A DNA stretch of 64,000 nt. It comes from Sphaerolaimus hirsutus (lineage: Eukaryota; Nematoda; Chromadorea; Monhysterida; Sphaerolaimidae). Under the pieces are notes generated by a model that saw nothing but the letters and a program-made list of their open reading frames with translations, searched no databases and was not told the origin of the DNA. The position numbers were made by a program, and so were the translations under genes. The DNA lies in NCBI GenBank assembly GCA_964036195.1, contig OZ038450.1, forward strand, positions 13,270,701 through 13,334,700. The letters run 5' to 3'. This document shows positions 1-64,000 of this stretch, piece after piece (the first letter of the stretch is position 1; each line of letters starts with the position of its first letter).

Positions 1-370
1 CCCGCTCAAAAATCCTGGCGACGTCCCTGCATAGAAAAACATAAAAATCATTTGCAAAAACGAAACAAAGTATCAAACACATTTTTCCACTCCACTCTGT
101 GATTCAGTGACTATTTCTTTTTTCTCTTTTGCGGCAGCGTCTTCTTTTTCTGTAAGATAAATTCAAATTTAATCTTTTGGTAAATACTCAAATACATTTT
201 ATTACTTCCAATCTAAATAACATATTAGAAATAATTCAACCTTCAAATTTTTCGTTTGAAATAAATGATATGCCACAATATATTAGAGGAAACACCACAA
301 ATGTATAATATTTAAAACCAGTACACAGTAAGGTGTAACAAATTTGGGAATGTTACATCAATATTTATAT
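1..370. repeat. MITE end, then AT-rich non-coding
   Basis: The first ~36 bases (ccgctcaaaaatcctggcg followed by acgtccctg) match the right end of the CAGGGACG-type MITE seen complete at 17844-18294, so a copy is cut by the window edge. The rest, up to the stop codon of the minus-strand gene at 371, is AT-rich and shows no reading frame. It probably holds that gene's 3' UTR. Confidence 0.6.
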
Positions 371-3300
371 TTAATTCATAACAGAATGTATACTAACGAG
401 TTTTTTTTCCATAACTTTCAAAGCAACGTCTGCTTTGCTCACTGCACCGCGTTTCTTCGTTATCACTGTCTTGTCACTTCTTTTGACGAGTGGACCGAAC
501 ACGTCTTCGATCCTGAGTGGTGGAATTTTCTTACGCGGCGGCGTCGCAGGAACAACCATAGGAGGTCTCGTTTGTATTCCATCCTGAAAACATTGTATTA
601 TTAAAAACTTTTATGATCTCAATAATTATATTGTCACTTCAGGCATGGTACTACTAACTAATAATTAAATAAAAACGTACGTCTAAACATTAAAAATTTC
701 ACGACAAACATTCAACGTCAAACATTCCCCGTCAAACATTCCACGTCAACGGTTAAAAAATTCAAAAATGTAATTTTTGCATTTGACGCAGAATGTCGAC
801 GTGAAATGTTTCGACGTGAAAAGATTTTAAAATCTTTTCACGTCGAAACATTTCACGTTCGACTATTGCATGCAATAGTCGAACGTGAAATGTTTCGACG
901 TAGATTCTTGATATATACTATTTTTATGTATTTTTATGATGTAAACATAAGTGTATTATTAGATTTTACAATTTTAATGCACATTTCTTTATTTTTTTAA
1001 GAGAAAATGTACATTTCATTATTAAAAATTTAAAAGTGTAACCTTTTGATAGATGACTATTTTCGTCCTTGATTCCACACATGAATCTTTGACCGCGCCG
1101 ACCTTGGCAGCAGTTTTCGCGGCGCCCACATTTGTAGAAGTTTTTAAGTCTGTTTTGTTGACGCCGAGTTGATCGCAAACCTCGCCAACGTCGACACTGT
1201 CACATGAATCTGTGATTGTAGGTAAAATAAATGAAACGTTAAATATAAAACAGACTAAGTAAGTACTTGTACATATTTAAATAAATAATTATGAAATGTT
1301 ACTATACACTTTATAAATATTTTTAAGCAATTTAAGACTACAATAAAGTTTATTGGTGTACACTAATATATGAAATTACCTTTATTGTTGGAATCCGCAG
1401 CGCCTGAAATCTCTAAACGAGACGCAATGTCATCTGGATTTTGGATTTGTGCTGATGTCGGACGCTCAGAAACAATATGTGACGCCGGCTCTTTTCCATT
1501 TGACATTGGGCGTTTGTCGGCAGCAGACAGATTCGGTTCTTGAGCCATTTGCGGAACAGTGGCACTCGTGGTAGTTACCTAAAAATGTGATTAGCTAGTC
1601 ATTCAGGGACATATCCTGGATTTTTGAGCGGGGGGGGGGGCGCTTGTTTACGGATCCCCCGTGTGGAGGTGGGTGTCTGGTCTGAGCCCCCTCCCTAAAA
1701 TTTTGCCTGCACAGTAAATGAATGGCGTCATAGGGCTAGGGTTAAAACGGGATCCCGATCCCGATACCGGATCCTGTGAAATTCCGGGATTTACCAGTCC
1801 CGATCCGAATCCCGAGAAACTCCAAAGTCCGGGATCCCGATCTCGGAAAAATTAGTGGAAATAATAAAAAGTGAAATAATGACGTTTTTGCATGCAAAAA
1901 TGTGAACGCAAACCCCCAGCGTCCATTTTATCCCACGTTTCTGACATCCAACAGTTTTTTGAGATCTTTATGAACAAGTGTGTATGCCAGAACATTGGCC
2001 AAAATCTCTATCCCAAGACCCCAATCCCGATCCCGAAAAAATGTCAATACCGATCCCAGTCCCGTGACCCCAATCCCGGCCAATCCCGATCCCGATCCCG
2101 AAATATCACGAAACGTCAATTCCGATCCCGAAAATTGAATCCCGTTTGAACCGTACATAGGTCATCCATTCGATGACGCCATTATATGTTTGAGGGGTGA
2201 TTGCACAATTTTGCACAATAATTCAAAAATATAGTTGAAAAGTTGCATTTCCAGGGATTTTTCAGGTCTCACCCAGGAATAAATACCGTGCGCCCGTCGT
2301 GCGCCACCCGGTATAAAGTGTCACATAATATTTACACATATTAACCCACCTCATTGCAATTTTCTGCAGGACAACTTTCAGCTGTGCACACTGGTCCTGG
2401 CGAATGTCGCTTCTGCTGGATAATCTCGTCACCATCGTCATCAGATATTTCAACAGTCATGTCGGAAATCTATAAATACATGAAAATATAACATTTCATT
2501 CATATATATATTGAATATAAATGCAATTGAATGTGATTACTATTAGAATGAAATGTTCTTTACAGTTCAATGAAATACATCAGACAGGTATATTTTTAAC
2601 CGGTGTGGTTTTGTCCATAAAACTGGTCGGGGGTTGGATACAAAAGATACATCATTTTCGTTGTGGGGATGGGGCACACACGGGGTGTGTATACAATATA
2701 TTTGATCGTGTGTGTTGTTTGTTTATTAAGCCTGGCGAAAATGGTATCAGGCACAAAACAACTTGAAACTGTGTCTACAGTTACGGAATGGCACCTAGGG
2801 TTCAAACGGGATCCCGATCCCCCCGATCCCGGATCCCGTCAAATTCCGGGATTTAGCAGTCCCGATCCCGATACCGAAAATTTTCAAATCCCGATCCCTA
2901 TCCCGAGAAACTCCAAAGTCCGGGATCCCGATCACGGAAAAATTAGTCGAAATTACAAAACATAAAAAAGACATTTTTTGTATGCAAAAATGTCAACGCA
3001 AACACCCAGCGTCCATTTTATGCCACTTTTCTGGCATCCAACAGTGTTTTGAGACCTTTATAAACAACTGTGAATGCCAGAACATTGGCCAAAATCTCTA
3101 TCCCTAGAACCCAATCCCGATCCCGGAAAAATGCCAATCCCAATCCCGATCCCGTGACCCCAATCCCGGCCAATCCCGATCCCGATCCCGAAATCTCAAA
3201 ATACCAATCCCGATCCCTATCCCGAAAAGTCAATCCCGTTTGAAACCCTAAATGGCACCATGGTACATGGCGCCTAGGTTTCAAACGGGATTGACTTTTC

Positions 3301-6300
3301 GGGATAGGGATCGGGATTCACTTTTTGAGATTTCGGGATCGGGATCGGGATCGGGATTGGGGTTTCGGGATCGGGATCGGGATTGGTAATTTGAGATTTC
3401 GGGATCGGGATCGGGATTGGCCGGGATTGGGGTCACGGGATCGGGATCGGGATTGGGATAGGCATTTAACCGGGATCGGGATTGGGTTCTAGGGATATGG
3501 ATTTTGGCCATTTTTCTGGCATTCACAGTTGTTCATAAAGGTCTCAAAACACTGTTGGATGCCAGAAAAGTGGCATAAAATGGACGCTGGGGGTTTGCGT
3601 TCACATTTTTGCATGCAAAAACGTCATTATTTCACTTTTTATAATTTCCACTAATTTTTCCGGGATCGGGATCCCGGAATTGGGAGTTTCTCGGGATCGG
3701 GATCGGGATTTGAAAACTTTCGGGATCGGGATCGGGATTGGTATTTTTGAGATTTCGGGATCGGGATCGGGCTTGGGGATTCGGGATCGGGATCGGGACT
3801 GGTAAATCCCGGAATTTCACGGGATCCGGGATCGGGATCGGGATCCCGTTTGAACCCTAATGGCGCCTGCGAAATTCATATTCGCCACGCCACGGCGCCA
3901 TGTCTGGCGCCAGCAACCGCTGTCGATGTATGTATTTTTGCCAGTATATACATGAATAACTACTATTATAATGTATACAAACATACTTTTTTTGTCAGTC
4001 ATAAAATTGAAATAAAATATAAAATATAAATTATTACCTGATACTTTTTCATGCGTGAATCTTTATTTCTCGTCGGATACTGTTCTCTGTCACAATTTGC
4101 GGCGATCTCTGAGCTAGGATGATATCTCCAATTACTATCACCCTCCCTGTCAGGTGATGATCGTGCACCACGGTCGTTGTGAACGGTCGAATCGGAATTC
4201 TGAAAAGCAATGTCACATTGTTCTCGATCTCAATAGATATACATTTTTCATGGCATTTACCGATGTACTACTGTTACTAAAAGTAGTCTTCAAAATGTCC
4301 GAAATTTTTTACAATTTATTTTACTGACCAGCCCAATTCACTGTATAGGTACAGATAATGTTCTCACGAAATGAGTCTGCCTTACCCCATTAATTAATCG
4401 GGCTCTCTCAATAAGCAATTAAACATGCACAAAAAATGGTTATAATTCATTTTTTTATGTTTCAATGTGATCAAACTAACTTTTTCCAAATCATTGCTCA
4501 AACGTGCCCATAATGACAACATCTTCCTTTTCCGCTGGGATGATGTACAGGTTGAATCAGTTCTGTCATCATGTCTTTCCATCGATCCATCGGACATGCC
4601 CGTTGGAACGTCATTGTACATGTTCTCATGTACGGGCTGAAAATGATAAACATAGCATACATAAATACATACATACATACATATAAACAAACAATCACAA
4701 AAAGGCCAGTCCCGGTAGGTACCTGTGTACCTGTCCCTACCACTTATTCCCGGTCCCGATCCCGAAAATTTTAATTTGTCCTTATAATTTGGGCAAAATG
4801 TCATTTAAATGTAGCATTGATGGGTTTGGCTTTATTATTTTCCCAGCCAATTTTTAGGTGGGGGTTAATTAGAGGCTAATAAATTAGGTTAATTAGAGGT
4901 ATAATTCAAGGCTAGTATAATTGAAATAATATGTTTGTATATATTAATATTAAATTTACATTTAAAATATTAAATTAAATAAATAAAGCACTTACACTCG
5001 TTTCCGGCTGCATTACCTCATCGCAACATCTCGGCAAATTCGGCGACTGCGATGTCCGCGACGGCGATGGCGACTGCAATGTCGCCGACAGCGACGGCGA
5101 GCAAATATTGTCAGCATTTTGCGATTCGTCATTATTGTAAAATTCCAGATTTTGCACATCATAATCTTCAAAGCATCCCAATTTGTCCAATTTGTTGTTT
5201 GGACGTATTGAATCTGAATCTGAATCTGACGGAGCAATCTGAAAATATTTATAAAATTAAAAAAAATATATAATACAACAAAATAAAATAAATTATACAT
5301 TTATTTCTGATTTGTAGTGCAACCCCGTAACCCCGTATCATATTGCAGCAAGGTATTAAGAATTTTTTTGGCGGGTGGTGGGCCAAAATTTGTCCCATCG
5401 TAGGAACAAGTGGAAATTTGTTTTGGCTCTGGCGCCAGCCAACACAAATGCGTTATTGGCGTAGGCGCCAGCACCAAGAACCAATTTTATGTATAGAAGT
5501 CTGCATACGTATACAGCAAAATTCGAAAGTATGTGTAACTGCATAGGTACACACACACATACATACATACATACATACATACATACATACACACACAAAC
5601 GGAATGGTTGTGATTTGGTGTGTGTTTTTGTTATCATTGATATGAAAATATTTAGTATATTTTGTAGGGTGTGTCAACAAAAACTTTTTGGCGGAAAACG
5701 GAAAGGTAAACGGAAAAAAAATTGCACTTGCCGGAAAACGGAAACGGGAAAAAATTTGCACCTGCCGGAAAACGGAAAAATGAAAGGCCGGAAAACGGAA
5801 ACGGAAACGGAAAAAATTTGCTGAAATTATGCCGGAAACGGAAAAAATTTCAGAAATCTTACTAGAAATAGAAACAATTAACATAATTGTGAACCTGCAT
5901 GCATTGTTTACCAGTTTGGCTGAAACAGAAAACAGAGAATTGAGCCAGAAAATGAAAAAAAAATTTGAAAAACAGACAATTGAGCCGGAAAACGGAAAAA
6001 AGGCGGAAAAACTGAAATTTTAGCCGGAAAACGGAAATTGGGCCGGAAAAACGGAAATGGAAAAAAATTTGGAGCCGGAAAACGGAAACGGAAAAGGAAA
6101 AAACGGAAAACGGAAAGTTGACACCCTAATATTTTGTGACTGCAATCATCGCAGTTGCGCAAATTTCTTATCTGAAATGCATAAAACACAATTTACTGAA
6201 TCTTACTTCCTAATATATTTTTTTATGAGCCTTGTGAAAGGGAGAGTGGTGTGTTGGCCCCGCCAACCGCCCCCCACCCCCGGCCAAGTAATTGGCTTAA

Positions 6301-9300
6301 ACTACAAACATAAAAGTGAATTTATCAAAAAAATGTTTATACAAAAAAAATTACCTGTACAGCTCTCTCTTCGGCAACATCGTTCCCTCCAGCCCTCAAC
6401 TTTTGCACTTTCGTTTCTCCATACTCAATTGCGCGACTGATTTGAGACACAATTATCTTCTGATAGTCTGGCTCTGTTATGTTAGAGAGCGAGTGCTCGT
6501 ATTTGGCCAATGCATTGATAGCATATTTGGGCAGACTGTGACATCTGTCGCAATCTTGAACAAATACAGATTCATTCGATTTTGCCAAATTTTGACCGGC
6601 GACAGCACTGGTAACAACTGCTGCTAATTCTTGCACTTTGACAAGATCTTTTCCAGCCAGCTGAAAAAATGAAAGAACATTTCACGTCAAATCAAACAAT
6701 ACACGTGAAAAGTTTACGTCGAACTTTCCACGCCAAAGTTATCAAGACAAATTTTTCACTCCAAACTTTCCACGACAAAGTTATCAAGTCAAACTTTCCG
6801 CGCCAAACTTTCCACGCCAAATTACCCACGTGAACTATTTTACGTAAAACTTTCCACGTGTAAGTTATCAAGTCAAATTTTTCACTCCAAACTTTCCACG
6901 ACACAGTTATCAAGTCAAACTCTCCACGCCAAACTTTCCACGCCAAATTACCGACGCCAAACTTTCCACGCCAAACTTGAAATTTTTCACTCCAAACTTT
7001 CCACGACAAAGTTATCAAGTCAAATTTTTCACTCCAAACTTTCCACGCCAAATAACCCAAGTGAAATATTTTACGTAAAACTTTCCACGTCTAAAATTTT
7101 AAAGTCAAATTATTCAAATACGCACCCCAAACGCTAATACCGCTAATCAAATAAATATCAACTTACTGTCGACTTTTGTCGAATCGCCTCCGCTTTTTTC
7201 ACGACAATTTTTAATATATCATTGTTCGGTCGTCGCGCGATGATTTCTATGTACATGATAAAGTAATTTTACAATGTAAAATAAAAATAAACATACAAGT
7301 AAAGATTAATTTTAAAAAAAATCGGATCGGCCGAAATTTTTAGTACTAAGCACTACACTAGGTATTTTGCAAAAGATTTGCGAGCATGCATACGCGCAAT
7401 TACGTAATTATACATACAGTAAAAAAAACTGACTTTTTGCGGCAAGTTCACTTGCAGCTTTAGCCTCCTTCTGTGATTTGACACAATCGTCCACCATGAC
7501 TGCCACATGCTGTGAATTTCGTCTCTCTTCTTGGTCATTTGAATCGCCATCCATGGTGTACGGCGACATCACTTCTGTACGCTGGAGGCACTCCCACACC
7601 CTGTAAAAACTGGTGTAAAATGTCAAATGATATGGAAATTGTAAAAAGTCATTCATTGAATATAGGGTTCAAACGGGATTGACTTTTCGGGATCGGGATC
7701 GGGATCGGGATTCACTTTTTGAGATTTCGGGATCGGGATCGGGATCGGGATTCGGGTTTCGGGATTCACTTTTTGAGATTTCGGGATCGGGATCGGGATC
7801 GGGATTCGGGTTTCTGGATCGGGATCGGGACTGGTAAATCCCGGAACTTCACGGGATCCGGGATCGGGATCGGGATCCCGTTTGAACCCTAATTGAATAT
7901 GACTTGCAAAATTTATAACTGAGAGCTAAATTTGTCTAGTTATTTTTTCCATGACTTTTGACATTTTACAAGACTTTTTACAGGGTGTGGGAGTGGCACC
8001 CGCAGTTCATTTGGACCGCTACTAGAGAGGCCACTTTGAATACTTCTGGTGACTACAGTTTCACCGCGAATTTCGCCTCTGTCACTTTCGTTGCATGATT
8101 GATCTCGCTTTCTCTTTTTAGGCGGCGATTGTTTTTCACTCTTTTTTTGCGGCGAACTTTTTCCACTGCCCCTCTTGGCCACTTTGCCTTCTCCTCGGAG
8201 CACTGGTTTTTGCACTGCATATGAAATATACATGATTAATAATGATTAAGTTGTTATACAATGGAAAACTCATATAAATGAATAAATTTTATTATAACAA
8301 CACATCAGCAATATTTTGGAGTGTGTAGTAAATGGAGGGAAATTTTTTACTTATTTGAGTGAGTATTTATATTACATTATTTAAGAATGAAAATAAACGA
8401 ATATTTTCAAAAAAAACTAACCATTTGCCGTCAGAACTGGAGCTAACAGTGGCCACGGCAACTTTTTAATTGTTTTTTCCCTTTCACAAACTTTCTGCAA
8501 ATAATCTGTGTAATCATTGAACTCGTTTTCGGCGTCATCCCGTTCATTTCGTTTTCCAGTTTCATTTCTCATTTTCCACCAAGTGTTCACTTGTCTCTGG
8601 AAAAAAGTGTAAAAACATTTTGCCACGAGAATGGTGAGGTAATTATAATCCATATACCGAATACACAAAAATTGTGATTTTTTTTACCGATATCGAATTA
8701 AAAATCAACCCAACATGAAAAAAACGCAATCCCAATAGCAATCCCGTAATGTTGCATATTCCAATTACGGTTCAAACGGGATCCGGGATCGGGATCGGGA
8801 TCCCGTTTGAACCCTATTTATGTGTAAAACTATTATCTTACCGTATTATCGTCCCGCATCGACCTGAACAGGGCGTACATTTTCGACAAATATTGCTGTT
8901 TGTCTTCTTCGTTTGTTAGCGCAATGTATGCGTCCCTGTAATCATCCAAAATCGCAATCTTGTCAAATTTATCCACAACTTTTGTACACCTCGGGCTCCT
9001 GTGTGAAAATTAATATGTGTGTTCTATCGAATAGTGTGTGGTGTATTGATTAGTGTTTAAATTAAGTCACAATATAATGCTAATCTATAACCATTTATTT
9101 TTCACAATACTAGAGGCATTTTGACTTGGTATTATAAAGTACACTAACATATCATGGCTTATTATGACACAATAGCATGAACAAATGTAATCTTTGACAC
9201 TAAAAATGATTCAAAACCAATGAAAACATAAACAAGCACCAAAGGTTGGGGTCATGTTAAAATGCGCGTTTGCGCGCAATAAAAATGCTTAATACCGGTA

Positions 9301-11405
9301 CCGAAAAGTGGTCCCAATTGAACCCTACATATAAAATGAATACACAAAAATACTTACGTAGATGACTTTTTCCAAATGTCCTCGTTTTCGATGACTTGCT
9401 TCTGGAACTTTATCAACTGTTTTTTACCTTCATCCTCATCTTCATCGTCATCTTCATCCCTTCTGGTTTCTCGCGGCATCAAATTCACGATATGCCTCCA
9501 TCGTTTTGATCTGCGCAAAAATAATAAGAAAGAAATTTTTCATAAAAATAAAAAAATAAGATTTATATATAACAACATTGAACTCGATCCATCCGCCCGC
9601 AATAGTTTATCACTTTTGAAGCATAATTTCTAAAAATGTTTTCGGGATCACGTCACAATTCACGTTTAACTGTTCATGTTTAAAATTCCACGACTAACTT
9701 TTCACGTCTAACTTTCCACGTATAACTTTTCAAGTCAAAATTTTTGCATATTTTCCTATATATTTTCAGATTTTTCTTAAAAATTTTGCGCGCAAGCGCA
9801 AAATTTTTCACCCATGCATTCTATTTTCAAAGGATCGGCCACTGCGAACCAATATCATCACAAATAAACACATTTTTGCGAATTTCGCTGCATATGTATG
9901 CATTTTTACATACACATAAAGCGGCTCCTGGCGCTGGCGCCAGGAGCCGAAACGCCTTTCCGTCCCTATCAGGGACGTAGCCATCATTTTTGAGCGGGTG
10001 GCCCTAAACAAGCAGCCCCCCCCAGGGACGTAGCCAGGATTTTTGAGCGGGGGGGGGGGCGGATTGTATACGGAGCCCGGCGAACGGGGGGGGGGCGGCG
10101 CCCCCCCCTAAAATTTTACCCCTGTAGTAGGGGAATGGCGCCATTCGTAGGCGCCACGCCATGGCGCCACTGGCGTTGGCATTGGCGCCAAAAGAGCAGT
10201 ATATGTCTGTATTTTACAGGCATATACAGCGACATGGACACGAATTGAGTCCATTTTCACTGGTTTTGAGGCCGCGGTGACCGGTCGGCCGAATATGTAT
10301 GTTGTGTAGGGAAAATGCGCGCTTGCGCGCAAAAATTTTTCAAACAGTCGACAAAATCGTCTTCTGAAAGTGCCATTTCTGGCACTTTCTTTGGTCCGGC
10401 CCGGGAAGGGGGGGGGGCGGCCGCCCCCCCCCCCGCCCCCCCCTGTCTACGTCCTTGCCCCCCCCCCCGCTAAAAAAATCCTGGATACGTCCCTGGATGT
10501 AGGGTTCAAACGATATGACTTTTCGATATCGATATTCGATATTCGATATTTTTTTCTGAAACTCGATATTCGATATCGATACGATATGGAACCTCGATAT
10601 CGATATTCGATATTCGATATTGAAAAATGGTCGATATTCGATATTCGATATTTCGATATTTTCAATATTCGATATTGCGATTTGCTTTTGGTATAGCAAG
10701 GCATATTTCAAGTGGCATATTGTATTTTCATGTGGTTGCACACATGGTTAATCATCTCTTTACTGAAATGTGAATGTTATAAGTGATTTTAACAAGGTTT
10801 ACATCACTCAAAAGTAGAAAATGGACGAGAAACATCATGAATCAAAGTGTATCAGACAAATAACAATTGGTAGATATTACAGTTCATACTTATAACCTAA
10901 TTGCTTAATGGCATGTTGCAAAAAATACCATATCAGCATTTTCTAGCTCCAAATTTAGCACTCCAACAAAAATAACATTATAAATACTGTAATTTTACTC
11001 ATCAGATACAATACTATAAGCAAATCAGATCAATCATAAATATGTCAAAATGAAAATGATAACTTAATTTAGGGACACAATACAGGTTCGATATATCGAA
11101 AAAATGGTCGATATTCGATATCGATATTCGATATTTTTTCAAAATTTTCGATATCGATATTCGATATTCGATATGAAAAAATGGTCGATATCCGATATTC
11201 GATATTCGATACGATATATCGTTTGAACCCTACCTGGATGTATACCGAAATGATAAACTAACTTTCTTCCACAGTTGTAGTATTTCGTGTTCGACTTTGG
11301 TTTCTTTGGAATTAGTGAATCATCTGATGCGTCGTTTTCTTCATTTAACGGCTGCCCATGCCCAGATGTGCCGGGTTCCAATTCGTTTTCTTCATCCGAT
11401 GACAT
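371..11405 (-). CDS. 15-exon gene, unknown charged nuclear-like protein (878 aa)
   Basis: Unrecognised protein assembled from 15 exons. In transcript order: 11263-11405, 9358-9510, 8842-8998, 8422-8596, 8000-8214, 7434-7581, 7167-7246, 6355-6660, 4996-5238, 4481-4636, 4038-4199, 2350-2469, 1380-1578, 1043-1209, 371-583. Each join has GT-AG ends and matching phase, and the total is 2637 nt, an exact multiple of three ending in TAA. The start ATG (11403-11405) opens an acidic MSSDEENELE segment. Exon 2 has a D/E run (RRDEDDDEDEDEG). Exons 3-4 hold a helical region rich in W/K/R (RQVNTWWKMRNE) that could be SANT/Myb-like, a weak guess. Exon 5 is basic (PPKKRKRD, a nuclear-localisation-like cluster), and later exons are Ser/Pro/Asp-rich. 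Intron 5 (7582-7999) is an introner-type element. Other introns are bloated by MITEs. It is divergent from the gene at 12811. Structure is well supported; function is unknown. Confidence 0.8.
690..780. repeat. CACGTC-type minisatellite, short patch
   Basis: Degenerate tandem units of the form ACGTCAAACATTCC. The same motif family forms the large array at 20385-22190 and the patches at 6680, 9648, 33198, 35690, 51480 and 56340. This one lies in the last intron of the minus-strand gene. Confidence 0.7.
799..901. repeat. Two overlapping perfect palindromes
   Basis: 799-858 is a perfect 60-bp palindrome centred at 828/829 (gatttt/aaaatc). 840-901 is a perfect 62-bp palindrome centred at 870/871 (ttgca/tgcaa). 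They share the 19-bp arm at 840-858, so either hairpin can form but not both fully. The arms are built from the TTTCACGT unit of the neighbouring minisatellite family. The position is intronic (minus-strand gene). Confidence 0.9.
1608..1700. repeat. Remnant of CAGGGACG-type MITE
   Basis: The phrase atcctggatttttgagcggg with a G run and gcgcttgtttacgga matches the left end of the MITE family complete at 17844-18294. No opposite end is seen, so this is a truncated copy. Confidence 0.6.
1737..2155 (+). mobile_element. hAT-like MITE with GATCCC subterminal arrays
   Basis: The left end TAGGGTTAAAACGGGATC and right end ATCCCGTTTGAACCGTA are inverted repeats, flanked by 8-bp near-duplicates CATAGGGC / CATAGGTC. 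Between them are two GATCCC hexamer arrays around a conserved core (tgacgtttttgcatgcaaaa, ccaacagt). The 8-bp duplication and the TAGGG end suit the hAT superfamily. No transposase is encoded. The element lies in an intron. Confidence 0.8.
2796..3250 (+). mobile_element. hAT-like GATCCC MITE, second copy
   Basis: Same ends (TAGGGTTCAAACGGGATC / GTTTGAAACCCTA), same core, flanked by AATGGCACC on both sides. It is the most regular long copy. Confidence 0.85.
3275..3859 (-). mobile_element. hAT-like GATCCC MITE, inverted copy next to the second
   Basis: Minus orientation relative to the preceding copy, with an exact 8-bp target duplication ATGGCGCC at 3267-3274 and 3860-3867. It sits 25 bp from the copy at 2796-3250, so the two together form a large potential foldback. 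Confidence 0.85.
4660..4684. repeat. ACAT microsatellite
   Basis: A short run of ACAT units inside the intron upstream of exon 4481-4636 on the minus strand. A similar longer run (ACATAC type) lies at 5551-5592. Confidence 0.7.
5665..6128. mobile_element. hAT-like MITE with GGAAAACGGAAA arrays
   Basis: The ends TAGGGTGTGTCAAC and GTTGACACCCTA are flanked by the exact 8-bp duplication ATATTTTG (5657-5664 and 6129-6136). The inside is almost wholly degenerate CCGGAAAACGGAAA units. It is non-autonomous and intronic. Related copies are at 15480-15660 (fragment) and 52585-53113. Confidence 0.85.
6680..7110. repeat. CACGCCAAACTTTC minisatellite
   Basis: Degenerate units built from CTTTCCACG, CCAAA and TATCAAGTCAAA blocks, the same family as 20385-22190. 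It fills the intron between minus-strand exons 7167-7246 and 6355-6660. Reading frames across it are repeat artefacts. Confidence 0.85.
7582..7999 (-). mobile_element. Introner-like intron A, with nested MITE
   Basis: On the minus strand the intron starts GTGCCACTCCCACACC and ends GGTGTGGGAGTGCCTCCAG. Its ends form a near-perfect inverted repeat of about 25 bp, with CGG before it and CAG after it. Removing exactly 7582-7999 joins exon 5 to exon 6 in phase 0. A GATCCC hAT-like MITE (7663-7891) has jumped into the middle and lengthened it from about 180 to 418 bp. Confidence 0.88.
7663..7891 (-). mobile_element. GATCCC MITE nested in introner A
   Basis: Short copy with ends TAGGGTTCAAACGGG / CCCGTTTGAACCCTA and the exact 8-bp duplication ATTGAATA (7655-7662 and 7892-7899). 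It lacks the central core of the long copies and consists mostly of GGGATC units. Confidence 0.9.
8769..8815. repeat. Minimal GATCCC element (about 47 bp)
   Basis: Only the two ends remain, GGTTCAAACGGGATCC and CCCGTTTGAACCCTA, joined by a few hexamers. It is intronic in the minus-strand gene and shows how far the family can shrink. Confidence 0.75.
9648..9742. repeat. CACGTC-type minisatellite patch
   Basis: Units such as TAACTTTCCACG and TTTTCAAGTCAAA, in the long first intron of the minus-strand gene, directly next to a MITE. Confidence 0.65.
9743..10016 (-). mobile_element. CAGGGACG-type MITE, partial
   Basis: Contains the family landmarks gcgcaagcgcaaaatttt, the ggcgctggcgccaggagcc box and tcagggacgtagcc. 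One end is merged with the next copy. Confidence 0.7.
10025..10491 (+). mobile_element. CAGGGACG-type MITE
   Basis: Starts AGGGACGTAGCCAGGATTTT and ends CTGGATACGTCCCTGG. It contains the G/C runs, the ggcgccacgccatggcgcc block and gcgcgcttgcgcgc. It lies in the first intron of the minus-strand gene, back to back with the preceding partial copy. Confidence 0.75.
10500..11232. mobile_element. hAT-like MITE with GATATC arrays
   Basis: Ends TAGGGTTCAAACGATATG and CGTTTGAACCCTA with the exact 8-bp duplication CCTGGATG (10492-10499 and 11233-11240). The subterminal arrays are GATATCGATATTC units instead of the GATCCC hexamers of its sister copies, while the outer 13 bp are identical. About 400 bp of AT-rich core is unrelated to the GATCCC core. 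Confidence 0.85.
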
Positions 11406-12810
11406 TTCGATGATGCCTGTATGTTAAAAAGTAATAATAAAAGTAATATGCATTACAATCCGCCCAAGGAAAGGACGTATCCAGGGGGGCGGGGGGGGGG
11501 GCTGCAGCCCCCCCCCCCCCGGGGTGAAACCTAAAAATAATGGTAAAATGTGACTTTCAGTACCATTTTGCAAGGTGCAATGCAAAGGGCTGAGCCCCCT
11601 CCCCCCCCTTCGCCTTCGCTTCGCCTGGTTCTGATGGCAGAACATAGGCTAAAATCTCTATCCCAAGACAGACACCAATCCCGATCCCGAAAAAATGCCA
11701 ATACCGATACCGATCCCGATCCCGATCCCGTTACCCCAATCCCGGCCGATCCCGATCCGGAAATCTCAAAAATACCAATCCCGATCCCGATCCCGAAAAG
11801 TCAATCCCGTTTGAACAGTACGTGTCGCAGATGCTCGAAATGTACATGCGGCAACATTTAAAAGTTTTGAAAAGGCGACGGAGATTTCTATGCGACACGC
11901 GAAATTTAAATTTGAGTTTACACAGACCAGTTGACACACGTGTGTCAACTACTGTGTGGTGGTATATTTCCATTTGCAACAAATAGCGTCCTATTCGGGT
12001 CGCTGAATTGCATTCTGCGATCATCGTGTGCGTATGAATTGGCAGCAAGCCAATTCATACTACGTGGTACCCAACGAGCCACCCACAAAACCGCATTGTC
12101 CTAGCCGAACTAACACGATAAACGTAGCGCCTGCCTGCCTGCCTGCCTGCCTGCCTGCCAGCACTTGACAGCGAGCCAACGACACAATTTTTTTTTCTCG
12201 AAAATATAAATATTTGGATACATGTTCCTTGTTTTATACAACATATAATTGAGTTTTTTGCAATAAGTAGACATAGATATTTCAATAATTGATCAGTGAC
12301 ACTATGTTTATTGCAAAATAAATTTAAAATTACACATTTTAACAACATAAATACATTAATTTTTACAATGTGTTGATATCCAAAATGATATCGCTATCAG
12401 TGCAAATTTGGCGAACGTCCAAATTTGCAGAGGTACCATTTGTACGAAAATGCATTTTATTTATTCAGAATAACTGCAGAATGTCGTGACTTATGTTGTG
12501 ACTTTGTGAAAAATAAATTTGAAAAGCGCCGCATTGAAATGGTACTTTTTAGAGATTTTGCCAGTAACCCGGTGCTACTGTTCCCGTTGTGTATTTTGTT
12601 CCCCCAAATGTGTAAAAGTAATGTCTCAGAAATTGTTGACTAAAATTTAAAAAGAATTTTGTGTTCTGCGATTTAGACCAAACTGTGTCTATTTATTTAC
12701 GAAACCGCCCCACACCACACGCAGATCGAAATTTGTCTTTTACACGCGACATCTAGCCTTTGGTGAATTTATTTTTGCCGTTTGGCAGCGGTCCAAATTC
12801 GTGCAGCAAC
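11406..12810. promoter_or_regulatory. Divergent intergenic region
   Basis: Separates the start codons of the minus-strand gene (11405) and the plus-strand gene (12811), so it should hold both promoters. It contains C/G-run MITE remnants (about 11465-11640), a partial GATCCC element (about 11660-11818), a perfect 22-bp palindrome at 11929-11950 (agttgacacacg/tgtgtcaact), a hairpin with arms gtatgaattgg at 12032-12060, and a GCCT microsatellite (about 12130-12160). No TATA box could be assigned. Confidence 0.45.
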
Positions 12811-15800
12811 ATGTCTGGCGGCGGAAAAAACGTTCAGGTATGTGAGTAGCCGATTTTCTAACTTTACTCGGTGTTAAAATTCGGTACAAAAGAGAGATCC
12901 ATTTCCAGTGTCCATTGACGACACCAGCTAGAAATGGGATGTTACATTTGGACTAATGGTAGAAATGTAACTAGGGATGGCCAGCGCTTTTTTTCAAGTG
13001 CTTTTATTTTAAAAAACCACAATTTTTTTTAAAAAAAAGCGCAAGTGTCCCAGCGCTTTTTAAAAAAAAGTGCGCTGGCAAAAAAAATTTGTACCTATGC
13101 AATACGTATTCTGTAAATTTTTTGCGCGCAAGCGCGAAATTTAACCATTACATTACCACTGATGGTTGTTTTCATTGGTTTTGTGTTATTTTAGTGTAGG
13201 GATGGCCAGCGCTTTTTTTCAAGCGCTTTTTTTTTAAAAAAACCGCTGGCAAAAAAATTTGTACTTGTGCACTAGGTATTTTGTAATTTTTTCGCGCGCG
13301 AGCGCAAAATTTCACATGCAAATTGCCATTGGTGGTTGTTTTCATTGGTTTTGTGGCATTTTTAGTGCCATTGCTTCTATTCCTCCATGGTATCATGTAA
13401 TAATAAGTTGTGATATGTCAGTCTAGTATATAATATCCAGCCAATGTGCTCCCACATACTTCTACAGAGTGTAACATCACTGTCATGCATTAGCCTTCTC
13501 TTACAACGTTATTTAAGCACTATTCCATCCCTATCTTCACTAGAAGTCATGATACATACACAAACAGCGATATACATAACGAGTCAACATAAAATAGGAT
13601 TTTTGTGGCAGAGATTAGGACTTATAATGCTATCTCATGATTACACAGCCATTCTATGGCTATATATCATCACAAGTAATACCACTTGTCTGATATACCT
13701 GTATATATTGATTCAGAACCCTATTTGGGAACTTTTTAGGTACCGTCTTGACATTTTTTGAAAAAAAGCGAAAAAAGCGCGTTTGTTGAAAAAAGCGCTT
13801 TTTTTTAAAAAAGCGGGGTCGTTAAAAAAAGCGCTTTTTTTAATCACTATTTTACTGTCATTCTTGCATGCTATCATATAATAATAAGCTGTGATATGTA
13901 AGTGTAGTATATAATATCCAGCCAATGTGGTTCCACATAGTTCTACAGTAGGAAACGCTAGTCTCAATGTATTAGCCTTCTTTTATAACATTATTTAAGC
14001 AATGTTTCATGCCTAAATTCATTTGAACTCATGAACATTTGACAATAAGCAATTTACATATTGAGTCGACATAAAAAGTGGTTTTTTTTTGCATAAAACC
14101 CCACATGTATTTCCATCCCATGGCTCCACAGCCATTCTATGAATATATATCATCACAAGTACTGCCACTTGTTTGACTTAGAACCATATTTGGGAGCTTT
14201 CTAGGATGCCAACGTGGAGGCCAACGACAACGTCGACGTCGACGCCAACGTCGACGGCAACGTCGACGCCGACGGCAACGTCGACGCCGACATGGACGTC
14301 AACGTGGACGCCAACGTGGACGGCGGCAACCCGGACAGTAACCCGGACGTCATAGTGGATGACAACCCGGACTCCAAACCGAGCGACGGCGATGGTGTCT
14401 TCAAGGTGCCATTCGTGCCATCCTCGGACCCGGACAATTATCCGCCTGCGATTGTTAGCCTGCAACGTATACCAGGTGGCATTCCGGCATCCTGCAAAGT
14501 AGCCTGTAAAATGTAAAATGACATGCAAACTGTGTAAAGTCATGTAAAACGTTACGTAAAATTGCACGTGAATACGACTTTTCACATTTTGCATGACATT
14601 TACCATTTTACATGGGTTTTACAGGGTCTCGGAGTGCCTCAAGAAGAAACTATGAAGACGCTGTTGGAGGAGGGAAAAGTTATTGTGAGCACAGAAGTCG
14701 CCAATGGCCGCCGTGGTGTGGACAAGTCTAGTGCGCAAGTGAGTAAGGCGGGTAAACAGTTTCGGGTGGTTTAAACTGTTTCGGGTGGTGTGATTTGTTT
14801 CGCCTGGTGGGTGTGAATTGTTTCTCAGGGTGTAAATTGTTTCCCTGGTTTTGAATTGTTTCCCGGGTTTTGAATTGTTTCCCAGGGTGTAAATTGTTTC
14901 CCAGGGTGTAAATTGTTTCCCGGGGTGTAAATTGTTTCCCGGGGTGTAAATTTTTTCCCCGGCTGTAAATAGGGTTCAAACGGGATCCCGATCCTGATCC
15001 CGGATCCCGTGAAATTCCGGGATTTACCAGTCCCGATCCCAATCACGAAACCCCAATCCCGATCCCGATCCCGATCCCGAAATCTCAAAAATACCAATCC
15101 CGATCCCGATCCCGAAAGTTTTCAAATCCCGATCCCGATCCCGAGAAACTCCCAAGTCCGGGATCCCGATCCCGAAACCACAATCCCGATCCCAATCCCG
15201 AAATCTCAAAAAGTGAATCCCGATCCCGATCCCGAAAAGTCAATCCGGTTTGAACCCTAGCTGTAAATTGTCCCATGGGCGTCATATCATTATATAAAAA
15301 GTATGTAAACTCGCAGGTGGTGGAGAAGAAGGTCATCAAAGAGGAAGCGGACAAGAGCGACAGCGATGACACGGACGTGGAGGAGGAAAACGACCCGGAT
15401 GTGGACGACGATGACAGTGACGAGGGACCGCGGCCTAAAGTAGCGAGAATTGTCAAGGCTAGCGACGGCCAAGTCTATATTTCAAAATTTTGTGTTTCTG
15501 TTTTCCCGATAGTGCAAAGTTTTCGTTCCGTTTTCTGTTTTCCCTGAAAGTGCAAAGTTTTCCTTCCGTTTTCTGGCAAGTGGAAAATTTTTTCTGTTTT
15601 CTGGCAAGTGGAAACAATTTTTGCTTTTTGTATTGTGTAAAAAATTATTGTTGACATCCCTAGTGTGGCATACATGTATTGATTGTAAACTTTCAGTTTG
15701 TCAACTTTGCACAGGCTGAAAACGACTCGAACGTCAGTTGCAGTCCGGATGTCACGAAATCCGGCTCGGATAAAAGTGACACATCGTGTGAGAGCCCCCC

Positions 15801-17823
15801 ACGACTGCGCACTGCTAGGGAAGTTATGCGGTCTTTGTACCCGAGGCGTACTTCGAAACTGGGATCTTCGGAAGGTATGTTGAACTTTTGAAATTTGGTT
15901 GTGTATGATTATCACGGGTATTAAATACGATGTTTGAAGTGAAGCAAAGGTGAATTTTTTTCAAATGTAAAACATTTTTCACAGTTAAATTATTTTAAAT
16001 AAATAAATAAAAACATTTTCGGGAGAAAAAACGTTTTCAAGTAGATTGTAGAAAAAATGTTTTTATCACATTTTTCAGATGATTGTGACTCCGGTGCTAA
16101 TGCGGATGTGGATACCGATGGCACCCCAAATCCAACAAGGGACTCGAGTCCAATACGGTCGGCCACTCCAATACCGGACACGCCAGAGAGGAGCACTTCT
16201 TCAGGGAGCATTTGCAGACTGTGTAAAGTGAAGTGTAAAATGTAAGATGTGACTGAAATTGTGAAAGGTTATGTAAAATGCCGGATAAAATGCGTACACG
16301 TTCGCAATTTTACATGGCGTTTTACATTACTTTTATCACTTTTCATGACATTTTACATTTTACACTGGTTTTTACAGCATCTGTGAGTGCCACTAGATGA
16401 AGTCGGATTCCCGATGGTCTTTCCGGCGGTCAACGTTAACGGCGGTGCAGTCGACGATGTTGTTGGTGGGCCCGCGCCCGCTGGGCCTGATGTTAGTTTG
16501 TTCGCGCGCGTTCAGGAAAGGCCGCCTGGTTGCAATCTCAGACCCTGTTAAGTGTAAACTAAATTGTGAAATGTTATTGAGAGTCTTAATTTTCACTTTT
16601 TTCATATCTTTATTTACATTGACGTTTTACATCCCATTTTACATGACATTTTATATGACATTTTACATCGTGTTTCAGATGATATTTTATAGGCCTTCCT
16701 ACATGACATTTTACATCCCATTTTACATGACATTTTATGTCATATTTTACATCGCGTTTTAGATGTAAAATGTTATACTCCATTTTACATGACACTTTAC
16801 ATTTTATATGACATTTGACATTACATTTTACATCGCAATTTTGATTATGTTATATATTACGTTTTACATCACATTGTAGATGACATTTCACCGTTTAGTT
16901 TACACTTTAGATGGTGTGGGAGTGCTTCCAGTTGTCAATCAGACGTTTGGTCAAGCGGCAAGCCACAGCAGTGTATTCACGCTTGTTAGTTTTTGTGTCT
17001 TTTTCAATTTTATGTGAAATCAAGTTTATGTGAAATTTTGCACTTCCATTTTTTTCACAGCGCACCACGAGGATGAAAATGACGGTCAAATACAGGTGGC
17101 TCTCCCACAGCTTGTGAAATGTTTTGTAAAATGTGAAATGTGATGCAAAGTTTGTGAAATTATGTAAAATGCCCTACAAAATGGAAAATATCGTGTTTTT
17201 TTTCATTTTGAACGGCATTTTACATCATTGTTGACGCTTGACATGGCTTTTTACATTTCACATCTCATTTGAGAGGCTGTAGTAGTGCACCCAGGACGAA
17301 TGTCAATGTGGCTTATGCGGATGTGCAGAGAAGCCCCCAAATGGGCCTCGGCGTCGTGAAATGCAGCATTCCGACAAACCTGTTGGTCAGGCGCCAATCG
17401 GATCTATTATGGGTTCGCGTCCAGGACAGCGCGTTAGTTCGGAGATTTTTAGGGGTACTTCTTTTGGTGACTTTGGAGGGTCAGTTTATGTCGCCTAAAG
17501 GAAGATCCATTTGTGATGTTATTTTGTTGGTGGGGGCGGGGGGTTGCACGCTCCTAAAGTGCCCACCCTATTCTAAACGCTGCGTGAAGGTTATCAATGG
17601 ATTACAGTAGATTTTTCATAGGAATGATCTATTTTTCATTTTATGATCTTATAAAAAAATGTTTTTTAGGGATGCTGTAATCGCAAATGTGCAACAGGAG
17701 CCCATTACTGTCACATTGGACATGGAGAATATGGGCGAAAAGAGGGGGTTTATGCTTGTCGGTTTGTGGCTGGTGGAAAACGGGATTGATTCGTGTTCTA
17801 TACATGCTACGTTGGTTGATTAA
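12811..17823 (+). CDS. 11-exon gene, unknown acidic/Cys-rich protein (459 aa)
   Basis: Exons 12811-12837, 14205-14475, 14644-14738, 15317-15472, 15715-15874, 16079-16204, 16397-16528, 16932-16970, 17061-17095, 17295-17479, 17670-17823. Phases match throughout and sum to 1380 nt ending TAA. The protein starts MSGGGKNVQ, then has a repetitive Asp/Asn/Val tract (NVDVDANVDGNVDAD), acidic and Ser/Pro-rich stretches, a short Cys cluster (DECQCGLCGC) and a C-terminal domain (ITVTLDMENMGEKRG). That domain aligns with the last exons of the genes ending at 31040 and 32721, and all three last exons start with the same split phase. Introns 2, 6, 7 and 9 are introner-type elements. Exon 8 is only 39 nt; its donor was chosen because it keeps phase. 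The function is unknown. Confidence 0.75.
12972..13290. repeat. AAAAAGCGC repeat (MITE-like), two units
   Basis: Two units start TAGGGATGGCCAGCGC and consist of A/T runs broken by GCGC, followed by aaaatttgtac and gcgcgcaagcg. Related pieces are at 13750-13850, 28760-28850 and 30478-30730. All are in introns or between genes. Confidence 0.65.
13750..13850. repeat. AAAAAGCGC repeat fragment
   Basis: Alternating A/T runs and GCGC or GCGG, in intron 1 of the plus-strand gene. Sequence around it (tgtgatatgt...gtataatatccagcc) occurs twice, near 13409 and 13889, so about 300 bp of this intron is a diverged duplication. Confidence 0.6.
14476..14643 (+). mobile_element. Introner-like intron D (168 bp)
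   Basis: Starts GTGGCATTCCGGCATCC after CCAG and ends TCTCGGAGTGCCTCAAG. Internal blocks tgtaaaatg and cattttaca are also inverted. Removal restores ATA CCA G|AA GAA ACT in phase 1. Triplets left and right are CAG and AAG. Confidence 0.88.
14750..14966. repeat. GTGTAAATTGTTTCCC tandem array
   Basis: About ten units of roughly 20 bp (GGGTGTAAATTGTTTCCC with variants) in intron 3, ending at the MITE at 14970. Frames through it are artefacts. Confidence 0.85.
14970..15259 (+). mobile_element. hAT-like GATCCC MITE
   Basis: Ends TAGGGTTCAAACGGGATC / GGTTTGAACCCTA, with the exact 8-bp duplication GCTGTAAA (14962-14969, 15260-15267). The target was the last unit of the minisatellite, so the array predates the insertion. 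Confidence 0.9.
15478..15665. repeat. Fragment of GGAAAAC-type MITE
   Basis: Units ttttctgttttcc, gcaaagttttc and tggcaagtgg are the reverse of the GGAAAAC repeat at 5665-6128; it ends ttgacatccctag. It lies in intron 4 of the plus-strand gene. Confidence 0.6.
16205..16396 (+). mobile_element. Introner-like intron E with mutated donor (GG)
   Basis: Inverted ends GGAGCATTTGCAGACTG and CATCTGTGAGTGCCAC, preceded by CAG and followed by TAG. Exact removal gives TCA G|AT GAA GTC GGA and keeps a long open frame, but the first two bases are GG, not GT. Either a non-canonical donor is used, or the nearby GTAAAG is used and the product is changed. Confidence 0.75.
16529..16931 (+). mobile_element. 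Introner-like intron F (403 bp)
   Basis: Starts GTTGCAATCTCAGACCC and ends GGTGTGGGAGTGCTTCCAG. Inside are repeated palindromic units of ttttacat/gtaaaatg that have expanded it to twice the usual size. Removal joins CCT G|TT GTC AAT in phase 1. Confidence 0.82.
17096..17294 (+). mobile_element. Introner-like intron G (199 bp)
   Basis: CAG|GTGGCTCTCCCACAGC at the left, GAGAGGCTGTAGTAGTG then CACC and CAG at the right. Removal joins ATA CAG|GAC GAA in phase 0. The triplets on both sides are CAG. Confidence 0.85.
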
Positions 17824-17843
17824 GGTTCTTTTTGTATTGTTCG

Positions 17844-18294
17844 CAGGGACGTATCCAGGATTTTTGAGCGGGGGGGGCTGCTTGTTTACGGGGGCCGTCG
17901 AACGGGGGGGGGGGCTCAGCCCCCCCCCTAAATTGTTTCCCTATATAGGGACGGAAATGCGTTTGGGCGCTAGCGCCATACAAAGGCGTCACGCCATGGC
18001 GCTATTGGCGTTGGCGCCAGCGCCAGGAGCCGCTTTATATGTATGTAAAAATGCATACATATGCAGCGAAATTCGCAAAAATGTGTTTATTTCCGAGGAT
18101 ATTGGTTCGCAGGGGCCGATCCGTTGAAAATACAATGCATGGGGAAGAAATTGCGCGCTTGCGCGCAAAAATTTTTAGAAACATCGGAAAATATATCGGA
18201 AAATATGCATTTTCCGGGACTTTTTGGGTCTCACCCCGGGAAGGGGGGGGGGGGGCTGCAGCCCCACCCGCCCCCCCCCCTGGATACGTCCTTG
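17844..18294 (+). mobile_element. CAGGGACG-type hAT-like MITE, complete
   Basis: Ends CAGGGACGTATCCAGG and CTGGATACGTCCTTG, with the exact 8-bp duplication ATTGTTCG (17836-17843, 18295-18302). Internal landmarks are long G and C runs, a ggcgccagcgcc block and gcgcgcttgcgcgc. No coding capacity. It is the reference copy for this family and lies just after the plus-strand gene. Confidence 0.9.
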
Positions 18295-18439
18295 ATTGTT
18301 CGTATATTTGGTAGGGTGGCTGGCCATGTAAGTTCTGTGCACATGTAGAGACGTGATGAGATTTTTGTCAATTTGCACGATCAAGTTATCATATTCCTGT
18401 AATAAAATCAAAATGTAATCAAAACAAAATCAAGAAAAA

Positions 18440-18600
18440 GTTTAAAATTGTGGATAGTTTTCGTATTACAAATACTTGCATTGTGGACAGTTGGTAGGGC
18501 ATTCACTTGGCAGTTGGGGTTCACATGGCCAGTGCCTTTACAGCAGCGGCAGTTTACATAAGTTACATAAGGGGCGGGTACAGGGCTATCGCTTTATGTG
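18440..18600 (-). CDS. Possible exon with CCHC zinc knuckle
   Basis: On the minus strand one frame reads CRCCKGTGHVNPNC, an exact C-x2-C-x4-H-x4-C knuckle (around 18497-18556), followed by a plausible donor (GCAA|GTATTTG). Such knuckles bind single-stranded nucleic acid and are typical of Gag-like and some cellular proteins. No joining exon with matching phase was found, so this is a fragment at best. Confidence 0.3.
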
Positions 18601-18872
18601 TGTTTTATTCTATGCACCCTAAATATCGTACTGGTTTGTGTGACGCTTTGCGTTTTATTTGCCTCATTTTGCCCACTGTATCTTTGCTACTGTGTTTTTG
18701 TTTTTAAAAACAATGTTTTCTAAAAAATTTTTTTCAACTATTTTTGCTTTTCGTTTTTTATTACTTTCTCTGATCTTTTTTGAATGCCAGACAGATTACT
18801 GGCTGAATCTCTATAATCGAAAGATTCCTTTGTTGTTTTGTGAACTTGTCATGTCCGTTACTGGTTATATGA

Positions 18873-19226
18873 ATAGAGGTTCAAACGGGATCACAGTCCC
18901 GAATATCGAGAAATTTAGGCATTTTGTGGTTCCGATCTGGAATTCCCAATCAGGATCGGTATTCCGAATGCAGAGAAAGTTGGCCATTTTGTCGCCCGAA
19001 TTGCAATCCCGACAAATTTCTGCATTATGTGTGCGGTATCCGAAAGTCCGAATCGGGATTCCGAAAGTCCGAATCGGGATTCCGATTGCGAAGCCTACTA
19101 ATTTGGGCATTTTGTCAGCCCGATTTGAATCGCGACAAATTTCTGCATTTTGTGTTCCCGATCCCGAAATCCTAATCGGGATCGGGATCCCGACTCTGAA
19201 AAGTTTGTCCCTTTTGAACCCTAGTA
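18873..19226. repeat. Diverged GATCCC-type element
   Basis: Ends GAGGTTCAAACGGGATC and CTTTTGAACCCTAG, with degraded cccgatcccgaa units. A gaaagtccgaatcgggattcc unit is directly doubled near 19038-19083. No clear target duplication. Confidence 0.65.
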
Positions 19227-19915
19227 ATGTAGGTGTATTTGTGAAAGATTATTTTGTAACTAGAAGTTTAGTCGTGCTAGAATTTTTGAAGTGTACTTAT
19301 GATGTAAACGTTTGGCGTTTTCTTTTTAAGGTCTGTTTGTTGTATGAATATTTACATCTGTGGAATGTGGACGCTCTTAATGTGAAGGGCGGTGGTCTTG
19401 ATGTGAGCGTTTGATGTTTTAATGAAATAAAAAATGAAATGTAAACAATGTATGACAAAATTAAAATCTTTTTAGTTTCTAGACATCATTTTAGTGGCTT
19501 TCATAGCCTTAACTATTTTATTTCGCTCGCTCGCTAAATCGCTAAAAAGGAAGAAAAATCGCTAAAAGTAGGTGTAATATAGCTCAAAATGGGTATACAA
19601 GAGCATATGGGGAGTTCAATTATAAAAGTTCGCAAGCGCCAAATCCAGAAAAATTGAGTTAAGCGTGGATATTTTTTTCACATTTTAGAAAAACATTTTA
19701 TATACCATTTCGTTCAGGAGGTACATTTATTCAGTGTAATTCAGTCATCACTTGTTTGTGTCGGTGCCCTTTTAGTATCACTTTTCACGATAGGTAGACA
19801 TCAGTGGTATTACAATAAAGAATGTAGGTACATAGCCAGAGGATGACGCCTTTGTAGTCTTTACGTGTGATGTGAACACTGAATGTCATGGCTATGTTCC
19901 TACAATGATGATCAA
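19227..19915. other. Intergenic, short dispersed repeat
   Basis: No gene seen. 19545-19610 (gctaaaagtaggtgta, then agctcaaaatgg and tatacaagagcatat) recurs at about 27187-27253, so it is a dispersed repeat. The 3' end of the minus-strand gene that stops at 19916 should be here; TTTATT at about 19724 could be its polyadenylation signal. Confidence 0.4.
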
Positions 19916-22518
19916 CTAATCATCCATGAAATTGTTCACGTCATGGCAGCGCAAGGTGTCCGGGGGGACAAGAGTGTGCAGCATTTTGTAATACGCGTTT
20001 GCTTTCTTCTCTGTGCGCTTCACGTGTGCCACAAGGACTTCACCAGCCTTGGTCATCATGTTCACCTGGTGACACTCACATACCGTGTAAAAAGCCAGGG
20101 AAATCGTAAAAATGTTATTAATAGTGTCCATAGTCGTATAAAATGGCCTTACAGGTTATCTTACACGACTTTTCACTTTGCATGACATTTTACATTTTAC
20201 TTGTATTTTTACACGGTTAGGGAGTGTCACCTTGCCTTCAAACTCGTTCATGGCAGTGTTGGCCATCTTCAGTCGGTTGTTGGCCATCTTCAATTGAGCA
20301 TCAGCAGTGCGACAAAAATGGATGACCTCCTCCATCTGTATGATGTAGAAGTTTTTGTCACAAAATGTATGCATGGTGGGAAAACATGTACGCCAAAGTT
20401 ATCAAGTCAAATTTTTCACTCCAAACTTTCCTCGACAAATTCGCCAAATTACCCACGTGAAACATTTTACGCAAAACTTTCCACGCAAAACTTTTTACGC
20501 CACAGTTATCAAGTCAAATTTTTCACTCCAAACTTTCCACGCCAAATTACCCACGTGAAACTTTTTACGCAAAACTTTCCACGCCAAATTACCCACGTGA
20601 AACATTTTACGCAAAACTTTCCACGCCAAATTTATCAAGTCAAATTCCAAACTTTCCTCGACAAATTACCCACGTGAAACATTTTACGCAAAACTTTCCA
20701 CGCCGAATTTATCAAGTCAAATTTTTCACTCCAAACTTTCCACGCCAAATTACCCACGTGAAACATTTTACGCAAAACTTTCTACGCCGAATTTATCAAG
20801 TCAAATTTTTCACTCCAAACTTTCCACGCCAAATTACCCACGTGAAACTTTTTACGCAAAACTTTCCACGCCAAATTACCCACGTGAAACATTTTACGCA
20901 AAACTTTCCACGCCAAATTTATCAAGTCAAATTTTTCACTCCAAACTTTCCACGCCAAATTACCCACGTGAAACATTTTACGCAAAACTTTCCACGCCGA
21001 ATTTATCAAGTCAAATTTTTCACTCCAAACTTTCCACGCCAAATTACCCACGTGAAACATTTTACGCAAAACTTTCTACGCCGAATTTATCAAGTCAAAT
21101 TTTTCACTCCAAACTTTCCACGCCAAATTACCCACGTGAAACTTTTTACGCAAAACTTTCCACGCCAAATTACCCACGTGAAACATTTTACGCAAAACTT
21201 TCCACGCCGAATTTATCAAGTCAAATTTTTCACTCCACCAAACTTTCCTCGACAAAGTTATCAAGTCAAACTTTCCACGCTAAAGTTATCAAGTCAAATT
21301 TTTCACTCCAAACTTTCCACGCCAAATTACCCACGTGAAACATTTTACGCAAAACTTTCCACGCCGAATTTATCAAGTCAAATTTTTCACTCCAAACTTT
21401 CCACGCCAAATTACCCACGTGAAACATTTTACGCAAAACTTTCTACGCCGAATTTATCAAGTCAAATTTTTCACTCCAAACTTTCCACGCCAAATTACCC
21501 ACGTGAAACTTTTTACGCAAAACTTTCCACGCCAAATTACCCACGTGAAACATTTTACGCAAAACTTTCCACGCCGAATTTATCAAGTCAAATTTTTCAC
21601 TCCACCAAACTTTCCTCGACAAAGTTATCAAGTCAAACTTTCCACGCTAAAGTTATCAAGTCAAATTTTTCACTCCAAACTTTCCACGCCAAATTACCCA
21701 CGTGAAACATTTTACGCAAAACTTTCCACGCCGAATTTATCAAGTCAAATTTTTCACTCCACCAAACTTTACTCGACAAAGTTATCAAGTCAAACATTTC
21801 ACGCCAAAGTTTCCACGCCAAAGTTATCAAGTCAAATTTTTCACTCCAAACTTTCCACGCCAAATTACCCATGTGAAACTTTTTACGCAAAACTTTCTAC
21901 GCCGAATTTATCAAGTCAAATTTTTCACTCCAAACTTTCCACGCCAAATTACCCACGTGAAACATTTTACGCAAAACTTTCCACGCCGAATTTATCAAGT
22001 CAAATTTTTCACTCCACCAAACTTTACTCGACAAAGTTATCAAGTCAAACATTTCACGCCAAACTTTCCACGCCAAAGTTATCAAGTCAAATTTTTCACT
22101 CCAAACTTTTTACGCCAAACTTTCCACGCCAAATTACCCATGTGAAATGTTTTACGTGAAACTTTCAACGCCAAATTTATCAAGTCAAACTTACACATTG
22201 CAACTTTTTTTGTCACAACATGTATGCATGGTGGGAAAACTGAAAACTTACTGCATGGAGGGGGGTCATTGATGTCATCTCCTCACGAGCACTATCCTCA
22301 ACGCTCATGGGTGACGCAGTCGATACTGCACTTGTGGCACTGCTGACTTGCGTTGGCTGCACCCTGCTTGATGAAGACTGGAGGCGCCACTGCCGCCACT
22401 CGGGTGCCGCAAACGTTTGCGCGAAGTTCAGCTGCGGTACAGCAGTGTTCGGCCTGCTTGTCCTGCCATCTTGTGGCATGGCGGTGAACTGATGCTGGGT
22501 GAAGTCGTTGTTGCTCAT
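19916..22518 (-). CDS. 3-exon gene, unknown 173-aa protein
   Basis: Exons 22252-22518, 20231-20335 and 19916-20065 all join in phase 0 and total 522 nt including TAG. The ATG at 22516-22518 follows an in-frame TAG a few codons upstream, which fixes the start. Residues 1-89 are Gln/Ser/Thr-rich and probably disordered (MSNNDFTQHQ...). The rest is a likely coiled-coil of alternating hydrophobic and charged residues (MEEVIHFCRT, LKMANNRLKMANT, VKRTEKKANAYYKML), ending in an acidic tail. Intron 1 is almost entirely minisatellite; intron 2 is an introner-type element. Complete and intact, but I do not recognise the family. Confidence 0.78.
20066..20230 (-). mobile_element. Introner-like intron C (165 bp)
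   Basis: On the minus strand it starts GTGACACTCCCTAACCGTG after CAAG and ends CGGTATGTGAGTGTCAC followed by CAG. The two ends match over about 26 bp as inverted repeats (GGTGACACTC...CCGTGTAAAAA). Removal joins GGC AAG|GTG AAC in phase 0. Confidence 0.9.
20385..22190. repeat. 1.8-kb CACGCCAAACTTTC minisatellite with higher-order copies
   Basis: Units alternate among TTACCCACGTGAAAC, TTTTACGCAAAACTTTCC, ACGCC(G)AATTTATCAAG and TCAAATTTTTCACTCC blocks. Blocks are arranged in larger copies; 21076-21264 and 21443-21631 are the same sequence offset by 367 bp. It lies in intron 1 of the 173-aa gene. The long open frames on both strands here follow from unit lengths near multiples of three and are not genes. 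Confidence 0.92.
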
Positions 22519-23088
22519 GCTGCTGTAGTACTGCTGCTGCTGATGCTGCTGCTACCGCTTCTCTCACATTTATTCAACTTTTGCGGAAGTTTGCAAAATG
22601 CGCATTGTCATGTCCATTTTTTTCAGGAACAAAAGTAATTTTTCAAAAGTAAGTGCAAATATCCATCTCAGATCCCCTGTTGTAACCCTCAGATAACAGT
22701 AACTTCTTTTCGTAAGTGCACATTGTTGTGAATTGAGACGTTTACGAGACTTCAGATTACTTCTGATAATTTTGTGATTTAAATGGTGAGAGAGGCTTAA
22801 GCAGCTGTCAGGATTCTCGAATAAAAAAGATTAAAAAGAACATTGCTCTGTAACACTTGTTGGATGAGCATTGCTTCTCTTTATTGTTTTTGGTGGTGGA
22901 GAGGGACTCACTGACAAGCTGTACAATTGATTACTATCATTGTACTGGAGTCTGTCTGGTTCAAGCTTGACTGTTTCATGCTACATTGAATTAAGACACA
23001 CGTCCAAAATTAGTTACTTTAAAGTGACTATGAGCAATACTCCACCACTTCGGAACACACGTTCCACAAATCCCAATTTGGGTCAAGC
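22519..23088. other. Intergenic, nothing recognised
   Basis: Upstream of the 173-aa gene. CTG-type triplets near 22525-22553 are 5' leader sequence. No further gene, RNA or repeat family is evident. Confidence 0.4.
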
Positions 23089-23096
23089 GTTGAGTA

Positions 23097-23531
23097 CAGG
23101 GCCGTATCCAGGGGGGGGGCGGGGGGGGCTGCAGCCCCCCCCCCCTCCCGGGGTGAGACCTAAAAAGTCCCGGAAAATGCAATTTTTCCTATACATTTTT
23201 CGATGTTTCTTAAAAATTTTGCGCGCAAGCGCGCAATTTCTCCCCCATACATTGTATTTGTAGCGGATCGTTCCCCATAAACAAATATCCTTGAAAATGA
23301 ACACGTTTTTGCGACTTTCGCTGCATATGTATGCATATATAAAGCGGTTTGTGGCACTGGCGCCAACGCCAATAGCGCCATGACGTGACGCCTTGGTATG
23401 GCGCTAGCGCCAAAACACCTTTCCGTCCCTATATAGGGAAAAAATTGAGGGGGGGGCTGAGCCCCCCCCCCGCTCGCCGGCCCCCGTAAACAAGCAGCCC
23501 CCCCCGCTCAAAAATCCTGGATACGTCCCTG
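23097..23531 (-). mobile_element. CAGGGACG-type MITE, complete, inverted
   Basis: Ends CAGGGCCGTATCCAGG and CTGGATACGTCCCTG, with the exact 8-bp duplication GTTGAGTA (23089-23096, 23532-23539). Same landmarks as 17844-18294 in reverse order. Confidence 0.9.
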
Positions 23532-23629
23532 GTTGAGTACACGCGAATTCTTTGAAGAAGCCGAGCGGCTACGTTACGAGGCGGATGGCTATGGAGCCCG
23601 GACTCGAATGAGTTCCACAGTGCCTCTTC

Positions 23630-24004
23630 ATGATCAAATTTCCAAATACAATTACCAAATTTCCTCCATTCTTATTAGTATATCACAGACTGCCACAATT
23701 GAATCAATTTACATCAGCAATTTTAAGTGAACATAATCCTCAAAAAATTTGGCGCACAGCCAAATATAACACCGAAATGGCTAAACAAAAATATGTGAAT
23801 TGGTTCAATAACCACAGGCATTCAAAAACCTTGGATAACATTCAAGTTGGTGATTTAGTTATGGTAAAATCAAATAATTCATCTAAATTAGATGTAAAAT
23901 ATTCCGGCCCATATAAAGTTTTATCAATCAAAAATAATTTAGTAACTGTGAAAAATGAAACTGATTCAACTGTTGACGACAGCGAAGTTCGATTGGAAAG
24001 ATAG
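23630..24004 (+). pseudogene. LTR-retrotransposon integrase C-terminus, fragment
   Basis: The last ~95 codons carry the integrase C-terminal fold known from Ty3/Gypsy-like elements: a basic helix (KYNTEMAKQKYVNWFNNH), then QVGDLVMVK, then the GPY/F module (KYSGPYKVLSI), with a closing DDSEVRLER before the TAG stop. No catalytic DDE core, RT or LTR is visible upstream, where a MITE (23097-23531) lies, so this is a truncated remnant. Confidence 0.75.
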
Positions 24005-24088
24005 TATAAAATTCCAAAATAATCATTTTCATTCATTAAATTCAGTAGTCACAACAACTCAAACACTTTTTAACAAAAATCAATGACT

Positions 24089-26274
24089 TCAAAATTTCCT
24101 ATCATACCACTGCAACTTTACAGGTTCACTGATATCACCGTAAATCATGCGTTTAAAAACACCACCCTCATTTTTACCTGGCAAATGCATGCCAATTTCA
24201 CTAACGTGCAAATCTGGGGACGACAAAAAAAGAGCGCCAATTTCATGGACATGCATATCCGGCTGGTGGGAAATTTTCGTTTTGGACAGTAAATAATCAT
24301 AGCAGGACATTTGTTCCTTTGAAAAATTGCATTCATCGACTTTCACAGCCATCACCCTGCCATCGCTTTTCAATTTGCGGATCGCTTCAAATTTGTACGT
24401 GAACAACTGAAAAAATAAATATCGGTATTTTTCACAGATTAATAACAAATAAAACAAAACAACCAAATATAATTTGAACTAGCCATTTCCTGAAAATCAG
24501 TCTCAATAAATCCGACCAGCAACATTTTGGAAATTTTCCGGTTTTCAAGACTGACAAAATCAACAATGGCGTCAAACAATTTGGTAGGAAATTTGTTAGC
24601 CAAATTGATCACAGTTAACTGCAAAAATGATGAAAATTTCGTTATTAAAATTAAACTAATTCAAAATAAAATTTCGCGTGACCTTTGTGCCAAATTGATT
24701 CGCCGGATAAAGACGAATCATGTCTAAATCTTTCAACTGTCTAAATTGCCATTCACAACATTTCTCATGGCAGCAACACTCGATCCACAATGTGCGTGTT
24801 GGTACACACGTTCCATCCACCAAAATAATCTCTTTGCAAAATTCATTCAGTCGAAAATTCACCTGATTTTATTTGGAATTTTAAATTAACAATTGTAATT
24901 AATTATTAGGTTGTAAACTAAATAACCTTAATTTTTTGCGATTTCACATTCATGCGTCCCATTCTGTTGTAAATTGGCGGATATTAATGACATTCCAGTA
25001 TGTTGGGGTTTGGGGTTGGGGCTATGACGAAAAAAAATCGTTTCCTCAAATAATCCCCCAGTCCCGAGATAAGGGGGGTCTTTGAAAAGGTGTTCATTTT
25101 GAATGGTTTGATCAGGATGTTGGACGGATATTTGAAGCTCCATACATCAGCCATTTCTGGGCCGATTTGGGTCGATCAACACTTAAAATGATCAGTAAAA
25201 CTTGCGGATTTCATTTTTGTGATCGGATTAGTGATGCAAGTTAAGCAAATCTTCTCCCATCGAAGATGCGTCAAGGATATGGATATGGAGAAGTTGAATT
25301 CCTGCCGCTTATTAATGCGGTTACCTATTTCTATAGTTAGGAGGCTAAAGTTCAAAGCGCTATAATGTTTGATTGGTAAGAAATATTGAGCAAAAAGAAA
25401 ATTGCGTCAGATGGATTCTCTTTATCTAAAGTTGATGATAGCATGGTCAGAAACACAAATTTCTGGTGTTGAAAAACCGGGTCAAATCAGCATACGAAAT
25501 TCAAACATCACTAATCCGACCACAAAAATGGAATCTGCGGGTTTTACCGATCATTTTAAGAGTTGATCGATTCAAATCGGCCAAGAAATGGTCGATTTAT
25601 AGCTTCAAAGTCAACGTCCCGATCGGCTATTCAAAATGACCACCTTTTTATAGACCCCCCTTATCTCGGGACAGGGGGATTATTCGAGGAAACAAAAAGA
25701 TTTCGTCATAGCCCCAACTCCAAACCCAAACATACTTGAACGGCATTAATATCGTATGTACAACAGAATGGAACGCATGAATGTGAAATCGCAAAAAATT
25801 AAGGTTATTTAGTTTACAACCTAATATAATACTGTAAATCAAATAAACAAAAATAAATAAATTTCACACACCATAACTTCACACTTTTCAACAACGTAAT
25901 CATCTTTCAAATTTTCGACACTCCTCTGAAAATATTTCGCACCATTGGAAAGTCTTTCTTTGTGGTCATTTTCCGAAAAATCGACAAAACGGACAACAAT
26001 TTCATCAATCTTGCCGTTCAGACGGCAGCCAACAATCTACATGTTTGAAGTATTTCAACTTAACACAATTAAATACCTAAATAAAATATTTGAAACAAAC
26101 TTCGGCATTTTCATAGTTTGTCAAAATCAAACGCGTGGCATCACACATCTTCATTTTATCTAAATTTTCTCCACTTTTCAACCACGCACTCGGAGTGTTT
26201 CGAATCTGACCATCGTCCCAGAATTCGTCGCTGAATTTGTGCGGGACACGAGACGACAGAACGTCGTGCGCCAT
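24089..26274 (-). CDS. 5-exon gene, family alpha (about 323 aa)
   Basis: Exons 26101-26274, 25872-26036, 24683-24862, 24484-24618, 24089-24406, all in phase 0, total 972 nt. Start ATG at 26272-26274 (MAHDVLSSRV). Exon 2 (IVGCRLNGKIDEIVVRF) and exons 3-5 align with the gene at 50058-52401 with the same order and intron phases, e.g. TLWIECC against VLWIKLC and LTVINLANKF against VTIYADRSTEF. Cys-rich CCCHEKCCEW may bind metal. The donor of exon 4 is unusual: the paralogue places the boundary at ATG|GCTAGT, a GC rather than GT. Function unknown. Intron 2 holds a foldback element. Divergent from the gene starting at 26655. Confidence 0.7.
24907..25823. mobile_element. Foldback element with about 330-bp inverted arms
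   Basis: Left arm from TAGGTTGTAAACTAAATAAC to about 25235; right arm from about 25503 to GTTATTTAGTTTACAACCTA. The arms match imperfectly over their length (shared blocks ccccttatctcggga, gatcggattagtgat). The centre is about 270 bp without a frame. Probable TA target. It sits in intron 2 of the minus-strand alpha gene. Confidence 0.85.
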
Positions 26275-26654
26275 CTTTGTCAATGGAGAAACTGTAAAAT
26301 AAATACAAATTTGACTGTAATATGCATTATTCTACAAAACACAACAATCACTTTTCAATATCTTACCCATTTTATAAATTTGAATCTCCCGCCGGTATCA
26401 AATACACAAATACAAGTGTACACACGTATTGATTTGGCACACGTCCAAAATTTTTTCCCTTTTAGTAAAAAAAAACAGAATTGGATACGGAAGTCAATAT
26501 TCGACAAACGACAACTGGCTTCCATTTACCGCGTCTTTCCAATTAAAATCAGTGGCTAAAGAACATTAATCCAAAATAAAAATTGGCTCAATTAAATAAA
26601 TCGCTTTGAAAAATAGCGGCATGGAAAATGCTAAATTGAGCCAACAAATATTTG
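26275..26654. promoter_or_regulatory. Divergent promoter region, 380 bp
   Basis: Between the start codons of the minus-strand alpha gene and the plus-strand gene at 26655. AT-rich, free of MITEs, unlike almost every other spacer here, which suggests constraint. No named motif could be assigned. Confidence 0.4.
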
Positions 26655-28710
26655 ATGGGTTCTGTTTTTGGCAATCGGCCAAGTCATACGGATTTGGCTT
26701 TTCTGGACGATTTAGTGGACAAATTCAGCGTGGAAGTTACATCCGCCATGCGCGACCATCGAGACGTGAGTTGTTGAATTTTTTGTTTCTTTTTTTTCCA
26801 TTTTTTAACCGCTGCGGCTTTTGGTGACTGTGTATGTAGATTGTTTTAAACTGTTTATAAAAATTGCAAGCATTTTTTTGGACTCATGCACGGTGAAATA
26901 CAAATAAATCGAGCGCAAGCGCGCGATTTCACACAAACAAACACACGCGCAGAAACCGTATTGCTTGTTTTCAGGCTTTCGCACAAATTTGGTCGTGTAG
27001 CATTATTTTCTGGTGTTCTGTATGCTTTAAAGCGTAAGCTGCAGGGGTATCTTTGATTTTGACCCTCCGAGTGGTTGGATAGATAGCAAATCGCTCCTCC
27101 GAAGGAATAGTTAGCTGAAAAAAATGGGGGGGGGAGGTGAGGGGTTGTGGTGGTTCAATTTATAGGCTATTTCGTGATGTGGAAGGAAGAAAAAGGAAGA
27201 AAAGTCGCTAAAAGTAGGTGTAAAATTGCTCAAAATGAGTATACAAGAGCATATAACAGTGAAAATAGATGAAAATAGGTAAATAGGAACAAAAACTCGT
27301 GATTATGGAGGTGAAAATCTATTAAAAAATGTATGAAAAATAGTGATTTTGGGCGAAAACTGGGGTGTAGTTTATCGAAAATCGCTCCAGATAGGTAGAT
27401 AGCTGAGCGATGGGGGGGGGGGTAGGGAGTAGTAGGTTAAAATTTTTCCTCCGGGATAGATAGATAGCTGAGCGGCCTCCGGGATGGATAGATTGCTGGG
27501 CGGTTTGGGGGGGGGTAACACCCTCCCCACGAAACCCCCCATTCGAGACCCCTGGTAAGCTGTGTTTCATTGGCGGAAGTACACACGGTTCTGCTTATAT
27601 ATATTAATATATATCGCCCTCAAATGTGATTTCGAAGAAAAAAATAAGAATCATTTTGACTAAAGCTGTTAAAAAACTCGATTTAATAAATAAATAAATA
27701 AACCCCCCTTAAAACTGAATACGCCCGCGCAGTCGACAGCGCGGTCTGCGGCGGGGTTCCCCCGAGATCTGCACTTGTCCGTTCGAACTGCACTCGCAGC
27801 TGGAGGAGGCTGCGAGAAGCGCGTCGCCGCCGTCGACGTCCAGCCCGTGCTCGAACAGCTCAGGGCCCAGCTCGCTAGGAGGGCCGGGTCCGTTTTTTTA
27901 TTTTTTTTGTGGAAAGGAAGGATTGGGATCGGATTCAAAGGTTTGGTGGAATTGATTTTATTGAATGGTGGAATTTTGATGGAATATATATTTTCAATGT
28001 CGATTTCTCATATCATTTCAAAGATTTTGATAACATGAATATACTCTGAAATTAGACATTCATTATCGCTCCATTTTCGATACCAGTGATGGTTCGATAT
28101 CAGTGGTGATCAAGGACGTACGCAGGGGAGGGGGGGGGCGGGTGGGGCGGCCGCCCCCCCGTTCCCGGGCCGGTCATAAAAATTTGCCAGGAGTGGCACT
28201 TTTGTAAAGAGATTTTGTAGGTACTTTGAAAAAAATTTACCCCGTTGTATAATTTATAATTTCAGGAGTCCTAACAGTATTATAAAACTGCCCCACGTGG
28301 CCATAGTAACTATATATAGGTCTTAAAATATACCTGTATTTATAGTTTACGTTGGCGCCAGCGCCAACGCCAATAATGCCATGGCGCTGGCGCCTACAAA
28401 TGGCGCCAGCGCCATGGATTCATTCCTTTACTATATGGCCAAATTTTAGGGGGGGTGGCGCCGCCCCCCCCCCGTTCGCCTGGCTCCGTATACAATCCGC
28501 CCTCCGCCCCCCCCCCCCCCGCTCAAAAATCCTGCGTACATCCCTGCCTCAGAGTATTTAATGGCCACAATTCAGATGCGGCCAAATTCCAACTCTGGAG
28601 ATGGGCGTGCTGGACAAAACGTGCATCGCGGCGCGAACAACAATTCGAGGAGTTTCAAGCGACCTCGTACGGCGTCCAACAAAAGTAGTCTGGCTGTGGC
28701 AGGAAACAAT
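26655..28710 (+). CDS. Two 5' exons of an unknown gene
   Basis: Exon 1 26655-26765 starts MGSVFGNRPSHTD and ends ...MRDHRD before GTGAGT. Exon 2 28576-28710 follows CAG and reads MRPNSNSGDGRAGQ...AVAGNN before GTGGTTGG. Both are phase 0. The second exon is basic and Asn/Arg/Ser-rich. The rest is unclear: the next coding stretch (29824) belongs to a family-beta gene and might be the continuation, but no phase-compatible acceptor was found. The intron holds a MITE (28110-28548). Confidence 0.5.
26766..28109. other. Long intron with odd GC-rich block
   Basis: Contains a dispersed repeat shared with 19545-19610 (here 27187-27253), G/C-run patches with gatagatagctgagcg repeats (27370-27500), and an isolated GC-rich block (27722-27895) open in several frames. 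That block has no splice-matched neighbour; it may be an exon fragment or foreign DNA. Confidence 0.35.
28110..28548 (+). mobile_element. CAGGGACG-type MITE, diverged
   Basis: Starts CAAGGACGTACGCAGGGG and ends TGCGTACATCCCTG, with ggcgccagcgccaacgcc in the middle and the usual G and C runs. No exact target duplication remains. Confidence 0.7.
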
Positions 28711-28759
28711 GTGGTTGGTTTCCGTGTGTTTTTACTTTGGCCTTTTTTTGGTGTAGTTA

Positions 28760-28850
28760 GGGTTAGGGTTTGAAAAAAAAAGTTTTTTTTTAACTCGATG
28801 TTATTTTTAAAAAAAACGTTTTTTATAAAAAAACGTTGTTTTTTTTTAAA
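28760..28850. repeat. A/T-run AACG repeat
   Basis: Alternating runs such as aaaaaaaacg and ttttttttaa after gggttagggtttg. Related in style to the AAAAAGCGC repeats. Confidence 0.5.
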
Positions 28851-29047
28851 TCTGCCAGATATGACCTAGTGTCAACATATATAGGTATATCAGACACTAG
28901 CAAAACTCTGTGATGTTAAATATGACCATATAATGGCTGTGGAGCCATGGGATAGCATTATAAGTGGTGATTTGTGTCAAAAATATCCATTTTTCGTCTA
29001 CATATCGTTCGTATATCGCCTTATAGTCGAATGTTCGTGACTTCAGG

Positions 29048-29593
29048 TAGGGTTCAAACGGGATCCCGATCCCGGATCCCGTGAAATTCCGGGATTTACC
29101 AGTCCTGATCCCGATCCCGAAACCCCAATCCCGATCCCGATCCCGAAATCTTACAAATACCAATCCCGATCCCGAAAGTTTTCAAATCCCGATCCGGAGA
29201 AACTCTCGTGTCCGGGATCCCGATCCCGGAAAAATTAGTGGAAATTATGAAAAGTGAAATAATGACGTTTTTGCATGCAAAAAAGTGGATGCAAACCCCC
29301 AGCATTAATTTTATGCCACTTTTCTGGCATCCAACAGTGTTTTGAGGAGACCTTTATGAACAACTGTGAATGCCAGAACAGTGACGAAAATCTCTATCCC
29401 TACACCCAATCCCAATCACGAAAAAATGCCAATCCCGATCCCGTGACCCCAATCCCGGCCAATCCCGATCCCGATCCCGAAATCTCAAAATACCAATCCC
29501 GATCCCGATCCCGAAACCACAATCCCGATCCCGAAATCTCAAAAAGTGAATCCCGATCCCGATCCCGAAAAGTCAATCCCGTTTGAACCCTAA
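29048..29593 (+). mobile_element. hAT-like GATCCC MITE, long copy
   Basis: Ends TAGGGTTCAAACGGGATC and CCCGTTTGAACCCTA with the family core (tgacgtttttgcatgcaaaa; ccaacagt). No clear 8-bp duplication, so it may be a recombined copy. It lies directly upstream of the first family-beta gene. Confidence 0.85.
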
Positions 29594-29823
29594 GTGTTGT
29601 TACATTTGATAATTTAAATTTATTTATGGAATAAAGCACATGAAAAATTTGAATTGACAATACTAATTGAGACTAATGTACACTAATTGACTAATTGACA
29701 CAAATTTGAATAATAGCAATGTATCTTTCAGCTTTCAGCTTTATTTTCAGAAATTACTCTTTCAGATTAGTTTTCAGATTTTTAGCTTACTTTTTGGTTT
29801 CGGCATATCCGGCAATTTCCACC

Positions 29824-31040
29824 ATGTCGTCTTCGACGTCGACCGATTCGGTTTCCAGTTATGCTTCGTCGACGAATTTGTTTGACGTTTGTTTTTTCCC
29901 CCTTTTCGTTCCTTCTTTAGTGGTGAGTGCTATGTTGCTTTCTATCATTATTTTATAAATTTACATTGAATTTTTTCCCTTTTTCAAATTTCTTTCCCTG
30001 ACAACGCCTTGTATCCGTCAAATCTCATGTAACGTTTAGCTCGCCCAAATCCGTCATACCCCCCCCCCCCCAATGCAGGAATTGCTCGGCAACTGCACCC
30101 CAGTCTATCGTGTAACAATATCTGGCCAGCGATTACAGGTGCCACTCCCAGAACCTGTAAAATGCCGTGAAAAGTGTAAAATGTACTGTAAAATGTGAAA
30201 AGTCCGGTAAAAGACTCAATACATTATTTTGGACAATTAGCATGACATTTAACACTTTACATGGCATTTTACAGGTTCTGGTAGTGCCATCAGATCCGAT
30301 GCAAATACCCGCCGGAATTCAAACATCTCGCCGTGCATCCAGCGGTGCCCGACGAGGTCGTTTACATCCCCCTGAAGGCCTTGTTCGAGGGTGAATTACA
30401 CGGGCAAAACCTTGGCGTGCGCTACGTCACGGTCGATGAACAGCAGTTGGTTCGGGAATTTAGATTTTTAACAGCAGTTGATTGATGGCAAGCGCTTTTT
30501 TTTAAAAACGACGACGCTTTTTAAAAAAAAAAGCGCAAGGATACCAGCAATTTTTAAAACCTGTATCTGTATATATATATGGACTCTGGACCTTTTTTGG
30601 TAGCTTTTTAGGTAACTTCTTGACATTTTTTAAAATAAAACGAAAAAAACGCGTTTAAAAAAAACGCTATTTAAAAAAAAGCGTTTTTAAAAAAAAAGGG
30701 GGACAGTTAAAAAAGCGCTATTTTCCATTACTAAGCAGTATGAATCTACCCCCCCCCCCCTTTGAATAACTTCCTTGATTCTTGAATAACAAAAACTCCC
30801 GTGTATTCCTGTATTTCCTTATATTGAATACTAAAAATACAAAAACATTTCAGTGTCGTCTGTGTTGCCAGGTTCGACGGTGGGCACCAGCACAAGGATT
30901 TCAATCTGTGCATCGAACACGAGGATGATGGCACGAAAGATGGAGTATCTGATGTGTTTGTATACATAAACATGTTGAAAGTGGGACCGAGTCATTTCGC
31001 GTTTACAATTGCTCCGGAGCTAGATGGGCCAAATATTTGA
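29824..31040 (+). CDS. Family-beta gene 1 (153 aa)
   Basis: Exons 29824-29886, 30079-30138, 30294-30445, 30854-31040; phases 0, 0, 2; 462 nt including TGA. Starts MSSSTSTDSVSS, then a compact domain with GQRLQIRC and a last exon with LCIEHEDDG and VYINMLKVGPSHFAF. It is a tandem paralogue of the next gene, aligned through GQRL(Q/K), the donor GTTGGT of the penultimate exon and the last-exon start phase. Intron 2 is an introner-type element absent from the paralogue. An AATAAA at about 31467 could end the transcript. Predicted small, mostly beta, soluble; function unknown. Confidence 0.75.
30139..30293 (+). mobile_element. Introner-like intron B (155 bp), model copy
   Basis: CAG|GTGCCACTCCCAGAACC at the left; GGTTCTGGTAGTGCCAT and CAG at the right. 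Inverted ends match over about 27 bp (through tgtaaaatgcc). Both flanks are CAG. Removal gives TTA CAG|ATC CGA TGC in phase 0. Confidence 0.92.
30478..30730. repeat. AAAAAGCGC repeat in intron 3
   Basis: Starts gatggcaagcgc and consists of A/T runs with gcgc, acgc and aaaacgc, like 12972-13290. Confidence 0.65.
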
Positions 31041-31103
31041 TTGATTTTTAGTTTTTCGCGCTGTTTTTTATAATTAGAACCGTTAGAAAGTCGCCCCCCC
31101 CCC

Positions 31104-31261
31104 TTAGTTGACATGGTGAGTAATGTCATCTCTTTTGGATCGCAATTCAAAGATTGCTCGGCAGCCAAATAATTTTGCTTTCGCCAAATTATTTCGAAAT
31201 GCTGCTGAGCAAGCTTTGAATTGCGATCCAAAAGAGTTGACATTTCTCACCATGACAACTA
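31104..31261. mobile_element. Short MITE with about 65-bp inverted repeats
   Basis: AGTTGACATGGTGAGTAATG at the left and ctcaccatgacaact at the right; inside, cttttggatcgcaattcaa is matched by its complement. Almost the whole element is a hairpin. It lies in the 3' region of family-beta gene 1. Confidence 0.8.
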
Positions 31262-31643
31262 CAGATATGAAGTACCATTTTTAATTTTTTTATATAGTGT
31301 GCCTGAAAATGTGCGTGTATGTTTGCCTCAGTTTTGCTCAATCGTTCTTTTAATTTTTTAATACATAATGAATTGTTAGATTGTCATTTTTTACTTCTTT
31401 TGTTACTCGCAAATATGTCGTTGTTATGAAATTGTGTAGAGTGTACATTTTTGGCAAAATGAAATGAATAAAAAGAAAAAATGACTTTGTATTTATGTTG
31501 ATTTTTTTCAATGTGTATATAATGTGACACAAATTGAAATACCTGCAATTTTTCCAAATTTTAATTTTTGTATAAATTCATTATCATGATATAATTGTTC
31601 ATTTCAGCTGCTATTTACCGCCCCCCTGCATACCACACACGCA

Positions 31644-32721
31644 ATGTCTCGCAGAACTGTTCTTCCATTTACCATTATGGGTCAGAGGCTGAAGGTCACC
31701 TGCTGTTACCCCAGTGAGCTTGAGTATGTGGCTGTTGAGGTGGAGCGCACGCCCGTTGAGATCTGCTACGTCGGCCTGACTGCAGTCAATCTCCAGGTGT
31801 CACTCCCGGACACTGTGAAAGGCATTGTAAAATGTCATGCTAAGTGTCACTTAGCCCGTAATTTTGCCAATTAAAACGACATTTTACATGAATTTGGATA
31901 ATTAGCATAACGTTTGACATTTAGCATGACATTTGACATTTTACAGGGCCATTTACAGGGTCCGGGAGTGAGTGCCCGCAGGGTAAACTTGAAGCGGGCA
32001 CACTCGGCGACAAAGAAATAATGGTGGGAAAACCTGAGTTGGTGGGGATTTTTGTTTTTTTTACATTGAATGTTTTAGTTTTTCAGTGAATGAACTTTGT
32101 TCCCACGAGCCCCCCCCCCAGAATATTTTCTAGCTATCTATCCCTCCCAAAATGTGTGCCCAGATGTAAATTTGGTTGGTAAAAGTATTGGTTGATAGTT
32201 GACGTTTGAATCAACGTTTTCCAACCTGAGTTTGTGATTTTGAATTACAGGACCTTTGAATGAGCGAATGCTTGAACCCGCAAAATTTTTGTGTTGAAGA
32301 AATAACCGAAAAATATATTTGGTTAAATTTCATTGATAAATAGTACTCAAACAACGTTTTTTATCAGTTGACATCTGTCAACTGCAGTAATCAAAAGTTA
32401 TTTTTTTTTTAGTTATGTTGAAAACCATGTCACCCTGTTAAACCTGGAAGAATGTCCTGTAATACCTCCCCCCTCCGATCACTCCCTAATAATAATCCCT
32501 GGTGTGATATTTGTTTTTTTATTTTTTTATATTCAATGCGTAACATTCAATACGTAACATTAAGGATTGTCTGCGTGGGCAAGTTTTCTGGCAAGCCCAT
32601 CAACTTGGTCATGGAACATAGGGATGGCATGGACAAGTTGTGGCTGGAGAATGTGCCCGTGAAGATAAATATGATTAGGATGGGCCCGAAACATGTATTA
32701 TTTTCGGTTTCTCGTAAATGA
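31644..32721 (+). CDS. Family-beta gene 2 (121 aa)
   Basis: Exons 31644-31796, 31982-32037, 32565-32721; phases 0 and 2; 366 nt including TGA. Starts MSRRTVLPFTIMGQRLKVTC; ends with INLVMEHRDG and INMIRMGPKHVLF, which mirrors the last exon of gene 1. An acceptor at 31607 leaves 12 extra in-frame codons before the ATG, so an upstream exon may exist. The 3' flank repeats tagtgtgcctgaa found after gene 1 (31297 and 32822), which points to tandem duplication. Its introner lies at a different site from that of gene 1. Confidence 0.72.
31797..31981 (+). mobile_element. Introner-like intron I (185 bp)
   Basis: CAG|GTGTCACTCCCGGACAC at the left; GGGTCCGGGAGTGAGTGCC then CGCAG at the right, with gagtg doubled. 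Removal gives CTC CAG|GGT AAA in phase 0. CAG on both sides. Confidence 0.88.
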
Positions 32722-33139
32722 TTGCTTGGTATTTCTTTAATTTGTTCGTTTTGGTGGGCGTTCACTACATTTTTAAATGACACTTTTCACGAATAATATG
32801 ATAATATTATATTTTTAAATGTAGTGTGCCTGAATCGATTAACTTTTGCATTCGTACATTAGTTTTTTGCTGAAATTTGATTGTTTTTCGCTCAATTAAT
32901 TCATTCGATTCTGACATTCATAAATGAAACAAATAAAAAAGGAATACAATTGTGTTTGCATTGTCGGCAAAAGTTCACAGTGTTTCTAATGAACACTAAT
33001 CATATTTATGACCTATGATGCATTCATTCGTTTGATTTGATTCGTACATTGGTTACCGAACACACACCCTCACCCAAAAAAAATTTCCAGCCACCTTTCC
33101 GGAGTACAGATTTGCTATCGCTCCAACCATGGACGTAGC

Positions 33140-33870
33140 AAGTGTTTTTTAGCGAGGGGGGGGGGGGCAGGATTGTATACAGAGCGGCCGGCGGGCATAC
33201 CGTACACGTTCAATTTTCCACGTGAAATGTTCGACGTGAAATGTTTTACGTGAAATGTTCGACGTGAAATGTTTTACGTGTAATGTTCAACGTGGAATGT
33301 TCAACGTTAAATGTTGAACGTGTAGTGAGTGATCGTTAATTTGCTCCATTATAACTGGCTTTTAGGCGGCGGATATGATTTATCAAAAAATATATGTTGT
33401 GAAGATTCTAGATCCAGATCCGATCCCGAAAATGTTCACTTCCTTCCCGGTGTCGAGAAATTCCAAATTCCAGGATCCCTATCCCGGAAAAATTAGTGAA
33501 AAGTATCATAAGTGAGAAAATGACCTTTTTATGTGAGAATGTTAACACTAACCCCCTGCGTTCATTTCATTCAAATTTTCTGTCATCCAACAGTGCTTTG
33601 TGACCTTTATGAACAACTGTGAATGCCATAACATTGACCAAATACTCTATCCCAAGACCCAACTCCCGTTCCCGAAAAAATGCCCATACCCATCCCGTGA
33701 CCACAATTCTGATCCCGATCCCGACATCTCTAAAAACCAATCCCGAATATTAAATCCCGTCTGAACCCTACTTATGAGCAGGGACATACGGAGGGCGGGG
33801 GCCGGCGCTGCCCCCGCCCTCGTTCGCCAAGCTCCTTATACAATCCGACCCCTCCCCCCTCTAAAAAATT
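33140..33870. repeat. Repeat cluster: MITE ends, minisatellite, diverged GATCCC element
   Basis: 33128-33190: G-run end of a CAGGGACG-type copy (atggacgtagcaag). 33198-33330: CACGTGAAATGTTCGA minisatellite. About 33405-33771: a decayed GATCCC element (core blocks gaatgccataacattgacc, ending cccgtctgaaccctac). 33780-33870: another G/C-run MITE end. No gene. Confidence 0.65.
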
Positions 33871-34027
33871 TTGCCTGAAAACAGTGTATAATTTTTCGTT
33901 CATTATTTTTGTTTTTCACAGCGCTTTTAAAAAAATAGTGTACTTTAAAAAATGTGTTGCACAAATTAATTATTTTATTCTTTTGTACAATATATTCAAA
34001 ATTCAAATTCAGGTTGATTTTTTTAAA

Positions 34028-35616
34028 ATGTCTAAAAACGTCGGCAACAGTTTAGATAAAGGTCGTCCTACAGTGGGACATGATTTACAAGAAACGCAAA
34101 GCGAAGTTTGCACTGGAAAGAGGGGATCAACGCCGAATACAAATGAGGTATGTAGTTAATATGAAAATATTTCTAAATATTATTAACAAACCGCTTTTCC
34201 TAATTTCGTTTTTTTGCCGTGACAACGGGTTGTCACGGTTTTTGAAGTTACGTATGCGTTTTTGGTAAAAAATGTTTTAAAGACAACATGTAAAAAATAA
34301 TGTCTTCAAAGGTACAGCAGTAGTTTCTGGTGTTAAATGTGGTCATATAAATGCTGTGTAGCTAGTCATGGGAATCTACATACGTTGCACTTTTGTTTGT
34401 CCGACTGAGTAATGGGTTGCGGGCGGCAAAACAAACGAAAACAAACAGAAATGGAAATTTGCATTTGACATTACATTTTGCGGAAATTGTTTCAAAATAC
34501 ATGGTGCATAATTAGAAAAAATGTTTTGCTTGCACTCGTTATGTTTAAAAAGCACTGGGGGACCGTACATCCGTACAATTTTTTTCTAAAGTTGATTTTG
34601 TATAGAAAAACACGCTTGAAAAAAATCGTTGGGCATTACTACTGCAACCCACTCTGCCCCCCCCCCCTGGATAAGTCATTGTTTTATATCACATTATGAC
34701 AGTTTAGAACAGAATATAATTCATCACAGGATCAGTGCGATGCTGAAACTGACGAATTGGTCAACAGGATAATTGAATCCAGTGCTGCGACTGCATTGGC
34801 TGCGTTGAAATCTGAATCTGGATGTAGCCGCTGTAGCGGGTTACCAGGTGCCTTTTTCTCAAATTGAGAAGTGAGAATTAACATGGATAAATTTAAGTGA
34901 CATGACATGTCAATTGCTAAAGGTTACGTAAAAAAATAAATTTATAAAGGTCTTTCACACGGATTCTGTGCTGTGCCGACACAAAAACTGAGTTAGAAAG
35001 TTGTATAACTCTGGAATAAAGTTCCATATCTGCAAGAAAAGGTGGTGAAGTGTGCTCACTATTTGAGTGTACACACATGCCAATTTGCAGATAATTTTAA
35101 ACTGTCGTTCACTAATTATAGGCATTTGAATATGAATTTTATTTGTCGGTTAGGTTTTACTTTTGAAACCGAACCGACAACAGAAATTCATCTTCAAATG
35201 CTTATAAGTCTTGAACAAACGATAGGTTCTAATTATCTGCAAATTGGAATGTGTGTAAACGTAACTAGTGAGTTGTCCACTGGCTTTTCCCGCACATAAA
35301 ACATTATTCCGGAATTATTGAATTTTCTAACTCATTTTTATTTGTCGGCACAGGAAACCGTGTGAACGACCATTTAATTAATAACATGTCATTCTATTTT
35401 AATTTTGCCATTTTAATTCTAACTTTTCAATGTGCGAAACTGGCGGCAGATTATTCATTGATTGCGCTCAAAGTAAATGAGGGTTTATTAAACAGCGTGC
35501 AAAGTCCATCTGATAAGCAGAGGATGTCACAAGTGATAAATTTGTCCGTGATTAAAGAGCACAATGCAGCTACCGGCAAAGATGTAGACATTTCCATCGA
35601 TGATAAAAGGAAAAAG
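34028..35616 (+). CDS. Gene with three linked exons, 3' end lost near gap
   Basis: Exons 34028-34147 (MSKNVGNSLDKGRPTV...), 34730-34847 (DQCDAETDELVNRII...GCSRCSGLP) and 35450-35616 (YSLIALKVNEGLL...DDKRKK), joined in phases 0 and 1 and ending at AAG|GTACAT. A CSRC pair may bind metal; the rest is helical and charged. Intron 2 contains a foldback MITE. Downstream is palindromic repeat and an assembly gap, so the remaining exons are not visible. Unrecognised. Confidence 0.6.
34948..35371. mobile_element. MITE with about 50-bp inverted repeats
   Basis: Left GGTCTTTCACACGGATTC...TGTGCCGACAC...GAGTTAGAAA; right TTTCTAACTCATT...GTCGGCACAG...CCGTGTGAACGACC. Inner blocks (attatctgcaaattgg and its complement; tcggttaggttttac / aaaccgaaccgac) also pair. 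Its right end supplies a false CAG acceptor. Confidence 0.8.
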
Positions 35617-35689
35617 GTACATTTTTATGCTTCATTTGTATATTATAAAGTTGCAATCTTGAATTTTTATCAATCGATAGATAGATTGT

Positions 35690-36243
35690 TTTATATAAAT
35701 AACGTGGAAAGTTTGTCGTGGATTGTTCAACGTGTAATTTTCAATGTTAAAAGTTTAACATTCACGTTGAACATTCCACGTTAAACATTCCGTTATTTAT
35801 ATAAATCAATCAATCTATGTTAAACGTGGAATGATTAACGTGGAATGATTAACGTGGAATGTTTAATGTGGAATGTTCAATGTGGAATGTTCAATGTGGA
35901 ATGTTCAATGTGGAATGTTCAAAGTGAATGTTCAACGTTTAACATTGAAAATTTATTTGAATATATAAATCAATCAATCTATGTTAAACGTGTAATGTTT
36001 AACGTACGTGGAAAGTTTGTCGTGGATTGTTCAACGTGTAATTTTCAATGTTACATTCCGTTATTTATTCAACGTGAAATGTTTTACGTGGAATCTTTAA
36101 CACGGAACGTTAAACATTCCGTTTGTTTGTATTTTATAAAGTAATGGTTAAGTTGCAATCTTGAATTTTTATCAATCGATAGATAGATCGATTGATATAT
36201 TGATTGTTTTATATAAATAACGTGGAAAGTTTGTCGTGGATTG
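35690..36243. repeat. ACGTGGAATGTTCA palindromic minisatellite
   Basis: Units ttaacgtggaatga and ttcaatgtggaatg in tandem (35820-35930), flanked by inverted copies cattccacgttaaac. The block ataaataacgtggaaagtttgtcgtgg occurs at about 35694, 36010 and 36216. It runs into the gap, which probably reflects assembly failure. Confidence 0.75.
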
Positions 36244-36443
36244 NNNNNNNNNNNNNNNNNNNNNNNNNNNNNNNNNNNNNNNNNNNNNNNNNNNNNNNNN
36301 NNNNNNNNNNNNNNNNNNNNNNNNNNNNNNNNNNNNNNNNNNNNNNNNNNNNNNNNNNNNNNNNNNNNNNNNNNNNNNNNNNNNNNNNNNNNNNNNNNNN
36401 NNNNNNNNNNNNNNNNNNNNNNNNNNNNNNNNNNNNNNNNNNN
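36244..36443. other. Assembly gap, 200 N
   Basis: Exactly 200 N. The size equals that of the second gap, so it is a placeholder, not a measured distance. Confidence 1.
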
Positions 36444-36501
36444 ATCATCCATAATGGTGTTGGTTTTTTTCTCGTTTTTTTCCCGTTTGAGTCATTTTTA
36501 T

Positions 36502-36694
36502 GTCCTTAATTAGAAAAGGTACTTTCATTTTGCCTACACTCCCACATTTGAAATGTTGCTTTTTACATTCTGGCGCAGTGCCAATTCTTCATATGGGTAA
36601 TAGCAAATTATTTATCAAGAAATACATTTTGCCGAGAAAAAAATGGTACAATGAAACCGAATGGAAGAAAGGTCTGAATGTGGTGTATTACTAG
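36502..36694 (+). pseudogene. Truncated copy of the exon at 56672
   Basis: Encodes MSLIRKGTFILPTLPHLKC...WYNETEWKKGLNVV, differing at only a few positions from 56672-56856. The shared block is about 36452-36706 against 56622-56878. Here the copy ends at a GGCGCC element (36707) instead of the second exon, so it is probably broken. Confidence 0.65.
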
Positions 36695-36706
36695 TTCTCA
36701 ATGGCC

Positions 36707-36955
36707 TAGTGATGGAAAAGCGCCAGAAAAAATGGCGCCAGGCGCCAAGGGCGCCATGGCGCCATTCGGAAAGTGGGCGCCAAGCGCCAAGGGCGCCACA
36801 GAAAAAGGGCGCCAGGCGCCAAGGGCGCCATGGCGCCATTCAGAAAGTGGGCGCCAGGCGCCAGGGGCGCCACGGAAAGAGGGCGCCAAGCGCCAAGGGC
36901 GCCATGGCGCCATTTGGAAAATAGGGCGCCAGGCGCCAAGGGCGCCAGGATAAAA
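36707..36955. mobile_element. GGCGCC-array MITE (hAT-like)
   Basis: Starts TAGTGATGGAAAAGCGCC, then units GGGCGCCAGGCGCCAAG and ATGGCGCCATTCGGAAAG. The same left end is seen at 62469, whose right end is its inverted repeat. The right end here is not clear. Confidence 0.75.
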
Positions 36956-37441
36956 AAGTGCCTACAACACCATGTGTGTGCTAAAAATGTTTCTACAGTA
37001 CCATTGTACGCGCATTCACTTCTTAACTCGCGTTCTCCGGGATGTAATGAACAAAAACAAGGCTAGCAACAAAAATTTTTTGAATAAAATCCACATGACG
37101 AATTCAAACGCAATGGAAATTGTCATTTGACAACAATCCATTCATTACAAATAGACCTTTCCAAACAATGTTTCCTAATTGCAACGATTTAAATCCGTTT
37201 ATTTATGATTTTGCAAGTTATACGGTCCATCATTCTTGTCTTCTGATCCGTCAGACAGATTTGATGAACCGTTGGATGAAAGATTTCCACCCACTCACAC
37301 CACTCCGTCCATTTTTCTGGCGAATTTATTTATTTATTTCTGATGTATTTTGGATTGCCTACATAAAGGAAAAAAAAAATCCCCTATACAGGCCTCGGTT
37401 TTCCACGTAAAAGGTATACCGATCCCCAAACCTACATTACG

Positions 37442-37546
37442 ATGCCCGCCGTTACAAAATCACACAGATCAGTGAAGGTCATGCAATCTTTTGCGGCTGG
37501 CGTGATAGATATCGATTCTCTGCGTGATGAAACATTTACACAATGA
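37442..37546 (+). CDS. Possible small exon (34 codons)
   Basis: ATG then PAVTKSHRSVKVMQS...DSLRDETFTQ and TGA. Its composition looks coding, unlike the flanks, but no donor is visible. It may be an isolated exon of the gene that starts at 37698, or of a lost gene. Confidence 0.25.
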   Translation: MPAVTKSHRSVKVMQSFAAGVIDIDSLRDETFTQ

Positions 37547-37697
37547 ATACACACAGAATACCTAAATTATGCATGCAATCTCGAAAGATTCTTACACGCT
37601 CTATTTTCTGCATACCGATTGGAGTGATCTTATATATCCGTACATTTCCATACTGATTTTGAGTGATCTTACCAGTCCCTACATTTAGATATATTTT

Positions 37698-38660
37698 ATG
37701 TCCATACATAACAATGTAGCATTTGACTTTACCAATAAATGTACAGATAAAACTTCACAGTTGACCGAAGAAATATCTAGAGATGCACACATCATTAATT
37801 TTCCGGAATGGCTTCTTGAGAAATTCCCGAGAACCACCCCAAAAACGATCACGATGCCGAAATCCAGAGTATCAAATAATCAGTCAAATTTTCGCACCTC
37901 GACAATGCCGCACTGCCGTATGTTGGAAATTTATGGGCAGCACGCCAAGTTGAAGTTTGCCGAGCCACAAATGCGACTCCAGGGACAGACTACGATCCAA
38001 CTGCAAGCGAATGGAACCGTCGACTGCAGCGCTGAAATCATCAACATGTATTCTTCTGGTAATGATATCAGGTATAGTCAACCCGTTATGACGCCTAGAC
38101 ACCACTACAGAAGTAACCGTAATTTAATATTCCACTTTCCAGTAGCATATATTGAATACCCTTCCCTCTTTCTGAGAAATAGTAAAAATAAAAAGTTTGT
38201 ATTTTCAGATAAAAAAAGAAATTTATTCTTTATAAACATTCATTTTAATCTTATATTTTTGCAGCCTATCCGCCCGTGTCAATTTACGCACGAACTGTGA
38301 GATAGCTGTCAAATGCTGGGACATTCCACGGACCCTTTGCCTCGCTCATGGCGACGTAGATCGCCTTATTGAGGATTTTACGGTATCTTACATGAAAAGG
38401 GTAAAAATATTGACCTTCCCATAGCTACCTAATCCTTGATGCAGACATTATCCTTAAACTCGAACAATAGCTGCAACATGGAGCAGTCAAGCATCGGCAC
38501 CGAGACGCCCGGCACCGAGACGCCTGTCAACACCATCGGACTGGAATGCCTCTATTCTGTACACGTGACCAGTACAGAGATGGAGGACAGGCCCAGATTC
38601 GTACGTTTATCTGCGTTTTGTCACGAAGACGTGATTGATGTGAAATATATTGGCCAGTGA
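37698..38660 (+). CDS. 3-exon gene, perhaps family beta (235 aa)
   Basis: Exons 37698-38071, 38265-38382, 38445-38660; phases 2 and 0; 708 nt ending TGA. Contains MLEIYGQHAKLKFAEP, which resembles the GQRL region of the family-beta genes (VTISGQRLQIRCKYPP), followed by a small domain with Cys (VKCWDIPRTLCLAH) and a C-terminal segment (LYSVHVTSTEMEDRPRF). The start is the first ATG of the frame; an upstream exon is possible. No introner here. Likeness to beta rests on one motif, so the assignment is tentative. Confidence 0.65.
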
Positions 38661-39104
38661 ATTGACCGCACAGTTTTGCTATTATGTAGCTTGAACGTAC
38701 AAATTTGCACTTTTGTAACTTTGAGTGTAAATACTGACCTCATTTATATATTTACGTATTCGAGTAAATACTGATCTCATTTTTAAAACTATATCTCTCG
38801 CCATCTACTTTGAGTAGCATGCAAAAGATAATAATGATGTCCGATAACCAACTTAAAGATGGCGGCGTAGGAAATTAAGCAAATTAAAGATGGCGGCCTT
38901 GGAAATTAAAGATGGCGGCCTAGTAGAATTTGTAAGATAAAGAGACCAACGTGAGAAATAGACAACATTTTCATCATTACTCAATGCATTTTTAGGAGTT
39001 AACACCAATCTGGCTGACTTGTAAGCATATTCAAATGTATCTGGGGATAATTCCAGACTTTGATCATTTGCCTAGCTTACCAGTCAGTTTCGCAGTGTTA
39101 GCCC
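38661..39104. other. Spacer with AAAGATGGCGGC triplication
   Basis: aaagatggcggc occurs three times at about 38855-38925 with attaaag spacers. The rest should include the 3' UTR of the LINE-like element, which stops at 39105, but its end and tail could not be placed. Confidence 0.45.
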
Positions 39105-40007
39105 CTAACATGCATAATTCTGCATACCTGCTATTATCAATTTATCCACGGCCTTCCTATGGGCCGGACAGGTGAGATGTGAGAGCCAGTCTTTGCGTGT
39201 TATACAATGTGATACACACTTTATACTAGAAACGGCATATCGATATTCATCAAGGGCAGGGCATATGTATAGAATATGGTTAAGGTTGCAAATTATTTTA
39301 ACATTAGATGAACTACACTTCACACAGTGTTTCCTAGTGCTACCATTATGACACCGTATAGCGTTGTGGCGTGCTGCGAACCAAGCCAAATTGTTGTAAT
39401 ACACTTTACTTGGGTGCATCTGTAATCCTACATCTTGTCTGACAGTTACAACTTTTTGCCTTAGCGCAGTCTCTTTCGCAACCGACATACGATAGGTGCG
39501 ACATGCCAGTTTAACGTTTGTTTTTGTAAGTGTTTTAGCTTCACATGACTGTAATGAAATGTCTTTACAACAGTCTGACATTCTATCAGTTAGTAATCTA
39601 AACCCCCTTTTTGTCAACCTAACATTGTTCATAAGAGATTCTTCACATAACATCGCCTTTTTCAGTAATCTATCAGCATTAAGTGAGTTTGCATAATTTG
39701 TGTAAGTTATTGTCATCTGACGATATCTATCCGACGGTAGTTCACCACCTAAGTCTAATAATAGACTGTCACCGCTGCATGATTTGGGTAGTCTAACGCA
39801 ACGCTTCATTGTCTGAAGGTATAGCTGATCCATTTTCTTAAGTAGTCCCGTGTTGCACCCCGTTACTTCCAGACCGTACATACTGGCACTTTCTATGTAT
39901 GATTTCCAGGCTATTTTTCCATATAACAATGGTTTCGTAGTTTTCTGTGAAGAAAGTATCGCCAGACTGCTATGTTTGAGAAATTTATTGTAACATGATG
40001 TTATATG

Positions 40008-40010
40008 TCA
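40008..40010 (-). other. In-frame TGA inside the RT reading frame
   Basis: On the minus strand TTC AAA TGA CAT ATA lies between the RT domain (ITNDLQPFK) and the C-terminal domain. The frame is the same before and after, with no other stop for 9.2 kb. Recent nonsense mutation, sequencing error or read-through are all possible. Confidence 0.85.
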
Positions 40011-43000
40011 TTTGAATGGCTGTAAATCATTGGTTATTGTGACGCCCAGATATCTTATCTCTGTTGTTTCCTTTATACTATTAAGCGATTTATTACTATC
40101 GTAACCCAATTGCCATTCAATGTTATGTGTTGGTTTACCCCATCTCAGTACTGATGATTTTTCTTTGTTTATCGACACGTTCCATCTCCATGCCCATTTA
40201 CTGAATATATGCATCAACTCTTGTAACTCATATTCTGTATTGGACAGTAGCACAATGTCATCAGCAAAGAATAGTCCCGGAAGTTTAGGTTGTTCTTTTC
40301 CTAATTTTGCACCAAATCCCGTGTTCAGTAAATCATACGCTAAATCATGCATGTATATTGCGTATAATGTAGGGCTCAAAGCGCAGCCTTGGGCTACCCC
40401 TATTGGGTATTCCATTTCCTCACTAACGTAATCCCCATACGTCATTTTAACACTAATATTTGTGTATGCATTTTGTATTGCACTTATAAGTAAACTCGGT
40501 AGACCCATTGTTTTCATTTTAAACCATAGCTTCTCCCTATCTACTCTATCAAATGCCTTAACGGCATCTACAAAGCACCCATAAAAGTTGTTTCCCTGAG
40601 CCTGGGCATAATGATAGCATGTATTAAGTATATGGACGTTGTCACATGTTCTTCGGTTCGGTCTGAACCCCCCTTGTAACTCTGTAAAAACATCGTGCTG
40701 CTCCATGACATGCATTAATCTATTGTTTAGTAGAACCATATACAGCTTTTTCACATTACATGAAATACCTAGAGTTCTATAGTTTTTCATGTTGCACCTA
40801 TCTCCTTTTTTGTGCAACAATACCATTTTGCATACTATTGCATCAGGCGGTATCGGGCTACCGTGTAACCAAGCATTGTACGTATTAAGAAGGACAACCC
40901 GTGTACTCCCATCCATATGTTTTAGATGTTCATGATGAATATTTGACGTTCCCGGAGATTTATTCAGCTTTAATTGTTTTATCGCATTGTCTAATTCCAC
41001 CAAGGAGAAATCAGATGTTAGATTATCTATGTCAGATTCCTCAAAGTTTCGATTGCCTACTTCATAATATGTTGGTGACCCTGGATTCGCCTTCATTATA
41101 TTCTTCCAAACCATACCCATTTCTACATTCATTTCCGTCTCAGTTTCAATGAGTTTTCCATCTTTGTTTTTCATTGCGGTAACTACTTTACCAGTTTTCC
41201 AATTTTTATTGATGTGTTTGTAGATAGTGTTCATTTCTGCCCCCTTATTTTGCAGTGTTTTTTCTATATTTCGATCGTTTGATTCGAGATATAGTCTCTT
41301 TTTTTCCTTCTTGAGTCTATTTTTGAGTAGTGTTAGTTCATTTTTCAGCTCGGCTGTATAACTCACTCTAATTTTCCTACATGTTTTCGCTATGTTTCTG
41401 TGAAGTTTTTGAATTGAACGAGGTACAGATGGTTTGTGTAATTTAACACTTCTGTTGGCTGTCGCATAAGACGATGCAGACTGAATTGACTTAACGATTT
41501 TTTCGTATGATGAATTTTCGGGTATATGTAAGACCTTTTTATAACTCACCCACTCATCTCCCTTTGGTTTAACTGTCAAAGATGTCGGTTTTTTGCATGG
41601 TTTCATATCGTTCACACGTAGAAGAATTGCATGATGATCTGATGATATTGGACATACCACACCATTACTATCAATCTGACCACTAATTCCATCGATGGGA
41701 AAGTTCGAGAAGCAAAGATCGATGACTGAGCGTGCATTTGACCGTTCATATGTCCATAATTCGGAAAAAATGTTATTTATCAACGTCGGACCATAGAATG
41801 CCCTCCAATCCCTTACTAGTTTACCATTCATGTTTACGTCAGCATTATTTCCTTCAATACCTAGTTCATCATTTCCAATATGGCCGTTAAAGTCACCTAC
41901 TAGAATTGTACGCTGTGAGTATTCCGTATGGTGTAGTAACATTTCACCTAGTTCTGATAGGATAGTTTCATTCTTCTCGGCTACCGAGCTTGATTTCTTA
42001 CATTTACTATTGTTTTCTAGATAGCATGCCACTATATTTTGAGTTTGCATTTTGGTTTTAACAGAAATGCCAACTAAATTATTTTCATTTTTAAACGTAA
42101 GTATTTTGAAGTCAATAGCTTTCTTGATGTATATCGATATGCCTCCAGTTTCTAAGCTTGTTTTAAAAGTGTGTACCGCACTATACCCTGGTATACAGAT
42201 TGCATCTGTAGCACATCTGAAATGAGTCTCCACCAAGCATAAAATATCTGCACATGCAAGGTTAGCAGCTGCAAATAGTTCCTCCTTTTTCCATCGTAAT
42301 GAGCGAACGTTCTGATACAAAATTGTAAAAGGTATAATAAGGGATTGTAAAACCACTGATGTTGAATCAGTTATTTCCGAAGTTCCAACTAGATCACCAA
42401 TTGCATTTATTGGTCGTATCAGTGTGATCACAACGAGTAGGACAGTAAAATATTTGACCTGTGACACACCGCGGATAAATTTCAGAAATGTTGACCAGAT
42501 ATGTAGTATCCCTGTAATAGTTACAGTCAACCATAACAGATATTTAACAAGGGCAACAATTCTGGAATTTTTTATCCCAAAACTAGCAAAATAACCCAAT
42601 TTAACGCCAAAAGTGTAAAAATTCACATCCTTCAATTTTGATGCAGTTGACGCGCAAAGTGCTGCGTCAAGGTGCGATTCCCCGGTGTTTGATTCATGTT
42701 CACTGCTCCAGATTGATGGGCGGAGCTTGATGCGGCAGCCTGCGTCGTGGTAATGTTGTAGCATTGTAAAAAAAGAGGGTTTTGTAGGAGTAACTGACAT
42801 TTTTAATAACTCTCTCCTTGTAACTTCACTTAGCACCATATTGCCCAATTCTGACGTATGGATGCCATCGCGGGCCATCATACGCATAAACAAGTCTATG
42901 CTGTCATCACATTTACACATCCTAAACTCATTGCAGATAAACTGCATCAGTGGCAAAACAACAACTTTTTCCAAATTATCTGTCACAAGGTCAATTAGCG

Positions 43001-43909
43001 ATCGTTCCAACATCAAGTAGAATTTTAAAGTGTCAGCTAACAACAAGCGAGACCACCCATGTTTAATGTGCCGATTCATTGTCGGCCCTATTAGAGACAG
43101 CAAAATTTTTCCTGAGGGCATTAGTTTCAGCCCTGTCGAATTACAAACAGTTGAAACACACTTGAAAACACCCGACAAGAAAAAGTCATCGACGCATGTG
43201 CTGCTGAATTTTTCGGAAAAGTACTGTTCGGCATCACATGCGTCCAGAACACATCTGATGACAACTGCGTCATAACACGTATCAAACTGCACATCGGACA
43301 ACGCGGCACATACAGTTGGCAGGCGCTTGCCATTGAACAACGATTTACTGCTGTGCACCGAAACGGGCACGTTGTGGCTAGCACAATCATTCCCAAACAT
43401 CATTTGAAGCGAGTGGGCACATGAATCCCCGATTAGAAAAACGGAAAAAAAATATTCGTATGCGTCAACCCTAACTGCACCGAATTTCGAGCATGTATTG
43501 ACAAATGCCGGCACAGAGTCACAATCCCTATAGGCAATTTTCGGACCTAAATCGCACGAAATGTGTAAACTGCGCAAAATTTCCGAAGGTGATTTTATTT
43601 TGTGCCCAAAAATTTTATCACTGAAAACCCCGGTCTCCGGATTTTTCGCAGTTGATTTGACAAATGATGCCAGTGTTTTGGCACATTTTGCCGCCGTAAG
43701 TGGATTCAAGTTGTTCAGCCGCAGCCCTTTCACAATCGTATGCTTCATACGTGATGCGCCAATGCCACGAACCTGATGTGAGGGGGGTAGGTTTGTTGTC
43801 CGTTTAACGAAACGTAATCCCGCGGCTGCGCTTGCCTGGGCATGCCCCGCGTAACTGCCATCAGTCGGCTGCAGGCTCGCCGGCCCGGGTGCACCAGTTG
43901 TCTGGCGCG

Positions 43910-46900
43910 CTGCCAAATGTGTAAAAGTCGATAAATGTTCTGTTTCTGGAGTAAAATACGTATGACATAAAACTCTAAGCAAAAAATCGCACAAGCAACT
44001 CGTATAACCTGGTTGACTGTCGACCAGGGGTTCATCGTCTCCGAAGTTTGGCTGAAGCATACGTTGGTGGCGCCCTTGCCGCACAAGTGTGTCCATTTGA
44101 ATATCAGGCCCGTGCGCAACGTTCGCAGCTGTAAATTTGTAGATTTGTAGCAAAATAGCATCGTAGCGAATGTAATCACAAAGTATGTAAGAACAAAGTG
44201 TACCTGTGGCGGATAATTCTGGAAAGTCGCCATCCCAGTAGGGCTCTGTGTCGACCAGAGGCTCTTGCATGGAAAGCAGGTCACTTTGTGCTTGTTGGTG
44301 CGCTGTTCGTTGTTGGCGCACACCGCCGTATGCACCACGCGCTGTAAAGTTCGAAGGCATCGATTTAGTGCATGTAAGTTGTGACAGTAAAGTGAGCATG
44401 TATATAAAAAAAGTATAATTCAAACCTCTGCCCCGTTGGCCAGCACCAAACGTTTGCCCGCGACGTTGTCCGCCGCGGCTGTTAAAATTCCGTGGGCGGT
44501 TGTCCTGAGAGCGTCCGTTGCCCACCGACGCTGGTTGCTGTGTGGGCCCATCTGATCCACGTTGGTTTGTACGCCCGCCGCGCGTCGAAATTGGATCCAA
44601 TGTGCCTTTTCTCAACTCTGCATCATTTCGCTTCTGTAAATAGTACACAGTATTGTAGCATAACCTAACGTTGAGTTTAACGAAACGTTGTAAAACGTGT
44701 AGGCGCTCACTTACTTGGACAACGTACCACTGTGGCGCCACCAAATTTGCTTGCGTTCTGGCATACAGATTTCCAAAGTCCATAGCACAAAACTGTTTTT
44801 CTTTTAGAAATTTTCCAAACAGTCTTTTGTCCGGGACATATTCAAGTTCACCATTGTCCATTCTCTTGGAGAACACATTCTCTTCCAGTAATGTCTCTCT
44901 GATCTCCATTAAAGCTTCGCCATAGAGGTTCATGTATGGGGCCAGGAAGTGGGGGCCGTCCGCAGTGGAGACCGTGCACTGCAATGTGTGTAAATCACTT
45001 TTTGACAGTCTGTCGTCAGTCATATGTATAGAATCATAGTTCACAGAAGTATGATTAACAGACTTTTCCACAAAATATTGAAAATGCAGCTGAGAGCAGA
45101 TGTTTGGCACTATGCCAAGATGTTTATCGCAAAGTAATGTGAAATGTGTTGTTTTAGAGCGGTAGTCTACCGAATAGTGTAAAACCACACCTTTAAGTAC
45201 TATCGCCTTTATGCAACCAAAAATCAAACTTGGCCGTGTGCCAAAATAAATCAAAATACTTACTTCTAGCCTACCCTTGTTGTACCCACTCATCATGGCG
45301 CCCTTCCATCCATAGTTAGGTGATTCCCCGGCGCAGCGAATTTCCCTATTTGTGATTATCCAGCCGCCCTCAACCTCGTCGTGGCCGGACGCCCAAAGTA
45401 ATTGCCTATGAACAATGTATTGCATAGGTTTTGGAAGCACCAGTGTGTTTTGGTTCCTACAAAAGTTTTTTAGAAAATCAATGATATGTGCGTAACCATT
45501 TTGTCGACATATTTCCCTCAAGGACAAGTATTTGTCATTTGTAACCCAAATTACTGAAATAATCGCCATAGTCAAACTAAATCCCGAGTCAGTTGTCATG
45601 TTACATGATGTATTCAACTCTAATGCCATGAAGTGTAAATTTGTTATTTCAAGTCGATTTTGTGACCGTTCGTAGGTTTTCAACAACATACGGACTGAAC
45701 TTTTGTCAACAAATACAATAACTAATACTAACCGTAAACCCACGTTGTTTTCCGCGGCATTTTGCAAAATAATTAGAAGCGCCGTGTACGCAAACGTTTT
45801 TTTGGCCGCATCCACCGAGTCATACAAAACCCCGGCCCCCGATTGCCGGCCGTTGCCAGATTTGAACCACACCTGGCTTGTGTCAACATTCTGGTCTTTC
45901 ACAAACCGCCCAATGTTGCCCATGATTCGTTTGCAGTGTCTGTTAAATTCGTGGAATTTCGGGTCCCAGGCCAGGCCATCTGTCACAGCAAAGAGCTGAT
46001 GCAGGTTTAGCGCAGTACTTGCCAGCGTTTTGCTCCCACAAGCCTTTGCCTCAGCCTGTGTAGGGAAAGATATAGATTCAAATCGTAAAGCAATCCCGCA
46101 AACTCTGAAAAAAATACGTAATTTGATGGCGTACACTACCCACGTCATGTAACTCACATAGATCATCGCGGTGAGGATGCAGTCGAAGGTTGCCCCATCA
46201 TACTTCACTTTCCATTGGTAGTATCCCCCAAAGGGATCGGTTGGGTCATCAAAGCATATCACCACGTCACTGGCGCCCGTCTTGTGCGTGTTTGACGAGC
46301 ACTCGGGCGCGGACGAGGACGGAGCCGTGTCCATCTGAAACATATTCGAGTTAGTAGTAGTTATCATATTGAATATGAACTTGTTTAAAAAAATGAATTT
46401 TAAGATGTATAATACATTATAAAATCTTATATTTGTGCATGAAATTTCAGGATAAGTTTCCCATAAAACGGTGGTATGTGTATGTAGATGAAAGAAATGT
46501 TGAATGCTATGCCACTGATTTAGTGAATTGAATGTAACTTCGCTGTATGTCCTAGCGAAAAATAACAATTTTTGGGAAAGTGCCAAATACCCCCAATTCA
46601 CCTCAGATATCGTCTGAATCGTTCTCGGACGTTTTGCTGAGCGCACAACTGTGTGCACTTGATCTGTCGAAGGTTCTTTACGCTTGATTGCAGATGTCGC
46701 CGCGCTGGATGTATGTACTTGTCCATTTTCTAGCGCCATCAAACGAAGCCGTATGGCCGCTAGCGAATCGTCCATATCAGAAGAGTTCTGCGTATGCACA
46801 TATTTACATTGATTATCAGCCAGAACTGTAATCTTTAAAGCAAAACTACAAAATTCTGAATTAATCATGTTGTCTTTTGTAATTACATATGTGTAAGTGT

Positions 46901-47300
46901 GAATTTTTATTTTCTGACTATTGTAAAACAATATCAATACGGATGACCCTCCATTTACCTTGCGAAAAGCCGCCGTTTCATCCTCCATTTTTTTCAATTT
47001 TTCTGATATTTTTGAAATTTCGGTCTGCAACTCGGATTTTGTGTTCGCAGACATCTGACCCATTGCCGATGCGATCTGAATTTCCAGCTGAAATGTAATT
47101 GAAAATGTCAATTTACAGTGTGCGTGCATAATCAATATTCCTATATTTGGCTGCTCTAGGCAAATACAAAACATTTCAGTTTTTTTAACCGAATTTATCA
47201 ATTGTAATATGAAAATAACTGTGTGTAATTTGAAAACACAGCGTATGTGCAGCGATATCATGCAACAATGCCTATTAAGATGGATAACTCCAAACCGCAC
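43910..47300 (-). other. Nine stop-free, in-frame introns in the LINE-like frame
   Basis: Introns (lengths): 47088-47300 (213), 46788-46958 (171), 46335-46601 (267), 46056-46157 (102), 44979-45263 (285), 44634-44714 (81), 44342-44425 (84), 44129-44203 (75), 43910-44008 (99). Each starts GT (e.g. GTAAGT, GTGAGT, GTAAAT) and ends AG after a pyrimidine- or T-rich stretch; donor and acceptor phases agree. All are divisible by three and none has an in-frame stop. Their translation is rich in Y, C, H, I and F, like AT-rich non-coding DNA, while the flanking exon segments are ordinary protein. They may be spliced or read through. Confidence 0.7.
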
Positions 47301-48439
47301 CCTTTGGATGTAGTCCCCCTGCCGGCGCCTACTTTCCTCTAAATCCCTAATCAAGTGGGCCAAATAAGCAAATTCTTGAGCATTGGGTGTAGAATTGGGT
47401 GATTCCAAAAGTTTATCCTCTAAAAACCCAGCCATTTCATACGGGTGAAGGTTAGTCCCAGCCACCAGGTGTCCAGCTGACGCATGCACCGAAATTGGCT
47501 CCCAGTCAACCATTTCGGGTGGAGTCGTATCGCAGCCTGTGTTATCAATACGTTTAAATGTTTGAAACGTTCCAGTTTTGGCTATGTGCCAATATGTCAA
47601 TTTACCATATTTAATTAGTTTAGACGTATTATTATACATGTAGTTGTGCAAAGACGTAGTGTTTGTACACATTTTCAAATGTATCACCCACACGTTTAGA
47701 ATGGCAGAAGAACGACCAAAATCACCTTTCATGCGGGCTAGCGACACCATTTTTGTCGCTTTGGAAAAGTCCGTGCGAACCACTACGCCCGAATCAAGAC
47801 GCAAGAAGCCCGTGTGTGATGCGTAGTACCCCGTACATTTAGATGGGTCAAAACCCACTCCATAATTGACATAGGGCACTTCGTCACCGGAATCCTGCCC
47901 ATCAGTATTCGATACACAATCCCCCGGTTCAACCAAGGCTTCAGCGATTATTAGGGCATTGTGGTCACCCTTTTCAACAATGACAGGTTGTCTAATAGTG
48001 TCAGTCAGTTGCGTAATGGGATTGTCTGGTTGCGTAGCGGGCAACGTTGTTTCATGTACCGATTTGACCACCGAGCGAACAGATGCAGCCGTGTCTGGAC
48101 GTTCATCTTCCAAATTCGAATCTGCACACGTAAATCTACGTATACATACTGTGAAATATAACAGTGATTCAATGCACCAGCACACATCTCTCAACGTTCT
48201 AAAAACGTGTTGTGTAACAAACTCTTTAGTATTTTGCATGATATTTGTTATAGTCTTTGTCGACGTTTTGGTGGATAACGATTCATTCGTCGAAAATACC
48301 TTTACATCCAATGGGATAAAGCTCCGTAGACAACACACCAATGGGATAAAGCTCAGTAGACAACACTCTGATTTAGATCATTGTGATTAGATGCGTTTTT
48401 CATTTTTTTTCGTTTACACAGCACTCACCGTGAAACCCT

Positions 48440-48575
48440 GCAGGCGCCTTTTTGGCGCCCTTCTAAAGCAGGGCGCCACGGAAAAAGGGCGCCAAGCGCC
48501 AAGGGCGCCATGGCGCCTTTCAGAATGTGGGCGCCAGGCGCCAAGGGCGCCATAGAAAAAGGGCGCCAAGCGATA
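48440..48575. repeat. GGCGCC-array element, partial
   Basis: Units AAGGGCGCCATGGCGCC and GGAAAAAGGGCGCCAAG, the same family as 36707-36955 and 62469-62643. Ends unclear. Confidence 0.7.
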
Positions 48576-48588
48576 CGTGTAAATATGA

Positions 48589-49605
48589 TACAGAACACAC
48601 GTTGAAACCAAGAGGCCAGATCACTTCAAATGCTAGTCACTTCAAATGCTGTAAGGCATCACTTCAAATGCTTTTTTACTTCCTAATTCACTTCTCATAC
48701 CACTTCTAGCACACTAGCATTTGAAATGATGCACTACAGCATTTGAAGAGAGATTATTGGCATGTCTATAAACACATATACACTCCGGGAAAAATGTCTT
48801 TGTTTTTGTTTTTGGTGTTTTGGGTTCAGTTGCATACCAATCATCAAATATGGGTTCATTCGGGGTGACACTTATTTTTAGGGGTAGTTATAGTGTCGAC
48901 ACCCCTTAGTAGAAATATCGCTGTCCCCCTGCGTATATTGTTGATTTTGGCTACACTGAAAGTGCGGCACCTTCAGAATTTTGAGAGTATAGCGATCGGT
49001 AACCTTCCCGATCGGTAAGCTCTCGATCGGTAAGGTTACCGATCGGGATTCCCTCAGAATTTTTTGTTTGCTTTTTTGCAGTTCTCTTTAACTGCATAGC
49101 TGAGAGTTGGCATGGTGCCAACATTTCACATTTGTATACTCCGGTTACTTTACACCCTGCACGCGTGGTTCCCGCTGGAAGTGTGCCAACGATGGTTAGC
49201 GCGTCCGAGTTTCATAAAAAGATGACAAAATTGATTGTTGTTATAATGTTATTCATTAACATATTCGCATCGATGAATTTTTTTCATCTTTTCACGGAAA
49301 TCGCATGACTTAACAATCATTGGCACGCTTCCAACACGAGACATAAATCAGTGCGACGGCAGAGTATCATGTACGCCGAGTATACTATATTGAACACTGC
49401 CATAATGTCTGACCGATATCTTTCTCATGACTGGCTGCAAGTGATAGCCAAAAATGATGGCAGATAGCAGTGAGCACTATATAGCCAGCACAGTCATTCG
49501 CTTTAGGGGATCCCACTCACTTCTGAGGGGGTTCCAGCTGTATAGAGTGTGATCTGCAGTAGCACTGGTGCTTTCAGTACGTGTTTTTGTCCTGGAGTGT
49601 ACCTA
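48589..49605. mobile_element. Transposon copy A with TACACTCCGG ends
   Basis: Inner ends acactccgggaaaaatgtc (48779) and tttgtcctggagtgtacc (about 49588-49605) are inverted. 48589-49136 and about 49389-49605 match copy B at 57247-57704 and 58141-58586. The middle differs: A has 49137-49388, with a gtgccaacgat...aatcattggcac inverted pair. TA is the likely target. No intact transposase frame was seen. Confidence 0.7.
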
Positions 49606-49616
49606 TGTAATTCTAT

Positions 49617-49816
49617 NNNNNNNNNNNNNNNNNNNNNNNNNNNNNNNNNNNNNNNNNNNNNNNNNNNNNNNNNNNNNNNNNNNNNNNNNNNNNNNNNNNN
49701 NNNNNNNNNNNNNNNNNNNNNNNNNNNNNNNNNNNNNNNNNNNNNNNNNNNNNNNNNNNNNNNNNNNNNNNNNNNNNNNNNNNNNNNNNNNNNNNNNNNN
49801 NNNNNNNNNNNNNNNN
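49617..49816. other. Assembly gap, 200 N
   Basis: Second placeholder gap of exactly 200 N, between transposon copy A and a broken MITE. Confidence 1.
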
Positions 49817-49952
49817 GGAAGAAATTGCGCGCTTGCGCGCAAAATTTTTACATCGAAAATATTTAGAAAAATTTGCATTTTCCGGGACTTTTTTGATCTA
49901 ACCCCGGAAGGAGGGGGGCTGCAGCCCCCCCCCCCCTGGATACGTCCTTGGA
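49817..49952 (+). mobile_element. CAGGGACG-type MITE, right part only
   Basis: gcgcgcttgcgcgcaaaa, ttttccgggactttt and the closing C run with ctggatacgtccttg. The left part is in the gap. Confidence 0.75.
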
Positions 49953-50057
49953 TTTGAGATTGTAATTTTTTTGTTATTTCGGAATATGAAATTGGGCAAC
50001 ACACGGGATCGGGATTTTGGTATAGTGATGGTTATTGCAGACTTTCTTGCAATAACC

Positions 50058-52401
50058 ATGCGTAAATGTAAACAGTTTTGGATGGATGCGAGAAAAGTGA
50101 CATGGAAAATATTCGGAATATGGTCACATTATCGTGATATTTATTTAAAAATTTTGATTTTGCATTTGTTATTTCAGATTGTTAGCCGGCGATTGCATGG
50201 CCGGGTGTACCAAATTCGATTCGAATTCTGCAGCCATCTGCACAAGCATTTCGAAGATGAATACGGTCGGTGTGCCGGAACAATGGTGGGTGAATTTAAA
50301 TTATTTTTACTTTGGTGCATGCAGTGTAAAAATCTCTTAAATTTAAAACCACTTTTACTGTCTAGGATGGAATCTAAATACTTTTCACATCTAAATTTTC
50401 ATGTAGAAATTTGTCTTGTCAACATTTCACGTCACTCACGTGAAACTTTTTACATCAATAATTTAATACGCAGATATATTTCCGCAACGAGTCGGCGTCC
50501 ATTGCCGATAAAGACCTTCGACACGGCCCACTTCGTGCAACCAGGTGGCACTCCCAAACCCTCCACAGTGTGTAGTGTAAATTGGAAAGGAAAATTCAAA
50601 GTAAACTGTCATTTGTCAAAAATTTTCAGATATTGTTCAAATTTTTTTTTCAATGTTTTAATTTTATGGAGAGTTTACTTTGCATTACACTTGCAATTTA
50701 CACCTTACCTTACAATTCAGAGGGTTTGGGATTGCCACTAGGCGTTTTGTGGATAAAATTGTGCACCGAATGTGACAAAAATGGATATGGATGCGGTACG
50801 ATGGAACAACTCGAAATGATGGAACACTTTTCGTTCTATGCGCCCATCCCGGAAGGATATGAGGTTATTTACATTTGTAATTTTTTATGAATTTATTTTT
50901 TTTTATAACATTATATACCGAAGTATGTTGCTTTTTGGCGTTAAATATTTTAGTAATATGTAATATTATAAAATAAATTATAAATATGTTCACAATTTTT
51001 TTTTCTGTCTGAATTCCGGACTTGGGGAAACAATACCGAAATTGAGAGCAGATACTTGAGAGTATTTTGGGATAGGGATATGGGATTAAATGTTTTCTTG
51101 ATCTGGTTTTTTTATTTTTAGAGTGCGGTGTCCCATTTTGTTTTTCGGGAGGTATCGTGTCTGTCAACTGCCGGAATTTCTCTGAATCACGGATACTAGT
51201 ATAGATCTATGTTTAAGATATGTTACTTTACATTACGATAATCTCATTCATTTATAGGTGACAATTTACGCGGATAGATCGACGGAATTCGTGTCGAAGG
51301 ACGTCGTCAAGACAGTCGTAGACACCGCGTACGGGCTTTGGAACACGGGCAAATTGAAGAAATTAACGTTTTTCGGCTGTGGAACTTTCGAAGACTTGAA
51401 GGCTTTCTGCGAGGTATGTTTAACGTTCAAATGTGCAAAACCAAGATTACACCATTGTACATCTTCCATGTGAAAATTTTTACGTAAAATGTTTGGCGTA
51501 AAAAATGTATGGTTGTTTGGCATGTTTGGGGGGTTGGGAAGTTTGGCGAGAAAAATTTGACTTGAAAAGTTTAACGTGGAAAGTTTGGCGTGAAAAATCT
51601 GACGTGGAAAGTTTGGCGTGGAAAGTTTGGCGTGAAATATTTGACTTGAAAATGTGACGTGGAAAGTTTGGCGTGAAAAATTAGAATTGAAAGCCAAACT
51701 ATTCACGTCGGATATTTTACATAATCGGTTTGCGCCATCATTTTACGCTGATATGTATTTTCACGGTATGAATTTACATTTATATTTCATAATCTTAATT
51801 CGAGGGAGAATTTTACATAATCGGTTTGCGCCATCATTTTACGCTGATATGTATTTTCACAATATGAATTTACATTTACAATTTATCATCTTAACTCGAG
51901 GGAGGTAGTTCATTTTTCGTCACTTTTTCTAGGTAGTAGTTGTTCAAGGGTGGGGTACAAATATGTCGAATGTTCCCCCCCCCTAAAATGTTTAGGAAAA
52001 TGTAACTTCACGGGCACTTATTCGAGTATTTACTGTATACATGCCATGTATATATTTATTTACTTTTTTAGTTCAACGTTTACAATTTACAGCCGCTGGA
52101 CATTGATAACAAGCACTTATATCGCAACGAATTGGATCGGATGCGCGGGGAGCACTTCATCGGCAAGGTGGATTGTCAAAAGTTGTGCGAAATCGAGAAC
52201 ATCGATCAATCTTTTTGTTCACACTGCATGGACGATGCATTGCCGCTGTTCCCGTCGTTGCGCCAAAGAGGCCGCCACATTAGGTTATTGGATGAATATC
52301 ATGAATATGGTATTCACAGTAATGGTAAAGGGAAGCAGGAAGGGCACGTGGAAATTGATTATGATGATAGTGGAAAGCGTTCGTTTAAGGCAATTTTGTG
52401 A
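50058..52401 (+). CDS. Family-alpha gene 2 (5+ exons)
   Basis: Exons 50178-50285 (IVSRRLHGRVYQIRF), 50474-50544 or -50567 (IYFRNESASIADKD), 50742 or 50721-50863 (VLWIKLCTECDKNG), 51258-51413 (VTIYADRSTEFVS), 52072-52401 (FNVYNLQPLDID...KAIL, TGA). The frame is open back to an ATG at 50058, so the start is uncertain. It aligns exon by exon with the gene at 24089-26274, and the shared introns have the same phases. The intron at 50545-50741 is an introner absent from the paralogue. With exact removal the frame shifts by one; with inner sites (donor at 50568, acceptor ending 50720) it stays open and both element ends become coding. Cys pairs CTEC and CSHC suggest metal binding. Function unknown. 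Confidence 0.68.
50545..50741 (+). mobile_element. Introner-like intron K (197 bp), frame-shifting
   Basis: CAG|GTGGCACTCCCAAACCC at the left, GGGTTTGGGATTGCCAC and TAG at the right, a clear inverted repeat. Unlike the other eight, exact removal does not keep the frame fixed by the paralogue (ACC AG|G CGT leads to a stop). Inner splice sites CCACA|GTGTGT and TTCAG|AGGG do keep it. Confidence 0.8.
51480..51720. repeat. GGCGTGGAAAGTTT minisatellite
   Basis: Reverse-orientation units gtggaaagtttggcgtg and gaaaaatttgacttg, the same family as 20385-22190. Intronic. Confidence 0.85.
51712..51905. repeat. Direct duplication of about 95 bp
   Basis: The block from ttttacataatcggtttgcg through cgctgatatgtattttcac to atcttaa.tcgaggga occurs twice in tandem (about 51712-51806 and 51808-51903) with few differences. 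Confidence 0.85.
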
Positions 52402-52584
52402 TTGATTGATTGATTGATTGATTTAATTGTTTCTTTTCGGTAGTACGGTTCAAACGGCATCAGGAGTGTTATTTTGAACTTTCTAAATCGGTATTGGCGT
52501 TCCTGGATCTGTATTGCCTTGTTGACTTTTCATGGAAGATATTACAAGATTATGAGAGATACCGTTTGAATCCGTATTCACAGA
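52402..52584. other. 3' flank of alpha gene 2
   Basis: Starts with ATTG repeats (about 52401-52423). No other feature. Confidence 0.5.
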
Positions 52585-53113
52585 TAGGGTGTCAAATTTC
52601 CGTTTTCCGCAGTCAATTTTATTAAGTTCCGTTTTCCGGCTGCTGAAATTATTTTTCCGTTTTCCGGCCACCCACTAAATTTTACGTTTCCGGCGTATTT
52701 TTAGGTTTTCCGTAGTTTTACCGTTCTCCGGCTCAATTTCCACTTTTCAAAAATTTTTCCCATTTTCAATCTTTATTTTATATGTTTCGCCTCATTTTAA
52801 CTTTTTCTGGCTCAACTTTATGATTTTTGTGAAGCCAAAATTGTGAACATTAATGCAGATCAACTATGTGAATTTTATCTGTATCCAGCAAAATTCAAAA
52901 AAATTTAAACTTGCTTCAAAATTTCAGCAAATTTATTCCATTTTCCAGGTAATTTTCGCAAAAAATTACATCTATCCGTTTCCGTTTTTCCGGCCCCTTT
53001 TTACTTTTTTCTGCCGCGGATAATTTTCCCCCCCCTTTTCCGTTTTCCGCCAGTGCAATTTTATTTCCCGTTTTCCATGTACCTTTTCCGTAAAAATTTT
53101 TTTTGACGCCCTA
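52585..53113. mobile_element. hAT-like GGAAAAC-type MITE
   Basis: Ends TAGGGTGTCAAATTTCCG and TTTTGACGCCCTA; flanks TTCACAGA / ATCACAGG match at 6 of 8. The inside is ccgttttccggc-type repeat, the reverse of 5665-6128. Confidence 0.75.
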
Positions 53114-53120
53114 ATCACAG

Positions 53121-53585
53121 GTAGCAATCCCAAGTAAATAGGTTCAAACGATATCGATATAGATAATTGATATTTTTTCAAAATTTTCGATATCGATATC
53201 GATATTTGATTTGATATGGAACATATCTATATTCGCTATTAAAATATGGTCTATATTCGATACTACAAATTTGTCGATATTCCATATATATATATATATT
53301 TCAATATTTTCGATATTTTGCTTTTGGTATAGCCTAGCAAAGCTGCATATTTTATTGAGATAATATATATGGATGTACAAGTGATTTTAACCAGCAGTAT
53401 TCGATATCGTTTGAACCGTAGTCTCAAGCCCTTTCAAGTGCAAAGTAATGTGTCACATGTAAAGTCAAATGCAAAGTCAACTGTCAATTGTCATGCAAAT
53501 TTCAGTAATAAAATATTTTTGTTTGTTTTCATTGACACTTTACTTTGCATGTGACTTTACATTTGACACTTACTTTACCGTTCGC
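53121..53585. mobile_element. Orphan introner-like end with nested GATATC MITE
   Basis: CAG|GTAGCAATCCCAAG starts like an introner but is cut at 53133 by a GATATC element (ggttcaaacgatatcg ... cgatatcgtttgaacc, to about 53421). After it come tctcaagccctttc and the inverted pair acatgtaaagtcaaatgcaaag / ctttgcatgtgactttacat. No exons were found around it. Its right terminus is not clear. Confidence 0.5.
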
Positions 53586-53950
53586 CATTTACCGTATTCA
53601 CTGCGCGCGCCCCCAAATATGTCGAAATATCTTGTCATTTTCTATTGGTTTCAGTTTATTCATTAATGCCGTTAAGTTAATAATGATTGTCGTTATATTA
53701 AATTTCTTAAATTTGTTTGTTTTAGCGTAATCGCCCTACACACACTACTTTTCACCGTGATCGATGTGAAAACTGAAATGGCGACATGGCTCCATCCAGC
53801 CTACTCTTTTTGTATCTATGCTATATGTGCTTTAGTTTTCTAATTTACAAAGTCTTACTTTCATTAATTTAAACTCAAATTAAATTTAAATAAAATCGTT
53901 CAACCGTGTTCTTTCATTTACATGTCTTCACACAAAGCCTCGGTTAAAAA

Positions 53951-53986
<36 letters not shown>

Positions 53987-54355
53987 GCAAAATATTTTAA
54001 TAACCTCATTCAAAAAATTAGTTGTACTCACTGCTGTATTTTCTCTCCCTGGGGGTGATTGCTTCATATTGCTCCCGAGAGGGGGAGTTAAATGAGGGGA
54101 GGGGGTCATTATTTCGGTAGAAATTTTTTGAAATGCTACTACAAAATCGTTAAAATACACGAAAAAGTTATAGTTAATATTTTGTAGTAATTACACAAAT
54201 ATTTTATGTACCGTAGTTCATCCAGATACACTCAGGTGGTTCATTTTTACACACTGAAAATTTAAGGGGGTATAACTTTCTGCATTGTACGTATAAGAAC
54301 CCAAAACCATTTTTATTTACATTATCTATTACACTACATCTAGGGAGAGGGCACG
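53586..54355. other. Intergenic, microsatellite only
   Basis: A GT microsatellite lies at about 53954-53985. Otherwise AT-rich sequence with a short G-rich patch near 54080; no gene seen. Confidence 0.4.
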
Positions 54356-54885
54356 GCTGTATCCAGGGGGTGGGGGCGGGCGATACAAGAAAGTGACCGA
54401 AAAATTCGACTTTTTCAATGTCAGCGTAAAAAAATAATTCGCGCAGGCGCGCATTATTCAGCAGACATAAGGTATTATCATCAGATTTGCTCCATGTGGC
54501 CGCCGCAAATCTTTATAAATACACACAATGTTTTGCTCTTCGCTTCTTTGTATGTATATTTACATACATACATACATACATACATAGGTACATACATACA
54601 TACATAGGTACATACATACATACATAGGTACATACATACATACATAGGTACATACATACATACATAGGTACATACATACATACATAGGTACATACATACA
54701 TACATATACCGCGTTCCATGGCGCTGGCGCCAATGCCCATGGCGCCATGGCATGGCGCCTACTAATGGCGCCAGCGCCATTAAGCCACTATGTAGCTTCA
54801 ATTGTAGGGGGGGGCTGAGCCCCCTCCCTTGCCGCCTCCGTAAACAAGCATACCCCCGCTCAAAAATCCTGGATACGTACCTCAG
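54356..54885. mobile_element. CAGGGACG-type MITE with expanded CATA array
   Basis: Starts cacggctgtatccaggggg, ends tcctggatacgtacctcag, and includes cgcgcaggcgcgcat and ggcgccaatgcccatggcgcc. Within it, 54547-54706 is a tandem array of a 20-bp unit (ggtacatacatacatacata). Confidence 0.75.
54547..54706. repeat. 20-bp GGTACATACATACATACATA tandem array
   Basis: About seven near-perfect 20-bp units. It gives open frames on both strands coding only Tyr/Val/Cys/Met repeats, which are artefacts. Confidence 0.95.
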
Positions 54886-55003
54886 GGGGGGGGGGGTATT
54901 TAGCGTGGTGCTTTATAAGTTCATAGCTGAGAGGGGATCGTATTTCTAAGATATACGGCGCAAATAGATTGAAATGGAATGTAAACTGTCTATTGTCATC
55001 GAG

Positions 55004-55171
55004 GTGGCAATCCCAAGCCCAGTAAAGTGCCAAATGTAAAGTCAAATGCAAATATAACTGTATGATAACTTTACTAATAAAATCATATTTTTTCGTTTTT
55101 ATTACAATACTTTGCATTCGACTATACATTTAACAGTTTACTTTACACATTACAGGTCTTGGGACTGCCCC
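55004..55171. mobile_element. Introner-like element outside a recognised gene
   Basis: GAG|GTGGCAATCCCAAGCCC at the left and GGTCTTGGGACTGCCCC at the right; inner blocks cagtaaagtgccaaatgtaaa and tttactttacac also pair. About 168 bp, the size of the genic copies. No exons with matching phase were found, and the right flank lacks AG. Confidence 0.6.
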
Positions 55172-55634
55172 CGGGGCAAACGTTTTTTCATGTATTACGT
55201 TGTAAATATGTTCTTTCGTTTATTTCCGATGTCGTTATTTTTTCTGTAACATATTTCAAAATTAAAATGTAAATATGTTCTTTCATTTATTTTCGATGTC
55301 GTTTTTTTCCTGTCAGATATTTAAAAATTACATTGTAAATGATCATTTTCACTACTTCATTTTGTAAGTAAATAATGATTACAATTTTTTCAGTAAGATA
55401 ATCAGATATTTCAAAATAAAAATGTAAATAATCACTTTCACCACTTCATTTTGTAAGTATTTAAGATTTTTTCCGTTCCATAATGTGCTATTTTTTTCTA
55501 AACATTTCTTTCTTTTTTTGTAACAATATGTTTAATTAATAAAACGTAGAAGTTGATTTGTCATAATAAATTACAAATAATATAATAGCTATTGGCAAAT
55601 AATTAGTAAAAATTAAAGTAAAACAATGAATAAG
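55172..55634. repeat. AT-rich, tripled AAATGTAAAT block
   Basis: The block tgtaaatatgttctttc...tttccgatgtcg occurs twice (55200, 55267), and cactttcaccacttcattttgtaag-type sequence twice (about 55345, 55433). Local duplications only; no gene. Confidence 0.5.
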
Positions 55635-56131
55635 ACCCTTGAATAAGACCCCAGGGGCGTTATTATTTCGTATGAGGTTTTGGAGGGGGGACTTATTCAA
55701 GGGGGGTACCATTCAAGGGGGGGGGGGACTTATTTTTTCCTCAGAACGTCCAGGAAAAATTTCACTTTATTCATTGTTTGTATGCATTCCGTCAACACAT
55801 CTAATGCAGAAAATGACCAGTTCAACAAGAACAAAAACAAAGTATCCATCCTAAAATTCGTGTTCATCGGCGTCTGAATAATTCAATTACACATTGTCGT
55901 TATCACAAAATGTATCTGCTGTGCCGTCTCGGCCGTCGGCTAACATTCTTTTGTATTTTTCGTTTCACACACCAAACCCCATTTGCATTCGATGAATCAG
56001 CCCAGACATAGCTTTCTTTTTCTGTTTGTCTCGTTTTCATTTTCGTCTGTTGCTGATCGTTTTACCAAGAGGGGGGACTTATTCAAGGGGGCGGGTATTT
56101 TTCGAGGGGGGTATTACTCAAGGATATACGG
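55635..56131. mobile_element. Element of the TACCGTATT...CCCCC family
   Basis: From gaataagaccccaggggcg through repeated ggggggacttattcaagggg to tactcaaggatatacggtat. Same style as 57706-58142 and 58588-59578. Confidence 0.6.
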
Positions 56132-56339
56132 TATATACAAATCTCATATCGAAAATTTTTTCCTTGCTGAAAAAAACAACAACTGAACGGAATGGACAGA
56201 CAACTAACTGCTATGCTCTGGCTGACATTTTGGTTTGATGGTGCTTTCGAGATGAAAAAAACAACAAAACAAAACAAAGAAACATTTACAGTATAGTGTA
56301 TTAATTATTTTCTATCTATCATATCATCATTTTCCATCT

Positions 56340-56600
56340 TGTCCAATCTTTTCACGTCACAAGTCGTTTATTCGTCGAATCTTTTCACGTCACAAGTCGT
56401 TTCGTCATCGAATCTTTTCACGTCACAAGTCGTTTCGTCGTCAAATCGTTTCCTTCAATCTTTTCACGTCAAGATGTCGTCGGATCTTTCCACGTCACCA
56501 TGTCGTCGGATCTTTCTGCGTCAGATAGCTGTAATTCAAAAATCTTTCCACGTCAAAACTTTTTGCGTCAAACATTCCACGTCATCATTTCACGTTACAT
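56340..56600. repeat. CTTTTCACGTCACAAGTCGT minisatellite
   Basis: Tandem cttttcacgtcacaagtcgt units, then looser cacgtcaa units. CACGTC family. Confidence 0.85.
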
Positions 56601-56671
56601 GCTCGAGCTCTAATTCCGGCTTAATGGTGTTGGTTTTTTTCTCGTTTTTTTTTTCCGTTTGAGTCATTTTT

Positions 56672-57063
56672 ATGTCCTTAATTAGAAAAGGTACTTTCAT
56701 TTTGCCTACACGCCCACATTTGAAATGTTGCTTTTTACATTCTGGCGCAGTGCCAATTCTTCATATGGGTAATAGCAAATTATTTATCAAGAAATACATT
56801 TTGCCGAGAAAAAAATGGTACAATGAAACCGAATGGAAGGAAGGTCTGAATGTGGTGTATTACTAGTTCTCAATGGCCCCAGATATTTACACAACTTTCC
56901 GGCAGAAACTTTAGAAGCTAATAAATCAACTTTGGACGCATTTGAGTTGACCGGAGTGAGCAGTCCGTCAACTGCTGTTGACAGAGGTAATATATTGATT
57001 CACTCTGGCAAGCTAAAATGTGTTCTCAGACAGATTTATAAGTTTTCGAAATTTCGGCTGTGA
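56672..57063 (+). CDS. Small two-exon gene (121 aa) with a possible 26-nt intron
   Basis: Exon 1 56672-56856 starts MSLIRKGTFILPTRPH and ends ...GLNVV. Exon 2 56883-57063 reads YLHNFPAETLEANKS...YKFSKFRL and TGA. The 26-nt intron 56857-56882 (GTATTACTAG...CCCCAG) has GT-AG ends and phase 2; without splicing exon 1 stops at TAG a few bases later. Exon 1 has a near-identical copy at 36502-36694. Unrecognised; Cys pair KCCF. Confidence 0.5.
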
Positions 57064-57094
57064 ACTAGTGCAGTGTTTACTTGTAGAGAGACAT

Positions 57095-58588
57095 TACCGT
57101 ATTACCTCTAATTAACACCTTGAATTAACACCCCCTCGAAATACCCCCGAAATTTTGACTGAAGAAATAATACCCCCCTCGAAATACCCCACCCAAATTG
57201 AGTGTAAAGAGAATGTACACGACAAATACCGCGGTTTGTGATCTGTATGATACAGAACACACGTTGAAACCAAGAGGCCAGATCACTTCAAATGCTAGTC
57301 ACTTCAAATGCTGTAAGGCATCACTTCAAATGCTTTTTTACTTCCCAATTCACTTCTCATACCACTTCTAGCACACTAGCATTTGAAATGATGCACTACA
57401 GCATTTGAAGAGAGATTATTGGCATGTCTATAAACACATATACACTCCGGTAAAAATGTCTTGCTGTTTTTGGTGTTTTGGGTTCAGTTGCATACCAATC
57501 ATCAAATATGGGTTTGACACTTATTTTTAGGGGTAGTTATAGTGTCGACACCCCTTAGTAGAAATACCGCTGTCCCCCTGCGTATATTGTTGATTTTGGC
57601 TACACTGAGAGTGCGACACCTTCAGAATTTTTTGTTTGCTTTTTTGCAGTTCTCTTTAACTGCATAGCTGAGAGTTGGCATGGTGCCAACATTTCACATT
57701 TGTACTACCGTATTACCTCGAATTATCCCCCCCCCTTGAATTAACCCCCCTCCAATTAACCCCCCCTCGAAATGGGCTGGGGAAATAATAACCCCCCCCC
57801 TCGAAATACCCCCCCCCCTTCGGAATGATGTACGTCATGTACATAATACGTCATGTATGCAATGTACATGATGTATATTACTGTTAATTTGCATTGCAGC
57901 TACACATAGACTAGTTTGTGTAGCTATCTACGTTTTTATGTCCAAATATATCCTGTTTGGACACATTTATTACCTGTTTTGGGTATGCAAATGCCTACTA
58001 TTTACTACGATCCTTACGAAAATTTCTGACGAAATCATAAAACCCCCTCGAATAAACCCCCCCCCCCCTCGAATTAACCCCGCCTGAAATTTTGCTGGCG
58101 AAATAATAAACCCCCATGGGGTTATTTCGAGGTAATACGGTATATTGAACACTGCCATAATGTCTGACCGATATCTTTCTCATGACTGGCTGCAAGTGAT
58201 AGCCAAAAATGATGGCAGATAGCAGTGAGCACTATATAGCCAGCACAGTCATTCGCTTTAGGGGGTCACACTCACTTCTGAGGGGGTTCCAGCTGTATAT
58301 AGTGTGATCTGCAGTAGCACTGGTGCTTTCAGTAGGTTTTTTATCCACCATTCTTTGAAAATAAAAATAAAACATAAAGACGTTTTCCGTGCAAATTTTG
58401 ACTTTGGACAGCCACCAAAAAATTAGGGATGCATTGATTTTGCTGAAAATGGACATGCTGCACAAAGACACCTTAATTTAAGACATGGTATACTGGGTAA
58501 ACACCGATAGCTGTCACATTTCAAATGTGAGGACAGATAAAAAATTTACTCCCATAAAGACATAAAGACATTTTTCCTGGAGTGTACC
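57095..58588. mobile_element. Transposon copy B with nested TACCGTATT element
   Basis: 57247-57704 and 58141-58586 match copy A at 48589-49605, with ends tacactccggtaaaaatg (57440) and ttttcctggagtgtacc. Its middle, 57706-58142, is a TACCGTATTACCTCG...CGAGGTAATACGGTA element absent from copy A. 57095-57246 also carries accgtattacctc and gaaataccc blocks. Confidence 0.7.
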
Positions 58589-59578
58589 TACCGTATTTCC
58601 TCGAAATACCCCCCCTCGAAATACCCCCCCTCAAAATGGACACTATGAACTTATAAACCCCCCCCTCGAAATACCCCCCCCCCCCCAAAATTTAGTGTAT
58701 AGAGAACGTAAATGACAAAGGCTGCGGTTTGTCATCTGGGTAATGCAAAACACACGTTAAAAACGATGATTCTGTTATGTGAGCACAGTGATTATACGTC
58801 TACACACTTATAAACTCGGCAGACATTATGCGAGTCAATGGTCTAACGAATTTTTGTACAAGTGCCATTCTAACCCAATTTCATTGTTATTGACACTCGT
58901 ATTTCATGCGTAGGGATGACCATCAACAAATTTTTCAATTAGATAAGTGAACGTCACCGTCGAAATTTGAATTTAAGATCTACACTTGATAAATATACGA
59001 TAATTTCTTATTATTACGAACATAGTGAGCATTTTATGTTATTCAGAGCAATTTTTAGATTTTCAAAACGATCCAGATTTAGCTAGTGGTGTACAGTGTA
59101 CAGGGTCGTTCTTCCCTTGTTCTATCGCATGCACACATACGTACTTTTTGTTGGAATTTGTCCGGGCTGTTACAATAAAATACCTTGTTATCTGCTTTCA
59201 TATGACAATATGCGTGTTCAGTTTATCCTGTTCTCGCATAAAACGTCGGATTGAATAAGATTTACCATGAATCGATTGGAATGCATTCATTCAAATTCAA
59301 AATTAACTTAACAATTTTAACGAAATTTAAAATTGGTACGTAAGGGCCGAATCACTGATTCCTTTCATGTCTGCCGAGTTTACAAGTCTTTAGAGTCTTA
59401 TAAATGTCGATTTTGGTTGCATTTTCGACGTCTACCTACGTTTCAGACGACAATTTAGTACTTGGTTTTCAAAAAATTTCTGGCGAAATAATAACCCCCC
59501 CCCCCTCGAAATACCCCCCCTCAAAATTCTCACTCTGAAAAAATAAACCCCCCGGGGGTATTTCGAGGAAATACGGTA
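58588..59578. mobile_element. ACCGTATTTCCTCG element, about 1 kb
   Basis: Ends ACCGTATTTCCTCGAAATAC and TATTTCGAGGAAATACGGTA form an inverted repeat, with C-rich and ccctcgaaatacccc blocks next to both. The core (gtgtatagagaacgta, ggtttgtcatctggg) recurs near 57210 and 63238. No long frame. Confidence 0.75.
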
Positions 59579-60578
59579 TGTACTTCTATGTAATTAGCAT
59601 TGAAAAAATCACTGGGAGATTTATATTTAAAAAATCTCAGAAAATCTCAGAAAATATAAGATTTTCTGAGATTTATATTTTTTCCACGATTTTCCAGCGA
59701 GATTTAATTATATTTTTTTCTGATTGAGAAAATCTCCTGAGAAAATCTCTCTAAAAAGTGAGTATTTTTGAGAACTTTTGCCACAATTTTTCTCAAAATC
59801 ACCAATTTCCTAACTTAAACACATTTTCACCTTCAAATACACTACTTCATGTACTTTTTGCCTATTATCAGCTATTTTTAACTATTATGTACCTTTATGC
59901 CCATTTTGGCTATTTCCCTTTGGCTATTTTAACGGTTTTCTCTCCCCTTTTTCCCTTCTATGGCTTGAAAAAAAACAATATCAGGTTCTATTTGAAACAC
60001 ATTTTCTGTACTCAAGTACTTTGAAAACGTGTATGTAAACATGAGTACTGGTAGGGTTCAAACAGGATGAGATTACCAGAAAAGAAGCATAAATTGGACA
60101 TTAGAGGTTTATGTTCACATCTCATGGTGCAAAAACTACACACATGGAGTACTGGTACTTTTTCAGAGCAAACATATACATATTTAGTCAGTACTCGAGT
60201 ATACATATTTTTGGAGTAAAAGTAAAAGTTTTTAACCACTATGTAGGACTGCATGCTTTGCAAATAAAGTTACCACAATTTGGTGACAAAAGTCATCTGA
60301 TAAATTCTGTGGGGCACGTGAACATGGTGTATTCTATAATGAGAAAAAATGTACCCAAAGCATATTTTTGTTGATTATTCAGAAAGTAAATGGTATTAGC
60401 TTGTTGCAAAAGTTTTTGCGTTGCAACATCATCTTCAGCATTGTCTCCTATTGGATCACCCTGGATTGTTAGGATTCAGTCCGGGTATATAAGCTGGTGT
60501 TCAACTCTACCTAGGTTTCCAACTAATGTTCCATTGAAATTTCATTGAAAAATCAAAACACCGGAAAACGGTGGATGG

Positions 60579-61390
60579 CAGAGTTGCGAAAGCGTATTTA
60601 CGCTTACCCGAAATACCCGGGTAAATGGGTATTTATACTTACGCTTACGCTTACGCTTTCATAAAATACCTTTACGCTTTATTACGCTTTCCCGGCCGAA
60701 TTACCCGGGTACTAAAAGCGTAAAAAAACTTTTCACACGGCCCAGTTTTACGGTTTTCAAAAAGCGTGAAACTACAAAAAAAAGCGATATGAACGACAAT
60801 GCGTACCAAAGAAAATTACTGCGTGTGTGCATAAACACTGAAAATGGTGGCACATGTAAATACAAATTGTGCTAAAAGTCTGGCGCCTGCAATATCGTGG
60901 CGTCAGACTAGAAATTTTTGGGGTGACGATGGATTCCGTCAACAGCATTACCGTATTACCTCGAAATACCCCTGTGGAGGTTTATTATTTTGCCAGCAAA
61001 ATTTGAGGGGGGTTTTATTCAAGGGGGGATTATTCGAGGGTTTTTTATTATTTCCCGAGCCAATTTTGAGGGGGCTGGATAATTCAAGGTAATACGGTGG
61101 GTCCCAGTTAGATGAAGTTGTGTTGTTATGTGGTGATCATGTTGATTAAATGATGTGAAAAAATGAATGGAAATGATATATAAAGTAGTCTAAAAGTGAA
61201 AGCTAGGGTGTTTCCCCATGCTCAACAGCAGGAGCACTTTCTAGAAAATTTTTACGCTTACGCTTTTTTTTACGCTTTCCTAAATATTTTAAAAATACCT
61301 TACGCTTTTAGTATCCATACTCAAAATTTGGAAAGTGTATTTACGCTTACGCTTACGCTTTCCAAAAATACTGGTATTTTAACAACTCTG
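60579..61390. mobile_element. hAT-like MITE with TTACGC arrays (nested)
   Basis: Ends CAGAGTTGCGAAAGCG and ATTTTAACAACTCTG; exact 8-bp duplication GTGGATGG (60571-60578, 61391-61398). Subterminal tacgcttacgcttt arrays on both sides. It contains a third element at 60950-61098. Confidence 0.9.
60950..61098. mobile_element. TACCGTATTACCTCG element, innermost of three
   Basis: Ends TTACCGTATTACCTCGAAAT and ttcaaggtaatacggt, with C/G-rich ccctgtggagg and gggggattattcgaggg inside. It has no coding room. Confidence 0.8.
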
Positions 61391-61959
61391 GTGGATGGTG
61401 CATGTTGAGTTTTGGACATTATTGAGATAAATATTAGTACTGGATCTACTTTCACATAATTAATTTCACAGTAAAATTTTATGATTGAATGAATTCTACC
61501 TACTTTGTATAGGTATCCTGGCTGAAACCCCATTGATTGTCCAGGATGCTCCAATGCAAGATGATCCTGAAATGGAAAAAAACTTATGCATCAGACCAGT
61601 AAAAAGTGTGCTGTCATGTCAGTAGAAGTTGTTAGCATTTGAAAATGTGAATGAAAAGCTTCAACACCACATGTTGCTTAATATCTACTCTTAATAGTTC
61701 AAGCCTTGAAATATGATTATAAGTTGATTTAAGTTGAGAGATTTTCAGAAATTTTTTTGAACTGAAAGAGATTTTCTCAGAGATTTAATTATATTTTCAA
61801 AAATCACCTGATAGATTTAATTATATTTTTTTCTTGAGAGATTTTCTGAGATAATATTTAATTATATTTTCTCAAAATCGATCATTTTTTTCAATGCTAT
61901 ATGTAATTGTTCGATTTTTATACATCTATGTATGTGGAATTTAACAAAATTTCTGGCGA

Positions 61960-62064
61960 ATCAATAGACCCCCCTCGAATAAGCCCCCTCGAGTTAAACC
62001 CCACTGAAAATTTGTTGGCGAAACAATAAACCCCCTGGGGATATTTCGAGGTAATACGGTGTAT
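61960..62064. repeat. Short TACCGTATT-type element
   Basis: caatagacccccctcgaataa ... tatttcgaggtaatacggtg; about 100 bp, right end clear, left end degraded. Confidence 0.6.
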
Positions 62065-62468
62065 AGAACTTCGAAATTCAGTGATAAGATTCATAGTCAG
62101 ACCATCAAACCGCTGAGAAAAGTACGCCCCAAATTGAATAACCGAAATTCAACCAATGTCCACGGTTGTTAAAATGAATTTAGAATTACTCGAAAATAAA
62201 TACATATACATGAGTACTGGGTAAATACATTTACACATACTTTTAAAAAAAGTACCTGTACTCAACTGTATGCGTACGTTTAAAGAATAGTCGTGTACAG
62301 AAAACGTATTTCTGAAATTTCAAATTGCTTTTCTTTGTTGCTAAAATAAAGAAAACTTTAAGCAATCATATCATTTTCCCAAGTACTCGATTTCACATTT
62401 CCAAGAGAATAAGTACTCGCTTTTACATCTTCTTGGAAAAAAGTATTTTACCCATATTAACTCATGAG

Positions 62469-62643
62469 TAGTGATGGAATGGCGCCATGGCGCCCTCTTT
62501 CTGTGGCGCCTGGCGCCCACGTTCCGAATGGTGCCATGGCACCCTTGGCGCCTGGCGCCCTTTTTCTGTGGCGCCCTTGGCGCCTGGCGCCCAGATTCAA
62601 ATGGCTCCATGGCGCCCTTATTCCTGGCACTTTTCCATCACTA
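62469..62643. mobile_element. GGCGCC-array hAT-like MITE, both ends present
   Basis: Ends TAGTGATGGAATGGCGCC and GGCACTTTTCCATCACTA; flanks CTCATGAG / CTGATGAT match at 6 of 8. Internal tggcgcctggcgccc units. Confidence 0.8.
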
Positions 62644-62814
62644 CTGATGATGAGTTCGAGATAAAAATGAATTTTAGATTTGCTGTAATCAGGGGTAAGA
62701 AAAAAAAGTATTTTATATACCTATACATGAACTTTGAAAATTTAAGTAATTTAAACAACTCTGCCCAAGTCCCAAATACGTGCAACCTTCGGTCCAAATT
62801 TGCACACGAGTAAC

Positions 62815-63000
62815 GATGGCAAAAAAAGATTCGAAAATTCGAAAACATTTTCGAATTTTCGAATTTTTTCGTAATTTTCAAATTTTTATTTCGCCCCTAG
62901 AAAAAACACTTAAAAATCGATTTATTTTTCAAAAGATTCGAAAATTCGAAAATTCAAAAATAGTTTTCGAATTTTTTAGGGAATTCAAGGCAACAAAACA
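62815..63000. repeat. TTCGAAAATTCGAAAA array
   Basis: Starts taacgatggcaaaaaaagattcg; alternating gattcgaaaattcg and its complement. A second copy begins at about 63830 and runs off the window. Likely another satellite-bearing MITE family. Confidence 0.7.
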
Positions 63001-63086
63001 CGCTGTTAAGTTCAACGTGCTAAATAAATCAACGATTGATACTCGGCGCGTATCGAAAAGCGAAACGTAACAAAAAAACGTTGAAA

Positions 63087-63126
63087 TGTCATCCACGGCG
63101 GAAGAGGCGGACTTCGACGCATCCGT
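63087..63126 (+). CDS. Possible first exon (MSSTAEEADFDAS)
   Basis: ATG TCA TCC ACG GCG GAA GAG then DFDAS, with local GC content and codon use unlike the flanks. It is followed within a few bases by a TACCGTATTTCC element (63133), so any donor is inside or beyond the insertion. Confidence 0.25.
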
Positions 63127-63132
63127 TTTTTA

Positions 63133-63560
63133 TACTGTATTTCCTCGAAATATCCCCCCCCCCCTCGAAATACCCCCTCAAAATTTTCACTATACATTTA
63201 TAAACCCCCCTCGAAATACCACCCCCCCCCCAATTTGGTGTATAGAGAACGTAATGCAGTTTGTGATCTGGGGAATACAGAACACACATCAAAAACAATG
63301 ACTGTGTTGTTTAGAACAGGGTCTTATAAATGGCGTTAGTACCATCTACGTTAGTACCATCTAATTTAGTACCATCTACGTACTTATATAAGTATATAGA
63401 GTCTTATAAATGGCAGTTTTTGTTGCATTTTTTGACATCTGTGTTACCTAAAAACAACAATTTAGTACTGGGATTTCGAAAAATTTCTGGCTAAATAATA
63501 CACCCCGTCGAAATAACCACCCTCGTTTAACCCCCCCCCCCCAAGTTTCCACTCTGAAAA
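63133..63560. mobile_element. ACTGTATTTCCTCG element, right end unclear
   Basis: Left end tactgtatttcctcgaaat, then C runs, gtgtatagagaacgta (shared with 58588-59578) and ccctcgaaa blocks; the expected tacggta end is degraded (aataatatggta). Confidence 0.6.
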
Positions 63561-64000
63561 AATAATATGGTATTTGATGCCAATTTTATATTTTTTTGCT
63601 GATATTTGATTTGATGCCAACTTTTAAATTGTTGTTTTTATTGCCTTCACTCTGTTGGCGAATTAAATGTATCAATGTGTGAATTAAATGAAGCAGCACA
63701 CTGGTTTGCATAACTCCTTCGTCCATTGTTAATACTAATTTATGGTTAAAATAAGGTTATAACAACTGAGCGGACAGGAAGACAGTCTAAATTCTGTGTT
63801 TAAAGCTTAATATTCAATATTTTTCAAAAAAGATTCGAAAATTATTTGAAAAAATTCGAAAACTAGCCAAAAAAATTCGAAAATTGCCAAAAAAGATTCG
63901 AAAATTCGAAATTCGAAAATTAAATTCGAAATTCGAAAATTATTTTGAAGAAAAATTCGAAAATTCGAAAATTCATTTCAGAAAAAACACTTAAAAATTT
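63561..64000. repeat. AT-rich end, TTCGAAAA array
   Basis: AT-rich with nothing recognised to about 63829, then aaaaagattcgaaaatt arrays to the window end, similar to 62815-63000. Confidence 0.6.

Follow-up and report, generated by a model that had tools for sequence, protein, structure and literature searches.

Introner-like introns in a nematode DNA window, probably made by a small palindromic transposon

Known introners and the family in the window

Introners are one of the leading candidates for rapid intron gain. Those of Micromonas and Aureococcus, which resemble the family reported here by description, were reportedly recognised by Huff et al. in 2016 as intron-making DNA transposons, with one splice site supplied by the element end and the other by the duplication. 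A 2022 survey counts introners in 175 of 3,325 genomes, with two animal groups only (PMC9860276). The DNA-transposon-like introners of Gozashti et al. 2022 (PMC9860276) are, like ours, end-to-end similar introns in unrelated genes, with inverted repeats and, probably in our case too, short target duplications. The Chrysochromulina introner in the same source likewise carries a 5′ splice site of its own and borrows the 3′ one, but its duplications are 4 bp long and it shows no sign of inverted repeats; the elements described here, compared by description, have a 3-bp triplet and long inverted repeats (PMC9860276). In Amoebophrya introner elements, an inverted-repeat hairpin joins the exon borders as it does here, and border direct repeats of 3-5 nt, which recall our triplet agreement, and the lack of an internal transposase can be counted as further likenesses; those introns are non-canonical with inverted repeats of 8-20 nt, whereas here eight of nine begin with GT, all nine end with AG, and the palindrome takes up nearly the whole intron (PMC7789003). 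The symmetrical sister stwintrons and the fungal introner-like elements share internal symmetry, terminal inverted repeats, a predicted hairpin and seamless exon insertion with our family, but they have no flanking duplications, and RNA or break-repair routes are proposed for them, whereas here the exonic NAG agrees with the intron-final triplet and some copies lie outside recognised exons (PMC8469720).

We analysed a window of 64,000 nucleotides, and the nine introner segments were found where the original prediction had placed them, in six host genes and on both strands, with one inverted-repeat end common to all nine. The best reading is that they form a further case of the known introner type. 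The window would add an old, diverged introner family for which gain is readable from two adjacent paralogs, and it offers an explanation, open to testing, of why transposons with a palindromic form are well suited to becoming introns.

Intron ends, copies and target sites

The family is mostly 155-200 bp in size, with terminal inverted repeats of about GTGGCACTCCCAGACCCTG (its ends were also given as GTGGCACTCCC). Introns 14476-14643 (plus strand, phase 1), 17096-17294 (plus, phase 0) and 20066-20230 (minus, phase 0) each combine the end motif, a continuous frame and a hairpin. Intron 7582-7999 (minus, phase 0) matches the motif at both ends and its removal restores the frame, and leaving it unspliced would bring six in-frame stops; a second MITE with TAGGGTTCAAACGG inverted ends, TCCCGA repeats and a TA flank is nested inside it at 7663-7891. 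Intron 16205-16396 (plus, phase 1) begins with GG and has a degenerate left end, a good right end and an in-frame GTAAAG donor 18 nt within the element. An internal TTTACATGACAT repeat is expanded in 16529-16931 (plus, phase 1), and 50545-50741 (plus, phase 1) has the most diverged interior. The other two introns, 30139-30293 and 31797-31981 (both plus, phase 0), belong to the paralogs described below. Thus five introns are in phase 0 and four in phase 1, and phase 2, which had also been claimed, was found in none of the nine.

In all nine copies the intron ends coincide with the element ends plus the right-flank triplet, and the frame stays open after exact excision in all nine, one more than predicted. 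The summed open length was 1126 nt after exact removal and 706 or 651 nt when the right flank was shifted by 1 or 2 nt. Open reading frame length by itself did not decide the frame of 16205, 16529, 17096 and 30139, and the choice for 14476 was marginal (128 versus 84 and 120); the frame of 30139 was settled through its paralog. An acceptor of 30139 lying 19 nt further upstream, inside the element, was dismissed because its use would break the paralog-matching frame.

A 19-nt end motif derived from the introner copies themselves was matched by 17 of the 18 ends with scores of 11.7-30.8 bits, and the remaining one, the right end of 31797, scored 9.8 bits at the fixed position and 14.8 when shifted by 4 nt. 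Matches above 7 bits numbered 32 in the window versus 10-17 in five shuffles. When each copy was left out in turn, 16 of the 18 ends scored 9.1-29.4, the exceptions being the left end of 16205 (2.8) and the right end of 31797 (0.1), and 11 exceeded 17.1, the best that one strand reached in any of 20 Markov shuffles (whose maxima averaged 12.1). The other seven did not. Several ends are thus weak when taken singly, and the case rests on two ends paired at intron borders.

The prediction had expected near-identical copies, but the mean pairwise identity of ten copies (the nine and one described below) was 60% (range 45-71%), which indicates an old or diverse family and not a fresh burst. Megablast gave no links among the nine copies, and BLASTN with the low-complexity filter off linked eight of them at E<1e-5, a lenient threshold for a nine-sequence comparison; 14476 and 30139 made the best near-end-to-end pair, and 16529 was linked at that level solely through internal repeats. 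Even at E 1e-3, BLASTN matched intron 50545 to none of the other eight, so BLAST-based surveys may under-count diverged families. A profile HMM recovered each of the nine with E <= 3.2e-24, 16529 as separate fragments, as expected of a model built from them. On the claim that the host genes are unrelated, a search of the window with N1, N2, the last exon of gene A and gene G gave one convincing cross-match, that of N1 with N2.

A tenth copy was found at 55004-55171, with no recognised exons on its flanks, no AG on its right side and no clear duplication (GAG on the left, CGG on the right). A weaker related palindrome at 53420-53579 (nhmmer E 4e-12), also outside recognised exons, folds as a hairpin and does not carry the standard terminal motif. 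Nine of these 11 copies lie in exons on the coding strand, while exonic DNA makes up 7% of the window (p 2e-9, with exon models that are our own and partly depend on these introns). The 55004 and 53420 copies could sit in genes missed by the gene models. Palindromes in general are abundant in the window (98 pairs).

The target site was compared with ordinary introns. An exonic AG directly precedes seven of nine introners versus three of 15 ordinary introns (p 0.010 by Fisher's test). The triplet before the element and the intron-final triplet agree at 21 of 27 bases, versus 17 of 45 in ordinary introns (p 0.0014), being identical in three introners and differing by one mismatch in the other six; this agreement suggests a 3-bp target duplication. 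A G at position +5 was seen in none of the nine introners versus 13 of 15 ordinary introns (p 4e-5), so the donor appears to be supplied by the element end.

Adjacent paralogs and hairpin folding

Genes N1 (30076-31037, plus strand; exons 30076-30138, 30294-30445 and 30854-31037, with upstream exons not settled) and N2 (31644-32718, plus strand; exons 31644-31796, 31982-32037 and 32565-32718) are tandem paralogs with 38% identity (E 6e-25), and their alignment found no database relatives. Each holds one introner where the exon of its partner is uninterrupted, 30139-30293 being present in N1 only and 31797-31981 in N2 only, and the protein sequence is conserved on either side of both. The empty sites in the comparison are AAG|GTC and GAG|GGT. 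The ordinary introns of N1 (30446-30853) and N2 (32038-32564), both on the plus strand in phase 2 with a GTTGGT donor, share a codon column; their donors were picked by phase from several GTs. A homologous intron-less site was therefore seen for both copies that have a homolog, the other seven having none to compare. As an in-window presence/absence test covering two of the nine copies, this pair strengthens the case for intron gain.

The nine copies fold into end-to-end hairpins with z of -7.7 to -12.5 (the nested MITE was taken out of one), and 55004 gave -6.8, while the ordinary introns folded at 0.0 to -3.6 (eight of 15 folded; seven longer than 330 nt were skipped), a difference that also strengthens the introner reading. 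The predicted unpaired probability averaged 0.50 for the terminal AG and 0.18 across 23 AGs further inside (p 0.003, although AGs within an intron are not independent). Six of the 23 internal AGs were predicted to be at least 0.5 unpaired, and the masking of decoy sites proposed below fails in 16529, whose terminal AG has an unpaired probability of 0.01, and is weak in 31797 (0.21). The 5′ GT of the element was predicted to be more than 90% paired in five of nine copies. An exact TTTTACAG stands close to the end in five of nine introners, and 20066 has none.

In the non-exonic copy 55004, too, the best match of an arm is its own other arm, which argues against splicing selection as the sole cause of own-arm matching. 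Identity over aligned columns tells against the own-arm effect, since it differed little (0.78 for own versus 0.76 for other arms); the effect lies in the gapped score and the permutation, not in raw identity. We considered that own-arm matching could simply reflect several master subfamilies, which predict agreement between left-arm and right-arm relationships among copies, and the correlation in a Mantel test was r 0.21, a value equalled or exceeded in 3305 of 20000 permutations.

Proposed origin and alternatives

These introns very probably belong to one family of small, non-autonomous, MITE-like DNA transposons, and a jumping element was probably the source of these new introns, a way for introns to arise that is known but has seldom been observed. 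The element would insert at an exonic NAG and duplicate those three bases, so that its left inverted repeat, starting GT behind the NAG, would become the 5′ splice site and the right-hand duplicated NAG the 3′ splice site, and splicing would restore the message as it was before insertion. Because the element is palindromic, both orientations would be workable if the target is NAG on the sense strand. The folded RNA hairpin may hide internal acceptors such as TTTTACAG and leave the terminal AG more open. The element ends, their palindromic form, the restored frames and the presence or absence in the paralogs are visible in the sequence itself; we infer the splicing and this masking of decoy sites, as well as transposition driven by a transposase with the 3-bp duplication as its footprint. 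The introner-type origin put forward in the prediction is supported by the coincidence of element and intron ends in all nine, the reciprocal presence and absence in N1 and N2, the copies outside recognised exons and the triplet agreement. A wider reading seems doubtful to us, namely that this is a lineage newly found to use introners, in which the palindrome makes the element spliceable, with the stem burying internal acceptors and the duplication AG at the open base, and arm pairing is maintained within each copy while copies diverge.

Folded intron RNA could instead have been spliced out and reinserted, either by reverse splicing or through break repair, a route put forward for the fungal symmetrical elements and stwintrons. 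The strong symmetry, the coding-strand position of nine of 11 copies in exons and the exact target duplication in only three of nine would fit this RNA route, but two of the related copies were found away from recognised exons, and exonic AG and triplet agreement exceed those of ordinary introns of the same genes, which makes it unlikely. It is very unlikely that the segments are unspliced transposon insertions that broke genes or left pseudogenes: the donors lack +5 G throughout, one begins with GG and the two gene models searched had no database relatives, but the frame continues over all nine (four not decided by length) and the N1 and N2 protein is conserved beside the introners. Ordinary MITEs might also have landed in older introns, their intron likeness being positional only; the richness of the window in palindromes and the second MITE within intron 7582 point that way, but in all nine the element reaches from the first base of the intron to its last triplet, and the intron-free homologous site contradicts this reading for two copies, so we regard it as extremely improbable. 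The transposon origin remains our preferred reading.

As for other content, no relatives turned up in five scans of viral contigs (with two patterns of the introner end, two other repeats and a LINE piece), a database search with gene G gave no match, Rfam at gathering thresholds left the window empty, and a tRNA scan under the bacterial code returned nothing. Among 25 gene models and ORFs (the window holds 403 ORFs of at least 60 aa), Pfam found no DNA transposase; it found LINE domains, with all else below curated cut-offs. The LINE reverse transcriptase had 17 distant matches at 22-27% identity, in catfish, insects and plants.

Element copies and their predicted hairpins

Tandem repeats, palindromes and retrotransposon pieces abound in this 64-kb window of eukaryotic DNA, which holds all nine segments of the original prediction at precisely the positions given. 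These introners, named by their starts (7582, 14476, 16205, 16529, 17096, 20066, 30139, 31797 and 50545), begin with GT in eight cases and end with AG in all nine, and variants of GTGGCACTCCCAGACCCTG stand at both ends. The 19-nt end motif scored 11.7–30.8 at 17 of the 18 ends, and at the remaining one (31797 right) a small insertion displaces it. When ends were scored by leave-one-out, 11/18 exceeded the top score of 20 single-strand shuffles, and two, the left end of 16205 and the right end of 31797, scored very low. A profile search of the window gave two additional related stretches outside recognised exons: 55004–55174, the tenth copy, and 53420–53579, a weaker palindrome without standard ends. 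Introner 16205 starts with GG (16205–16222), which means either a GG-AG intron or a donor shifted to GTAAAG 18 nt inside, and the latter, if used, would add six codons in frame.

Isolated folding gave z-scores from −7.7 to −12.5 for the nine introners (7582 without its nested MITE) and −6.8 for 55004, whereas ordinary introns of the same genes ranged from 0.0 to −3.6 (8 of 15 folded; the seven longer than 330 nt were skipped). Within a copy, the two 70-nt arms also aligned better with one another than did arms taken from separate copies (mean alignment score 30.6 versus 21.2; 0/100,000 permutations as good), although identity over aligned columns was nearly equal (0.78 versus 0.76). The same test on the 19-nt ends gave 6/100,000, and the own arm ranked first in 7 of the 10 copies. 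Omitting 55004, 7582, 50545 or both 55004 and 50545 left the permutation result stable (0/20,000 each). Many masters, arm homogenisation and selection for pairing are all candidate causes; left-arm and right-arm relationships among copies showed no clear correlation (r = 0.21) and no clear subfamily pattern.

Reading frames and the paralogous genes N1 and N2

With the flanks fused precisely at the intron borders, the frame stayed open within exons for 9/9 introners (phase 0 in five, phase 1 in four), and every copy, if retained, would introduce at least one in-frame stop. The summed open length was 1126 nt at these borders and fell to 706 and 651 nt when the right flank was moved by 1 and 2 nt, a control that by length was not decisive for 16205, 16529, 17096 and 30139 and was marginal for 14476. 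Pfam gave nothing above a curated cut-off for six gene models, and homolog searches with two models found none, so coding status rests on the frames and on one pair of paralogs.

This pair consists of the neighbouring genes N1 (30076–31037) and N2 (31644–32718), whose proteins are 38% identical over 114 columns (E = 6 × 10−25). Each allows a reading in which an ordinary phase-2 intron occupies the same alignment column and has the same unusual GTTGGT donor, which was picked by phase from several GTs. The N1 introner (30139) interrupts GQRLQ|IRCKYP, and the N2 counterpart GQRLK|VTCCYP is unbroken; the N2 introner (31797) interrupts AVNLQ|GKLEAGTLG, and the N1 counterpart ALFE|GELHGQNLG is unbroken, with a one-residue length difference nearby. 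The introner-free sites read AAG|GTC and GAG|GGT. Such reciprocal presence and absence beside a common intron is what insertion after gene duplication would predict, for the two of nine introners in this pair; the other seven had no homolog to compare.

Target site, donor and proposed splicing

The exonic triplet before the introner equalled the last intron triplet at 21/27 positions, compared with 17/45 in 15 ordinary introns (p = 0.0014), which we chose by GT/AG and frame from the same genes. The exon ended in AG at 7/9 introners versus 3/15 ordinary introns (p = 0.010), and G at +5 occurred in no introner versus 13/15 ordinary introns (p = 4 × 10−5). Because of these contrasts, the introner donor, as read from the sequence, is the element's own end and probably leans on an exonic NAG. 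A target duplication is likely, though not clean, because only three introners have identical triplets. At the level of DNA, the GT was shown to come from the element and the AG from its flank. A transposase would act on the inverted repeats, put the element into NAG and duplicate the NAG, and spliceosomal splicing would then take the element out precisely. Ordinary donors across the window vary after the GT (GTTGGT, GTCAGT, GTTAGT and GTCTAT), yet that +5 G is kept in 13/15.

A better-looking internal acceptor, TTTTACAG, lies in the right end of five introners (19 nt in for four, 35 nt in for 31797); a related AG occurs 19–21 nt in for three more, and 20066 has none. Folded with 40-nt flanks, terminal AGs had a mean unpaired probability of 0.50, whereas the 23 internal AGs averaged 0.18 (p = 0.003, the AGs not being independent). 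The predicted hairpin may thus mask decoy acceptors, which we keep as a hypothesis because the exposure was reversed in 16529 and weak in 31797, 6/23 internal AGs had an unpaired probability of 0.5 or more, and in five introners the 5′ GT was more than 90% paired.

Comparable introners and other repeats

The original prediction expected near-identical copies, which was not the case: mean pairwise identity was 60%, and 50545 had no BLASTN match to other introners. The copies point to an old burst or a diverse family. In the available sections of the papers, a 2022 survey reports 548 introner families in 175/3,325 genomes, with only two groups of animals, and its examples include 4-bp duplications and elements that bring one splice site and co-opt the other (PMC9860276); Amoebophrya introners have hairpin-forming inverted repeats and 3–5 nt direct repeats (PMC7789003); and fungal symmetrical introns share the palindrome with the present introners but lack duplications (PMC8469720). 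Passages of papers on tunicate splicing (PMC13326754) and on a mirusvirus (PMC12768974), as well as one reference entry (PMC12879420), did not show the present family. Nor was such a family named in titles and abstract openings among the matches listed for introners and for inverted-repeat intron gain. The family would belong to an already known kind, and we do not claim that it is unpublished.

A second MITE-like family, marked by AGGGTTCAAACGG at its ends and by TCCCGA repeats, occurs at 2797–3858, 7663–7891, 14971–15258 and 29049–29591, with one copy nested in an introner and another in the ordinary intron 14739–15316. Repeats of 14, 28 and 42 bp that are related to AAACTTTCCACGCC form large arrays at 6702–7116, 20442–22192 and 51535–51692, the first and last inside inferred introns. 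On the minus strand, 39105–48377 holds a very long LINE-like reading frame of 2789 codons, a TGA and then 300 more codons in unchanged frame; about 2000 residues had no Pfam match at E 0.01, and an endonuclease and a reverse transcriptase stand at its end. The reading frame 23612–24001 (+) matches retroelement integrase-type domains below threshold and is perhaps a Ty3/gypsy remnant.
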